A DNA stretch of 64,000 nt, taken from NCBI GenBank assembly GCA_963971575.1, contig OZ020619.1, forward strand, positions 28,834,800-28,898,799, in the 5' to 3' direction. Below the pieces are notes generated by a model. That model searched no databases, had not been told where the DNA came from, and saw only the letters and a program-made list of their open reading frames with translations. The position numbers were made by a program, and so were the translations under genes. The stretch is from Liopterus haemorrhoidalis. Its lineage: Eukaryota > Arthropoda > Insecta > Coleoptera > Dytiscidae. This document shows positions 1 through 64,000 of the stretch, in pieces. The number at the start of each line of letters is the position of its first letter. The first letter of the stretch is position 1.

Positions 1-660
1 ATTGCAATATGATGCTTGAATGTAATTAGTAATTCTAAAATGTAAACGCTTGGAACAGTTAGGATACCAAAATTTTTAAAAGCGTCGCGACAAGAGTCGC
101 GTCCGTGTAAGTAGTACGCCCCTGGGACCCAATATCTTTACGTGTAGCATACAATGCTTTTTCTCCGGCGGTTAAAAAGATTGCAAAAACGAATGATACA
201 AACATTATTTTTTTGACATTTCATATAAATTACACTGAAATCAGAAAGCAATTGAAATACTGACGTTTACAAATTAAATACACGATATCCAATTTAAAAT
301 CGAAATGAGTTAGATAAGTAGGCATGTTTCCTAACCGTCGTAGGAAAACAAATATAACATTGCCCTGCTTGTTGGTACTGCAAAGAAAAGTGTTCGTTTA
401 GAATCGTATGTATACGATAAATGTAGACAGTGGAATTACTGGAATATCAACAAACGTCTTACTTTTGTTTTGGTCATATTAATTTTTTCTTTAAAAATGT
501 TCGTTTCATCTTGTTGACGTTCGTCAAAGTTTGTTTCCATTATCTTTGTTCGTTCATCACGCGTGTTCCCGTTTATACAAAAATAAAAGCAAGCTAAAAT
601 ATATCGTTCCTTCCAGGACATAAGGTGATAAGTAGTAATGTGCCGGATCACATAAAAGAT
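1..660. other. Gene-free AT-rich stretch with an old repeat
   Basis: No coding exon or transposase is recognisable here. Around 240-370 the sequence resembles the pieces at 12900-12990 and 14815-14890, including a shared GAAATGAGTTAGRTAAG core followed by a CCGYCGTAG(G/A)AAAACAA stretch. It is therefore a dispersed repeat of unknown class. In the second copy a hAT element (13103-14807) separates the two halves. Confidence 0.4.
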
Positions 661-945
661 CCGCGGATACGGATTATGTGCGTCTTTATCCGCGGATACG
701 AACACGAATCTTGCATTGCGGTAGAAAAACGAACGACCTTGAAGCGATAGTTAGATGTGTCGTGCTTTTCCTACAAACCAAAGCATGCACACTGAGGGTA
801 GGAACACGTAGAAAGATTGTTACCGGCGCCTATAACCTTGCTAACTTGCACCGACCAGCGAGAATAAATATTGCTTTACTTTCACCCGGTACCCGGGACG
901 TAGAACGCTTGCTAGCGATTGAAACATACGCCAATGAGTAACAGG
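655..945. other. GC-richer unclassified segment with a short direct repeat
   Basis: Two copies of ATCCGCGGATACG lie about 30 bases apart near 659-701. The palindromic core resembles sequence seen near the ends of some hAT-type elements. A plus-strand frame is open from 678 to 941 (87 codons), but its product matches no family I recognise and has no splice or domain context. It is base-compositionally unlike its AT-rich surroundings and is most likely transposon-derived. Confidence 0.25.
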
Positions 946-1014
946 AATCTTTGAAACATTATTTATCAACATACAAGAAGCTGACAATCAGTTTTTACTT
1001 GCCCGACCTTAATA

Positions 1015-1525
1015 TATAAGGGGCAAGTATTGTAATCGCGAAAATTTTCGATGTCGAGATTTTGACGGATGACCACGTTTCATGGTCCAGGGAATCCAAA
1101 AAACCTATTTTCGAAGTGCCGTCCGTAAGTGTGTGTGTGTGTGTGTGTGTGTGTGTCTGTCTGTCTGTCTGTGTGTATACACGATAACTCAAAAACGGTT
1201 TAACTTAAAGAGTTCGTTCTGGTACTAAAAAATTCTCCTATTAAATGGGAAGAACCCTATTGTTTTTTATGAAAATCGGTTGACTAGAAATGGGAGTTTA
1301 CTCGTGTCGATTTTAAGATTTTTGCGAATATTTAGCAACAGAAAAATATTTCGAAAAAATTTATTGAACAACAGTTACTATAAATGCAATAACTAATAAC
1401 TTTTATTTGAGACGTTTTTTGATAAAACGAAAAATTTCGATTTTTTTTGTAAAATTATTTAAAATTTCTCAATTTTTTCATACTTATATGTAACGTTTCC
1501 ATGGTCATGATAATTAATTCGTAAC
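1015..1525 (+). repeat. Dispersed repeat family A, copy 1
   Basis: About 500 bp shared with 8255-8745. Matching blocks include a 5' part around TTTTGAC, a TG/CTGT microsatellite, then GAAATGGGAGTTTACTCGTG, TTTTAAGATTTTTGCGAATA and a 3' block ending CATACTTATATGTAACGTTT. It has no coding capacity. The layout of unique 5' part, tetranucleotide repeat and conserved 3' block resembles families B and the 39-40 kb satellite, a common architecture in insect repeats of unclear mechanism. Confidence 0.7.
1129..1172. repeat. (GT)n followed by (CTGT)n microsatellite
   Basis: An uninterrupted GT run of about 14 units passes directly into four CTGT units. The tract lies inside repeat family A, where the second copy has only a short CTGTCGGTCTGTGT trace, so it expanded after the copies separated. 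Confidence 0.9.
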
Positions 1526-2634
1526 TAGTAAAGCAAGCCTTGGACAAAAATTTGTATAGAACATAATTTGATGTATTTTTGAAGATTTATCTAAATATTA
1601 TTATTTTTTTATTTTTTTTTAAATTTACATTTTTTTTTTAAATATTTTTTTATGGGAGGGCAAGTCTAGCGGAGGTTTCCCTTCGCCACTGGTTTGATAT
1701 TATGTTGATGCGAATTACCGACATTTACAATTACTTATTAGCAGAATAATTTTTATTATTTTGTTATGAATTTGCTTTCCAACATATAATCTGCATAAGT
1801 AGCATGTTTTAGTAGATTTATTAGTCCTCCAAGCAACTAGAGGAACATGTATTATAAACCAGGCCACTTTTTGATGAAGAAATTTTGGTAAACAGGCACT
1901 TGTAATAATGTTTCTACGTGTCCACTAAACGGTGTCAACAAGCGCCGACAACAGCATACCTAACTAAACGCCTGTTTATAAGCACCGGAAACAATCTTTC
2001 TACATGCTCATACCTAGAGACACAATTTAGTTGAGTTCAAAATCACTCACTCATTTTCTTTGATTAATATATTCATTATAATAGATTAATTTAATCCAAT
2101 ATTTAATGTATACTATTCTAAAACCACGGTAAGACTGGACTAAATATAAATTTAAACGTCAGAGTAAAATTTACTCCTTCTTGAGTATTTTTAGACGAAA
2201 GCTTATGGTATGACTAATTCAAATTCACAGTTTTGCCTTACTAGAAAAAGGTCATAAGTGAATTATGCTTATAATATATATAAATTTTAGAAATACCGTT
2301 TTCGAAAACAAATATAAATATGTATATAATCTCAAATAGTATTTTTAAAACGTACTTGTTACCTTATATATTCACAGTAGGGATATGTTTGAAGATATTT
2401 CATGTCATGTCATGTCCAACAATTAATTTTAAAAAAAAATGAACATTACAAAACTTTCGAAAAAACAATAATTAGTAAAACTTTGAAATTTGCAAAAATT
2501 TAATTAGATAATACAAGTTTCAAGACATTTTATTTGATACCGCACATTACATTTATTTTTAATATTATTATTATTTTTTGAACAATGCAAAATGTCAATA
2601 ACTTGCCGAAAATTGTGGAGTGTACTATTCTGAT
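1526..2634. other. Gene-free AT-rich stretch
   Basis: Long A/T homopolymer runs and short direct repeats (for example CATGT repeated near 2400). No transposase motif, terminal repeat pair or exon was recognised. Confidence 0.5.
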
Positions 2635-3716
2635 TCACATCAATGCGCGTTACTAATTTTTAAACCACTACCGAAATAGGGTGGAAGGACAATTTTTTGG
2701 CAAAAAACGATACAATGTAATTTTATTTTTCAAAAATAAAATTTTGTCATTTTGTTGATTAACAAATCCACGCATCAAGAACTTTCTTTCGATACTACAT
2801 TCAAAGATAAAAGTAAAAAACTTACAGCAATACTATGGAAAAATAACGTATGTCGGTTTCATACGGTAACACAGGTTTTGTTGTATTAAAGTTTGTTTTA
2901 ATAACCTCAACCTCAACGATCTCGGTCATTGGTTTAAATCAGTTCTCTTTAGACCTAAACTTGAATTTCGTTACGTTTTCATATTTATTTATTTATTTAT
3001 TTATCGTATGGTATACAAAATATACAAACCACAGTAAATATAATACGGTTTCATAATTTGAAGGTTTAACATCTGAACGGTGGTTCGAAAACACTGGTCT
3101 AAGACATTCCTTTATAAAAATTCCAAAGCCAACTAGAGTATTTTTTAAAACAGTTTATTATATTTATCTTGATAATAACATATCCAAACAATACAAGGGT
3201 CGTGAGTTCAATCCCCAGTCCCGGAAAAGATTTTTGAAAAAGATTCTTCGCCGTTAAAATCTTAGGACCACTCAGCCTTCCTTACGTCCCTTAAATGGGT
3301 ACCTGTATCTCTGAATTAATATTCGGGAATATGGGGCGTGCTTCAGAGGGCAGGTAAAGCCGCCGGTCTCGGCTACCGTAAAAAGTAGGCGTTAGATTAT
3401 GCCAGAGAGCGACCTGAAAATCTCCGACAACTAGGCATTATGCCATATGAAATAATAATAAAAAATTATATTTTGCGCTATGTTTTTGTTTCTTTCGATT
3501 TAATCTAATAGGCTACTAGGTATACGCATATATTTTTCTAATTTTTTTTAAGTCTAAGTAATTTTCTTATACCTCAAAAAACTATATATGTCTGCCAAAT
3601 TTTAATCTCTAGGCACAATTTTCCACAATTCGTTTGACCACAATTTCTTCCGTTTAGAACAGAAACATGAGTGACGGTATAAGGATTTCTTGGTTATATC
3701 TACAAAATCCTAAAAA
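2635..3716 (+). repeat. Diverged, interrupted copy of repeat family B
   Basis: Two blocks match family B in order and orientation. The first, about 2635-2830, matches the block with AAACCA, GGGTG, AAAATAAAATTTTG, ATCCACG and TTTGATAC landmarks. The second, 3590-3716, matches the 3' end: GCCAAATTT, CTCTAGG, then GTGACGGTATAAGG and ACAAAATCCTAAAAA. The roughly 750 bp between them include a SINE (3190-3460). The CAGA tetranucleotide tract is essentially absent. This is the oldest-looking plus-strand copy in the window and carries no visible tRNA-like cassette. Confidence 0.6.
3190..3460 (+). mobile_element. 5'-truncated tRNA-derived SINE
   Basis: The sequence begins with a tRNA T-arm/B-box-like block (GTGAGTTCAATCCCC near 3202), continues through about 200 bp of non-tRNA body with higher GC than its surroundings, and ends in an AAT-rich tail (AATAATAATAA near 3450). 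That is the usual order of a tRNA-derived SINE: Pol III head, body, A-rich or simple-repeat tail. The A box is missing, so the copy is truncated at its 5' side. No clear target-site duplication was found. It has no coding capacity and would depend on a LINE for movement. Confidence 0.6.
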
Positions 3717-3720
3717 CAAG

Positions 3721-4460
3721 TTAATTAAGTTTTAAACATATTTTTCTAAAAATAAGCGAAAAATAAATCGAATTCCAACGATCACACTTTATTTGGTAAG
3801 GTTTAAAAATAAGTATATTTTTATTATAATTAAACTCTGAATAATCATAAACTTGCCAACATAACAAATAAAAAATAAATTGTAATACTAAATCACAATT
3901 TCCGATAAAATATTCCGCATTCCAATAAAAATAAACTAAATAATTCACTAAGTTGTCGTTTTAAACAAACAAAAACCATCACATTACCGGCCCAACCCAT
4001 CACCCTAACCTCACATTTTCACACACACCACATAATTTCGCACTATCACAAACAGTTAAATACATTACGGAAATAACTATAATGTGTAGATTCCTTCTAC
4101 ACAAGCCTCTAGTTAGCGCGACAATGCATAGCTTCCTTTCAATGGTAGCCTCTTCGTTTACAGGCAGTGACGTCATCCAGCATGTGTACATATGTACGAT
4201 ATGTGACTGATGCGTGAGTATTCCAGTGTGCATGTACGTATGTTTGTGTATATGTGTGTGTGTGATAGTGTTTGTGTAGTTAATAGATACCAGTATTTAA
4301 ACAGATGGATAACTGTGGGTTTCAGTTATTAATGAATTTCGTAATTGATGCCAACCAATGTGATTTGAATTACATTGTAGTGTTCTTTCATTAACGAAGT
4401 GTGAAGAGGAATGTCAGATAAATAAATATGTATATAGTATTATCAAAAACCATAAAATAT
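3721..4460. other. Gene-free stretch
   Basis: Nothing recognisable apart from short GT-rich runs near 4200-4275. Open frames here have no domain signature. Confidence 0.5.
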
Positions 4461-4464
4461 GAAG

Positions 4465-5145
4465 AAAGTATAATAGAACACCCGGAAAGAGAAATTCTGT
4501 ATGAATGCTGAAGGGAAATGGAAAAAGGAGCAACCAGGAACACCACTATCAAGATGGGAAAAGGAAATTAAGGGAATGTACGAATATTGTGACTACCCAA
4601 CAACACGGGTAAGGTTACAAAGGACAAAAACTAGGGCACGAAGTAACAGAACGAATGATCGACATGAACAGAAAACAAACATAAAATATTCAAGATAATA
4701 TAGCAAATATGAAAAGACCTGGATGCTGAGTAAACCATAATATTTGACAGAAAAGGGAAGTAGAGAGAAAAACGAGATTTAGATGTGGAAATGAGGAGAG
4801 GGTCAATAATTTCTGGATGAATGAGGAAGAAAGAACTTTTAGAATGTACAGGAAAGATGAGGAGACGATTGGATTATTCATTAGAAGAATGTGGAGAAAT
4901 AAGAAAAATATTTGAAAAGAAGGAGAAATTTTAATGGAAACAGTTAGGGAGTATAAATTGATGAAAGAAGTAAAAAGCAGAAGAAAGCAAATTGAGGAAA
5001 GGAGTCAACGACATTAATAAAAAGAGAAGGAGTAGATTTTGAGCCGAAAGGCAAAAATTAAAATTATTATAAATTTTGAAATTATTTTAAAATGTATTTA
5101 AATAATATTAAATAATAAATATATCTATCTATCTATCTAGTATTA
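4465..5145 (+). pseudogene. 3' end of an R1/I-like LINE (ORF2 C-terminus) with a TATC tail
   Basis: The translated plus strand shows the Lys/Glu-rich linker common at the C-terminus of R1-type LINE polyproteins, with a W-K..Q-GT...WEKE pattern near 4515. It is followed from about 4763 by a segment reading RFRCGNEER..N.WM and, after a frameshift near 4878, LEECGEIRKI. This is a degraded version of the terminal Cys-His segment. Several stops and at least one frameshift break the frame. The end is an AT-rich 3' untranslated part that finishes in a (CTAT)n run at about 5125-5140, as expected for a LINE 3' tail. Reverse transcriptase and endonuclease parts are absent, as is usual for 5'-truncated insertions. 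Confidence 0.65.
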
Positions 5146-5149
5146 TCAA

Positions 5150-6570
5150 AATAAATAACATTGTATTATATCTTAAACAGAATTTAGACACTTGGTTCAT
5201 AGCAAAAATATTCTAGGCAGAATCCAAACAATGGAACAGAAAAGTTCTGCTAACGTGGTACATAGAAAAACTAGTAAAACCTGGTACAGTTTCCATTCTA
5301 GACAGAACTGGACTGACCTGGCGGGACACCAGGAATTTCCCGGTAGCCCGTGCCCAGAAGCTTAAAATAATATGTTTTAAAAACTGAAATTTTGAATTAC
5401 TGAAATTTCTTTGCAAATTTATTATATGGGAACAAATATAATAAATCAAATTATGAAACCTTTTTTTTTTTTTGTTTATAGCCAATAGCCTGGCCCGATT
5501 TTCAAATATTAAATATGTTTCCATTTAGTAGGAATGACAAAAAGTAAAAATCTCGATAGCATTATTTGGTTATTACACGTAAATTAGCCACTAGCCGTTT
5601 ATTATCCGTTCGTTAACGGGTAATAGGAAGATGAATGGCAATGGGTATTCGAAATCGGAACCTGGTACAATCTTAATAAGTAGGGTAGCGGATACCCAGG
5701 TCCTTATCGTCATTCCTAGTAAAATACTACAAGCTCCCAGATTGTTCAGAAGGAACTTGGCGCACATAATGTTCGGGATACTATAAATTGTCGTAAAAAG
5801 TCCTACATGATATAGGGGAGACTGCTGTACCTTGAGCATAATGTACCTTGGAACACTTTTAAGTTCCTGACCTCTAACATCTAGGGGCCTCTATGTGATA
5901 TATGTAGTGTATCTATTTTGTTAGACAGTAGCCTGCTGGTTTCTTTTGTTATCAGTTCGCTTACTATTAAGTTATTTGAAGAAAAAAATGTCTTTTAGTT
6001 TTAAGTAAATATTTTAACATTTTGATATTCTTGTATTGTTTCCTGTGTAGTTATTGTCTATCATCTGTAATAACCATCTTATGCAATAGACTTTAGTGAA
6101 TAATTCTACAACATTATTTTCTACTCCAGACATAACCTGTTCAGTCTTTCGCCATTTTGAAGATTTTACGAATCCTCTTGTACCTTGTAACAACAACAAG
6201 TCTTGTACCTACATTTCAGTTCCTTCAATCTAAAATACTTATAGTGCCACGAAGCAAATAAAAACCCCGGAAAATATGTAAACTAATTTAAAAAATTTTA
6301 GGCGGGTTTCCGTCTGATCAATTAAGGATCAGCTTAGGGAATGTGTATAATCTGACGCAGAACTGATAAGTACTGATTTTATGCTTCATTTGTATAATTT
6401 GTGCTTTAGTATTTGAGTTTGATATAATTCAAGTTGATTTTAATTTATAACTCAAAATTGATGTGTATTTATAACTATTATTAATATTTATATATAATTG
6501 TTCACAATAATTTTACTATTTGTAAAAATTTTAACATAACCAAAAACAAGTGTAATATACCGCTATACAC
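5150..6570. other. Gene-free stretch
   Basis: Scattered open frames without domain signatures. A CTTGTACCTTG/TGTACCTTG word recurs at about 5829, 5843 and 6178, suggesting old low-copy repeat debris. No terminal repeats or exons recognised. Confidence 0.5.
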
Positions 6571-6582
6571 GCCTACCCAGGG

Positions 6583-6879
6583 CAGTGGCGGACTTTCGCA
6601 AAGACAAAAAAGACAATTGTCTTGGGCCCGTAATTTTCAAGGGCCCGATTTGGGAGGTGAGGACCTTTTTTTTCTCTACACTTGGATTTGGGAGGTGAGG
6701 ACCTTTTGTTTTTTTTTTTTCTCTTCACTTGGATTTGAGAGGTGGGAACCTTTTTTTTTGCTCTTCACTTGGATTTGAGAAATGAGGACCTTTTTTTGCT
6801 CTTCACTTTGAACGCCTCTAGGTTGAGGGCCCGTAAATCAAAAATGTCTTGGGCCCGGCGATGGCTTAATCCGCCACTG
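6583..6879. mobile_element. Miniature hAT element with internal minisatellite
   Basis: The ends are perfect 10-bp inverted repeats, CAGTGGCGGA at 6583-6592 and its complement at 6870-6879. They are flanked by an exact 8-bp duplication, ACCCAGGG, at 6575-6582 and 6880-6887. An 8-bp duplication with CAGTGG-type ends is diagnostic of the hAT superfamily. The 297-bp body has no transposase. It holds about four degenerate units of a 40-50-bp repeat containing CTTCACTTGGATTTG and GGTGAGGACCTTTTTT, also seen in other elements of this window. Confidence 0.93.
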
Positions 6880-7263
6880 ACCCAGGGACTTTGTTTGTTT
6901 CAACCGACTATATATTTATCATACTTTTGTAAACTACCATTTTTACCGTGGAAAACTTGCAAGGGTTTATAAAATAATTTAAAAAAATAATATAAAAAAT
7001 AAATAATAATACAAAAAGTGCACCAGATGAAAGAGAAAGTTTATTCTAGATTAATATTTAATCTTAAGAATAAATATCTACAGTATGAAATTTTAGAAAA
7101 TGTAAAAAGTGTTTCAAGAGTCTCCCCGTATTAAATAACTTTTGTAATTTGATGTATTAGTGAAAAAGTCAAGATTTTTTTGATTTTATCCCATATTTTA
7201 GGTTGCGTCTCCGATATCGGGGTCGATATCCCCGCAATTGGCTGATCAAGAGTTACTTATCAT

Positions 7264-7587
7264 CAGTAATGGCATCCCAAATTTTCAGGAAGCAGTTCTA
7301 TAAAGTCATCTAGATATCTAGGAATCTATTCTATATTTTTAAGAGTGAAAACTAATCACTTACTTCAAATTATTAAATATAAGGAAAAAATTTTAAGAGC
7401 GTATTATTAATAACCTATAAAATAAATATTACATTTGCAACACTGCAGGGCACGGCGCACGATTCTAAACTGAAGTCAGAGTAATTCATTTATTTTTAAT
7501 AATTCTAACAACCGGTTCCCTAAGGTTTCAATAATTTTAAGAAACGGTTCGCGCGAACCGGTCCGAACCGGTAGGATGCCATCACTG
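7264..7587. mobile_element. Miniature hAT element with palindromic interior
   Basis: Left end CAGTAATGGCATCCCA pairs with the right end read as CAGTGATGGCATCCTA. The 8-bp flanks are CTTATCAT and GTTATCAT (7 of 8 identical). The 324-bp body has no coding capacity and contains, near its right end, repeated AACCGGT/CGAACCGG words around a CGCGCG core that can fold on itself. Confidence 0.85.
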
Positions 7588-7989
7588 GTTATCATACTTG
7601 TAGGTCACACATATAGAAAAATAAAAGCATGGGCGATATGGAAAACAAATACTTTAAAATTCCGAGTGTATTAAAATGTTCTGTTCGCGATAATATGATC
7701 TTATATTATTTTTTAGATTCCAACACGCAAAAATAATTAGCTTGAGAACTGCGGCTCCATATGCTACATTAGATCTTTATTTTGAAATGTTTAAGTTAAA
7801 TTAACCTTATCAAGTATTCTTGGTATGCAGATACATTACTAGTACAGTACAAACTGGTTTGTGAATGTCTGGTAGACAAGACTATATGAGATTTCTTGAG
7901 CATTTGCTCATTAATGTTTATCAGAATATTATATTTATTTAATGGGTATCAGCTGATTTTACTTCCAAAATAATGGGTATGACTAGGGA

Positions 7990-8205
7990 TATAAATATAG
8001 ATCGCAGATATCGATACTTTGTATCGGTATTGTATCGTAGTATAGGTACCAGTGTTGGTATCGTAAAAAATATCTATACTACGTGGTATCGATTACTCTA
8101 GCAAAACAAAGAAGTCGGTGCTGGGGTATTGAAGGTATCGATACTTTGTATTGATATCAGTATCGTTTGAATCATCGGCATCGGAAAAAAGTATCAATAT
8201 TTGCG
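7990..8205. repeat. Degenerate array of GTATCGATAC-like palindromes
   Basis: The words GATATCGATACTTTGTATCG, GTATCGTAGTATAG, GTGGTATCGATTAC and GGTATCGATACTTTGTATTG recur at irregular spacing over about 200 bp. Each contains or extends the self-complementary core ATCGAT. No flanking terminal repeats were identified. Confidence 0.55.
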
Positions 8206-8254
8206 GGTATTAATTGTATTAATGTATTATTTAAAAAAAAAAGGACGAGTATAT

Positions 8255-8745
8255 ATATATAATTTTACCGACCGCCAACATGTAAGGGAGGTATTGTGAT
8301 CATACCGATTTTGACATTTCGAGATTTCTATGGATCTCCACGAATTGAGGTCCCTACATAACGTTTTGACTATTTTTAGCATGATGTCTGTCGGTCTGTG
8401 TACACGTGCAGAGCAAATTCGGCTAAAAGGATTTTTATGAAACTTCATATTTAAGCTTTTGACATCAATGGCACGAGTTGATCAAGTTTTGGTAAAAATT
8501 AAAACTAGAAATGGGAGTTTACTCGTGTCGGTTTTAAGATTTTTGCGAATATTTCACAACAGAGAAATATTACGAAAAAATTTATTTAACAAAAGTTAGT
8601 TATTGCTATAAAAGCAATAACTAACAACTTTTATTTGAGACATTTTTTGACAAAACGAAAAAAAAAAATTTCGAGATTTTTTCTAAGTATCTATTTTTTC
8701 ATACTTATATGTAACGTTTCCATAGTCATGATAAAAAATATCTGT
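8255..8745 (+). repeat. Dispersed repeat family A, copy 2
   Basis: Colinear with 1015-1525 through GAAATGGGAGTTTACTCGTG, TTTTAAGATTTTTGCGAATA and CATACTTATATGTAACGTTT. An internal hairpin-like pair GTTAGTTATTGC / GCAATAACTAAC near 8595-8630 is present. The microsatellite of copy 1 is reduced to a few CTGT-like units. Confidence 0.7.
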
Positions 8746-8894
8746 TAGAAAATATTGGGCCAAGTTATTTCTACTCTGCTACTAATATGTATTTTATACA
8801 AGTACTTTGTGATGGCGGTCGGTCCTGTGGTGGCCACAGCTGATTTTTTAATATTTCATTTTCACATGTCTAGTAATTTTTCGTGGCTACCATA

Positions 8895-9282
8895 GTCTAT
8901 CTCAGAAAAACTGATAGTAATAAAATTTATTATTTGTAAAAAGTTATTAATTTTCACACAGAACCGGCACACAAAATATGAATAGTTCGAAACAAAATAT
9001 TGTTAAAAACAACCGAGTGTGCCGCACATTTTATATGCGAATACGAACTACGATTAAACACAATAGATCATAAAAATGTTACCATAAAATTTTGAGGTAA
9101 AATATGGTCACACGGGTGTGTGTTTAATGATATGATAAATATGGTCACAGGCGTGCGTTTAATAAAATGATAAATAGTAATATAGAAATACACAAAACCA
9201 ATTTAAACGTGTTTAAAATGTGCACGCCACTGGTAACTGCCTGACAAAAAGATTTATTACTATCAGTCTTTCTGAGATAGAC
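8895..9282. mobile_element. Miniature inverted-repeat element of unassigned superfamily
   Basis: A terminal inverted repeat of about 29 bp (left GTCTATCTCAG..., right the complement, one mismatch) encloses 388 bp with no coding capacity. The interior holds a tandem duplication of about 38 bp near 9102-9176, sharing AATATGGTCACA and GTGYGTTTAAT. The target duplication is unclear, so the superfamily cannot be set. Confidence 0.7.
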
Positions 9283-9364
9283 GATTTTATAACAAAATTG
9301 CAACCCTAAAATGGCCTACTTAGATGAGGAAATATCGTGAATGGATTATATGTGGTAGCCACTA

Positions 9365-9502
9365 AGAGCCGGTTTCTGAAAGCCTAGTTAACAATAACCA
9401 AATAGTTAGAAAATGGTTGCTATGGTTAGTTATGGGATTGTTATATTGTAACCAAGTTTAAACAAAAGATTAAACTCAGCTAACCTTTCAGAATCCGGCC
9501 CT
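9365..9502. mobile_element. Hairpin MITE, family E, copy 1
   Basis: A short palindromic element with ends AGAGCCGGTTTCTGAAAG and (complement) AGGGCCGGATTCTGAAAG. It is homologous to 36330-36467, sharing ACCAAATAGTTAGAAAATGG and TTGCTATGGTTA. A TA dinucleotide occurs at both edges, consistent with but not proof of a Tc1/mariner-type insertion. No coding capacity. Confidence 0.75.
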
Positions 9503-10044
9503 ATATGATTTATAAAAACAAAAAATCTTCAAGAGGTGAAGACGACACCGTAACTGAATGTCCCTCGAGGCGGGCTACACCCGTCCCCCTCTTGATACGC
9601 CACTGCTAATGTGACAGAAGGTTTAATATTAATAGCATATTAATTTATGTTAAAAATAAGTTAAAATGGTTTACCGAAGGCGGTGCCTTTTTATTGCATT
9701 TAGGTGCGCCCTTGTGTAAGATTATGTCGTCAGCGCCATCATGCATTAATCATATAAGAATAGATTTAAATGTTCCCACGTCTGAAGTTGCGTTAATTTA
9801 GTGAAATTGTTTGTTCGTGAAGACGTGTTCCCTCTAAGGGTGATACTTGCAACTTTAATTAATTGAAGTTCTCAGGGGGAGCGAGATTGAATCTTTGTCT
9901 AGACTCGCAACGAGAACATAATTTGTTAAGAGCTGTCACAATAAATCTGAATAATTGTATTTAATTTTATAATTAGATGAACTAAAATACAATTCATTAT
10001 TTACATACCAAGTAAGTGGAAGATTTTTAATAATTAATAAACGC

Positions 10045-10190
10045 TTTTCAATGAGGTCCATCTTAAAAATTGCGGGACAAAGAAAATCAGATTACAAAAA
10101 CCGCTATAACGGAACGAAACAACCCAGCGAAACAAACTCAACGGTAGTTTACTCACAAATGACAGGTTCGTCATATCAAGTCGCTATTCA
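10045..10190 (+). repeat. Dispersed repeat family F, copy 1
   Basis: About 145 bp homologous to 45588-45722, 54833-54978 and 58735-58865. Landmarks are CATCTTAAAAAT, TCGAATTACAAAA (here CAGATTACAAAAA), GCTATAA, AGCGAAACAAACTC and ATATCAAGT. In two other copies a mariner helix-turn-helix remnant lies about 130 bp upstream, so F may be part of a larger composite element. Confidence 0.65.
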
Positions 10191-10639
10191 TTACTTGCTA
10201 GATATTGCGTAAATTGTAGTTTGCGATTTTTTAAACAACTTAAATATCCTGTAGTTGTATTTCGCACTATTTCGGAGACAATAGACGAATTGATCGATAA
10301 AGTTTAAGAACCTCTGTGCAACTTGTCTAGCATTATCAACCGATAAGACACTGGTCTCTATGAATACCGGAAGCCCCACCTAATTGTTACGATTACTCTC
10401 TGTTTTAAACTAGTGGAAGGCAAGCTAAATAATTTGAATATCCATGTCGCCTGTCGTATTTGGGAGACTAATGAAGCAAGTATATTAAATATTTACATCC
10501 ACACAGTTGGTTGGATTATGAATATGGATTTAATTACACGATATGAATTTAATTTGTATGAATGTCACAGGGTTATTTATGGATAAATAGGGTCTAAATT
10601 AAATTACCAAACAGCGAAGAGAATATTTTTATACAATAA

Positions 10640-10879
10640 ATATACAGAGGGAAGTAAATTCTCCTCCACAGAAGCTACAGGTTATGGAATATGTATCCCT
10701 CGCCAGGGATGTAAGGATTTCCAAGAGCTTCAAATAATGACTGTCGAGCTGGGCCATTATGAACACCCTAGCATTAATTCCACAAATGAACATTAAGAAA
10801 GCTATAATTCTGACATTCCCTTAGTTCACTCCAGTTAATCATCCGTACTGGTATACGAGAGCCACGGTAGCATTATTGA
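10640..10879 (+). pseudogene. LINE RNase H domain remnant
   Basis: Plus-strand translation gives YTEGSK followed by TGYGICIP, then after a one-base shift WAIMNTLALIPQMNIKKAII and LTF. This follows the order of the RNase H domain found in many insect LINEs, where the pattern is YTDGSK, G.G.G, an E helix with A.., and an I.TDS strand. The first Asp has become Glu, and the third catalytic Asp position (LTDS) reads LTFP followed by a stop. The remnant ends at the hAT element beginning at 10880. No reverse transcriptase part was recognised upstream. Confidence 0.6.
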
Positions 10880-11239
10880 CAGGGCCGTCCTAAGATATTC
10901 GGCGCCCGTGGGCTACTAAAAATAATGCGCCCCTCTTCATAAGGAAATACATAACCAGAACCGTAGCAATGTTTTTGGCGCCCTTGGCAAATAAATTAGG
11001 TTGATTAAACAAAAAACAAACGTCTTGACTTTCCCAAATTCAAGTGAAGAGCAAAAAAAAGGTCCTTACTTTCCCAAATCCAAGTGAAGAGCAAAAAAAA
11101 GGCCTCATCTCTCAAAAGCGCCCCTGGCAAGTGCCAACTCGTTCTGTACATAGTACATAACACCAATCAAAATGCTGCCCCAAGAAAGCTTACGCCCCGG
11201 GGCTGTAGCCCATTTAGCCCTGTGGTTAGGGCAGCCCTG
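10880..11239. mobile_element. Miniature hAT element with minisatellite units
   Basis: Inverted ends CAGGGCCGTCCTAA and (complement of the right end) CAGGGCTGCCCTAA flank a 360-bp body. The target duplication is exact: ATTATTGA at 10872-10879 and 11240-11247. Inside, in reverse orientation, are two copies of the minisatellite unit, sharing CAAGTGAAGAGCAAAAAAAA and ending in CGCCCCTGGCAA. There is no transposase, so mobility would need an autonomous hAT elsewhere. Confidence 0.93.
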
Positions 11240-11262
11240 ATTATTGAAAATAAGAAAATCAG

Positions 11263-11430
11263 CTGTCCTTAGCTGTTACCGAAAAATGTTTTGCTGCTGT
11301 TAAGAAGATAATTGAAGAAGACAATAAAACCACTAATGCAATAACAGAGCATCAACTTAAGATTGGATCCTCAACTATTAACAGAATCATACATGATCAC
11401 CTGCATTTAAAAAGTTGTCAGTCGAGAGAT
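11263..11430 (+). pseudogene. Mariner transposase helix-turn-helix remnant
   Basis: An open plus-strand segment reads AVTEKCFAAVKKIIEED and then LKIGSSTINRIIHDHLHLK. This fits the second half of the mariner paired-like DNA-binding domain, in which V..LI.EDRR.T, LGIS.GS...I and HLG.. appear in order. No catalytic domain follows: the homology stops in an A-rich tract just before repeat family B begins. The hAT element at 10880-11239 lies immediately upstream. Confidence 0.6.
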
Positions 11431-11586
11431 TCATGTAGGGTGAACTATTGTTTAAAAAAAAAGTTTTAATTTATATCGATTTTATTTTCAATATTTTTTT
11501 ATGCATGATATAAAAAGTTTATATGGTTGAATTCAGAAAAAATCCACATTGAAAGAATTTAATATATATATTCTCATTTAAAAAAA

Positions 11587-12714
11587 TTGATGTGAAGTGT
11601 GAATTTTCACACATTGCAGGGTTTCGCAGGTATATAATAAGTGAAGGCGGCATGCTGAGTGTATAGGACAAATTTTGCTTTGTAGTAACCGCGGCAAAAT
11701 GAACGATCTTTTTAAAATAATTTATCGTCTGTTAATCTCAGAGCTTTAAAAACAAATTTTATGTTAAAATATTTTTTTGTTAATTTTAATTCGAATACGT
11801 AATATCATTATTTAGGTTTCTAAATAAGTGCAGTATTTTTTTTATATAACAAGGTTCATTAAGATTTTGAAAATTGGGCCTATGGCTTTCATTGGTTGTC
11901 TTAAATCATACGCTCCGCCCATCTGGCTTCGTATAAATGACACAGAATGAAAATATAATTCCAATTGGTTATTAAATTTACGCTCTTGAAAATTAAATTC
12001 AAAATGTGCTAAAATATAACTAGAATTTTAACAAATTAATTTAAACATAATAAATATGAAAAAAAAACAAAAAATAATATTGACTCCACAAGTCAGGAAC
12101 GAACCTGTGTAGTGAATAACGATCCTGTGTGGTTGTCGAGCAACTGAGCCACTAGACCACCAAACGCTTATCAACTTAGTGTGTTATAAAAGTATATCAT
12201 GTATGCATCGTCAACCAAAAAACACAAAAAATGCGTTATTTTCCGAAAACATAATCTGATCAAAAATTCCTGTTGTACTATTCCGGTTAACACCATTATA
12301 CATTACTTAGAATTTTTTTACATTTTTAGTTTAAACCATCTGGGCTACAGGGTGTGGGACAAAAATTTTTTTGCACAATTTTGGCAAAAATCGCCTCAAA
12401 ATAATTTATTTTGCAAAAATTAAATTTTGATCGATAATCCACGTACTAAGGGCTTTCATTTGATACCCTACTCAGAATTTTAAAAAAATATTTTTGTTTT
12501 CGATGAGCACATATTTGTTTATATTTTTAGGGGGATATGCTTTTTAGATGTTTTAGTATTTTTCCTATGTGCCGGTCAAAGAGTTGTATAAGCATGCCAA
12601 ATTTCAACTCTCTAGGTTTAGCCGTTTGGCTACAATTTTTACCGAACAGACAGACAGACAGACAGACGACAAAATGACGGTATAAGGGTTTTTTGGTCAT
12701 ACCTACAAAACCCT
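11587..12714 (+). repeat. Repeat family B, copy B1 (longest full copy)
   Basis: The copy opens with a TGTGAATTTTCACA hairpin near 11599, then AGGGTTTCGCAGGTAT at 11618. It closes with ATACCTACAAAACCCT, whose complement AGGGTTTTGTAGGTAT matches the left end at 13 of 16 positions. Between them come an AT-rich left half, a tRNA-like block on the opposite strand (12082-12166), a conserved block with TCTGATCAAAAATTCCTGTT and CATCTGGGCTACAGGGTGTG, and a short CAGA tract before GACAAAATGACGGTATAAGG. It encodes no protein. The class is unknown: the inverted ends suggest a DNA element, but no consistent target duplication was found. Confidence 0.85.
12082..12166 (-). ncRNA. tRNA-like cassette of family B copy B1
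   Basis: On the minus strand the block reads TGGTCTAGTGGCTCAG, which fits a tRNA A box, and 40-50 bases later GGTTCGTTCC, which fits a B box. Downstream on that strand come A/T-rich sequence with T-runs of six or more, a possible Pol III terminator. I could not fold a complete cloverleaf: the acceptor and anticodon stems are poor. It is therefore tRNA-like or tRNA-derived, not a supported tRNA gene. The block sits where the other copies carry different tRNA-like sequences. Confidence 0.5.
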
Positions 12715-13405
12715 AACAATATAACTTTGTACACTAGCTTGAGAACTGCCGGTTTAAAAAAATATTGTCTTCTATAAGCCCTAATATATATTGTCCCCCT
12801 TGGTCTCCTACATCTTTGTTATTTAGTATTTTTTTGTATCTCTAATAATAAAAAAAATAATGACGGTGTCCCGTTTCGCTGTTACACCCTGTATATTTAA
12901 GTTTAATTAAATTTAGAAAAAAATTGAAATTCTAACTTTTACAAATTAAATTAATATGAAATATCAAAAAAATAATGTAAATCTCACTCGTTTTTCGTAG
13001 AATTTGAACGGCTGTAGATAGTATTTAATAAATAATTAAAATTTAAAAGGTAATTATTAAAGAGAACCAAGATAACGAAAATTCATTTGTGTGTTTAGGA
13101 AGTAGAGACGGGTGCGGGTTGTAAACTTTAACGGGTCACGATGGGTCAAGACATTACCCGCGTGAACGTGAAGAAAAATGACACTTCGGGCCGAAGGGAC
13201 GTGAACGTGAGTACGAAATTATATATTGTGCGTGAGCAGGCATGAACTTAAAGATCGCAAGACTCACGATTATTTTTTTACATGTTAAAACATGCTTTTT
13301 TAATTTACAGGAAAAAGGGTAAAATTAAAAATTACAAATTGTATACATAATCCCAGGACCTTGTCAGTTTTCAGTTAATTTGTCCATTATATTAGGGGTG
13401 TTTTT

Positions 13406-14501
13406 AGGGTTTTGTAGGTATGATCAAAATACCCTTATACCGTCATTGTGTCGTCTGTCTGTCTGTCAGTAAAAATTGTAGCCAAACGGCTAAACCTAGA
13501 AAGATGAAATTTGTCATTCTTATACAACTCTTTGACCCGCGCATAGGAGAAATACTAAAACATATCCCCCTAAAAATATAAACAAATATGTGAACAGCGA
13601 AAAAAAAAAATTAAATTCTGAGTAGGGTATCAAATGAAAGCCCTTAGTACGTGGATTAACGATCAAAATTTTATTTTTGCAAAATAAATTATTATGAGGC
13701 GATTTTTGCTAAAATTGTGCAAAAAAATGTTGTCCCACATCTCTAGCCCAGATGCTTTAAACTAAAAATCTGAAAAATTTCTAAAGTAATGTACATTGGT
13801 GTGAACCGGAATAGTAAAACAGGAATTTTTGATCAGATTATGTTTTCGGAAAATAACGCATTTTTTGTGGTTTTTGGTTGACGATTTACAAAAGTTATAG
13901 TTAAGTAACTTATATAAGTTATGTAACTAGATTAAAAGACGTATCATGGTCTAATGGTTAGCATGCTCGCTAGTTACCCAGAATTCTAGGGTTCGCTCCC
14001 GAGCAGAGGAGACAATTTTATTTTTGTTTTTTTTTTTCATTTTTATTTTCTTTAAATTATTTTGTCAAAATTCTAGTTATATTTTGGCAAATGTTTCATT
14101 TAATTATTAAGAGCGTAAATTTAATAACCAGTTGGAATGTTGGAATTATATTTTCATTCTATATGTCATGTTCGTATACCAAAGGGACGGAGCATATAAC
14201 AACCAATGGAAGCCATAGGTGCAATTTTCAAAATCTTAATGAACTTTGCTATATAAAAAAAATACTGCACATATTTAGAAACCTGAATAATGGTATTAGG
14301 TATTCGAATTAAAATTAACCAAAAAATATTTTAACATAAATTTTGTTTTTAAACCTCTTAGATTAACAGACGATAAAATATTTTAAAAATATCGTTCATT
14401 TTGCCGTGATTACTACCAAGCAAAAATTGTCCTACACATTCAGCATGCCGCCTTCACTTATTATATACCTGCATAACCCTGAAATGTGTGAAAATTCACA
14501 C
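13406..14501 (-). repeat. Repeat family B, copy B2 (reverse orientation)
   Basis: Same landmarks as B1 on the opposite strand: AGGGTTTTGTAGGTAT at 13406, a GTCTGTCTGTCTGTC tract, CTCTTTGACCCG, GTACTAAGGGC (complement), AACAGGAATTTTTGATCAGA, and at the far side ATATACCTGCATAACCCT ending at 14480 followed by the GTGTGAAAATTCACAC hairpin. It lies wholly inside the hAT element 13103-14807 and so inserted after it. Confidence 0.85.
13939..14011 (+). ncRNA. tRNA-like cassette of family B copy B2
   Basis: Plus-strand A-box-like TGGTCTAATGGTTAGCA and B-box-like GGGTTCGCTCCC are 37-40 bases apart, followed by ATTTTATTTTTG and a long T-run that could stop Pol III. The A-box part resembles tRNA-Glu/Asp D-arms. 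The anticodon arm does not pair well. Orientation relative to the carrier is the same as in B1 (antisense), and the sequence is different. Confidence 0.5.
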
Positions 14502-15429
14502 TTTTTTTAAATACAGTAGTCTACTACACGTTAGAGGCGATTTATTACATGTTAATTTCTGGGTAATTCGTGTTTACGAGTTTCATTAAACCAGATTTTG
14601 ATCCTCCGTGAATATAATCTCCACGTGACCCACCGTAGAAATAGTCACAACCTGACCTGAAGGTCACGTCGTGCGTGAACAATAATTTTGCAGATGTGAG
14701 ACGTGTAAGTTTATTTATCCAGCATGCGTGATCGGACGTATGTTAAAATTTCATCCTCGTGAGAGGGCGTGAATGTAACACAAAAATCGTTCACGCGCCC
14801 GTCTCTATTGGGAAGTTCATTAACTAACTGAAATGAGTTAGGTAAGGTAGACCTGTTTCCAAACCGCCGTAGAAAAACAATATTAATAGCATTAGCTTAA
14901 TCATTCTAACGCTACTTCGTTACAGTATTTTCAATGAATTCTTTGCATGGAAATTCACCATTAACATTAAAGTAACTGAATATACCATGGAATTAATTAA
15001 AAATATATACAAGCTAATACATTGTCCAATTTGAGATCGAAAAATTCTTATGCATAATTATGAGAAATGTTTTACATTTCTTGTGCGTGTAAGTTCATTT
15101 TTTTCATTAACATCTTTTAAATAATTAATTAATGCATATTCTGTGCGTTTATGGTTATACTTCATTGTATTTTGGTGAGATATTTTTTATGAATTACTTG
15201 TCAGGTCATCTTAAAAATATTATAACTTATTATGTATTAAAAATTATAATATTAAAATTTACAATCTCTTTTAAATAAGTTTTCCCATTAATGTTATATA
15301 TTTGAAACACTATTGTTTGGTCTACATTTTAATATTTTATTTTATTATCACGAAAGTTGACAAAAATGATAAAATTAGTTATGGCATGTCTAGACCGATT
15401 CGATCAAAATTTCCGCGCGACTTTGACGC

Positions 15430-15590
15430 GATAATGCCATCAAACAAAGAGAAATAACAATATATGGGAAATAAACACATGTGCTAATCCGATTATTGTT
15501 ATTTTCAAAACAATTAATCAAGAAGTGTGAATCTTCACACCTTGGGATTTCGTAGGTTTGAGTACATTTCATGTGAGAACAATTTGTAGG
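15430..15590 (+). repeat. Repeat family G, copy 1
   Basis: Shares GTGCTAA, GATTATTGTTATT, AAAACAATTAATCAAGAAGT and a TGTGAATCTTCACAC hairpin followed by GGATTTCGTAGGT with 20600-20740. The hairpin and the following word resemble the left end of family B, so G may be a relative that shares only the terminal module. Confidence 0.6.
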
Positions 15591-15599
15591 TTCATTTTG

Positions 15600-16115
15600 A
15601 CAACCTATAATTCAATATATATGTCGTGGCACCCTTCCCCTTCCTCAAAAGGATTTCGGAATTTCTCCACTCCCCCTGTCCTTAATTGATTTTCAGAATT
15701 TCTTCTTCACGTACTTAAATGATTTTCAGAATTTCGCCCACCCGTCCTCTGTGATTTTTAAATATCTGGTCCCCTAAAAGTCTAACTCAATCTGGCCTGT
15801 GAAACATGTAGAATTCATATACACAATGTATCAAAGTAGAGGGAATACGATTTTTCTCAAAATCGCGATGAGTAAGTTAGTAAAAAAAATTGATGACCTA
15901 AGTTGACCATAATAACATTAAAAATTATTAAAAATATTTCGCTTTCAAATTATACTTCCAAGTAAGACTTGAAAGTGAATAATTATATATATTTTTTTAT
16001 TAAGCTCCGAGCTAAAGATAGATCAATCATCGGTCGTTTAAAAAAAAAAGTAGCTTTGGGTGCCCCATTCTAAATTATTACCATTGTTTTTTACTGAGCT
16101 TTCTATTATCCCCTT
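15600..16115. other. Gene-free stretch
   Basis: Contains a short imperfect triplication of an ATTTTCAGAATTTC-like word between about 15650 and 15740. Otherwise nothing recognisable. Confidence 0.45.
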
Positions 16116-16117
16116 CA

Positions 16118-16225
16118 GGACTACGCCGGAGTATACTCGGGCGGCTATTATGTGCGAAAATTCCCACACCCGAGATAACTCGGGCAAGCTTTACCTGCAG
16201 AAAAGATTACTCCCGAATGTACTCG
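16118..16225. repeat. Cluster of CTCGGGC palindromic words, possible piggyBac-like end
   Basis: Three near-repeats, GAGTATACTCGGGCGG, GAGATAACTCGGGCAA and AATGTACTCGGGCGA, occur within 80 bp after CCCCTTCAGGACTACG. The first is self-complementary around TATA. C-rich starts followed by such palindromes occur at ends of some insect piggyBac-like elements, but the flank here is TTAT, not TTAA, and no partner end was found. Confidence 0.35.
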
Positions 16226-16717
16226 GGCGAAAATAAATACGATTCATGGTTTGTGGAAGCGAGACGAAAGACAGCTACGATGATTCAAACGAGGTACGAG
16301 AGAAAATGAATATTTCTTTTATTTCTCGACCCACACTATGCACCATAATATCAACTTTCAATCCCATTTTGGGCCCGAAATGGCTTTTATGAAGGATATA
16401 TATGTTCAGTAAATAAAATTCATTCCTATTTCTATTTTTGTTCGATTGTGAAATATTCAATTTTGGCCAATGAGGACCCATATTTTTTATTAATAATATA
16501 ATTTCATAGTTAAGCACGATAGTTTTAATATAACGCACTGTATCCAGTTTCACGTCTGAGTACTTTTCACAAATCAAAACAAATGAAGTTAAGACCGCCG
16601 GCCTAAATTCACTAACTCATACACACTAACAACTCGCCGCTATTGCCCTTTCCAGTTCATTTTTGTTACTTATGTAGATAAATACTAGAAATCGCATGTG
16701 GCAACGCTGTCTCGGGA

Positions 16718-16941
16718 CACAACGAGGTAGTGTCCCGGGCATGGATTTCTAGATATCTAAATTTTTAAAATCTAACACATATGAAAAATATTAGAATTAG
16801 AAATAATAAAAATAAATATATGCAGATATATTTAGCTAGTTTAATGCAATTTTAAAGTATAAATGAGATTATAATTCATTTTTTCTTACGAAAAATGTTT
16901 AGGAGGACACTGCCTCAGCGCCACCCTGTCTCATCCGCCAC
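16718..16941. mobile_element. Solo hAT-like end near a palindrome
   Basis: The complement of the end at 16941 reads CAGTGGCGGATGAGACAGGG, a typical hAT terminus. About 200 bp upstream is an imperfect hairpin, CTCGGGACAC ... GTGTCCCGGG (16712-16741). A left terminus with matching target duplication was not found, so only one end is supported. Confidence 0.5.
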
Positions 16942-17357
16942 TGTGTTTCACATATTTCAATGTATTTTTAAAAGTCCATTTATTTTATAACCTCAATTAC
17001 CATCGTTATATTTTGCAAATAGTCTTGTACTTTCTCTTTACTTTAGAAATATTTTTACCCTAAAAGATGTCGTAAACCATCTGGCCACTACGAGAAACTA
17101 TCCCTCTAGTTAGCAACATTTTATCAGTTACCGACACATCTCCGACCACTCAACATCATATTAATTTATAATACAGAATCATTAAAAACTCTAACACTGG
17201 CATTTTATTTAATATCCTGGATACACAATAATCCCGCAGTAATTACTGTTCCACTGAAGATGGCTTAGCAGTCGAAATATATTTAGAAAATTTGTAAAAA
17301 AATTGAAGAAAAGATTGTGTTTCACTTATAATTATAAGAACTGTATCATAAACTTAC

Positions 17358-17475
17358 CTTATGATTCAAATCCAGTACATCTTCTTCTAATGACACATCT
17401 GAGTACATGTCATCCGCGGTATCGCAAGTGCTGCTCCGTCCCGAAGAATTGAAACTCGAACTTCGATACAGTTGG
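17358..17475 (-). CDS. Host-gene coding exon 3 (candidate Rab11-FIP3/4 / nuclear fallout family)
   Basis: On the minus strand a TGTTATGTGTGTTGCAG acceptor precedes the exon, and it ends AAG before GTAAGT, a consensus donor. After one base that completes a split Ser codon, 39 codons read QLYRSSSFNSSGRSST, then CDTADDMYSDVSLEED and VLDLNHK. The segment is Ser-rich and then acidic, without stops. Base composition is much less AT-rich than the surroundings, and no repeat family overlaps it. The wording resembles the region just before the coiled coil of the Rab11 effectors nuclear fallout and Rab11-FIP3/4, which act at recycling endosomes and the cleavage furrow; this assignment is from memory of the family. 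The frame stays open upstream past the acceptor to about 17619, so an alternative longer exon is possible. Confidence 0.6.
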
Positions 17476-18248
17476 CTGCAACACACATAACATCTCAGAG
17501 TTGCGGTTTTCTGACTCTCACCAAACACATCACTGCTCTCAGAACAGTTTTCATCACTACCAAACATTGGGATATTGTCCAAATTTATTATATCGATTAA
17601 CGCTTCAGATGTGGTTTACAATGTTTAACTTCCAAAAGCCATTTAAACTTCGCGATTCTTTAGATATTTGAACTAGTTTTATAAGTGTTACAAATTATGG
17701 GCATTAGAGAAAAGAATTTTGGATATTTATTTGGTGAATTAAAGGCGGTGGAATTTGTATATACAGTAAGTTCTGCTATTACGCAAGTTTTTAAAGGGGG
17801 TTTTATTCGCGATCATGTATTATGGAACGTTTACATTACTGCGCGATTATAAATTTAATCATACGTGATTCTGACTACTTAACTGGATACACAAACAACT
17901 GCTGCTACTGACAGACAAAATGCTGACAATGTTATACAATTTTGGTAGAAATATATTATAAAAATTGATGTGAAGTGTGAATATTCACACATTTCAGGGT
18001 TTCGCAGGTATATAATAAGTGAAGGCGGTATGCTGAGTGTGTAGGACAAATTTTACTTTGTAGTAATCACGGCAAAATGAACGATATTTTTAAAATAATT
18101 TATCGTCTGTTAATCATATAATAAGACTGGTTATTAAATTTACGCTCATAAAAATTAAATACAACATTTGTCAAAATATAACTAGAATTTTGACAAAATA
18201 ATTTCAACATAATAAAAATGCAAAAAAAAAAACAGAAAAAATAAAATT

Positions 18249-18326
18249 CACTCCGTACTCGAACTCGAAACCCTTCGTCTTCCAGCCAGTTTAAGAGCGC
18301 TCTAACGCATGTAGCCATCGAACGCT
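18249..18326 (-). ncRNA. tRNA-like cassette of family B copy B3
   Basis: On the minus strand GATGGCTACATGCGTTAGAG fits an A box with the usual TGGC..A..GGTAGAGC pattern, and GAGTTCGAGTAC fits a B box. T-rich sequence with a TTTTTTTTTT run follows. The sequence between the boxes differs completely from B1 and B2. No good cloverleaf. Confidence 0.5.
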
Positions 18327-18803
18327 ATGCATGTGAGTGTCTTACATTGGTATAACTTTTGTACTTTGTGAACCAAAAACCACAAAAAATGCGTTATTTT
18401 CCAAAAACATAATCTGATCAAAAATTCCTGTTGTACTATTTCGGTTCACACCAATATACATTACTTAGAATTTTTTTAGATTTTTAGTTTAAACCATCTG
18501 GGCTACAGGGTGTGGGACAAAAATTTTTTTGCACATTTTTGGCAAAAATCGCATCAAAATAATTTATTTTGCAAAAATAAAAATTTGATCGTTAATCCAC
18601 GTACTAAGGGCTTTCAATTGATACCCTACTCAGAATTTAAAAAAAATATTTTTGTTTTCGATGAGCACATATTTGTTTATATTTTTAGGGGGGTATGTTT
18701 TTTAGATGTTTTAGTATTTTTCCTATGTGCGGGTCAAAGAGTTGTATAAGCATGCCAAATTTCAACTCTCTAGGTTTAGCCGTTTGGCTACAATTTTTAC
18801 CGA

Positions 18804-18804
<1 letters not shown>

Positions 18805-18868
<64 letters not shown>
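18805..18868. repeat. (CAGA)16 microsatellite
   Basis: An uninterrupted tetranucleotide tract at the fixed position near the 3' end of family B. The other copies have about 2 to 4 units, so this is a copy-specific expansion. Confidence 0.95.
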
Positions 18869-18869
<1 letters not shown>

Positions 18870-19049
18870 GACAAAATGACGGTATAAGGGTTTTTTGGTC
18901 ATACCTACAAAACCCTAAAAATGGTCATTATCAACACAGTAGAAGCATGGATTGATGTATCAAAGGAATGCTTTCATCATGTGTAGAAAAAGATTACCCC
19001 TGATTTAATTCTTGATTATCTAGGATTTCAAGCTTCAGAGCAATTTAAA

Positions 19050-19373
19050 AAACTGATGTTAAGTGTGAATTTTCACACATTTCAGGGTTTCGCAGGTATT
19101 TAGTAAGTAAATGATGATTATTTGGGATGCCAAAACAAATTTAATGTTATTTTTTTTTCTTAATTTTAATTCAAATGCCTTATACCATTATTTAGGTTTC
19201 TAAATATGTGCAGCATTTTTTTTTTTATATATATATAGCAAGTTTCATTAAGATTTTGCAAATTGCGCCTATGGCTTCCATTGGTTGTTTTAAATCATAA
19301 CCCCGCCCCTCTGATTTCGTGTATTCAATTTCAACAATTTCCACTGGTTATTAAATTTACGCTTTTAAAAATT
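19050..19373 (+). repeat. Repeat family B, truncated copy B6 (left half only)
   Basis: Starts with the TGTGAATTTTCACA hairpin and AGGGTTTCGCAGGTAT at 19083. It runs through TTATTAAATTTACGC and stops in the AAAAATTAAA run, directly against a mariner fragment, close to where the tRNA-like block sits in other copies. Confidence 0.75.
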
Positions 19374-19770
19374 AAAAATTAAACGTGCTTGGGCGCCCAC
19401 TGCGTGGATCGTCTTCTAGTGATGTTCTACCGGTTTTAAAACGATCGATCCACCGATAAACAGTACTTTTGGATTCTGCAGACTCACCAAATACTCCTTG
19501 CAGACGCTGAATTATTTCTGATGTTTTCACACCTTCTTTCCACAAAAATAAAATTATTGCTCTTTGAGATTTTGCTGCGTCTTCCATGGTTACAAAAACA
19601 GTGCTATGAAAACGCGTCTATATCAGTCGAACACCTAAATCAGACTGAACAATATTGCACTAGATAGTTGCACAAACATGTCAAGACTTGTCTGGCACCA
19701 ATAACATTGCCTATACGTTCTGCGTAATTTAATTATAGCACAATTCCCAGAATTTAGGAAACATCCCTCG
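19374..19770 (-). pseudogene. 5' fragment of a mariner with TACGAGGG-type end
   Basis: The 71-codon minus-strand frame at 19372-19587 is the first helix-turn-helix of a mariner transposase. It shows GVKTSEIIQRLQGVFGES, STVYRWIDRFKTGR and EDDPRSGRPST, and is cut off inside the linker. Its upstream side ends at 19770 with an inverted terminus (complement GAGGGATGTTTCC, before it TA). The catalytic domain and the other terminus are missing. The break coincides with the AT-rich border of a family B copy. The terminus resembles that of the element at 57850-58540, suggesting one mariner lineage. Confidence 0.8.
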
Positions 19771-20135
19771 TATATTACACATATACAAGCTATAAAGTCT
19801 TATAAAGCCTGTAGGAAATTTTGCCCAGGGCCTTGTGAGTTGTAAAGTAGGCACTGGTTATAGGGAGGCCCATGTTCTGCAGTGGATGAATTCTGCGAAT
19901 AGATGATAGCATGCAGAGTTATTTTTGTAATTAAGTAAATGGCCTTTAGAACAGATGTTTTTAAAATTTATTTTCGTTAATCGATGTATATTTACATGTC
20001 AAGTAATGTGTTCTTATTTTTGTCTATGAATTATCGTGTCCCATTCACAAGTTGGTAGTTTATACACACGCTATTTCTATATTTATCTTGCAAGGAGACT
20101 TGACATGTAAAATAAATAAATAAAAATGTACTCAC

Positions 20136-20174
20136 CTAGCTAACGCATTGCTGCCAAGTTGTCTCTTTCCAGAA
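20136..20174 (-). CDS. Host-gene 39-nt micro-exon (exon 2)
   Basis: On the minus strand ATTGTTTCAG is followed by 39 bases and then GTGAGT, giving strong acceptor and donor sites. The first base completes a split codon with the exon at 51029-51118 (AG+T, Ser). Then SGKRQLGSNALA is read, and the last two bases, AG, join the C of the exon at 17475 to give Ser. Both junctions preserve frame, and the short basic segment leads into the Ser-rich stretch of exon 3. An exon this small would be missed by length-based gene finding. It lies between the mariner fragment and a hairpin element, in sequence free of repeats. Confidence 0.6.
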   Translation of the reverse strand, partial: FWKETTWQQCVS

Positions 20175-20353
20175 CTGAAACAATATTACAAAATATATTA
20201 GATTAAACTAGTAAATAAGGAAGTAAAAAGAAGCAAATATTATGTATTATGTAACTTTCAAGCGTATTTATGTACCGTAACCAAGCAAATTTAAGGTATA
20301 CTAGTTTTCATCCAGTTTTGATTCGCAGCTTTTATGACTCAGACTTAATGACC

Positions 20354-20478
20354 AGTTGCACCAGCTTTCCTTCAATTTTAAGCATTTCCTAAATCGCAAA
20401 AACACCTAATAACACAAAGCGTTGCTACAAATTTGATATTTAAAGGATGATTAAAATTTAAGGAAATGTGGTGCAACT
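20354..20478. mobile_element. Short hairpin MITE
   Basis: An imperfect palindrome with ends AGTTGCACCAGCTTTCC and (complement) AGTTGCACCACATTTCC, 125 bp in all. AGTTGCACCA-ended miniature elements are common in insect genomes. No target duplication could be fixed. No coding capacity. Confidence 0.7.
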
Positions 20479-20599
20479 AGGTATAAGGAAGTTAATTGGA
20501 TACCCTCTTATTACGTGTCAATACTGGTTCAACAATACTGCGCGAACGTGTTACGCGACTATATAGTTGCTACTTCATAATTAACGTAAAACTAATTGG

Positions 20600-20740
20600 T
20601 ATTTTGAATAACAATATCTGTGAAATACCCCATATGTGCTAACCAGATTATTGTTATTATGAAAACAATTAATCAAGAAGTATAAATTTTCACACATTTC
20701 AGGATTTCGTAGGTATCTAGTAAATACATTTTTGGGTAAA
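20600..20740 (+). repeat. Repeat family G, copy 2
   Basis: Matches 15430-15590 through GTGCTAACC, GATTATTGTTATTATGAAAA, CAATTAATCAAGAAGT, then a decayed hairpin AAATTTTCACAC and AGGATTTCGTAGGTAT. Confidence 0.6.
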
Positions 20741-20906
20741 TGTTTAAATAAACACATCATTATAAATGGGTTTGGAGAAACTCATTTCCCAAACTCCGTC
20801 AAGCACAGTAGTTTTTATTAGTTTTAATGTTAAGAACAAGACAGAAATTAGTTCAGAATACTTTTGAACTTAATTTAAGCCATTTGGGTTCTTCCGATAC
20901 TAGCTA

Positions 20907-22163
20907 CCAGGTCAACAAGTATGAAATGCGGATTTTTTTAAAAATAAAACACATTAAACTCAAAAAAACAGTAAAAGTTTATTTATTCAAAGTATGCTCC
21001 ATTAGAAGTTATACATTTTTCCCATCTTTCAGGCAATTTGTGAATACCTCGCCAGTAGAACTCTTCCCCTTTCCCCGCAAACCATTCATCTAACCATTCT
21101 TTCACATTTTCATATGAACAAAAGTGCTGCTCGGCAAGTGCGTGACCCATCGATGCGAACAAGTGGTAATCTGAAGGGGCCAAGTCTGGTGCGTAAGCGG
21201 CATGAGGTAGCACTTCCCACTGGAGTGCCTCCAATGTGTTGCAAACTGCTTTTGCCTTATGTGATGGAGCGTTATCGTGAAGAAAGATTACCTTGTGCTG
21301 TCTTCTTTCTTATTTTGGTCGTTTTATGAGCAGCGAATGGTTCAATTCGATCGGTTGTTGTTGGTAGCGTTGGGTATTAACTGTTTCCCCAGGTTTTAAC
21401 AATTCATAATAGACCATACCCTTTTGGTCTCACCAAGTACAGAACATTGTCTTTTTGCCAAAGCGATTCGGTCTTGCAGTTGATGTGAATGGTGAGCCTG
21501 GGTTCACCCATGATTTTTTGCGTTTGGGATTTTCAAAATAAATCCATTTTTCATCGCCAGTAATGATACGATGCAAAATAGACTTTCTTTTGTATCGTGC
21601 AAGCAAAATTTCATAAGTTTTTTTGCGTTTTTCCATCTGCCTCTCATTCAATGCATGTGGAACCCATCTGCCGACTTTCTGGATCTTACCCATCTCTCGT
21701 AGGCGATTGGAAACAGCTTGTTGACTAACGCCTAACTGCTCTGCTAGTTGTTTTTGTGATTGACTATCGTCTTCCAGTAGCAATGTTTCCAATTTTGTAT
21801 CTTCATATTGTTTTGGAGGTTTTCCATGTTCTAAGTCACCACTTTTGAAACGCCGAAACCATCGTTCACACGTATCTTGCAATGGAGCATATTCACCATA
21901 AGCTTCTCGAAGCAGTCGGTATGATTCAGCAGCAGTTTTTTTCAAATTAAAACAAAACAGTAGTACTGTCCGCGAATGCTCTTTATTTGGCACAAAATTT
22001 GACATTTTTAACACAGTGAAACAAAACTATATGAACACTTTTCAAATTATAACCTATACGCATTTGACACTTAATGATAACTTAACAAAACGCCATATGT
22101 GTTGAAACTATACACTCTGTTTGCGCGGCAAGTTTTAAAAAAATTTCATACTTGTAGACCTGG
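20907..22163 (-). mobile_element. Nearly intact Mos1-like (mauritiana-type) mariner element
   Basis: The element is 1257 bp, close to the usual 1.3 kb. Ends: CCAGGTCAACAAGTATGAAA at 20907 and the complement of the right end CCAGGTCTACAAGTATGAAA, one difference. Both are flanked by TA. The end sequence is close to the Mos1 terminus pattern (CAGGTGTACAAGTA). The single gene runs leftwards and fills most of the element. Confidence 0.93.
20983..22005 (-). pseudogene. Mariner transposase, DD34D, two in-frame stops
   Basis: This is a cut-and-paste transposase of about 340 residues, a normal length. I chose the start at 22005 because MSNFVPNKE matches the family N-terminus; an in-frame ATG also lies at 22014. 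Helix-turn-helix domains occupy the first ~110 residues, including QLGVSQQAVSNRL and the WVPHALNE linker. The catalytic triad is visible: TGDEKWIYF, HDNAPSHKAK and APDLAPSDYHLF, with 34 residues between the second and third Asp. Damage is limited to a TGA at 21430-21432, replacing the second Trp of a WW pair, and a TAA at 21310-21312. There is no frameshift. The copy is therefore a recent arrival that is now inactive. Confidence 0.93.
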
Positions 22164-22855
22164 TATTTTACAATAATGGCCTAGCCTGATGGCATTATAA
22201 TATGTAACTACAGGTTACAGATTAAGTAAAGTTGAGCGCTTTCTATTGACTATCTGAGCCTTTCAGCTTCTTGCGATCTATCATTTCACTAACCTAACCT
22301 AATTAATGATCTAATTATAACAACTGTTGTTTATAAAATGGAGGAGTAGTGACTTTTGCAGCTTTTTTTTTTTGAAAATCAATTTATGTCTGCTCATTTA
22401 TGTATTTAAGGCCCATTTAGACAACCAAATTAAGTTCACGTCAGTTTAATTTCTTTGGGTTTAAGTTATTTAACTTATACGTGCCTTGAAAAAACATGGA
22501 AGCTTTCTGTGTAGCAAATTAGTGTGCGGTTTTAATATTTTTAGGTTTCACGAATTTATGTAAATAGCATATATTTCAGTTTAGAAATATTAAATGGACC
22601 AATCACAAGTCTGGAAGCAAACGTTAATTTAGACAGTTCTCATTTGAATATTTTGTGTTTATGGAGAGCAGAGCCGGACAAAGGTATTTCTGCGCCCGAG
22701 GCAAAGTACTCGTCCCCATCCGTAACTAAATAAAAAGGAAGACGGATCGCAGTGATGACCAAAAAAAGGAAGCGTGATTTTTGCGCCTCAACTCTTTCTT
22801 GCGTCCTTACCAACTCTACGCCCGAGGCGAGTGCCTCGCTCGCCACACCTTAGAT

Positions 22856-23619
22856 CAGGCATATGCAACCAGGGGCCCGCGGGCCTTATTTTGCTACGGG
22901 GTTGCTTCATTTTGTCCGGTCCGCGATAACTATCCAAAATCCCATTGCATCTGGCCCGCTAGTATATCTTTGTTTTCAGAGATCAAATGCGGTTAAACGG
23001 TTGATGTTAATGTGGCACAAGCGCCACTTTCTCTGCAAATGGAACTACAAGAGAACTCAGATTTGAACTAAAAAATGAAGGATATTTAACTAATTAAGTT
23101 TTACAAGGAATATTTCCTAGTTGACAATTTTCCGAAACTCAAAGCTTTTGCTCAGAAGAGAATTACGCTCTTTTGAAGCACTTACAAATGTGAGCAGTTA
23201 TTTTCTCGGTTGAAGTTCGTTACCAAAAAAAGGACGCGAATAACGGATTCATACCTAGAAAACACGTTGCGTGTTGCTACATCAGTTGTTTCCCCGAACA
23301 TTGACAAACTTTTGAGCAATATGAAGTCCCAACTATCCCATTAAAATTAAATAAACATTTTGTTCTTATTTAACAATATTTATGCATTACAAAAGAGTTT
23401 TAATTTTTTTTTCTTGTGTTTTTTTCTGAATGTTATAAAATTATATATTTTATAACATTTATTTGTATAGTTTAGAAAATTTAGAATGTTTTATTTTTTT
23501 ATAATGAAGACAATTTCAGTGAACAAATTCTAAAAAAAAGGTCCTTAAAAAGTTCTGGCCCGCGAATGTATTACAGATAGCTATCCGGCCGTCGGTCTTT
23601 TGGAAGTTGCACATACCTG
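22856..23619 (+). mobile_element. Inner hAT element with transposase remnant
   Basis: Left end CAGGCATATGCAAC and right end (complement CAGGTATGTGCAAC) match 12 of 14. The flanks CCTTAGAT and CCCTAGAT match 7 of 8. At 764 bp it is an internally deleted derivative that retains the 3' part of the transposase gene. Confidence 0.8.
23003..23344 (+). pseudogene. hAT transposase C-terminal (dimerisation) domain remnant
   Basis: One plus-strand frame keeps the family wording despite three stops. It shows SLQMELQENSDL, then KFYKEYFLVDNFPKLKAF, then YKCEQLFSRLKFVTKKR and TDSYLENTLRVATS, ending with a natural stop at 23342. CEQLFS...K followed by R..D..LE..LR is the C-terminal dimerisation region of hAT transposases. 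The stops are at about 23069, 23087 and 23182. The N-terminal zinc finger and the catalytic core are gone. Confidence 0.8.
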
Positions 23620-23639
23620 CCCTAGATCCAGCCCTGATA

Positions 23640-24660
23640 GATACATTCGCAGATTTGCTGCCCGCACAATTTAGGCTATAATTTAAAAAAATGAAAATAG
23701 ACTTATAATGATGAGTACGTGAACTATGTTTCAAAACCATGATTGGAATAATCTCGCCATGAAAGTGAGGTTATCTTAATTTCAGCTTAATTTAGTCAAT
23801 CGACTTAGTTATGTCATTTAGACATTTCAATTTTTGGTAGCTCGATACGGTGATAATACAATTTTAAGAGAGGGTAAATTACGAATGATTTTCTGTTCAA
23901 TTAATATTTAATTTATTTAGCATTAACGTTAAAATACTACAGTTCGATATTTATCAATTGTTTACTTACATTTTACTGAACAATAATTTTCCAACACTAA
24001 TTTGATAATAATTGCCTTTATAAATTATTAATTCACAGTTTACTAAGTACAAATATTAAAACAACAATTAGTAATTTCTGTCGATCAAACTGTCAAGTTT
24101 CTGAAATATAACTGCAAGAAATTTATAATTTACAAACACCGTTATGCTATGTATTTACAAATAAATTATAGATTTCATTCTCTTATTTTTGTTACGTAAT
24201 TTTGTAGTTCTCATTATTTATATTCACCTTGAAAAAATTAGCTTTGAGCTATGATTCATTTCCTAGTACAAATTTATTCCAGTGTGCTATCAAAGTGTAT
24301 TCCAAAAAGAACATAACAAACGACGTATGAAGTACGGGTACTACATCTAGTATAGTCTATTTCACGTAAGTTGAAGTGACTATCTACTTATGGTCCTAAA
24401 CACAGTGGGTGGTAATTACAAATAACTCTAATCCCTTGTTTGTACCCATAAACTAGCCAGAGATGTATCAGGTATAAATTACATTACACCATGTAATGAC
24501 ACAATTGTAACAAGAAATAAACATAAGATATCATCAAAATAAACTTTATTTTTATTATAAATACAATTAATTTATAGAACTTATAATTAAATTTAAAACA
24601 TTACAATTAGTATTTAAAACATTACAATAAAATAAATTTTAAATTAAATAATGTTTAAGA
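23640..24660. other. Gene-free AT-rich stretch
   Basis: No exon, terminal repeat or domain recognised. The downstream part (24525-24660) is the AT-rich 3' flank of the DDE gene. Confidence 0.5.
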
Positions 24661-24672
24661 TAACAAAAAATC

Positions 24673-26066
24673 TTACAAGTCCAAATCATTCTCTGAATCA
24701 GTCTCTAAATCAATGATTATAGTACGTTCTATTTGAATATAACTGTCCTCAGTTTTAATAACGTGATTTACACAATTTTTCCAACTATCTACATGGATAT
24801 TTTCCACTTCTTTTTTTATAAGTTCTATCACAGTGCCGTTTAAAGTGGGAGAAATATTATTCCGTTTTATTCTCGCCTTTAACTGACTCCACATTTGTTC
24901 AATAGGATTGAATATACAATAATACGGAGGTAGTCGTAAAACTGTGTGTCCTTTGCATTGAGCAATATTATCGCAAACATATTCTTTATAAAAACTATAA
25001 CTTTTTAATAATTTAATTAAACAATTTTTTATATAACTTTCTTCAAAGTAAATATCATTCTTACATAAAAAGTCTTGGATTTCCTTCTTACTGTTTGCAC
25101 TATTCGGTACTTTATTTAGTTGCCGACTATGGTCACTTGCATTGTCCATAACAATAACACTGTTAGCCGGTATATTCGGGAGTAATTTATTTTCGAACCA
25201 GTTTTCGAACATTTCCACCGTGGTATCGTCATGGTAGTCGAGTCTAGAATCTTTGATATTTTTCGCAGAAAGCAAGAGTGCATTCGGTATCCATCCAGTT
25301 TCAGAACCTGCATGAAGTATCGTAATACGTTTACCTTTATTAGACGGTGCTCTTGTTTGACATTTATTTGACGTATCCACCCAACCTTTTGACTTTGTTT
25401 CATGTGTGTCGTACCAAGTTTCATCTAAATAATTATTGACTTTTTATCTTCTCTGTATTTTTTAATGTTTTTTAAATAATGTTGTCTCAAAAGTTTTAAT
25501 CGCTCTGACTCCATAAGGAACTGCTTTTTATTTAAAGTTTTAAATTGAAACCCTATACTTTTAAGGGCACGCCATAAGGTCACCTTTGAACAATTAATTT
25601 CACACTGGTCTTGGATTAATCTTTTGAGCAATATGTCCAATGTTGGCACATTTTGTTCGGTGTACATTTGGTAAATTTTCTGCCGTATTACATTTTTCTG
25701 GAAACCATCCAAACATTTTGATATGCCTGAATCCTTTCGTTTTCTTTTCCTATCAATGGATTTATTTACAATATTCCATACTGTTGTCATCGCTACTTTC
25801 GTTGCCTTGCTGTTCTCTTCTAATGCCGCTTGTTTGTTTTTGCGGTTCCTTAAATATAAATACACATTGGCCACAATTTCTTTAGCTTCTACAGGTAAAT
25901 ATATACAAGTTTTTTCCCGATTTTTTTTTTTTTTTATTGTATCTTGCACTATATCATCGTCTTCTATTATGGTCACATAGTCATCTGCTTCATTTGCTTG
26001 CACAGAAGTTAATTGTTCGTTCCAAGGACGCCACATTTTTCTAACACGTACTGAACTATTTAACAC
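24673..26066 (-). pseudogene. IS630/Tc1-like DDE transposase with one frameshift
   Basis: Two minus-strand frames, 25425-26066 (213 aa) and 24673-25380 (235 aa), form one gene of about 460 residues once a single shift near 25425-25440 is allowed for. The N-terminal part is rich in Lys, with helix-turn-helix-like segments (KQAALEENSKATKVAMTTV; LLKRLIQDQCEINCSKVTL). The first Asp lies in LDETWYDTHE, across the shift. The second is in VIVMDNASDHS and the Glu is in FNPIEQMWSQLK. About 81 residues separate the second Asp from the Glu, far more than in Tc1 or mariner. That recalls the described DD82E (Sailor-type) branch, which I could not verify. Termini were not found. Confidence 0.75.
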
Positions 26067-26069
26067 AAA

Positions 26070-26845
26070 TCACAAGTTATCTGATAGAAAATTCAAAGCG
26101 AAGTGAAAAGATATTTAAAACATCTGCATTGCAAAATAATTTCAAAGATATTACTATTTTAATGTTATTTTACTTATATTTAATTTATGTCAAGAAACTA
26201 ATTAAATATTACAGGGTAGTAGAGGCCATTACGCCAAAAGGATAATTTTGTATTAGTAGTAATGATACCCAAGGACCATTTTTAACCCTGGATATGATGA
26301 TGTATATACAAAATCCGAAATTCTATACATGCCGTAAATATTTCGGATTAGATATTCGAGTTGTTTATAATATTCAAAGTATTTTATGAAGGTTCTTTCA
26401 TGTAGCTTTTGTTTCACCTTTTACTATCATATAAAAAGTATGTTACTAGCAGTCCACTTAAGTGTTACCTAACTGACAGTTAAGCAACAATTCACTTATG
26501 TTTTTCGCATTCTCTACGCAGCAACGGTTAATGACTTTTAGATGACTAATCATGTCATTCAACAATACCATACTGACACCTACTACTAAAATTTATATAC
26601 AGTCCAGTTAATTTGAAACTATGATTATATAAATATCTATCAATTATACAGTGTTTGAATGAACTTCGGTCGTATTTATTTTAAATACATTTTAAATAAA
26701 ACATTTTTAATTAATTGTTTTTTATGAATCATTTATTTGTTTCTAGCCGAGCTACATATACGAACCGTTTCAATCACATTTTTATGATATTTTCACATAT
26801 TTCCTTAACGCTACGTGTAACACCAAGATATTACAAGCTTCTTAT
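26070..26845. other. Gene-free stretch
   Basis: 5' flank of the DDE gene and AT-rich sequence. A 93-codon frame at 26715-26996 runs into repeat D and has no domain signature. Confidence 0.45.
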
Positions 26846-26849
26846 ACAA

Positions 26850-27188
26850 AACTTAAAATCTGAAATAAAATTAGTAACAATCGATACATCTAAATTTGCA
26901 CCGAATTTTTTTGTATGTAATAGGATATTTTTAACAGTAGAAAAAATTGTTGTAAAAATGTTATCGCCTAATAACTTAATACTAGATACCAAATAACAAA
27001 GTTCTGTAATTTTTAAAATATATTTGTGAGTTTCAAATAACTTTTATATTTATATAGTTTTGTGTAGAAATGTTCAAATACGTTAATTTTTACGAAATGA
27101 TTGTTTATAGTTTAGAACCTTCGATGAAAAATATTATACTTGATGATAATGGAATTCCAGTTGGTACACATGTTCTTTACGAAAATTA
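26850..27188 (+). repeat. Repeat family D, copy 1 (empty site)
   Basis: About 340 bp homologous to 32165-32745. Landmarks: ATCTGAAATAAAATTAGTAA, AGAAAAAATTGTTGTA, GTTTCAAATAACTTTTATAT, ATAGTTTTGT and TACTTGATGATAATGG. At TACTTGATGATAA this copy has no insertion, whereas copy 2 carries a hAT element at exactly that point. Confidence 0.75.
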
Positions 27189-27199
27189 AATCATATTTA

Positions 27200-27738
27200 C
27201 CAGCAGAACCTATATTGACAACCGCGACATATTCAAGATAACATCAAAAATAGACTACCAAGTGCAATAACTATAAATAGATTTCATAAAAGAACAAAAT
27301 AATTACAAATATATTTGTAGAATGAAGCTTTAACTACAATTTGCCGCATTGTACGCAAATATGCGTCTAATAGTTTACAAGATGGCGTCTATAATGCAAT
27401 TTATTTACTTACAGTCACAACATTTTTTTACAATTAAAAATATCCTATTCGATCAGGATTCTCCAAACTTTTTTGACCGTCGACCCTTTCAATAATTACT
27501 CGTCTTTATATCGAGCCCCTATAATTGTATACAAATATAAGACCTGACAATTAACAGATCAAGATGGAAAACTTATGTGACTGAGGCCAAAAGTCAATCC
27601 GACTGATAGTGTCCAAAGAGGATACATAAGCCTACAACTAAAGCATAATCCTACAATTCAAAATTTTCAAGGTATGATAGGTGGAGAAGAAATCAAAATT
27701 TTCCAAAAATTTTAAGTGATAACCTGAGGGTTATCCGC
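27200..27738. other. Gene-free stretch
   Basis: Nothing recognised. Confidence 0.45.
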
Positions 27739-27739
27739 C

Positions 27740-27806
27740 GACCTCGGTAGCGCAAAGGTAGCGCCCCTGCTTCTCGTGCTAAAGGTCCCGGGTTCGAATC
27801 TAGGTC
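27740..27806 (+). tRNA. tRNA-like sequence (tRNA pseudogene or SINE head)
   Basis: The D-arm TAGCGCAAAGGTAGCGC closely follows the eukaryotic elongator tRNA-Met D-arm, and GGGTTCGAATC is a good B box. Outer pairs GACCT / AGGTC are possible. The anticodon arm does not pair (stem halves CCTGC and GCTAA), and the T-stem and acceptor pairings compete for the same bases. A functional tRNA is therefore unlikely. No T-run follows at once. It may be a decayed tRNA or the Pol III head of a SINE, but its downstream sequence does not match the SINE at 3190-3460. Confidence 0.45.
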
Positions 27807-28260
27807 AGTTAAACATTCGCATCAAGTTTTGATGTATAGATTGTTACTAATTATATTTCAGATTGTTAGCTTTGTATAAGAAACTTTTGAGAACTATACT
27901 GTTGTACCTCCGCTTAACTTGACAAAAAACAAAATAAAAGAAAAAGTACACTTTAATTACAGTCCTAAATAAATTTAGTGCTTACAAATATTTAATCTTA
28001 TAATATATAACAAAAGTACCTAATGAAAAACTAATATTTGAACAAAAACTTTAATTAAAATTTCATACCTCTTCTTATTCTTTTCCAATTCAAAAAACAT
28101 TTAACAAACTTTAAAACTTTTACACACATCCGGTAATAATTTAATTCACAATCAAACTGATTATTAAACACATACTTGAGCAGTAACAATTCAACAAATA
28201 TGTTGGAGAACAATTTGACATTAGCGGTTTCTATCGGTCTAATGACACGAAGTGACACTG

Positions 28261-28591
28261 GAATTCGCCTACGAGTGGGGATTTAAAGTTGCAAGAGTTG
28301 TAGAAAAAATTACAAGATATGTAGGTGTGAACTCTATGACGTGAACATAGCAAAATGTATGTCCGACTTGTCCAATTACTAAATATGGGTAAAACACGTG
28401 TTGGATTAAAACGTAACTGGATTTATATGTATGGTAATAATCCGATTAGTTTACCTGAATTCTTTATCAAAGAGATTATCGATAATCACGTGACCGCGGT
28501 AACACACATTTCGCATTGGGTCAATGTGGCAGCAGTGAATCATATTTTTTCAATCTCTCAAATTATTATACCGTGTGAGTTTATCATAGAA
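28261..28591 (+). other. Unclassified open frame up to a hAT end
   Basis: A plus-strand frame opens at 28355, reads GKTRVGLKRNWIYMYGN and runs into the hAT-like terminus at 28592. It shows no recognised domain, signal peptide or splice site. It could be chance or old transposon sequence. Confidence 0.2.
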
Positions 28592-29472
28592 CAGCGTTTC
28601 TCAATCGGGGGGCCGCGAAGTCATACAAGATCGAAACATGAAAATATAATAGCAATGCGCTCAATCTTGCAAGATATAAATTTTATTCATATTTATAAAT
28701 ACGAGTCTTATATTTATATTCAGAAAAATATACCTTTCATAACATAAATAAAATAAATATTTTATTTATTATTCTATCTAATTACTTATTTTGACAACTA
28801 ATTTAAGCTACAGGCTATTTCAAACGTTTAAGCGGAACTAAATGGAGTATTAATTTTCTAACGTTGTCACTAGCTAACTTTATAATGAGTAAAATGGGCT
28901 TTTGCTAAACAAACTGATCAAAAGTAATCAAAATTCAAGTTGTACTTTGAAGTAGGTACGACTTAAAAGTTCAATATTTTTTATTATATATATTTTTTTA
29001 TTACTCTCCGAGCTACAGATAACTCAAGAGTAAGGATGCGAATGTGTTTAAATCAAAATATAAGACGCTTTGAAAACTTGTAAATAAAAATACTTTACTT
29101 TCAAGTCGATGTACGGAATATAATCGTCATATATATTATAGTTTTTTGTCAACCGTAAAAGATTCTGAAAAAATGTTTCTTTAAAAAAGTAAAAGTTGTT
29201 TCTTTTGAAAAGCTCTATCCAAAGATACTCAATATGACATACGTTCCCATATAACAATTCGAAACTGTCCTTCATATACTGTACTTCCGGAAAATATCAA
29301 TACTACCATTTAATGTTTTGTATAAATTTTAGTTCAAAATTTTCCCCAACTTGCTCACATGTTGCCTTTTCGAGAAAAATCGTGTTAGAAAAATCGAATA
29401 TATATACATATATATATACATAGGGGGGCCGCAGACAATATTTCCCAGGCCAGAAAAGGTTGAGAAACACTG
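28592..29472. mobile_element. hAT-like termini, possibly one element
   Basis: Left end CAGCGTTTCTCAATCGGGG and right end (complement CAGTGTTTCTCAACC) are good hAT termini in inverted orientation, each with a GGGGGGCCGC block nearby. The 8-bp flanks (TCATAGAA / GTGTAAGT) do not match, so these may be ends of two related insertions. A partial copy of the hairpin element of 49064-49221 lies at about 28828-28920. Confidence 0.5.
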
Positions 29473-29574
29473 GTGTAAGTCACATTTTGTTACGTAGAAG
29501 TCACACAGAAAACAAAACTGTTTTAAAAGAATAGGAATCGGGAAATCATTCGGCAATAAGTGCTGGCCAAAAGT

Positions 29575-29720
29575 CCTTCACTTTCAAAATACAAGTGTTG
29601 AACTAAAAAAAGGTCCTCCCTTCCAAAATACAAGTGATGACCAGAGGCGGCTCAAAACGGTATGCAGGCGATGCGCCGCATCGGGGCGCAACAATGATGG
29701 GGCGCCAAGTCGAAGAAAAA
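29575..29720. mobile_element. Minisatellite units and a hAT-like left end
   Basis: Two reverse-orientation units of the 40-50-bp minisatellite (TTCAAAATACAAGTG; CCTTCCAAAATACAAGTGAT) are followed at 29642 by CAGAGGCGGCTCAAAAC, a hAT-like terminus leading into a GCGCC-rich block. No right end was found before family B copy B4 starts. Confidence 0.45.
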
Positions 29721-29929
29721 ATGTAGAGCCTATTACAATATGAAAATAGCTACAATACAATATGAGGAATATTTAAAAATTTGTTGTAAATAATTTGTAT
29801 ATTATGTTATTTCCAAATTGTATGTTTGTTTAATAAATATTGTTTTCATTTTTTTATTTTATTACAAAAAAAGTTTTGCTTTTATTTATCTCTATAATAG
29901 AGTTCTATTTTAAAATGACTCAAAAAAAA

Positions 29930-30747
29930 TTGATGTGAAGTGTGAATTTTCACACATTTCAGGGTTTCGCAGGTATTTAGTAAGTGAATGATGATTATTT
30001 GGGATGCCAAAACTAATTTTATGTTAAAATATTTTTTTGTTAATTTTAATTCGAATGCCAAATACCATTATTTAGGTTTCTAAATATGTGCAGTATTTTT
30101 TTATATAGCAAGGTTCATTAAAATTTTGAAATTTGCGCCTATGGCTTCCATTGGTTGTTTAAGTCATAAGCTGCGCCCCTCTGATTTCGTATACATTCAA
30201 AAATAGAATTAAATTGTAATTTCACTTCTTACCGGTTATTAAATTTACGCTTTTAAAAATTAAATGCAACATTTGCCAAAATATAACTAGAATTTTGACA
30301 AAATAATTTAAACAAAATAAAAATGCAAAAAAAAGCAGAAAAAATAAAATTGGCAGGAAGCGAAGCGTAGTTTAAAACTTAGGAAGCGAGAACGCTAACC
30401 ATTAGACTACGGACGTTTACTCGTTTACTGTGTTACATAGCGAATTAAATATTTTACATATTTTAGTTAAAAACACAAAAAATGCATTATTTTCCGAAAA
30501 CATAATCTGATCAAAAATTCCTGTTGTACTATTCCGGTTCACACCAATGTACATTACTTAGAATTTTTTCAGATTTTTAGTTCAAACCATCTGTGCTACA
30601 GGGTGTGGCACAAATTTTTTTTTGCACTCTTTTGGCAAAATTTCCTCCAAATAATTTATTTTGCAAAAATAAAATTTTGATCGTTAATCCACAGACAGAC
30701 GACAAAATGACGGTATAAGGGTTTTTTGGTCATACCTACAAAACCCT
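29930..30747 (+). repeat. Repeat family B, copy B4
   Basis: Hairpin TGTGAATTTTCACA, AGGGTTTCGCAGGTAT at 29961 and ACCTACAAAACCCT ending at 30747. Compared with B1, the block from GTACTAAGGGC to the CAGA tract is deleted, so the sequence jumps from TCGTTAATCCAC to AGACAGACGAC. It carries its own tRNA-like block. Confidence 0.85.
30351..30416 (-). ncRNA. tRNA-like cassette of family B copy B4
   Basis: Minus strand: CGTAGTCTAATGGTTAGCG is a good A box, CGCTTCGCTTCC is a degenerate B box, then AATTTTATTTTTTCTGC with T-runs. It differs from the blocks in B1-B3 between the boxes and at both edges. Confidence 0.45.
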
Positions 30748-30785
30748 AAAAATGACTTTAAACTAAAAAGTTTTCGTGTTTATTG

Positions 30786-30786
<1 letters not shown>

Positions 30787-30865
<79 letters not shown>
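30787..30865. repeat. (TA)n microsatellite
   Basis: An uninterrupted run of about 38 TA units, starting after TTGCAA and ending in TATATGTATG, directly downstream of family B copy B4. Confidence 0.97.
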
Positions 30866-30873
<8 letters not shown>

Positions 30874-31329
30874 TTTCATTTGAATTTTTAATCAATTAAA
30901 TTTCATTTAATGTATATTTTATTGCGTAAATATAATAGTTTAAAATTAAAAATTCAGTTATTGTTGTTTATTATTTAATTTTGTACTATCAGTGTTTTAT
31001 AAAAATGTGTACGCAGACTTTCTTGAGCCACTATATATCTATTTCACACAGTTCTATATAAAATAATAACGTGTTTGATCTTGAAATACTCAACGTACGT
31101 TCATAGTTTTGATCTTCGTTTGCTTTATTTGAATATATTCATATAAACGTATTTTTGTTTTTGTATATTAAGCGCTTCTATTACAGCTGTAAGCAGAGCT
31201 AAAGAAACAAGACAATAGTTCTTCCTCACTATTCGAGCCAATATCATCGCTTTATTTTTAACCTTCCGAATTAAACCATCAAGGCGTCGGTCAAATAAAA
31301 CCTTCACAAGTATATTAACTATATAAATT

Positions 31330-31419
31330 ATAAAGATTTTTCTAATATTAGTGGTACACATTAGAGAACTGGTCTGCCAAGGGGTACGCAAGTCGAAAAA
31401 AGTTGAGAACCTCTGGCAT
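31330..31419. mobile_element. Solo hAT-like right end
   Basis: Read on the minus strand the end is CAGAGGTTCTCAACTTTTTT, followed inwards by GTACCCCTTGG and GTGTACCACTAATATTAG, a typical hAT terminal region. The matching left end and target duplication were not found. Confidence 0.55.
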
Positions 31420-31424
31420 AAATG

Positions 31425-32160
31425 AAATAATAACCTTTGGTTATAAAAAAAACATAATTTTATCATTTTCTGAGTTCTGGAACAAATATTACCCATTTGT
31501 ATCAGTGTTGTCAGTTGTTATTTGTTTTTGTCTGACAAAATACGAAATAAAAGAATGTATAAACATGGCTAACTTTATAAATGACAACAAAAACTGGTTG
31601 TCATATTATGACAGTTAAAAATTGCAGGATTCTAAATTGAAAAATCACTAAAATGGCTTCATATAATTTTTAAATTGTAACTTCAGGATTAGAAGAATCT
31701 ACTTACAATATAATATGTTAATTTAATTATACCATGTATATTAGTCAACAGTAAGATTACAGTATTTATATCTGACCTTCTAGTAAATTGTAACAAAACA
31801 ATTTTCATAACAGCCTAAAGAAATATTTAATATTACTTTGAAATGCTCAGAATTCCATTTCTAACCTAGGTCATATAATATCACGCACTTTAGCTAATAG
31901 AGTTCGCCTACACTGTCGCTACCCGCAGCACATGAGTGACAGATGGGTGGCATAAGCAACTAGAGATATTTTTAACTTTGTTAATCGTTCAACCATAAAT
32001 ATTAGATAGAAAAAGAAAATAAAAACGAATTGTAGTTTAAAATAGATGTATGAATAATAGAAATAATAAAAATATGAAATATGACTTAATCTGAAACGAC
32101 TTAAGCATAGTTTTAACTGAGATGTCCTGAGGAGAGAGTTTAGTTTCAATTCTTAACGAA
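31425..32160. other. Gene-free stretch
   Basis: Open frames at 31403-31618 and 31919-32149 have no domain signature. Nothing else recognised. Confidence 0.45.
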
Positions 32161-32164
32161 ACAA

Positions 32165-32745
32165 ATTTCTTATAAAAAACTAACAATCTGAAATAAAATT
32201 AGTAACAATCTATACAATTTTTATTGTATTTTATAATATTTAATTGTAGAAAAAATTGTTGTACAAATGATATTACTCAATAACTTAATAATAGATGTCA
32301 GACAATAATGTTCTGTAATTTTTTAAATATAATAATGGGTTTCAAATAACTTTTATATTTATATAGTTTTGTACAGAAATGTTCAAATAATAAGTCAATA
32401 TTTTTTCAACATGATCGTTAATAATTTAGAATCGCCGAAAACAATTATATGTACTTGATGACAGAGGTGCAGCCAGCACCGCCCCCCCCCCCCAGATGCT
32501 TGGAAAAAATTAAAAATTTTAGACAAAACTAAGTACCCGGTTCGTTTTAGGAATATTTCGAATTGTAAAAGAAGGCAGTGGATCAAAGAGCCACTTATGG
32601 CCCGCTTTCATCTTTTCAAAATTCAAAGTGCCCCCCACAAATATTTCCTGGACCCTCAGATTTTAAAAGCTAACGCTGCCACTGTTTGATGATAAAGCAA
32701 TGCCACTGGGTACACGTATTATTTACGAAAATTAGTACACGTATT
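32165..32745 (+). repeat. Repeat family D, copy 2 (occupied site)
   Basis: Colinear with 26850-27188. It is interrupted at TACTTGATGA by the hAT element 32462-32684, after which the homology resumes with TTTGATGATAAAGCAATGCC and the ACGAAAATTA end. Confidence 0.75.
32462..32684. mobile_element. Miniature hAT element with poly-C tract
   Basis: Ends CAGAGGTGCAGCCAGC and (complement) CAGTGGCAGCGTTAGC. Flanks CTTGATGA and TTTGATGA match 7 of 8. The 223-bp body has a run of 14 C after GCACCG. The intact repeat D copy at 26850-27188 shows the uninterrupted target. Its right end (TTTTAAAAGCTAACG) resembles that of 49267-49538. Confidence 0.88.
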
Positions 32746-32749
32746 ATTT

Positions 32750-33250
32750 AAAAAACCAGATGTGTAGCTATAGATAAAAAAAAAAAAACATGAAAATTAC
32801 AAGTTCTCAAGTAATGTGTTAAATATAAATCGAAAATATGGATTTCGTACGACCCACTCGCACAAATATTATTATAACATTTGAAACTACTGAAGAGATT
32901 TTTAAAATTATTTCAGTTCTGATTAGTGTATATATCATGTACTAACTTTGCCGCTGACAAAACAAATGTTGTCGCTGATATTTCAAGAAAATGCGTTAAA
33001 TATGAACGGAAGGCGTTTTTTTCGTTTTACTAATTTGCACAAATAAAGTTATAATTCTAGAACTACTTAACCGATTTTTAATAATAATAATATAATAATA
33101 ACTTTATTAAACTAGACATACGTTTTAATAAAACATAGCCGAAAACCAGACCAGATGATGTAGCTATAGATGGAAAAATCCGCATGAAAATCGAATCAGC
33201 AGTTCTCGAGTGAAAAGCGCACATACGGACAGACATACAGAGAAACGTTG
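32750..33250. repeat. Old repeat debris, two related blocks
   Basis: The word GATGTGTAGCTATAGATAAA near 32758 recurs as GATGATGTAGCTATAGATGG near 33157. Each is followed by CATGAAAAT and AGTTCTC(A/G)AGT. The second ends in GGACAGACATACAGAG. This is the same terminal style as families A and B (ends in GACAGACA-type repeats). Mechanism unknown. Confidence 0.45.
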
Positions 33251-33257
33251 ACTTATA

Positions 33258-33464
33258 CAGAGTGATATTTAATGGCGAGACGACGTCACCGAATTTTACG
33301 TGCCTCCTAGCAGAAATACTGGTGAATACTATGACTATAATAACCTTGAAGAGATATAATAAACTTGATGCGCATGCGCGCATAATCGCCTGCTACGATG
33401 TGTATGAAACGGCAAATTATTAAAACTTCTAGTGACGTCATCTCGCCATTAAATAATGACTCCG
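33258..33464. mobile_element. MITE with 32-bp inverted ends and TA target
   Basis: Left end CAGAGTGATATTTAATGGCG and right end (complement) CGGAGTCATTATTTAATGGC continue as GAGAYGACGTCAC, about 32 bp with few differences and one indel. TA flanks both sides, as for Tc1/mariner-type elements. The body is 207 bp and non-coding. The LTR element at 33471 inserted into its right-hand TATATA flank. Confidence 0.85.
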
Positions 33465-33470
33465 TATATA

Positions 33471-35241
33471 TGTTAGCGACAATATAATTATGCAACATTT
33501 ACACTTATTAACGATTGTAGTGTGCTATATCGTTGCTAAGGCATATTGTTTTATGTAAATAGAATAGTATAAAATATATCATATGATGTGTGAGACGTAT
33601 TAGTTGATCAATAAAATCATGTCTTATTATTCATAAAATACCTTTTTTATTAATATCAGAAGTGCGATTGGCCTATCACCCACAAGAAAATTAAAATAGA
33701 AGACTATAAGTGCAATATTGAAAATATTTTTTTAATGCAAAAATAAATTGGAGTACAGAAATTGTCGTATAATATTGCAAAGGATATTGTAAAGGATATT
33801 ATTATTATTATTATTATTATTATAAAGGTAGTATGAATTACGAGCTAGATAATAGATTAGCGAATTTTGAGTTATTTTGTCAAAAAATACTTCAATTGGT
33901 TTCTATGGAAATGACACTTATTGCAATAAATTTGAAATGTGACATTTGTTTGAAAAATGCAGAATCTTAACACTGAGAACGTCAGGATTAATTATTCAAA
34001 GCAGATCTCTAAAAATTGTCAGAATGATCGAGCGTTGCTTTGATGCTTTGTTATTAACAAACACATTTTTTGAAGGCAACTGGTTAGATTGTTGACGACT
34101 AAAATGGTAAGAGGCATTTTATTGTTTTGGTTAAATCATATGGCACGTGTTAGCCATAATGTGTAAAAATTAGATTTGAGATTTTGTTTTTGTTATTTGT
34201 GATTTAATATCTCAGTTATGATATTTGAGATTTGATAATTAAGATCTGAGTTTCGAGATTTGATTTTTAAAGTTGAACGTTTATTGGAAAAGACAAATGA
34301 CTGGAAAAGATCACTGGGATCTGGTAAAATAAACTGAGAAATATAATAGATAATGAGTTGAGAGTTGAAAGCTTGTTGAGTACCGCAAGACAAGCCGCTG
34401 CCAGTGGCATCAGTCCGGTAATGGCTCTGTAACCATGCTGGCAGATGGTGAGCTATGGCGACGGGCTGATGATGACGATGATAAAGCACTGTGTGTGCAG
34501 AAACGAATAGACGCTCTCTGAGCTTAGTACTGTATGTGCAGAAACGAATAGACGGTCTCTGAGCTTGTTGTACTGTAGACAATCTGTAATGAAGGAAACT
34601 AATAGATAGTTACTGAGTATCTGAGCTTGTTGATCTAGTCACTGAGTTCGTGGTAGAGAAATGAAATGATAACAAAAAGTCTCTAAACTTTCAGATCACG
34701 ATTTATACTTTGCTATTGGAAGGTTTTGTTTTAAGCAAATACTTATTTTAACTAATTGATATTGGTGAATGATTGATTTTGTGAAAAATCAATTCTGCGC
34801 CCAAATTGCTCTATTTTCAGATTATGAATTAGGTGAAGAATTTGAAGATGCAGTAGAAGATGAATGGTGGACCAGCCCAAGAATGGAGTTCCTGGTATGC
34901 AGGATGCTGTTACTGGTATGCAAGATGCAGAATGCTGTTGTTAGTATCGAGCAGACCACTGGTGATATGCAGGCTGCTGTTGCTGATAACAACAATGCTG
35001 TTAATGGTGTGAAAAATGCAGTTGCGTCTCGAGAACGTTCCGCATGTCAGTCTGGCCGTGTTAGCGAAAATATAATTATACAACATTTACACTTATTAAC
35101 GATTGTAGTGTGCTATATCGTTGCTAAGGCATATGTTTTACGAAATAGAATAGTATAAAATATATCATATGATGTGTGAGACGTATTAGTTGATCAATAA
35201 AATCATGTCTTATTATTCATAAAATACCTTTTTTATTAATA
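33471..35241 (+). mobile_element. Small non-autonomous LTR element (TRIM/LARD-like)
   Basis: Direct repeats of about 185 bp at 33471-33655 and 35059-35241 are nearly identical, both starting TGTTAGCGA and ending TTATTAATA. The flanks are ATATA / TATAT, compatible with a short target duplication in TA-rich DNA. The repeats contain TATAAAAT and AATAAAATC, candidate promoter and polyadenylation signals. The 1.4-kb interior has no gag or pol. It has an ATT microsatellite (33799-33833), a 41-bp tandem duplication near 34495-34575 (GCAGAAACGAATAGACG), and a 129-codon frame (34769-35158) with repeated M-Q-x-A-V words of unknown meaning. A polypurine tract is not obvious, so the class is provisional. 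Confidence 0.75.
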
Positions 35242-35249
35242 TATATATA

Positions 35250-35980
35250 GAGATGATTTGAGTTTTTTTATGTATGATACCAGAAACCAATTTACATATT
35301 TACTTATATAAACTGTTACTGTATATAATTATAATACTCATAATAATATTATAAAAAACCCGATGCGCAAAACAGTATCTCGCCCGCAACCCCAGGATGT
35401 GCATATCGCATTACAAGGCGTGTATGCACCTCTGGTTAAGAATCACTGGTTTATAGTGAAGGTTAAAGCCGTATTCAATATTAAAAGATACTTCATCCTC
35501 AAACAATGAATCGCTGTTGTCTTTTTGTCTTTAAGACATGCTATTTCGGTCGTAATTCAATGGGAACCCGTTAAGAATGTATGGTATCTCTCGGTGAATT
35601 CTCCGCGACAGAATTACTAACTTCTGCGACATTTGACCGTGATTCAAGCTATTTCTGTAGCACCCTGTAAATGTTTAAGCTATTTTAAAAAACAAATCGA
35701 AATAAAAATATCTGATGCGTCAAGAAAGATACAGTTTATATAATTATAGAATTGAATTAAAGATTATAACATAATTAGGAAATATTTTAAAATTTTAATT
35801 AACTATTGTATAATTTATTTTTTACGTTTAAATAAGGATATTTTATAGCAGGAAGTTATATTTACTATATTTTTTATATAGTATATTTATATTTACTATA
35901 GATGCCTCCCGAACAATCAGCTGATTGTAACCTACAGTATTTATTGATTTATTTATTCTAACTCATAAATAATATTCTAG
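35250..35980. other. Mostly gene-free; one solo hAT-like end
   Basis: At 35447 the sequence read on the minus strand is CAGTGATTCTTAACCAGAGG, a hAT-type terminus. No partner was found. The remainder is AT-rich with nothing recognised. Confidence 0.45.
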
Positions 35981-35984
35981 TTAT

Positions 35985-36056
35985 AAAGATGGGCTGCGGA
36001 AAAAGCAAATAGCCATCGTTGCTGAGCGCCAAACATTTTAACTAACTTACTTAAAA
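35985..36056 (+). repeat. Repeat family I, copy 1
   Basis: GATGGGCTGCG ... GCAAATAGCC ... GTTGCTGAGCGCCAAA, matching the complement of 38112-38176. Probably the 3' end of a dispersed retroelement; class unknown. Confidence 0.6.
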
Positions 36057-36329
36057 AAAAAACTTGTGTATAAAACGTTCATTATTGACAGATGAGCATG
36101 CATACGCGTCACATTATAAAGGCGTGCAATATGAGCAGCTTTATGTATTTAACGTTGAACACAATGCAATTGTTTTTTGCTGGTAGTGGATTAATAAATT
36201 TTATTCGTTCTTTTTTCCTATTGTCAAATAAAAAAATAAATTAATTAATTAAAAGAAAACAAGGATAACATTATAAAAAAGAGGGCGTGAACCCCCCTCT
36301 TAACTTGAATCCGTAGAACTAAATAACAA

Positions 36330-36467
36330 TGGGCCCGGTTTCTGAAACTTAGTTAATTTTAACCAAATAGTTAGAAAATGGTTGCTATGGTTACTTATGA
36401 GAATTTTATATTGTAACCGTAGTTGATCATTTGCTTATAGTTTACTAAGCTTTCAGAAACCGGCCCA
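36330..36467. mobile_element. Hairpin MITE, family E, copy 2
   Basis: Ends GGGCCCGGTTTCTGAAA and (complement) GGGCCGGTTTCTGAAAG; interior ACCAAATAGTTAGAAAATGG as in 9365-9502. Confidence 0.75.
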
Positions 36468-36905
36468 TAATTGTCATTTTTAACCAATTATTGAACTATA
36501 TCAACCTCAATACGTTTCTAGATATTTTTGGATGAAACATTGGTGGATGTAGAGCGCTCGTTTTCGCCGTACAAATTTATTTTGAACTGTAGACAGACGC
36601 ACAGATAGCACAATTTCACTACAGAAAATTTGAAGCAATACATTGCTGTATTTACAATAACAATAAATATATGTAAACTATACAATAAATAAGAGGTATT
36701 TTGAATTATTATTGTTTTTTTAAATAATTTCAATATCTATTTCAGTGAACTAAGCTGATATTTTAACATGCAAAATTTATGTTTCCATGTTGCGTATAAT
36801 CCAGTATCTATTAATGAGTATTATTCGCATGGATTATGGCTCGAGTTTGCTACCCCCCCCCCCCCACACACACACATATAATCCTGACTGTGCTACTGAT
36901 TAGAC

Positions 36906-37423
36906 CAGGGCTTCGAACCGGAACTGAACCGAAAACCGAAAAAAAAACCGTTATTTTTGTCGGAACGAAAACCGGAACTGAACCGAAAAAAAATATCGGT
37001 TTATTTCGGTTCAGATAACGTTTATGTGAGTGAATATAAAATACATTTTATTTAAGATTATTTTTTAAACTGATGAGCAGAAAAAAATCGTAGTTCGTAA
37101 TTTATTAACTGATAATTTAAAAAATGCGCTTCTATTATTTCGGGGGAAGGGGGTTGAACGCCCAGAACTCCCTCCTGGCAGCGACCTTGGTAATATTATC
37201 ACAGAATAAGGAATAAAATGTTCTTCTAAATTATAGTAGAAAATAAATTTCTAATATATATAAAAGCATTTAAAAATTTATCACTCGGAACTGAACCGAA
37301 AACCGAAAACCGAAAAAAAGCGTTATTTTTGCCGGAACGAAAACCGGAGCCGAACCGATATATATTTTTTTAATTGAACTGGAACGAAAACCGAAACGAA
37401 AAAAATAACGGTTCGAAGCCCTG
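36906..37423. mobile_element. Miniature hAT element built from GAACCG/CGGTTC words
   Basis: Perfect 15-bp ends CAGGGCTTCGAACCG in inverted orientation and an exact 8-bp duplication, GATTAGAC at 36898-36905 and 37424-37431. The 518-bp body has arrays of GGAACTGAACCGAAAACCG and CGGAACGAAAACCGG at both sides, in the same orientation, with a unique middle. Non-coding. A C13 run and (AC)n lie just upstream (36853-36877). Confidence 0.94.
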
Positions 37424-37449
37424 GATTAGACCCATAAATCATCAAATCA

Positions 37450-37999
37450 ATAGTAAATATAAAACGGGAAATGATATAAGTTTAACATCAGTAGACCAGT
37501 GGGCAGAGCCGCAGTAAGGAAAACTTGTGCTAGGGGCAAAACTGTGTATTGGCGCCCTTGGCAAATAAATGTAAGTGATAAGCAAAAACAAGATTCTCAC
37601 CTTCCAAAATCTAAATGCTGAGCAAAAAAAGGTCCTCACCTCCCAAAACACAAGAGATGAGCAAAAAAAAAAGTTCCTCAACTTAGCAATGTGGCGACCC
37701 TTAGTCAAGCTCTTTTCCTTAGTGCGCTAGGGGCCTTCGCCCCCTCCCAATTACTGCGGCTCTGCCAGTGGGAAGAAAACTAATGGAAGATCTAGCAAGT
37801 ATTGGTTTAAAAAATATCTGGAAAGATCTGATAATAACGTTACAGTACATTCCAAGTAGTAAAAATGAAAAACTAATGGGAAATTTCCGAATATAGGTGT
37901 ACATCAGTAGACCAGTGGGAAAACTTTGCAAAAAAGCTAATGGAAGATCTAGCAAGTATTGGTATATAAAATATTTGGAAAGATCTGACAATAAACAGT
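37450..37999 (+). repeat. Tandem duplication, one unit carrying a hAT insertion
   Basis: The unit contains AGTAAAWATRAAA, ATCAGTAGACCAGTGGGAA, AATGGAAGATCTAGCAAGTA, TTGGT and GGAAAGATCTGA. It occurs at about 37452-37858 (with the hAT element inside) and again at about 37858-37995. Without the insertion each unit is about 140-150 bp. Confidence 0.8.
37504..37764. mobile_element. Miniature hAT element with minisatellite and a local empty site
   Basis: Perfect inverted ends CAGAGCCGCAGTAA (14 bp) and an exact duplication, CCAGTGGG at 37496-37503 and 37765-37772. The 261-bp body has about three reverse-orientation minisatellite units (CCTTCCAAAATC; CACCTCCCAAAACACAAG; GAGCAAAAAAAGGTCCTCA). The second tandem unit of the surrounding repeat has the uninterrupted site, AGACCAGTGGGAA. 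Confidence 0.95.
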
Positions 38000-38111
38000 T
38001 GGACGATTTGTGTGAGTGAGGTCAAAAATTAATCTAACAGACAGTTTCTAATAAAAAAATAAAACCAAAAATTAAGACATCTGAAATGAAATCATACTGG
38101 AAATGAGAGGC

Positions 38112-38176
38112 AGTTAGTTAATTTTTTTGGCGCACAGCAACAAAGGCTATTTGCGTCTAACGCAGCCCATCTAAAT
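38112..38176 (-). repeat. Repeat family I, copy 2
   Basis: Complement reads GATGGGCTGCGTTAGACGCA and GTTGCTGTGCGCCAAAAA, matching 35985-36056. Confidence 0.6.
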
Positions 38177-38531
38177 GAGTAGACTTTATATTAAAAACAA
38201 TAAATAAATAAATAAAATCAATAAAAATACACATATTCAATAAAAGAAATCTTGTACAAACACAAATAAAAAAGATAAAATGTCTGTTCGAAAAATTGAG
38301 ACAGGGTGATGGTAAGAAGCTGTAAAGCGGCTAATTACCTTCGCATATCACAGTCTAGAAATAGAACACATTAAAATACGGTGCAAGACTTCACAAATAA
38401 AACAGTAATTTCGAATATCTCAGGAAGAGTATCAGCCTACCCATGAGTACACTGTCGTCACCTAAAGCAACTGACAGGTCATAGCACAAGCCTAACTAAC
38501 CTCTCCCTGACATCCTCGAACTGTACACACA

Positions 38532-38640
38532 GATTCGGAGTCGGTATTAAGAGTCGGGAGTCAGGGCCGAGAGTCGGGTTTCAAAAATACCAACTCGGGA
38601 GTCGATAATTTTTCTGCCTACTCTCCATCCATGGTAAAAT
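38532..38640. mobile_element. hAT-like left end with GAGTCGG words
   Basis: Starts CAGATTCGGAGTCGG and holds five GAGTCGG-type words. A similar block in reverse orientation ends at 42214 (complement CAGGGATTCGTCCAGAGTCG). The two could be ends of one 3.7-kb element, but the flanks do not match and no transposase lies between. Confidence 0.4.
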
Positions 38641-39345
38641 CTATGAACTTCTAGAACAGCTCTAGATGATGATGCATTTGCTAATTTAATGTTTCAAATT
38701 TATTTTATTGCCATAATAATCAAAATTTGAATTATGTTTCGTAATTATAAGGTAATTAAACATAATCTAAACAGTATCACTGACTCATAACATTTAATTA
38801 AAAACTAAAACATATTAAACGTCACGCGTGAAAAATAAATGGTTTGGAACCACTGATCAAGTACCTCACGTCATTACTTACACCTCCACAAGATATATTG
38901 TATTGTATGACCGTGGCTTTCCATTTTTTCCCATCCTTATATGCCTTTAGTTATATAATTACTCAGATTTGAATAAAGATTTACATGACAGATAACCAGT
39001 TTGTCATTTTATATACAAATAATGGCTTGAAAATGTGCATCATTGTTTTGGTCAAGTGTTTTCAAGGAAACAATTAAATATTAATATTTTAATTAATGTT
39101 AAATGCAACGAGATTTTAATATGAATATAACTGTTTCTTTAATAGATATATAGCGTGTGATTAAAAAAAAATACGTCTAGTAAGCCATGGAAGAGAGAGA
39201 CAACAATATAAAGCATGTTAGAGATAATCGATCAAATATCTGCTGCTCATAATACGAAATTAGTGTTTAGAGTCTAATATTACTTAGTGAAAACAAAAGT
39301 TAGTAGTGATTATTTAGTAGCACTTGGAAGTTATAATATTACTCA
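38640..39345. other. Mostly gene-free; one solo hAT-like end
   Basis: At 38857 the complement reads CAGTGGTTCCAAACC, a hAT-type terminus without a partner. The rest is AT-rich. Confidence 0.4.
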
Positions 39346-39349
39346 CAAC

Positions 39350-40830
39350 ACAACAAACACAGAAGATGCGAAGGTTTCTATAATTCACCCTGATTCACCC
39401 CTTTAGAGGTTGATTAGGACAAAATTCTGAAATAAGTTTTTCGGCATTTGTATGGGTAATCCTAGTAAGCAAAATATAAATCGATATTCCATCGGCCCTT
39501 AGAGATATTAAGGAATCTGTGAAATCACTTTTCCCCTTAGGAGTTAAATTTCGAAAATCCCGTCTTAGTGTATGCTTACCTCATGGAGGGAATATACTTT
39601 GCGAATATCATGTATCTATGTCCGAGGGATGTTCTATCAAATAAAATATATCCTTTTACCCCTTTAGGAGTGAAATTTTGTAAAACTGTTAAAACCATTT
39701 CGAGATATTTTAAAAAGACATCTATATGCCAAATAAGAATTTTATAACTCAACAAACACAGGAAATACGTCGGGTTCTATAATTCTCCTTGATTGTAGAT
39801 TCACCCCTTTAGGGGCTGATTAGTACAAAATCCTGAAAAGTAAGTTTTTCAAAATTTATGTGGGTAGTCTTTGTAAACAAAAGCAAGGCGATATATTATT
39901 GACCTAAAAGATATTGAGGAATTCGTGAAAACACATTTCACCCCTTTTCACTCCTGAGAGGTCGAAAAATCATTCTTACGGGGTTCTTAAGTCATAAAAG
40001 GGATATACTCCCAGAATTTAATGTTTCTTTGTCTAGACCAGTGTTTCTCAACAAGTGGTCCGCGGACCACCAGTGGTCCCCAGCAAAATTTTAGTGATCC
40101 GCGAAAGTTTTTATATGTTTTTTTTGCAGTTTTTATTTTTATTTTTTATGCACATTTTTTATGTAATTAATTTACATTTTGTGTATTTTCTGTAAACTTT
40201 TTGTGATTATCTGCAAATAAAATAAATGTATTTAGTAGCACATTAAATATATTTGTTTTCTTGCAAAAAATGAATGAAAATGAAAAATGAAAAATAAACA
40301 ATTATTATTAGTGGTACGCGTTAGAAAATTATATATTATACTGGTCCGCGGTGCGTTTTTGGTTGATAAACACTGGTTTAGACGACATTCTATCGAATAA
40401 AAAATACTAAGTCACCCCTTTAAGGGCGAAATTAAAAAGAAAAAGGGCAAAACACAAAAAAAAAAGCTACATGCCAAAAAGGAATGTTAACACAATAAAA
40501 ACAGAAGATGCGAAGGGTTCTATAATTCACCGTTTGTAGATTCACCCCTTTAGGGGTCGATTAGGACAAAATCCTGAAATAAGTTTTTTAATATTTACAC
40601 GAGTAATCTCGGTAAGCAAAAACCAAGTAGATATCTTATTGGACCTAAGTGATATTAAGGAAACCGTGAAGCCACATTTTACCCCTTTTAACCCCATTTT
40701 CACCCACTTAGAGGATGAGTTTCGAAAAATCTGTTCTTAATGGGTGCTTACGTAATGCAGGGAATATACTCGCCGAATTTCATGATTGTAGGTCTAGTGG
40801 TTTGGGCTGGGCGTTGATTATAAGTAAATT
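39350..40830 (+). repeat. Three tandem units of about 400 bp
   Basis: Anchor GATTCACCCCTTTAG occurs at about 39392, 39798 and 40539. Spacings are about 406 and about 396 once the hAT insertion is removed. Each unit has AACACAGAA, TTCTATAATTC, GATTAGKACAAAAT, a ...GGAATATACT block and a second CACCCCTTTARG-like word. The last unit ends with GGTCTAGTGGTTTGGGCTGG. That ending resembles insect repeats that finish in GTCAGTCA/CAGACAGA runs, as in family B. Non-coding. Confidence 0.8.
40039..40375. mobile_element. Miniature hAT element inside the satellite
   Basis: Ends CAGTGTTTCTCAAC and (complement) CAGTGTTTATCAAC, each followed by a GGTCCGCGG block. Flanks GTCTAGAC and GTTTAGAC match 7 of 8. 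It is 337 bp and non-coding. It interrupts the second satellite unit, which resumes with GACATTCTATCGAATAAAA. Confidence 0.88.
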
Positions 40831-40834
40831 TGTG

Positions 40835-42110
40835 GCCACCGTGTATTAATTTGGCCTAACCTGGAATAGCTTTCGATGCAAGACTATCGTAAATTACAAA
40901 TGAAAGTTCTATTAAACGGCCATTGATATGAAAATATTCATAGTGTTTCTGACGGCAAAGGTTTTGAGAATTTTCACATAAAATTACCGTTAACAATTTA
41001 ATATTTATGTTTACCAATTAATTAAAATTTCATTTTCTCAGTTAATAAACCGTAAAGTTACTCATTAAATCCCCATTACCATCATATTTTACCTCTTTAT
41101 ATTATTTATTAAGTTGGTACAAAAGCCACGGCATTGTCCGAAAAAAAAAGTTGATTCATAATTAAAGGATTTCTACGCTTTCATTTTCATAATTACAGTG
41201 TTTTTATGTCAGATATGAAATAGAAAGTAGGTACAAACTGAAGCAACTAAGTACAAGTAAGGCACGGTGTAACTGGTCTTCCTAAATTGCCGGATATCTG
41301 AAATACACTTGTTTACACTTAACCTTGAAGAAATTGACGAAACCGATGACTAAAAACATAATTATTGCTTTTGTAATAACCATATCATGATTAAAACAGA
41401 AATAAACATTTGTGTATTTTACTTGTAATTAAGTTATTCCTAGTAAATTTTATATTCGTAATCAAATTTGGCTCAAGAACAAGATAGGATGTATTGCTCT
41501 TAGGCTGCATTGAAAATTAATAGACTGTACGCTCTGCGTTGTGGATAAATTTAATAGACTGTTTTAACGTTTAATAATAGCGTTCAAAGCTATGAAAAAC
41601 AAGTAACATCTATGTTTTTTTAAGCCACTACGCAGGAGTAAATTTGTGTCATTCTTAATACAAATTTTAGATATGTTAGTTTTAAAAAAACTTTCGTTTT
41701 ATTTTATATATTTTTTTCATAATATGTCACTTTTCCTTCTGACATTTAGATTTTGGCTGCCAACATGAAAAATGAAATAATCACTGAGCTTACAACTTAA
41801 GAAATTAAAAATTCTGTTTAGTTCCGCATAAACAATAAACATAGTATACAGAAAATGATAAAAATGGATATGAGTAAAAATAAAAAATCTTTACTGCCTC
41901 TTCGTATTAATCTGTTAATACGAGTAGTATTAATCAAATTATAAATTGGAGAACATGAAAAACTGGTTAAAACCGGAATTGAATATTTCCAATTTCGTTT
42001 CCGTTCTTCAGCAAAAAACCAAAATGTAATTCCCGTTTTCGTACTTTAAAAAATTCTGGTAATTTTGTTATTTTATCTTCTTCTTCGATTTGTTATCATC
42101 CTTGATAAAA
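40835..42110. other. Gene-free stretch
   Basis: AT-rich; no exon, domain or paired termini recognised. An AGTTCCGCATAA word near 41820 is a trace of the hairpin element at 49064-49221. Confidence 0.45.
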
Positions 42111-42219
42111 ATTTAATCAAAGAGTCGAGTGTCGATAGTTTTTCCAACTCTAGATTCCGACTCCCGACTCCTCCAAAAAACTTCGATTCCTCGACTCTGG
42201 ACGAATCCCTGCTAATATC

Positions 42220-43145
42220 CTTCTCAACTAGAAATATACTTAAGTGTTCATTAATGATTGATAGGCATTAGAATTTAGCGCGTTGTCGTGCTAGTTAATT
42301 TTCGTCTCACCATGTTGGGTCCTAAGCTGTACAGGACGCATTTAACTATAAACGTACATCGGATTTTATTGACACTGACACTTAAATATTTAGTTTTGCG
42401 TTTTTTATCAGTTTCCAGTGTATTTATTATCAGAAAAGGCTTTTTTATTACCACTTTTGAATATATTTCATTGGTAAGCTAAAAAATAGCCACATAAACA
42501 ATAGCAAATTTATGCAATCTGATTTTAGATTCGTGATAACTTTGACAGATCTAGACAATACATTTATTATTGAAACATATTTTCGATCGAAGATGCATAA
42601 TGAACGAGGAATTTGGAATTATTTCTCATTAATTTGCCTTTCTAAGTTTCCCCATATACAGCCCCTGGTAAGTACCAATGTTTAAAATTAATCTAATGAA
42701 CGGGAAATCCAAACGTCTATCAATCATTTATGAATGCTCTGTATTCACAGTCGAACCATTTTAAATTTGGTAATATTCATGTAAAAAGGCGGAAGAAATT
42801 TGCTAGTGCATATGACGTTGATGGTTATGGCATGCTAAATTATAATGTTGTCTAAATTAGAGAATGGACAGTTGCCAACAACGTCAATTGTTAGATTCAT
42901 CTTATTACATTTACATACACGTTCATATTACGTCCGACTGAAACACTGGTGCAACACTTAGAAATCATTTACACTGATTCAAAACTCGTAGAAAAGACTC
43001 GTAGAATAAACTCTTGCTTATACTCTTGATATTATCATAATAGTCATCGTAGTACCTACTGGACTAAAGTCATTTGGTGTCTTAAAGCAACGGATGAAAA
43101 AGAAGCACTAAAAATCATCGAGGGTGAAATCAAAAACGTGTATGT
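42220..43145. other. Gene-free stretch
   Basis: Nothing recognised; a 64-codon frame at 42288-42482 has no domain signature. Confidence 0.45.
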
Positions 43146-43148
43146 AAA

Positions 43149-43653
43149 GTTGCATTCACAGTTACCAAATTATACTTACAATTTAGAATTATAATCAAGT
43201 ATTATATTTATACTTAGGGAGCATTCATACACACCAAATCATAAGTATGATTAGTAAGTGCTACCATCTGTAGTTACGAACAAAAATTACTATTGCATGG
43301 ATCCACCATCTACGTTTTCAACTATATTTTATTTTTAAATATGCTAAAATGGTCTTAGATTTTCCTCTACGAATTATTTCGGCAGTTATATGATCACAAT
43401 TGTAGTATTTTTGCATGTCGTATCTATTTTGACATTTCAAATTTACTTATAGGTTACTTTCTGTCTCTTTCTCGCTAAGTGTAAATCATAAGTATAAGTA
43501 TAAGCATGAAGTTTGCTAACTTTTAAATTATACTTATAATTAAGACTCTTAAGTACGTTGGTGTGAATGGTTACGTAGGAGGCAGTATGACAAACTTCTA
43601 AGTATAAATGTAAATCATAAGTATAATTATAATTAGGGAAGTGTGAATGCAGC
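43149..43653. mobile_element. Miniature element rich in TAAGTATA words
   Basis: Ends GTTGCATTCACAGTTACC and (complement) GCTGCATTCACACTTCCC. A second inner pair occurs: GCATTCATACACACC near 43222 and, inverted, GGTGTGAATGG near 43561. AATCATAAGTATAA-type words recur. The target duplication is unclear; the superfamily is not set. Non-coding. Confidence 0.65.
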
Positions 43654-43884
43654 TTAAGGGTACAAAATCAAAACTCGACACATAATCTGACCGTTGGCTC
43701 ATACGACATTGATACAGTCAACGTATCTGTCTACCTGGGGTCTCTTATCATAAATTATAGATCTATACGCCTATAATATCGAGAAGAGTCATCAAACCTC
43801 TGCAGCTACACATCACTGACACCGTCTTTTCCACTTCTAAAACACAATTCGCAGACGCTTTTAGGTAATTTTCACTCGTATTCT

Positions 43885-44105
43885 GGATGTGAAAACCTCT
43901 TTTTTAGGTCATCACTCATATTTTGAAAATCAGGACCTTTGTTTTAGTCATTACTTGTATTTTGAAAGTGTGGACCTTTTGTTTTTTGTTAGGTCATAAC
44001 TTGTATTGAAACTGATGACGTTTTGCTTTTTAATCATCACTTGTATTTTGGAAGCGAGGTCTTTTTTTAGGTCAACACTTGCATTTTGAAAAGTGCTTTT
44101 GACCA
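43885..44105. repeat. Longest copy of the 40-50-bp minisatellite
   Basis: Five to six degenerate units of TCACTTGTATTTTGAAAG followed by a GGACCTTTTGTTTTAG-like part. The tract is flanked by CAGACGC at 43852 and its complement GCGTCTG at about 44199, a weak terminal pair without matching flanks. Confidence 0.7.
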
Positions 44106-44334
44106 ACTTGTTGCCGGGTAATTTCCTGATTCCTACTCTTTTAAAATAATTTTGTTTTCTGAGCCCCCCTCCAAGAAAATATCCTATGTGCGCGTCTGAT
44201 CTCTTTAATCCTTTAAAAAGAGTACCCCTTAAAAAACAGTAATATTGGGCATAGCCAGGTGATTATGGTGAACAGGAAACGACAGTGACTTTACCAGAAA
44301 GTGCCGAACTATAAGTGAAATATGAGTTGGTGCG

Positions 44335-44425
44335 TGGATGTCGATAGTTGCTAAAATGTCTTGACAAGACACTTATTATATTCCTACTTCATCTGTAATC
44401 TCTCTAATTATCAGTCTTAAATTGG
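44335..44425 (-). pseudogene. Mariner helix-turn-helix scrap upstream of repeat F
   Basis: Minus-strand reading RLIIREITDEVGI, two stops, VSCQDILATID fits the mariner HTH pattern RLT.REIAEE.GIS.GSCQ.IL. Related scraps lie at 54600-54690 and 59840-59960. In the first two cases repeat F follows 130-140 bp away, once the Harbinger insertion here is discounted. Confidence 0.5.
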
Positions 44426-44495
44426 TTGTAATTGTAATTTGTAATTGTAATTTGTTGTAAACCTGTATAATCGTTTCGTCGGTTTTAGAAATTAA

Positions 44496-45514
44496 GGTCT
44501 AGCGAACACGACAGACTGTCGGTGGCCGACTAAAATTCATCGAATCAACGCACACGACAGACTTTTTGTAGGAGACGGTGAGTTGGACGCACACGACAGA
44601 CGGTTTGTCGTTAACCGTTCCACACCAAATTTTGCGTTCTGTTGCTTTGCACTTAAGGTATCAGTGAAAAAGGAACCATAGGAGACAATTTTGGATTCAT
44701 CCCATAATTTCTCAAAGTTTGTTGAAAAAACAAACCATTTTACTATGTGCGCGCCTGCAAAACAATAGTATATTGTGCGACTAGCGCGGTATATGCATTC
44801 TGCGCGTGTTGCTCAGTATGCTTTTCCTCCGATTACCATTTTTCAATAAATAAATAATCAAGAAAATACAATATAAATATGATTAACAGCCATTAATGCG
44901 CGCGCAGCCAGTAGGGGAATGAAAATTCTCGGAAACTGCACATGCGTATTGCTACGAATTTATTCTTTCCCGCACAACGCACATGCGCATTGGGGCGCAT
45001 TTATAATTCCCGCATCGCCTGCGCGCGCATATGTGTAACATGCGAAATTAAGCAAATTCCCGTCAACTAACAGTATCGAAATGAGACTGTTTCATAATAG
45101 TCGTAAATAAAGACGTAAAAATATTTTTTATTTTAACTTTTTTATAGTTGTGACAAATTTAATTTGCATTTTCTTTATAATTTTATCCGAATATTCTGGA
45201 CGAGAATACAAAGGAGTACGTTTTTGAACTAAATTAATCAATTTTTCACAATCAATCTGTATGCTTGTACGATTACTAGCTAACCCTACACTTACAACAC
45301 CTACAACCAACTGAAAAGACGGTCGTGTGTTGAGACATAGTTACACGCGTGTTGTTCATTATCTCCACCGACAAAAAGTCAGAAGAGAACATGTTCCATT
45401 TATTCTGTCTGTCCGTCTTTTATGTCGGCGTCTGTGTACTCCCATAAGAACCTTTGGTACTTATTATGAACGACTAAAATGTCGATCACCGACAGTCGCC
45501 GTGTGCGCTTAGCG
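44496..45514. mobile_element. PIF/Harbinger derivative with MADF remnant
   Basis: Left end GGTCTAGCGAACACGACAGA and right end (complement) CGCTAAGCGCACACGG, both continuing GACTGTCGGTG..CGAC. TAA on both sides (44493-44495 and 45515-45517) fits the 3-bp target of Harbinger elements. The 1019-bp body lacks the transposase and keeps part of the MADF companion gene. It inserted between a mariner scrap and repeat F. Confidence 0.82.
45128..45310 (-). pseudogene. MADF-domain gene fragment of the Harbinger element
   Basis: Minus-strand segment CEKLINLVQKRTPLYSRPEY followed by SDKIIKK fits the N-terminal helix of a MADF domain (LI..V..R..LY...). MADF/Myb-like DNA-binding proteins are the second gene of animal Harbinger elements and help the transposase reach DNA. 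Only about 30 residues match; the frame then becomes Lys-rich and stops. Confidence 0.6.
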
Positions 45515-45587
45515 TAAGAAGCACCTTCTCCATAAGCTGAACTGACCGTATTTAAAATTTGAAACAAAACACGCTGCTCTTCGATCA

Positions 45588-45722
45588 GGCCCATCTTAAA
45601 AATCTCCGAGGTAAAGATAATCGAATTACAAAAATTGCTATAAAATTTGAAGAAAATAGATTAGGGAAACAAAATCATAGGCAGTCTCACAAATAACAGT
45701 TACATCGTATCAAGTGGCTACT
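45588..45722 (+). repeat. Dispersed repeat family F, copy 2
   Basis: TTCGATCAGGCCCATCTTAA, TCGAATTACAAAAATTGC, TATAAAATTTGAAG, CTCACAAATAACAG and CGTATCAAGTGGCTA, as in the other F copies. Confidence 0.7.
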
Positions 45723-46164
45723 ACACCTCTTCTCTTATTGGGCGTTGGGAAATCAACGCATACCATTTTTTTTTTATTAAATCTCGTCTCAATACAGACT
45801 GCAAATCTAGCACTGGACTCTCAAGCCACTTGACGGATTAATATTGGTCCTAACTAATATTGGTTCAACGAATTTGATACTAAAAAATCCTTTCTTAAAC
45901 AAAAACCAACAGATGCAGATGGACTAAACTTAGCAACATTTTGAAAATACAGCTTCCGTTAATTATTGTTAACACAACCACCATAAAAATACAGTATTTA
46001 ATATTAAAGTATCGTAAAATAACTTAAAAATAACAGTATTTATAACAGGTTAGAAGCATGATGCAGGAAAGTTTAAAAATGCATTAACGGAATAGAAAAT
46101 TAGTAAATAATTAAAATGACGTAACTGTGAGATACAGTTTGGTTTAATTTAGTGAATTAAGGCT

Positions 46165-46440
46165 GTTCCAACACCAACAGTAAGTGCATGAGACAGTAAA
46201 AGCGAGTGCTTAATACTTAAAAATTGTGCTTACTGTCGGAAAGAACCCCATCTTCGATTGGGCAGATTCTCCTTGTTACTATAAAATAATTCAAATTATC
46301 AATAAAATGCTATAAAATAAAAAAGAAATAACAAAAATGTTTCATTAAATATTTGTAGGAAAACATAGGTAACAGTGAGATACGGAAAACAGTAAGACAC
46401 GGAAGCAGTAAGACGGAGAACAGTGAGACATTTTAAATAT
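46165..46440. repeat. Palindromic element and short minisatellite
   Basis: GGCTGTTCCAACACCAACAG at 46163 is partly matched by the complement of 46226-46250 (GGGGTTCTTTCCGACAGTAA), forming a short hairpin. At about 46374-46432 the unit ACAGTGAGATACGGAAA recurs about four times in degenerate form. Confidence 0.45.
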
Positions 46441-46599
46441 TATTGGTTCTAATCGCATCTCATATATTAGGACAGGAGATTGTATTGAAAGTCGCTGTTT
46501 TCTTCTGTTTTTGGAGTATTTATTTCAATAACAAAGTACTTATTTACCCTCGGCAGCTACAACTTTTTCCTGCGACAAAAGACACCATTCTTCGACTTC

Positions 46600-47841
46600 T
46601 CCGTAGGGTAGCCCTCCGTAGTTATGGAAATATGTCTCTTCCAAAGCGTGTTGCATCGATAGAAAAAGATGGTAATCGCTTAGAGCCAGGTTCGAAAAAT
46701 ACGCTGGGTGCGGGGGCACCTCCCATTAGAATTCCATCAGTATTTGGGCCGAGCATTGTCATGGAGAAGAATCACTTTTCGGCGATTGATAATCTTTTCG
46801 CAACAAATTATCATTTAAACGCAATTGTTTCGCGGCTATAGCAACATGAGGCCAATCATTGTCATGGAAAAGAATCACTTTCCGGCGATTTTATTCAATT
46901 GATGGTCGTTTTCGCATCAAATTATAATTCAAACGCTCCAATTGTTGTCGATTATGTTCGGCAGTGATTGTGTCCTTTGGTGTAAACAGCTCATAATACA
47001 CGACACCCTCCGTATCCCACCAAATAGAGAGCATTGCTTTGAGAACGTGGTTGAACGAGGTTGAACATGGAGAACCAGTATCAACTCATGATCTCTTGCG
47101 TTTCGGGTTATCGAAATAGATCCATTTTTCATTGCCGGTCACGATACGCCACAAGAAACTCTTATTTTTATGTCTTGCAAGCAAAGAAATCGAAATGTTT
47201 GAAAGATTAGTAGTGACATTTTCAGTCAATTCATATGGCACCCATCTCCCTTCTTTCTGGATCATTCTTATGGCATCATTCCAACTAGTGTTTCTGATTT
47301 CTCGACATTAGACTTATTTTCTCGAGAATTCTCGAGAAATCTCGAGAAAAATAATTATTAAATTATTAGAATATACATCTTTTTTTAATGTTGAAAATAT
47401 TGTAGAGGATAAAAACATGTTAAAATTAGAATCATCTTTAAAGTACTAAAGTAAAGGCGTCGAGCAAATTTTACATTTCTCGAGAAATGAAAAATGAGAA
47501 TTAAACCTTTCTCTCGAGAAATTCTCGAGAAGAATCACTAATTCCAACGTAGTGAAATGGTCGATTTAGCGTCTTTGAGCTGTTGAGACAATTCTTTGAT
47601 TGTTTGAGCAGGGTTTTCTTACAACAGAGCTTGCAGTTGTTCATCTTCGAATTTTTTCAATTGACCTGGCCGTGGTTTGTCGTGAACGTCACAATCGCCA
47701 CTTTTGAATCGTCGAAACCAATCTCTACATACTGTTTCCGATGGAGCACATTCACCATAAGTTTTCACAAGCAATCGATGAGCACTGCTGTATTTTTTTT
47801 CAAATCAAAGTAGTGTAGGAAAATCAACTTAACGCGTTCCA
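46600..47841 (-). pseudogene. Decayed mariner transposase, interrupted by a hAT element
   Basis: Starting near 47841, minus-strand pieces read YGECAPSETVCRDWFRRFKS, QLQALL, TIKELSQQLKDAKSTISL, then after the hAT insertion WIYFDNPKRKRS, WWDTEGVVYYELFTPKDTI and VILFHDN, and finally ALSDYHLFLSMQHALEE. The order is that of a mariner. Many stops, a frameshift near the start, an imperfect duplication of the HDN segment (46740-46815 and 46830-46910) and loss of one Asp-containing word (APDLAPSD now SNLALSD) show long decay. Termini were not found. Confidence 0.8.
47286..47540. mobile_element. hAT-type MITE with CTCGAGAA palindromes, copy 1
   Basis: Ends TAGTGTTTCTGATTTCTCG and (complement) TAGTGATTCTTCTCGAG. 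Exact 8-bp duplication ATTCCAAC at 47278-47285 and 47541-47548. It is inside the mariner pseudogene. TTCTCGAGAA-type palindromes cluster at both sides. Homologous to 59002-59246 in opposite orientation. Confidence 0.94.
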
Positions 47842-47869
47842 TTTTAATTCGGTTATAGCTATTGTGCAA

Positions 47870-48585
47870 ACAAAGGATGGCATCTGATGACTGAATTTTA
47901 TTAGGAAATGTTCACAATTCAAAATGACATAGGAGACATCTATCACTACCCACAGCATACGCACCTAGAGCCATCCATCTACACGTGAACAGCAGCTTTC
48001 AATGCAACCTCCTAATATAATATTAGATATGTATGTTGGAAACGTCTAAAATTTAAAATAATCTGCTCGTCCCATCTATGTCACTAATTATTTACATAAC
48101 GGCAAAAATGTACATAAAAAAATATATATACATAATTTTTTTGTAAAAAGAAAGCTTCTAATCATCACGAAATACAAACATAAATAAATACAAAACTTCA
48201 AACATTTATTTAGTCCTTTCACTGCTCTTAAGATATTAAAAACGTCAGAAAAACTTGATATTATGTGTTTGGTAAAATCATCTTCAAGTCAAAACATGTC
48301 TTAATACTATAAACTTTTTTAAAAGGGATAAAAAATATCTTTGTTGTTTGAGTTATTTCATTTCATTTCAAACATATAACTTTCTGAAAGTATATGAAGT
48401 ATTTTGACAGCATTCACCAGAGTCACGAAGTGTCAGACAAACTTTTTACGAGCTTTGAAATTGTCTTGAATAAAACTTTCATACAAAATTTTATCAAAAT
48501 GTTTCATTTGTATGTTTTACATTTTTATTAATTTTTGAGTAATATGAGAGTAATATGTGAGACAGGAAAGAATCCATTATATTAA
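47870..48585. other. Gene-free stretch
   Basis: AT-rich flank between two mariner remnants; nothing recognised. Confidence 0.45.
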
Positions 48586-48591
48586 TTTGTT

Positions 48592-48841
48592 CTAATTTTT
48601 AGATATCGTCTCTATAGAAGTTTTCTGGTTTTGATTAAAATAACTGATCAGGTGATTTTCTACATCGGTGATATTTCGAAATGTTTTATCTCTGAGTGTA
48701 AGTTCCATAGACCTAAATAGGTTTAAATCGGAAGGCGCGAGATCGGGTGCATACGATGGTTGTGGAATAATTTCCCAGTTCAAGTCCCTTATTTTTTCGT
48801 GGGTTAATTTTGCTGAGTGAGGATGTGCATTGTCATGATTC
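48592..48841 (-). pseudogene. C-terminal mariner transposase fragment, DD34D
   Basis: Minus-strand HDNAHPHSAKLTHEKI, NWEIIPQPSYAPDLAPSD and LNLFRSM give the second and third catalytic Asp with 34 residues between. The sequence before HDN and the usual C-terminus (ERW.KC...G.YF) are missing. It differs from the Mos1-like copy and from the 46600 copy, so it is a further mariner lineage. Confidence 0.8.
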
Positions 48842-49063
48842 TAGGTTAAATTGACAGCCATTATAAAATGTCATTTTCATTATATTTTTAAGTGTCCTTA
48901 ATACAACTTTCCAATTATTATTTTTTTTTGAAAATATGTAAAAATGTATTATATTATATTTCATGCCAACATGATCCCTTCAAGGAATTTTGGCATATTT
49001 CATGCCAAAATAAACCAAGAAACGTAATTCTCATTTAGTTCCTTAAACCAAAGAAACAGGCTA

Positions 49064-49221
49064 TAATTAATTTCTTAGCTTCGTGCGGAACTAAATGGAA
49101 CATTTATTTTCTTAATTTGGAAATGGGCTTTTGCTAAACAAAACGACCAAAACCCTTATTCAATAGTTAAGAATTACTTGATAACAAAATCTAGTTCCGC
49201 ATAAATCCAAGAAATTAATTA
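49064..49221. mobile_element. Hairpin MITE, family H
   Basis: Ends TAATTAATTTCTTAGCTTCG and (complement) TAATTAATTTCTTGGATTTA, both continuing to TGCGGAACTA. The inverted repeat is about 33 bp in a 158-bp element. Partial relatives at 28828-28920 and about 41800-41830. Confidence 0.7.
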
Positions 49222-49266
49222 TATGAGCGCAAATTTTAAAATATGGTCTGAGACATATTTCATGAC

Positions 49267-49538
49267 AAGTGCCGGCGCCAGAGGTTCCGAGGATCCCAGG
49301 CCCCCTTAAAAACTTTTGCGGCTCCCAGTTAGCAACCAGGGGGGCCAGTTGTGCTTAAAATTGAGGAAGATGAAAGCTGGCTGTTCAACTTATGATTCTG
49401 GAAAATAACTCGTGTTTTTGTTGTTACCTTTCGGAGCACAAATATTAATATCGATAAAAAAAGTGTACCTTACCAATCAATATTTCCTAGTGCCTGTTGC
49501 CCCCCCCCCACCAATTTTAAAAGCTAGCACCGACACTA
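49267..49538. mobile_element. hAT-like miniature element with poly-C tract
   Basis: Left end AAGTGCCGGCGCCAG, right end (complement) TAGTGTCGGTGCTAG. Flanks TTCATGAC and TCTATGAC match 6 of 8. The right part (C10, CCAATTTTAAAAGCTAGC) resembles 32462-32684. Confidence 0.65.
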
Positions 49539-50194
49539 TCTATGACTTTCTTCAAATATTTCATTCTCTTGCTCATGAAATTTTCACCAAACAGCTTCAA
49601 TATAAGAAAATCTATGCACTCATAAGCTGGTTTTGCGACAAAAATATCCAAAAACTGATCACAATGTTATGTCAAGTGTCTCAATCTAAATAGTGACTAG
49701 ACAGAAAAGTTGTCAATTATAGTATTTCCAAAATGAAATGGCCGGTCTGGTTAAGCAGCTTAACAATGTGGTAATGGGTTTATGGCAGTAATCCTGAGAC
49801 TTAATGCTGTAAAAAGAATATCAGAGGTATTAAGGGAATTTTAAATTTAAATAAAATAGATATAAAATAGTATAATTGAACTATATTGGAATATGGGGTT
49901 ATTGGAGATTGTTAAATTAAACACATACATAGGCTTTAAACATCTTTATTAAATCATAGCCAGAATAGAACTGCATAAGTATTTTATCTTATAAGCTTGA
50001 CGCTATGATGTCACCGCATCAACTTGCAGTCTCAGCCTAATTCTGTTTATATATTAGAACAGTCATTCTTTATGTTTTTGGTTTTACTTACTTAACTTTA
50101 ATTACTTGAAACCTTAATCTTTATTAATTGCAAGAATGAAATCTCAACAAACTATAACGTTAATTTTCAACGTTCATAGCGTGCATACATTAAA

Positions 50195-50540
50195 ACCATT
50201 TGTGGTTGACGAAATGGCAAAAAAAAAACGTTGCAGTATTTTAAGGCTGCCGCCATATTATTGTGTTTTCAACCCTATAGAACTAATATGGAGCCAATTA
50301 AAAGGTAATGTGCGCCGAAAAAATACAACACCGACAGAAAGTGACATTATAGTATAATTAATCAAAGACGAAACAAGTGCAATAAGTAGGGATTTGTGGA
50401 AAAAATGTAAAGACAATTGAAACATTTTTTTTTATAAATCCACCAAATAAATCTTCAATAATTATTAATTTAAATGACAGTGGTAGTGACACAAACTCTG
50501 ATAATGATATAAATAATGATAATAGTGATAATGATTAATA
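50195..50540 (+). pseudogene. C-terminal fragment of the IS630-like DDE transposase
   Basis: Plus-strand ILRLPPYYCVFNPIELIWSQ with LKGNVRRKNTTPTESD matches the C-terminus of the gene at 24673-26066, including its Glu. After stops and a shift, an acidic tail with SDTNSDNDINNDNSD corresponds to the acidic end of that gene. The N-terminal two thirds is absent. Confidence 0.75.
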
Positions 50541-51028
50541 TTTTAATAATTTTAAATTACCATAAATTGACAAGTTCAAAAACAGAATGATTTGTGTTTG
50601 TGCAAATTTGAAGTATTTAACATAGACTATAAAGACTTTAAAACAAAACGATTTTTAGACATGCCTATATTTATAATTCCAATATAAGCCTGATAAAAAT
50701 ATGAAGGAATGTCGTGTGAGTATATACAGTTCATTCTAAATAGCATATAAGAAAACACGTTTATTTTAAATAATTATTACGGTCATGTCAGCTACTATTA
50801 ACAGAACCATAAACTCAGCAGGTATAATGGTTATACTGTCAGCCATGATTGGAATCAATAAGTTAGGGTTGCCATTTCATTTTGGAAATACTATAACAAT
50901 AATCACTATTGAAATATATTGACTTTTATGTTGTTAATAACCAAAGTTTTACTTTACTTTCTGGATGAGTCTCATATTTTAACTTTTCATTGTTATTTTG
51001 GATAATCAATATAGTAATAGTTTCTTAC

Positions 51029-51118
51029 CTAGGGGGCGATCTCCTCAAACTTGTTCTCAACCAAGTATGCCTGTTGATGGTTGGATTCCCCACAGGGCTC
51101 CTGGTACCAGCGTTCTCA
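51029..51118 (-). CDS. Host-gene coding exon 1 of those visible (candidate Rab11-FIP3/4 / nuclear fallout family)
   Basis: On the minus strand GCATGTTTTATAG precedes 90 bases that end CTAG before GTAAGAA. In the phase set by the 39-nt exon (one leading base, 29 codons, two trailing bases) it reads ENAGTRSPVGNPTINRHT and WLRTSLRRSPP, with no stop. The trailing AG joins the T of the exon at 20174 to give Ser. It is basic and Pro/Ser-rich, less AT-rich than its surroundings, and overlaps no repeat. Linking it to the two downstream exons across about 31 kb is an inference from phase, strand and splice sites. An unrelated exon remains possible. Confidence 0.5.
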
Positions 51119-51384
51119 CTATAAAACATGCACATACATTAGCACTAAATACAAGAAATATTGATTCTTATAAAATATGATTGTCTGTTACTTGTCACGC
51201 AAAGGTGAAAGAACTTAACGTAAGAATTGTATAAGGTTAATGGAGACCGAAGTGGTACAAGCATATAAATAATAAATTGATTGAGTGTTGTAAATGAGTT
51301 TTACATATTCATGAAATAATTTTACATGTTCTAAAATATTGATTAAAAGCCCATTTAAAGATTTAAATTACAGTTTAGACGTTT

Positions 51385-51750
51385 TTATGATTTTTCAGGC
51401 ATTACAAAAATCATTATAACGTCACTCATGTAACTGTCCATCTGTCTGTCTGTATAGTAAAAAAGGTGGCCAAACAACTCTTTGATCCATAACAGGAAAT
51501 CTTTAGAAAGCTCAAAAAAACTTATGACGGGAAAAATATATAGAAATATGTGTTCAACGAAAACTTAAATTACAAATTAAAACAAAAAACTTTTGTCCCC
51601 ACCCTAATTCCTAGAGGATTTGATCTAAAAATCTGAAAAAAAATCAATAATATACATTTATGGGAACCGGAATAGTTCAACAGCAATTTTTGTTCAAATT
51701 AGTTTTTTGGAAAGTATATAATTATTGTGTTGTTGAAAAAAATTATTATT
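51385..51750 (-). repeat. Diverged copy of repeat family B (B7)
   Basis: Reverse-orientation landmarks in order: CATCTGTCTGTCTGT, GGCCAAACAACTCTTTGATC, AAATATGTGTTCAACGAAAA, TTTTGTCCCCACCCTAA, GATCTAAAAATCTGAAAAA, GGGAACCGGAATAGTTCAAC. No tRNA-like block could be found beyond it. Confidence 0.6.
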
Positions 51751-51759
51751 TTTCAAAAA

Positions 51760-52670
51760 TGTATTGTGTGGTATCAAAAGAAAGCTCTTAAAGTCTGAAG
51801 AACGGAAAGTAGTTTTACCATTTCTTTACTTTAACACGATTTTTTTTTTGTTAAAAATATACTAAAAACCCCGTACCCTTTAATTCAAAGCGGTTAAACA
51901 TAAAATCTGAAATTTTTTTTTTTATGATATTGCAGTTGGATGAAGCCCCCTCAATACTTTCACTGTCTGTAAGACAGTGGTTAAATGTTAATTTTCCACA
52001 AAAATGGAAATTTCCAAATTTTTCCATCTATTACATAAAACAAATTTGATAACGTTTTTGGAGGTGATCACATTAATTCAGCCAATAATAATTATTAATA
52101 CACTAAACATTAAATTAATACATAAAACATATTAATATACAATATAGTTATGCAATAGTTGACATAAACATTTAGTTATCAAACTTATTTCCAAGGACAT
52201 GTACACATAGGCGTACATTCTATTTTTATTACCTTATACGAATTGATTATTAAATGAACATTATTTTTCTCTACACGCCAATGAGATGACAACAGGTATG
52301 AAGTTAGGAACACATATTTTCGTTGATTCTCGGGTGAGTTCGGACCAACGAAGTAATCTGATTGGTTCTTTGTTAAATTGGGATTTTTAGCTGTGGATTA
52401 GAATACAGTTTTGATATTTTTAAACTCATTGTTTACTGTTATGTAACTGACAAGAAATTTTGATCGCACGGTATAAATAATAATATTCAGTTCATTTAGA
52501 CTTTTCTAATACTGCATATTTTCAGATAAGTTGTGTGATTTAAATCACTAAATATTTCACTAAAACTAGGAATTTGTAATATCTTGCGAAATAAAGATTA
52601 TATATTATATATTTTCAGATGAAATAAATTAACAAAAAATTGTTTGGTAACAAAAAAATAATAAATAAGT
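51760..52670. other. Gene-free stretch
   Basis: AT-rich; nothing recognised apart from weak continuation of family B. Confidence 0.4.
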
Positions 52671-52677
52671 ATAATAC

Positions 52678-52745
52678 AGATGAACTCGGATATAATGTAC
52701 CCCAGATATAACGAACACTCGATTATAACAAACAAAAAACAAAAA
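52678..52745. mobile_element. Possible pogo/Tigger-like terminus
   Basis: TA is followed by CAGATGAACTCGGATATAAT, then GATATAACGAACACTCGATT. Many pogo/Tigger ends have a GAACCTCG..ATAACGAAC pattern and a TA target. No partner or transposase was found next to it. Confidence 0.4.
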
Positions 52746-52913
52746 AAATCCCGTAACACAAAACCTATAATTACTATGTATTTAGTGCTTTCTTTCATAT
52801 ATATGCTATACACCTACCATGAAACATGAGCATACAGAACCGCGAGATTTAAAAAAATATATTATGAACATATTATTACGAATATTATTTTTTAACAAAT
52901 AAAATACGATATA

Positions 52914-54224
52914 CAAGGTGTCTCAAAAGAAATTTTATATTTATTTAGCTTACTGCGTGAACGCAACGTATCCGAGGGGCGCGGGGGTTATGTCAATCGG
53001 TAGCCTGGCTCTTGGGAATTTAGTCGCTAGGGAGCGTTTCTCGGGAGCAGACCGCGCGTTATGCGTGCGAGAGTTTTACAAAAACGGTGATTCGGCGACT
53101 GTAGCGCGTAGAAAATTCTGCAGTATTCGAGGTTTTCGCCACTTAAATGATGCGCCAAGCATTCCTCTCATTCGACATTGGGTTAAAAAGTTTGAAGAGA
53201 CTGGTACAACGCTGGATAAATCAAAATCCGGGCGACCTAGGTCATCAAGAACGGTAGAAAACGTGGAGAATGTTAATCAGTCTGTTCGTGACGACCCGAA
53301 CCTTTCAATTCGGAAGCGCGCAAGTGCTTTAAATGTGCCTAGATCATCATTACATCGCATTATGCACAAAGACCTAAAGCTGCACCCCTACAAAATTCAA
53401 TTGGTGCAAGAATAGAAAGCCCCAAGATGCCAGTCAGAGGCTTAATTTCGTAAATCAGGTGATTGAGCGATTTTCAACGTTTACCAACATTTTGTTTTCG
53501 GATGAAGCTCATTTTCATCTTAATGGCCACGTAAATAAGCAGAACTGCCGCTACTGGAGTGCAACGAATCCGAAACGCAAACATCAGAAACCCCTACATT
53601 CGCCTAAAGTGACCGTATGGGCTGCGATGTCGGCGCGAGGAATTATCGGCCCTTACTTTTTTGAAGACGAAAGGGGGCGTGCAGTTACAGTGAATTTAGA
53701 GCGTTACGTGGAGATGTTAGACAACTTCTTGGTACCTGAACTGCAAAACTTTCCTGGCTGTAACCAAAGAACATGGTTCCAACAGGACGGAGCAACTTCA
53801 CACACGTCCAATATGTCTCTGCCACGTGTTCGTGAAATTTTCTCAGGCAAATTGATCTCCCGGAGAGGTGACATAAATTGGCCTCCACGCAGTCCAGATT
53901 TAACCCCTATGGACTTTTTCCTATGGGGTTATCTTAAATCTAAAGTTTACACCAATAAACCGACTTCACTGGCGCATTTGAAAGAAAATATCCGTCACGA
54001 AATGGCAGCCATCCCTGAGTCCACCTGCCGAGACGTCATAAGTAATTTTACTGTTCGATTAAATGAGTGCCGAGAACGCGAGGGTCTACATTTAGACGAT
54101 ATTATTTTTAAGAAATAAATCCCCAAAAAGTGTATTTTAATAATTAATAAACATTTTTTCTATATACGGCTTACTTTTTTTTTAATCGATCCACTAAATA
54201 TAAAATTTCTTTTGAGACACCTTG
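52914..54224 (+). mobile_element. Nearly intact DD41D mariner-group element
   Basis: Perfect 30-bp inverted ends beginning CAAGGTGTCTCAAAAGAAAT at 52914-52943 and 54195-54224, with TA on both sides (52912-52913, 54225-54226). At 1311 bp with one gene, it is close to full length for the group. The perfect ends point to recent arrival. Confidence 0.95.
52990..54118 (+). pseudogene. Mariner-group transposase with one frameshift (DD41D)
   Basis: About 375 residues. The start at 52990 (MSIGSLALGN) is chosen because the upstream in-frame ATG at 52918 lies inside the terminal repeat. Helix-turn-helix wording: ATVARRKFCSIRGFR, PLIRHWVKKFEETG, SIRKRASALNVPRSSLHRIM. Catalytic Asp words: FSDEAHFH, FQQDGATSHT and SPDLTPMDFFLWG. 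Aligned on the last Asp of the third word, 41 residues separate the second and third Asp, as in the rosa-type DD41D branch. The only visible damage is an inserted base with a TAG near 53413-53416, which splits the frame; the second half runs from about 53417 to the stop at 54118. Confidence 0.9.
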
Positions 54225-54599
54225 TATTTTAAATATAAATCGTTTAGACTTCAAATTTTTAATTCAAGGAATTGCGCTGAGATTCAAGTATATTCAAGGA
54301 ATTCAAGGTACAATTTCAAATTCCAGGAGATTCCAGGAGTGGTAGACACCATGTCGTGGTAGATTCTTTCCCTTGAAATTCTTCCGAGATTGCCACTAAA
54401 TTATATTTTTGGTTTTTTGCTAAGAGACGAAGTACAATATTTGCAGCAATGCTCAAATTAATGCTGGATTAAGGTTTATGTGCCCTAGGTTGAATGGATA
54501 AAAGGGGAACCCTAAAGGAAGTGATAAGAAAAAAGAAAAAAATGAAAAACTATACGTGACTCCGGCACAGCCAAAACACTGGTCAAAATGATTTGACAT

Positions 54600-54690
54600 G
54601 ACGTATAATATATGTACTTTTTCTGTAACAGTCAATCGTCATTTGTTAAGAATTAATTCGCAAATCTGGTTAACTCTTTCATCGATTTTA
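54600..54690 (-). pseudogene. Mariner helix-turn-helix scrap upstream of repeat F
   Basis: Minus-strand ELILNK, stop, RLTVTEKV and a CQ-like end parallel the scraps at 44335 and 59840. Repeat F begins about 140 bp downstream at 54833, the same arrangement as at 44335-45722. Confidence 0.4.
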
Positions 54691-54832
54691 CAAATTGAAG
54701 GTCTTTAAAAGCCGACGTTTGAAGGCCTCTTCTAGAATAGCTGTTTTCAAAAATTCTATAATTTCAACCACCGCATTTCCAAGTTACAATTTTCAATTTC
54801 AATACAATTTCACACAAACAACTTGCTTTTCG

Positions 54833-54978
54833 ATCAGGTCTATCTCAAAAATCACCAAGATAAAAAAAATCGAATTACAAAACCCGCTATAAAATTGGAA
54901 CGAAATAACTTAGCTAAACCAGCTCAACGGCAATCAACTTACAATTGAGATCTGCATCATGTCAAGTTATTAGGTATA
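54833..54978 (+). repeat. Dispersed repeat family F, copy 3
   Basis: TCGATCAGGTCTATCTCAAA, AATCGAATTACAAAACCCGC, TATAAAATTGGAACGAAATA, GCTCAACGGCAATCAACTTA and ATCATGTCAAGTTATT. Confidence 0.7.
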
Positions 54979-54984
54979 ACGCAA

Positions 54985-56025
54985 CGCACGCAGTTCGCGT
55001 ATTCATTTTTATCAAACTTGGTATACAATGCCATCTAGCGACAACACAAAATACCAATACTTACATATCTGATATATTTTTGTGTTTACTGGGCTGAATA
55101 CAACCCATCATTTTACAAATTGTAAATTAAATTGTTTTTAGATTATTTTCCCAATATTAAATACACTATAAAATTCACAGCACTAACTAAATAGCCACAA
55201 CATTTGCTGAAAATGTTTTCAATGAGACAAAAAAACAATTTTGGCAGAGTTCCAAAGTTGCAAAACGTTATGTATGACGAAAATCACATGATCTCAACAT
55301 CTGAATATTTATTATGGAATTTATGTAGTATGGCATTTGGCAACTGCTGCATGGATTTCAAAAAGTGTTAATAAATTTTGGGATAAAGTCATCGACAAAT
55401 TTTCCACTCGATATTTTAGATACTTATGAGATTTTCTATTTCATATCGAAGTGCCGGAATGGAAGTAGACAATTACAGTTGATGGAACACATAATAAGAT
55501 TAGAAAATTGATTTGCTCACTTTTCAGTGTTTCGTAAGTATCTAGTAAGTAAAAACGACTGACAGCAGGCCCAAATATTTATTCAGTTAAAATATTTCTA
55601 AGTTATTTTTCTACATAGTTTCCCTGAACAACTAAGCATTTGCGTCACCGGTTTATTTATTTAACCGCATTTTACATAAAAAATTGTTTCTATATCTCGA
55701 ATTTTTCTAAGTAAAAATTTTCTATAAATCGGGGAATCCCAGCCGATCAGATCGGAACATCCCAGGCGTACGATAGTTAATTTAGGCGTAAAAGTGAATT
55801 AGTTTAAATCCAACCGGGGTACATCGAGTTTATTTTATGCGCTAGGCCAGCGATGGTGAACCTTTCCCCCAGACGAGTCAAAATTTAATTTTTAATTTTG
55901 AAGATTCAAATCGCGGGTGGAAACTATAATGCGTAAATAAAATTTTGCCGCTCTAGGGTAAATTTTTTTGTGTGGAATCTCTGCTTATCTCGTTAACTCT
56001 ACTCGAGTTAGTGACTTTGTATTTG
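54985..56025. other. Mostly gene-free
   Basis: A family-G/B-like word, TTCAGTGTTTCGTAAGTATC, occurs near 55526. CTATATCTCGAATTTTT near 55690 resembles pogo-type ends. No gene recognised. Confidence 0.4.
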
Positions 56026-56029
56026 AAGT

Positions 56030-56979
56030 GTATAATGCAGGTATATAATAAGTAATAGTTGAATCCCATCTTATTTATTATTATCATACTTGTCGATTTC
56101 TCTACACTCTGAACTTCATATGCTTATCTCTGAGTTCAATAACCGGACAATATGATGTGTTCTTTATTAATTTTAAAATTGTTATTTTATATCGTGACTA
56201 TTAACTAAGCTCTGATGAAGATTTAAATTAAAATCGAAACGTTAGCGAAGTTAATAAATTTGTTTTTATTTTCTGACTGGTCCGAATCCCATTACGTTCA
56301 ACTATAATAGAATTAAATTATAATTTCAACACTTCCCACTGGTTATTAAATTTACGCTTTTAAAAATTAAAATTGACAGGAATCGAACTCTAGTTTGCAA
56401 ATAACAAAGCAACGACGAAACGCATGACGCTACGAGGGCTTACTTATCTACTGTGTTACATAGCGAATTAAATATTTAACATATTTTAGTTAAAAACACA
56501 AAAAATTCGTTATTTTCTGAAAACATAATCTGATCAAAAATTCCTGTTGTGCTATTCCGGTTCACACCAAAGTACATTACTTACAATTTTTTAAGATTTT
56601 TAGTTTAAACCATCTGGGCTACAGGGTGTGGGACAAAATTATTATTGCACAATTGTGGCAAAAATCGCGTCAAAATAATTTATTTTGCAAAAATAAAATT
56701 TTGATCGTTAATCCACGTACTAAGGGTTAATTTGATACCCTACTCAGAATTTAAAAAAAAAAAAATTTTCGATGTGTAGATATTTGTTTATATTTTTAGG
56801 GGGATATGTTTTTTAGATGTTTTAATATTTTTCCTATGTGCCGGTCAAAGAGTTGTATAAGCATGCCAAATTTCAACTCTCTAGGTTTAGCCGTTTAGCT
56901 ACAATTTTTACTGAACAGACAGACAGACAGACGACAAAATGACGGTATAAGGGTTTTTTGGTCATACCTACAAAACCCT
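56030..56979 (+). repeat. Repeat family B, copy B5
   Basis: The right two thirds (56305-56979) is colinear with B1, with TCTGATCAAAAATTCCTGTT, CATCTGGGCTACAGGGTGTG and ACCTACAAAACCCT ending at 56979. The left end is represented only by GCAGGTATATAATAAGT at about 56036, separated by about 250 bp of other sequence. It carries its own tRNA-like block. Confidence 0.75.
56373..56440 (-). ncRNA. tRNA-like cassette of family B copy B5
   Basis: Minus strand: TCGTAGCGTCATGCGTTTCG at the A-box position and AGAGTTCGATTCCTGTCA, a near-consensus B box, followed by AATTTT. The segment between the boxes is unrelated to those in B1-B4. The 3' flank of the block (ACTGTGTTACATAGCGAATT on the plus strand) is shared with B4 but not with B1-B3. 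Confidence 0.5.
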
Positions 56980-56999
56980 AAAAACGCGAAGAAATTCTG

Positions 57000-57224
57000 A
57001 AGAAAGCCGAAAAAGGTGTAACCAATGATCAAACCTGTACCTACGAAGACATCGACAAAGTTATTTGATTTCATGTAGTCATAAATGTATTTATTGTCAA
57101 TAAATTCATATGAAAATGTTATTTTACTCATTTTGTAGTTATTTTGTGTAACTCAAATTTTCTATATCTCGATTTTTTTTTAGTGAACTATGATAATTTG
57201 ACTTAAGGAAGTTCGACTGTATAT
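57000..57224. mobile_element. Possible pogo/Tigger-like right end
   Basis: The complement of 57200-57224 reads CAGTCGAACTTCCTTAAGTC next to TATA, and ATATCTCGATTTTT precedes it, a style seen in pogo-type elements. A plus-strand stretch EEILKKAEKGVTNDQTCT near 57000-57050 could be a coding scrap, but I cannot assign it. Confidence 0.35.
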
Positions 57225-57239
57225 AGTTAGTTAAAATTG

Positions 57240-57840
57240 TTGGCGCACAGCATCTGTGACAATTAGCGCGTTAATTAATATACTGGTTATTGTAGAACAT
57301 TTAGTAGAATTGTAGGTGTTTAGTATTCCAAACAATACGAATAATTATTTTCTACACAGCTATTTAAAATAAAAGTAAAAACGCTAGATTTATGTTGTCT
57401 AGTATCTTAAAACACCATTTTATCGATCCTCTGATAAACTTTTCTGTATTACAAATTATTTTATACACAAAACATAAACATAAAAACGCCAGAGAAAAGT
57501 TCAAATACCTCGTATCTCGTTAAATTTTAATTTTCTCTCACATACTGTTGTATGCATGGTTGTGTTAAGTTTTATATTCCGAGATTCTTTTCTACGATTA
57601 GACTCTCAGAATTTTAATAAAGCAGACGCAAACAAAAAGTTCTAGTCGAAAACTAAACTGGTAAACACATAAAATATCACGTAGAACAACAACTGCTAAA
57701 TTAAATTAAACAATATACAAGGTTTGACTGAAAAATTTGAGGACTGGCGTCACAAAACTAATGATTCTACAACTATATTATTACTTTCGAAATGCCCGTC
57801 TGCGACTATATATCTCTACTAACTCTACTTATAAAATTAT
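57240..57840. other. Gene-free stretch
   Basis: A TACAAGGTTTGACTGAAAAA word at about 57717 resembles a mariner-type terminus without a partner. Nothing else recognised. Confidence 0.35.
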
Positions 57841-57849
57841 AATACTTAT

Positions 57850-58540
57850 AATATTTCGGGATTTGAGATCAAAAACAATTATTTATCAACAAAAGTGGCT
57901 TTATTGTTGTTCAAAATATTCTCCATGAAGACCAATACACTTTTGCATGCGTTTGAACCAATTTTCGAAGCACTTTTTCCACTCCGTTTGAGGCATTTTC
58001 CACTCCAATTGTCAAATTATGTGGGATCCAACGCGAACAAATCTTTTTGACGGCCAATTCTTTTTTCAATGCTGAATTTATGCTGGTCCCACTAATGCAC
58101 GAGGATACCTCAATCTCACGATAAGTCACATAACGATCTTGCTGTATCAGTTTACGCACAGCATCAACATGTTTTCCTGAACAACAACCGATTTTGGACG
58201 ATCTTCACGAAATTCGTTCTTAAGCGAACTACGGCCACGATTGAAGTCAGGAAACCATCGATAAACAGTAGTCCTTGATGGTGCTTCATCGCCAAAAGTC
58301 GAATTAAGTTCATCGATGCACTGTTGTTAGGTTAATCCACGTCGACAGTTGTAAAAAATAATCGCTCGAAAATGTTCACGATTTAATTCCATTTCTAGCC
58401 GAGATGATTTTTTTCAAGTTACTGTTAACAACAGAAATAGCCCTCGTACGTCAAAAATGTCAAACTTTACGATAGAAGCGTTAGTTGCCAGATGGCAGCA
58501 CTAGTTTAGCGCAATCCCGAAATATAAGAGGCAACCCTCG
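57850..58540 (-). pseudogene. Internally deleted mariner with TACGAGGG-type end
   Basis: The minus-strand gene starts near 58392 (NREHFRAIIFYNCRRGLT), continues through TVYRWFPDFNRGRSSLK and VTYREIEVSSCISGTS to KKICSRWIPHNLT, then jumps to the C-terminal end (frame-shifted WKKCFENWFKRMQKC). The whole catalytic core between is deleted. One stop (GLT-stop-QQC) and a two-base insertion near 58170 add damage. The right terminus, complement GAGGGTTGCCTCTTATATTT, lies before TA at 58541. At the left only the inner CTTATAATATTTCGGGATT remains. An MITE-like derivative of the lineage seen at 19374-19770. Confidence 0.85.
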
Positions 58541-58734
58541 TAGACACTTTTTGAAATTGCTTTTAGATCAGTCTGCCTGGATACTATGCAGTTTTGGGGG
58601 ACAAAAGTCAGAAAGGATCAAGTCAAGTTAGACTGATTGAATTTCTACCAAAAGCTGTTTTCAAAAGTTCAATTGTTTATGTTACCGTTTGTCCAAGTTT
58701 TAATCAAAATTTCAGGCATACACGCTGATTTTCA

Positions 58735-58865
58735 TTCAGGCCCATCTTAAAAATAACCGGCGTAAAGAAACCGAATTACAAAAACTGCTATAAAATTTGA
58801 AATAACATAGCGAAACAAACTCGGCAGTCAACTTCCACATGGCAACTATAAAACTATATTCTTAT
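58735..58865 (+). repeat. Dispersed repeat family F, copy 4
   Basis: TTCAGGCCCATCTTAAAAAT, CGAATTACAAAAACTGCTAT, AGCGAAACAAACTC, GCAGTCAACTTCCAC. The upstream 100 bp (AAAGCTGTTTTCAAAAGTTC) also matches that of copy 3 (AGCTGTTTTCAAAAATTC). Confidence 0.7.
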
Positions 58866-59001
58866 GAGGGCGAGTCTCTATTCCTCCTCACCACTAACTA
58901 GGTAATGCGCAAAAAGTGCAGTCTGCAGTTTGTTTTAATTTAACTTCGTATATTATATAAATCAAATTTATATTAATCTGCATTTGGTAACGTAGCTAAA
59001 T

Positions 59002-59246
59002 TAGTGATTCTTCTCGAGTATTTCTCGAGAAAAAGTTTTAATTCTCATTTTTCATTTCTCGACAAATGTAAAATTTGCTCGACGCCTTTACTTTAGTACT
59101 TTAAAGGTAATTCTAATTTTAACATGTTTTTATCCTCTCCGATATTTTCAACATTAAAAAAAGATGTATATTCTAATAGTTATATAATTATTTTTCTCGA
59201 GAATTCTCGAGAAAATAAGTCTAATGTCGAGAAATCAGAAACACTA
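59002..59246. mobile_element. hAT-type MITE with CTCGAGAA palindromes, copy 2
   Basis: Ends TAGTGATTCTTCTCGAG and (complement) TAGTGTTTCTGATTTCTCG. Exact 8-bp duplication AGCTAAAT at 58994-59001 and 59247-59254. Over 90 percent similar by eye to 47286-47540 in the opposite orientation, so both moved recently. Confidence 0.94.
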
Positions 59247-59259
59247 AGCTAAATCATGG

Positions 59260-59835
59260 CAGTAATAGCTTACAATCCTAAGCCCTACCAGACTGGAAGT
59301 CAATCTCATTGTCCTGATTGTAGTACGAAATAATACGGTCTTATCTAAAGCCATTACAGAATAAATCCAGTATAGAGGATTCCAGGATTGCTTTAGATAG
59401 ATTTAGGAGATAAGAAAGAGGGTTTATTTATTGTTTAGGTTAGAATATTGAAAGGACGAGGGTAAAAGTACTGTATAAGCTTTCGAGTCCTATGATAGAT
59501 AATAAAGATAAAATCCTTGTGTATATATCGTATAATTTTATTTTTAAACACCAAGATCCAAGCATTGTGGTAAGTTTCATACTTATGAACGCAGAAACAT
59601 GGACCTAAGCTCAAGATCGACATCATCTTGGAAAACACAATAATGTCCAACCACGATGTAAAAGGTAAAGAGGAATAAATTTTCCGAGTTTGCGATTTTT
59701 AAGGGCCGAAACTTTAAAGTTTTTTTTTTTTCAGAAGTTGTCTCTGCTCTTCTTTGCGCTTCAGAGATCAGGTAAAATCGGTTCTACAGTTCCATCCGAT
59801 CTAGTACTTTATTCTTCTTAGTACTTATTAGTGTG
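59260..59835. other. Gene-free stretch
   Basis: Nothing recognised. Confidence 0.4.
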
Positions 59836-59839
59836 TTGT

Positions 59840-59960
59840 GATTATCGATATTAGTCAAAATATCTTGACAAGAAGTACGATACTTTTTCTGCAATCTCTT
59901 TAACAGTCAATGGGAGATTGGCATGATTAATTCGCGAACTTGAATAACATTTTTGTCATA
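59840..59960 (-). pseudogene. Mariner helix-turn-helix scrap
   Basis: Minus-strand NHANLPLTVKEIAEKVSYFL, with a frame change to give SCQDIL, follows the RLTVREIAEE.GI..GSCQ.IL pattern. Same lineage as 44335-44425. Repeat F is not next to it. Confidence 0.45.
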
Positions 59961-60233
59961 ACTGCCATTAATTGAACACCCTGCATCACTACAATCTGCA
60001 TTCTTTGTTTATTATTTTTAGCTGATTATCAGTTATCAATATTTTCGGCTCCTTTGTAACGTTTCTGGCGGTATATTTCAAGCGGATAGTGGGCACGGCA
60101 CGTGGAAATATTAAGGCGCATCCCCACTATGCCGCAGTTTGCCAGTTGGCAAGGCCAGCTGGCAAAGCCAACTGGCAAAGCCAGTGGCTGTATAAACGTC
60201 CACATCTGTGTTGGCATTTAGTTTAGTCGCAAA

Positions 60234-60359
60234 ATGTTGACCCAGGAAGATTTACTAATTGCTTCAGCTGCTGTTATCATACTTGACAGTGAAGAAAAAA
60301 TACGCAAACGGCGCAAACGACTGTTTTGGGTACGTCCAAGTCTTCAAAGTAGATCACGC
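60234..60359 (+). pseudogene. Harbinger transposase N-terminus
   Basis: Starts ATG at 60234 and reads LTQEDLLIASAAVIIL, then RKRRKRLFWVRPSLQSR and a short tail. The basic stretch before FWVRPSL is the usual start of insect Harbinger transposases. After about 42 codons the frame enters the antisense of the MADF gene, so the catalytic domain is lost. The open frame formally continues to 60479, but that part is not transposase. Confidence 0.7.
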
Positions 60360-60593
60360 ACCGGACTTATTACCTTCTCTCTCTTTTTTTATTTCGCGCG
60401 AAAAATGACACACCAAGTTTTTGATTTTTCTATTAATTTCTTCTTTTTGTACTCCAAAACTAACCGCAATTTCCAATAGAGCGTCAAATCTCTTATTCCT
60501 GTCTTTATAGTCCTTTAAACGACAGTCCCACAAAACAGGACGATCCCGGTATAAATCGATCAAATTAAACACTTTTTCGTTTGTCCACTCCAT
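60354..60593 (-). CDS. MADF-domain protein of the Harbinger element
   Basis: A 79-residue frame with WTNEKVFNLIDLYRDRPVLW, DYKDRNKRFDALLEIA and INRKIKNLVCHFSREIKK. It covers a whole MADF domain, the DNA-binding companion of Harbinger transposases. It starts with a normal ATG at 60593 and is undamaged through the domain; the usual longer C-terminus is missing because the stop comes at the deletion junction. It may still be able to make a DNA-binding peptide, but there is no evidence of expression. Confidence 0.8.
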   Translation of the reverse strand: MEWTNEKVFNLIDLYRDRPVLWDCRLKDYKDRNKRFDALLEIAVSFGVQKEEINRKIKNLVCHFSREIKKEREGNKSGA

Positions 60594-60809
60594 CTATAAA
60601 CAACGTTGCTCATATGCGTCTGAATCACAACCTGAATTTCTTTCTTTGATCGGCTTTCTTTGAAGGAGACCGACACTCGAGCGATTCTCGTTGGCATGCC
60701 GCTGGCACGGTGGCATGTGCCAACGGTCACGTCTACATTACTGCTGGCATTGCCAACTGGCCTTGCCAACTGGCAAACTGCGGCATAGTGTGGACGTCGC
60801 TTTATGTTG

Positions 60810-61140
60810 CATTAATCTATTTTCGTATTGTTAAACACTGCCCCAAGAAATTAACGCACCACATGTTGATATTATTAAATCTAGATTATGTTAATTAAAA
60901 TTTCAAACATTTAATTTAATTTTGAAAGGACCTTGTATATGATGTTTGTACACGGTATATGAGATTTAACTTGTATTGTTTTGATTTATTTTGTTTGTTT
61001 TTACTTGCAGATAAGAAATTTGTTGCATAGTAAATTTTAGTTGGAGTACTGATTTAGTGGGTGGATTGCTATTTCAGACTTTTTGACGTTTTCTTTTTTA
61101 TTAAAAATTATGTAATGCGAAACTAGAAATTTTACACAAA
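60810..61140. other. Gene-free stretch
   Basis: Nothing recognised. Confidence 0.4.
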
Positions 61141-61189
61141 ATGAATATGCTTAAACAGTAGTGTTGGTGGAATAAGGTTGAAACAGTCG

Positions 61190-62200
61190 CAGAAGAGGAC
61201 AAAGGTATCCCATACACGGTGTATCTAATACCAAGGTACAGGAAGACTGGTGGTTATTCCAGAAAATCTGGACATGGTCGAAATCGTGCAACAACCCTGG
61301 CTCAAAATCGTTTCTAAAGGTTTCCGCCTTAAGAGAAACGGACTGTAACAACCAGAGACTTGCTCTCAGCTTCTAGAACTGGCTGTTACTTTGTTAAGAA
61401 CGGACACTGTTCGCCAGAAAAGTTGATTTGGCACCCCGTATTCCTGCTCGAGGACCAGTCTTGACCGTAGATCATCGTAGAGCCAGGTTAAATTTTGCCA
61501 GGGATCACGTGAATTGCGATAGACGCGTTCATGTAAATCGACGACGAAATACGCTATATGCTCAATGCAACATTATAAATACCACTTTATTTTTCACCAC
61601 GCGCTGAACATGAATTTGTTCTTTGTGGGCCAGCCTATATAGCCATTGTATTTATTATTATTGATGCATTACTGTATAATTGTATGACACAAACATATAT
61701 TAGATATATAAGAAATCAATATGTATGCTTTAATAATGAATAAAATTATTATTATTATTATTTATTTGCTGAAGAGTCATTCAAGGTCTGGGGATGATTA
61801 CTTTGGCAGGTCACACAGACTTAGTGGTATTAAATAATGGCAATCTTAATGTTGAACATTACATATGGAACATTCTTGAAGAGGATTTTGTGCTATTTGA
61901 GCTAGGGCTTTAGTTATAGAACACAGGACTGATATAGGTATCAGTCCAGTGTTTTTGCTAATGCAAGATAACGCCACACCTTACAATGCCCGGTCAGTCC
62001 AAAATTACCTTATGCTGTTATGGTCTTATCAACACCATATCATGGCCAGCACGAAGTCCGGATCTCAACCTTTGAACAATTGAACATGTCTGGAATATCT
62101 TTGGCAGGCGCTTAACAGATCAGTTAAACCAACCTAACAACCCTACGACATGGGGCGCAGACTTGCGGAAATATGGAATGGACTCAATGAGAATGGAATA
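61190..62200 (+). pseudogene. Tc1-like transposase, decayed and interrupted
   Basis: Plus-strand pieces in Tc1 order: PRYRKTGGYSRKSGHGR, TTLAQNRFLKVSALRE, ARGPVLTVDHRRARLNFARD and HVNW, then from about 61776 VWGMITLAGHTDLVVLNNGN, WPARSPDLN, IEHVWNIFGRRLTDQL. The Tc1 signatures QRF, the PARSPDLN and the IEH.W words are clear. Several stops and shifts are present. About 200 bp at roughly 61550-61765, ending in an (ATT)n run, are unrelated and look like an insertion, perhaps a LINE 3' end. Termini were not found. Confidence 0.82.
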
Positions 62201-62289
62201 CAGTCGTTTATTTTAAGCATTAACATTAAGCAACATTAACATTTAAGCATTAATGTCAGGTTATGTTGAAGCTAAGTAGTACACTGGAT

Positions 62290-63355
62290 TCATAGAGGAA
62301 GAAATTAAAGAAAAGGATAGCAAAATCAATACCAAAAGAAGGGGAATAAAACATATTCTTTACAAAAATCGTTATATGTACTAAGACAATCAGGTTGACA
62401 ATGGAACAGGAAATTAGATGAAAATTTTAAAAATCAAAACTTAAAACAATTCAAAACAGATCCATGTATCTCTTTTAAATAAAATGGAAATGAGGTGATC
62501 ATAATTGCTATATTCGTTGATGATATCATCATAGCAAGTAATAAAAGAATAAAAAAAAAGTTATTAAATAAAAATTAGCTATAAATTTGGTTGTTAAAGA
62601 TTTGAAAAAAATGAAACATTGTTTGGGTATAGAATTTTCGTAAAACCAAAAAGAGGAAGTAACGATGATACAAAAGCACTATATGAAAACGATTTTAAAC
62701 GTGTTAGTACGGAAATTCGAATTCGGTACGGACACCACTAAAACCTAATACAAAATTTAAAACAAAATATCAAATCAAATGAAATGGACAAATATCTTTA
62801 TCAAGCACTAATTGGAGGTCTAATATACTTGGCTGTACGTACTAGACTACATATCTCCTATGCTGTTACTTATTTAAGTCAATTTAATACAAATAATTAC
62901 AAAGAACATTGGCAAAAAAGATTTTGAGATATTTCAAGGGAACCATGGATCACTGACTTAAATACAGTCAGACGTAAAAGCACATATTTGGTTAAACAGA
63001 CTGGGGATCCTGTATAGTACATAGAAATCTTACACTGGATACACTTTTATTTAGGCTGGAGTGGCAATAAGCTTGGAAGCCAAAAAGCAAAGAACCATAG
63101 CTTTATTAAGCACTGACATAGAATATATGGCGCTCGCAGAAGCAGCAAAAGAGGCAATGGGTGCGTTTTGTTGGTGGCTGGTTAGTAGTATTAGAATTGA
63201 TGCGTAAGAAAATGATGAAAAGACAATTTGGATCGCGAAGCAAACATAGAATGACATTTGCATGGAGGTTAAGTCATATGGTTATAGAAAATCATAGACT
63301 CTGGTTACGTGTGAAAACTAACATATTTCGCCTAAATAAATGGATAATCTAAATA
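62290..63355 (+). pseudogene. Ty1/copia pol remnant (RT and RNase H)
   Basis: Plus-strand wording in order: LQKSLYVLRQSG, QWNRKLDENFKNQNLKQF, IAIFVDDIIIASN (the YVDD box region), YLYQALIGGLIYLAVRTR, LHISYAVTYLSQF, and AKKQRTIALLSTDIEYMALA followed by EAAKEAMGAF, which is the copia RNase H end. The last part (63240-63350) corresponds to the segment after SKHIDIR. Many stops and shifts. No LTR was found on either side, so this is a fragment. Confidence 0.85.
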
Positions 63356-63359
63356 ATAA

Positions 63360-64000
63360 ATGCAGAAGAGAAAAAATTCTAGACCGTAATGTTTAAGACC
63401 GAATAATTGAATTATACATTCATTTTAAGTTTAGATTTAACAATACTATATTAAATTTATATAGACACAAAATGAGGACATACAGTAATACCAAGATTTA
63501 ATTCTAATACATTTAAAAACCAAATGAAAACAACTGCATTCAAATATTACTTTTCATCCCCACCACACTTATTCATTGCAGTCGTTCAACCTCAAATCAT
63601 CGAATGAGTAGAATGAATAGAATGAGAATATTGTCCCAACAAAACGCGTATTCTGATTAAACCGAAACCAGAATCTGCACAACAAAACGCACCCAATATG
63701 TTTACAAAACTTCCTTCAAGGGCTGTATATTCAAAAAGATAAAATTAAGATATTTTGTAATAATATTGGTGCTGGTTTTTTGGCTGAAATAATACATTCG
63801 ACATCAGACAACATTTTATTCGAAAAGTGATTGGAAATGTTAAAATTGAAGTTCTGCTTATTTCTATCAAAGACATGACATCTGACGTTTTAACCGAAGT
63901 GCTAACGTTCGAGAAACATAGGTTATGTTCTGACAGTTTAGCTTTGGCAGTGATCGCTCTAAAATTATTTTAAAATATTGTTGATGGATAAAACATAACT
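63360..64000. other. Gene-free stretch to the window edge
   Basis: AT-rich; no domain, terminal repeat or convincing exon recognised. Confidence 0.45.

Follow-up and report, generated by a model that had tools for sequence, protein, structure and literature searches.

The window, that is, the whole stretch of 64,000 nucleotides of Liopterus haemorrhoidalis DNA that was analysed, contains five copies (B1 to B5) of one repeat family, family B. In each copy conserved flanks surround a divergent block made of a tRNA-like cassette and the stretch upstream of it, together called the module here. The copies and their cassettes lie where the original prediction had placed them, and six further copies (L018, L019, L027, L028, L033 and L034), drawn from 200 kb of adjoining DNA, are built alike. 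These 11 distinct copies were compared; the whole sample therefore represents one 264-kb region. The features of the window are as follows.

11587..12714, minus strand: B1, full-length HINE (5' end at 12714, 3' end at 11587), with the AGGGTTTTGTAGGTATG end, the GTCT array and the ATACCTGCGAAACCCT plus palindrome end
12082..12166, minus strand: B1 tRNA-like cassette, A box TGGTCTAGTGGC, B box GGTTCGTTCCT, spacing 54
12167..12222, minus strand: B1 variable upstream stretch, with a TAACAC word
13406..14501, plus strand: B2, HINE, 5' end at 13406, final 10 bases of the 3' end altered
13870..13938, plus strand: B2 variable upstream stretch (alignment of the 11 copies, module homology search)
13939..14011, plus strand: B2 tRNA-like cassette, A box TGGTCTAATGGT, B box GGTTCGCTCCC, spacing 43
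17965..18916, minus strand: B3, HINE, right body partly deleted, long GTCT array
18249..18326, minus strand: B3 tRNA-like cassette, A box TGGCTACATGCG (the weakest), B box GTTTCGAGTTC, spacing 46
18327..18380, minus strand: B3 variable upstream stretch (alignment of the 11 copies, module homology search)
29930..30747, minus strand: B4, HINE, microsatellite-proximal left body deleted
30351..30416, minus strand: B4 tRNA-like cassette, A box TAGTCTAATGGT, B box GCTTCGCTTCC, spacing 43
30417..30473, minus strand: B4 upstream stretch, near that of B5 (p-distance 0.08) though the A-box parts differ
56030..56979, minus strand: B5, HINE, 5' end intact, 3' half rearranged
56373..56440, minus strand: B5 tRNA-like cassette, aligned A-box word TAGCGTCATGCG, B box AGTTCGATTCC, spacing 43 (a shifted A-box word of equal score, spacing 61, was chosen by the shuffle-test scan)
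56441..56496, minus strand: B5 upstream stretch (module homology search, distance comparison)

Family B, which carries the module, is a non-autonomous Helentron (HINE). Such rolling-circle DNA transposons are a described class, which the original prediction had not recognized. The assignment was made because of the subterminal inverted repeats (subTIRs), the GTCT microsatellite, the 3' palindrome and insertion at T|T. The subTIRs are close to both ends, AGGGTTTTGTAGGTATG at the 5' end and ATACCTGCGAAACCCT ahead of the palindrome, and an internal repeat (CAAAAAACCCT) in the left flank faces the subTIR. The left-flank (GTCT)n array was found in B1, B2, B3 and B5 and as a short remnant in B4. The palindrome is located 10 nt from the 3' terminus in B1, B3, B4, L028, L033 and L034; in B2 it is present and the sequence beyond it is altered. 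It was not found for B5, nor, by motif search, at the own 3' ends of L018, L019 and L027. Direct terminal repeats were not seen in the family B copies, whose ends are the inverted subTIRs and the palindrome, and no central tandem repeats were seen beyond GTCT. TT precedes the 5' motif in 27/34 matches (four of the seven misses being the inverted 3' subTIR itself) and follows the 3' end in 27/28, some element ends being counted twice because L001 overlaps the window. Read from the element ends alone, insertion thus appears to occur between two Ts in T-rich DNA. B1 had 39 other long matches at 93–98% and B2 39 at 83–89%, among 40 scored in each case. Left-block words turn up again in other HINE-like stretches, and in L018 (6809–7357) a related element is matched by the left block twice in a row. 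A search for the conserved left-block pattern in viral_contigs and the GTDB genome_contigs gave 0 matches.

By the element's own 5'–3' direction the cassette is in sense orientation in all five copies; it had been called antisense because the other end had been taken as the start. Boxes were scored with patterns that we take to represent the A-box and B-box consensus. Box pairs beat their own shuffles in 11/11 copies (per copy, 0–0.023 of 300 shuffles reached the score) and the summed score was 163 versus 123.3±3.1 in shuffled sequences (shuffle maximum 134), so the tRNA-like words stand above chance level. All five window cassettes score 14–15; window-wide, scores of at least 14 occur at 22 per strand versus about 12 per strand in a Markov-1 model. 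The B boxes of B1 and B2 fall short of the consensus by one base. The A-to-B spacing is 43 in 5/11 copies (6/11 with the aligned A-box word of B5) and 41, 46, 53, 54 and 54 in the rest. The T-run announced for all five cassettes is AATTTTATTTTT in B2, B3 and B4 only; B1 has AATATTATTTTTT, and B5, which also lacks the flank adjoining the T-run, has AATTTTAATTTTT. A box, B box, tRNA-like spacing and T-run together correspond to a predicted tRNA-type (type 2) Pol III promoter. Box columns are mildly more conserved than the remaining module (rank 13 of 116 shifts), and the idea that they form its most conserved blocks was dropped at that rank. In subtype-a copies the boxes mutate at the pace of the rest. 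Given these two results, selection on the boxes would be visible between lineages at best.

A cloverleaf or a known RNA family was not supported for the cassettes by ARAGORN and covariance searches. ARAGORN at default settings reported 0 tRNAs in the window and in 36 loci, and 3/5 cassettes were detected only once the threshold was lowered to 70%. RF00005 was absent from the window at the gathering score, and at E≤10 from the B1/B2 stretch and L034. Several hits below gathering score were taken as chance: PYLIS_5 (25.7 bits, E 0.02) and a tmRNA line (4.5 bits) in L034, DUF2693 in B1 and mir-44 in the B2 upstream stretch. Predicted transcripts from four consensus sequences had no excess fold stability (z −0.3 to −1.2).

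Divergence is concentrated in the cassette and the upstream stretch, as had been proposed. In 30-column bins, the mean pairwise identity of the 11 copies is 0.85–0.95 in the left flank (edge bin 0.81), 0.47–0.66 through the upstream stretch and cassette, 0.74 in the T-run, 0.84–0.92 in the next 120 columns and 0.66–0.90 farther right. Within B1, where the cassette was of identical type in 16/16 B1-type loci read, divergence is 1.05% in the cassette, 0.91% upstream and 0.88% in both the left and right flanks; these figures come from the best-scoring 16 of 40 scored copies, and the L004 row also took in sequence belonging to a second match. On this basis, post-insertion hypermutation of the cassette was rejected for B1. 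The equal decay that would have made the cassette an ordinary part of the repeat is thus found within B1 (about 1%), and between lineages the cassette is the faster part. Three subtypes, grouped by their cassettes, were compared by consensus: a and c differ at 8/77 cassette versus 0/171 flank sites, b and c at 12/76 versus 1/171, and a and b at 4/76 versus 1/171, the left flank giving 0/82 in every pair and the right flank 0–1/89. Alleles common to at least 5 of 42 copies occupy 12/76 cassette sites versus 7/237 elsewhere (p=0.0002). Among the shared cassette alleles 9/12 are transversions, versus 69/172 among private ones, a count too small for use. Within B2-type copies, too, the cassette is somewhat more variable than the flanks, at 0.052 (a), 0.061 (b) and 0.084 (c) versus 0.025–0.059, a point that counts against this interpretation. 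The data support a module that would change much faster than its flanks between lineages, with no excess decay after insertion in B1.

The left flank appears to have a history of its own. Its distances are star-like and do not correlate with those of the cassette (rho between left and module parts, −0.26 to −0.43), whereas upstream-stretch and A-part distances correlate (rho 0.62, Mantel p 0.002). The comparison of young subfamilies covered a single pair, B1 and L028, with L028 represented by this one copy. They differ by 3% in the left half, 44% in the upstream stretch, 59% in the cassette, 24% and 16% in the right half and 11% at the 3' end, the change from left half to module being abrupt; the 53% for the whole module is rough because the alignment is partly unalignable. 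B1 and subtype a differ at 2/82 left sites, 29/127 module sites plus 19 gap columns, and 9/89 right sites. B4 combines a B5-like upstream stretch with a B2-like A part.

The modules appear related to one another. In a homology search 28/55 pairs match directly and the matches connect all 11; no other place in the 264 kb was matched by the modules, except for two 31-base matches at E 0.026. Some of the direct matches lie in the upstream stretch, and those of B1 and B3 span the upstream stretch and the A-box half, none reaching the B half. Since they stop there, common origin of the B1 and B3 B halves is inferred from position. Comparison with 10 host tRNA species gave no clear parent for any cassette. 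Weak likeness was found in 7/10 cassettes (p 0.010–0.025), with the same best tRNA, Thr-AGT, for 6/10, and a SINE-like head at 27748 reaches 19.0 in the same test. Past the upstream stretch and the T-run, the 11 aligned copies continue as HINE body; no SINE tail was recognized.

We consider it likely that family B is a HINE with a tRNA-like, Pol III-type unit of single origin, in which fast change between lineages and homogenisation of the left half together made the contrast, the promoter role being the expected one. Exchange between copies and fast evolution of a Pol III unit had both been listed in the original prediction, and both seem to contribute: the former for the left half, with its star-like distances and abrupt edge, the latter in close subtypes that differ in the cassette and hardly in either flank. 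Exchange could also be the whole explanation, if cassette and right half were old lineages that diverged neutrally at an ordinary rate while a single successful left half took the place of others again and again, by recombination or by template switching during rolling-circle replication. The step from 3% to about 50% at the left edge with an intermediate right half in B1 and L028, the right-flank excess between B1 and subtype a, the star-like distances, the composite B4 and, in the available text of PMC7492417, oyster HINEs with related flanks and unrelated centres all fit it. We nevertheless find this rather unlikely, since subtypes a, b and c have both flanks in common yet differ at 4–12 of about 76 cassette sites, and since the 120 columns immediately right of the T-run are far more alike than the module. 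Quite unlikely, in our judgement, is a functionless relic of a dead tRNA-like sequence that drifts while transposition constrains the rest of the element. The missing cloverleaf at default settings, the ordinary folds and the boxes that mutate like the remainder in single subtype-a copies would suit such a relic, and the left flank may be under constraint because its words recur in other HINE-like stretches. Yet the boxes exceed their shuffles in all 11 strongly diverged copies, and drift should not surpass the neutral rate, against which stand the 0/171 flank sites (right flank included) and 8/77 cassette sites of a and c.

It is very unlikely that one receptive site took up different tRNAs or SINE heads independently, even if only in some lineages such as B1 and B3. 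Donors would be plentiful (86,628 tRNA-like places in the genome at first look), the seven cassettes weakly resemble host tRNAs, the direct matches of B1 and B3 with other modules end in the A half, and the available text of PMC4016481 mentions a Heliconius repeat that holds both a SINE and a Helitron-like element. The homology linking all modules speaks against both repeated tRNA capture and insertion of different SINE heads, as proposed earlier; among the 10 host tRNA species compared, six of ten cassettes share Thr-AGT as their best match and none has a clear parent, while the SINE-like head scores 19.0 in the same test.

Under the preferred reading, a HINE with a single-origin unit, the centre of family B would be a small Pol III-type unit (upstream stretch, A box, B box, T-run terminator) in sense to the element. 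It most likely descends from one old tRNA gene or tRNA-derived SINE head, whose cloverleaf would have been lost while the unit survived as a promoter. It would have been inherited through many source lineages, its sequence changing at a much higher rate between lineages than that of the flanks. The contrast would be due partly to left halves homogenised or swapped among lineages, with the sharp edge just before the module, and partly to genuine fast evolution of the module. Transcription of the module and its role are inferred: most probably Pol III/TFIIIC occupancy would keep copies open or expose single strands for the Helentron Rep protein, and sources would therefore keep the boxes, the rest being free or pushed to change. 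More tentatively, and improbable as it stands, the transposon may use its own Pol III transcription as part of mobilisation or of chromatin escape. Diversifying pressure on the transcribed sequence (e.g. small-RNA silencing, lineage competition) would then lead each successful burst to carry a new module version between unchanged flanks.

The closest precedents are TRIMp3 elements and modular HINEs. According to the available text of PMC4067079, HINE/DINE-1 elements have subTIRs, an internal repeat facing the 5' subTIR, a left-flank microsatellite, a 3' palindrome and a T-rich target; oyster Cg_HINE is described in the accessible part of PMC7492417 as modular (left flank, centre, right flank), one group having related flanks and unrelated centres. 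Family B shares all these traits and the modular build, but in place of a central tandem array it has one tRNA-like Pol III-type unit. In those portions of both sources HINEs are described without a tRNA or Pol III unit, and 'tRNA' occurs 0 times in that of PMC4067079. TRIMp3 elements (Cassandra, Helenus, Ajax) are LTR retrotransposons with a small-RNA-gene-derived Pol III promoter in the LTR (PMC10886601, available text, where 'Helitron' occurs 0 times). Like family B they are short and non-autonomous, with conservation around the promoter motifs; family B, by contrast, is a rolling-circle DNA transposon and has no LTRs. Heliconius Metulj subfamilies 3 and 4 are SINE-in-DNA-transposon composites (PMC4016481, available text), with a tRNA-derived head borne by a DNA element, in one case together with a Helitron-like element; there a SINE subfamily is embedded, whereas the head in family B has no recognized SINE tail and occurs in many diverged versions at a fixed place. 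The literature searched contained no HINE with a tRNA-like promoter module, so that this part of the claimed novelty stands: a HINE carrying a fixed-place, fast-changing tRNA-like promoter is a combination that was not found described there.

If the Pol III unit works, rolling-circle transposons would join LTR elements and SINEs in adopting a tRNA-like promoter. This raises the question of whether Pol III transcription helps a DNA element that needs single-stranded DNA for its movement. With module and flanks contrasting so strongly across its many copies in one genome, family B provides a natural series in which recombination, relaxed drift and diversifying selection could be told apart.

Copies of family B were extracted from the window (64 kb on one contig of a 1.02 Gb genome) and aligned along the 5'-3' axis of the element. 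The element types suggest an animal host, probably an arthropod.

11587-12714 (-), copy B1
13406-14501 (+), copy B2
17965-18916 (-), copy B3
29930-30747 (-), copy B4
56030-56979 (-), copy B5

The five copies are colinear across their left (5') part; similarity drops at one point and returns past the T-run, in agreement with the predicted colinear flanks around a divergent block at one fixed place. Read 5' to 3', the family starts after a T-run with AGGGTTTTGTAGGTATGACCAAAAAACCCT, followed further in by (GTCT)n, and ends with ATACCTGCGAAACCCTGAAATGTGTGAAAATTCACACTTCACATCAA directly before a T-run. When the window and the first 36 loci were scanned for the ends, TT preceded the 5' motif in 27/34 matches (four of the seven misses being the inverted 3' subTIR) and followed the 3' end in 27/28, some ends being entered twice where locus L001 overlaps the window. 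In the accessible text of two papers (PMC4067079; PMC7492417), such end features are the marks given for HINEs, the non-autonomous Helentrons. Matched on these sequence features, the family B carrier is classified as a HINE. Read from its HINE ends, the cassette (the tRNA-like block with A and B boxes) is in sense orientation, not antisense to the carrier as originally predicted. The layout had also been thought to fit no described element class: the carrier does belong to one, but no Helentron or Helitron with a tRNA-like Pol III promoter was found in the openly accessible literature searched. As far as the accessible texts go, precedents are TRIMp3 elements for the Pol III-type unit (PMC10886601), modular oyster HINEs for the layout (PMC7492417) and a Heliconius repeat combining a SINE and a Helitron-like element (PMC4016481). 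Other features were recorded.

Window 19040-20760, HINE 3' half (19054-19389) adjoining an apparent mariner-type transposase start, judged by eye
Window 20677-20723, second HINE-like 3' end, inside that stretch
Window 21430-22026 (-), open frame with a Mos1 HTH domain match and weak similarity to a segment of mariner transposase
Window 24673-26069 (-), pair of overlapping frames; the first has a DDE_3 endonuclease domain, the second matches nothing in Pfam; likely a disrupted DDE transposase gene
Window 27738-27812 (+), separate head of tRNA origin, scoring 16 with A box TAGCGCAAAGGT and B box GGTTCGAATCT and similar to host tRNA-Ala (RF00005 14.2 bits, under gathering), probably a SINE head
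Window 52903-54118 (+), pair of overlapping frames that match a helix-turn-helix (DUF4817) and, below cut-off, DDE_3; probably a frameshifted transposase gene
Locus L018 6809-7357, related stretch with the left block matched twice in tandem, as in the central repeats of other HINEs; no cassette was seen by eye in 6780-7800

Boxes were scanned with the patterns TRGYNNARNNGG (A box) and GGTTCGANTCC (B box). All five window cassettes scored 14-15 out of 18, a level expected about 12 times per 64-kb strand under a Markov-1 model vs 22 per strand in the real window. The sample was widened with the 200 kb surrounding the window. Requiring both flanks gave 10 copies, six of them new, and B5, whose right flank is damaged, was added by hand (11-copy set). 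Here the predicted box-like words stood above chance: the summed score was 163 vs 123.3±3.1 in dinucleotide shuffles (maximum 134, n=300), and individual scores were equalled by 0-2.3% of shuffles, B3 and B1 being weakest. The A-to-B distance is 43 in 5/11 copies and 41, 46, 53, 54 and 54 in another five; for B5 the scan chose a shifted A-box word at distance 61, the aligned word at 43 having an equal score of 15. Scanning with tRNA models, much as originally proposed, was largely negative: ARAGORN gave no hit at default in the window and 36 loci and recognised 3/5 window cassettes at the 70% threshold only, RF00005 at E<=10 gave no match in the B1/B2 stretch or in L034, and the folding energy of predicted cassette transcripts was nothing unusual. 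By these models, the cassettes have not kept the tRNA fold. A first look with RF00005 at the whole genome gave 86,628 candidate places, only 63 of them scored, which suggests a very large pool of tRNA-like repeats.

Each module (upstream stretch plus cassette) was searched against the 264 kb at E<=0.05. Self excluded, 28/55 possible module pairs matched, mostly with 65-85% identity across 38-143 nt and partly within the upstream stretch only. These matches connect all 11 modules and favour a single origin, the listed option of repeated capture of different tRNAs being unsupported; matches of B1 and B3 span the upstream stretch and A half, their B halves being without match. Outside family B, only two 31-base matches (E 0.026; window 15100 and 34032) were found in the 264 kb, and the B2 module has one inverted match within itself. 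In the alignment, an exact TAACAC lies about 26-35 nt 5' of the A box in 7/11 copies, and the trailer is GAGGAGACAAT-like in 7/11; in L027, L028, B4 and B5 it is shorter and CCTGTCAAT-like, L027 being most degraded. Likeness to host tRNAs is weak. Against 10 host tRNA species (20 genes taken from 61 listed), 7/10 cassettes gave p 0.010-0.025 and the other three 0.10-0.54. Thr-AGT was the best match for 6/10, and the cassettes scored <=14.5 vs 19.0 for the SINE-like head at 27748.

In the 11-copy set (the B1-type copy L003 replacing B1), left flanks show star-like distances with a mean of 0.084 that do not track the module (rho -0.26 to -0.43), and upstream and A-part distances are correlated (rho 0.62, Mantel p 0.002). 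The B4 upstream stretch is that of B5 (0.08); its A part is near B2 (0.18) and distant from B5 (0.46). Whole elements were compared between the B1 consensus and the single copy L028, both from recently active subfamilies. L028 (7830-8903) has 39 other scored genome matches, full length and 96-99% identical; by sequence identity, it belongs to a very young subfamily and the HINE family was active recently. Differences are 14/468 in the left half, 21/48 upstream, 45/76 in the cassette, 39/164 and 25/156 (+83 gap columns in the second) on the right side, and 6/55 at the 3' end. The edge 5' of the module is abrupt and the right side intermediate; the 53% for the module is rough, the module being poorly aligned. 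Exchange between copies, an option originally listed, is supported for left halves by the star-like distances and this edge.

Sixteen B1-type copies from the best-scoring 40 diverge from their consensus by 0.9-1.1% per segment (cassette 1.05%; the T-run, 2.9%, excepted); therefore the cassette is not unstable after insertion. For B2, 39 other relatives were scored among 12,375 first-look candidates and, with B2, L018 and L019, grouped by cassette into subtypes a (29), b (6) and c (7).

Consensus differences between B2 subtypes, with Fisher p for cassette vs both flanks
a-b: left 0/82, upstream 0/47, cassette 4/76 + one gap, right 1/89; p 0.03
a-c: left 0/82, upstream 2/47, cassette 8/77, right 0/89; p 7e-5
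b-c: left 0/82, upstream 2/47, cassette 12/76 + one gap, right 1/89; p 4e-6

Equal decay of cassette and flanks was thus found within B1-type copies but not between subtypes, where divergence is concentrated in the cassette as predicted. Since the grouping relied on the cassette, alleles in >=5 of the 42 copies were also counted without it: 12/76 cassette sites vs 3/78 left, 2/47 upstream and 2/112 right (p=0.0002). The residual substitution rate is also raised in the cassette (0.054 vs 0.026-0.039 elsewhere), which fits further small lineages. Between the B1 consensus and a, differences are 2/82 left, 29/127 (+19 gap columns) in the module and 9/89 right. Box columns rank only 13/116 in conservation within the module, and in subtype-a copies taken singly the boxes mutate like the rest, which speaks against strong claims.

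Judged from sequence, two processes together fit best. Left halves would have been homogenised or swapped among family B lineages, and among sources of close kinship the module would outpace both flanks, its box words being retained; fast evolution of a Pol III-type unit, close to one of the options originally listed, agrees with the latter. The predicted Pol III unit may keep chromatin open or expose single strands at the source DNA, which would help the rolling-circle Rep protein, and we infer that this may be the reason for a DNA element to keep such a unit.
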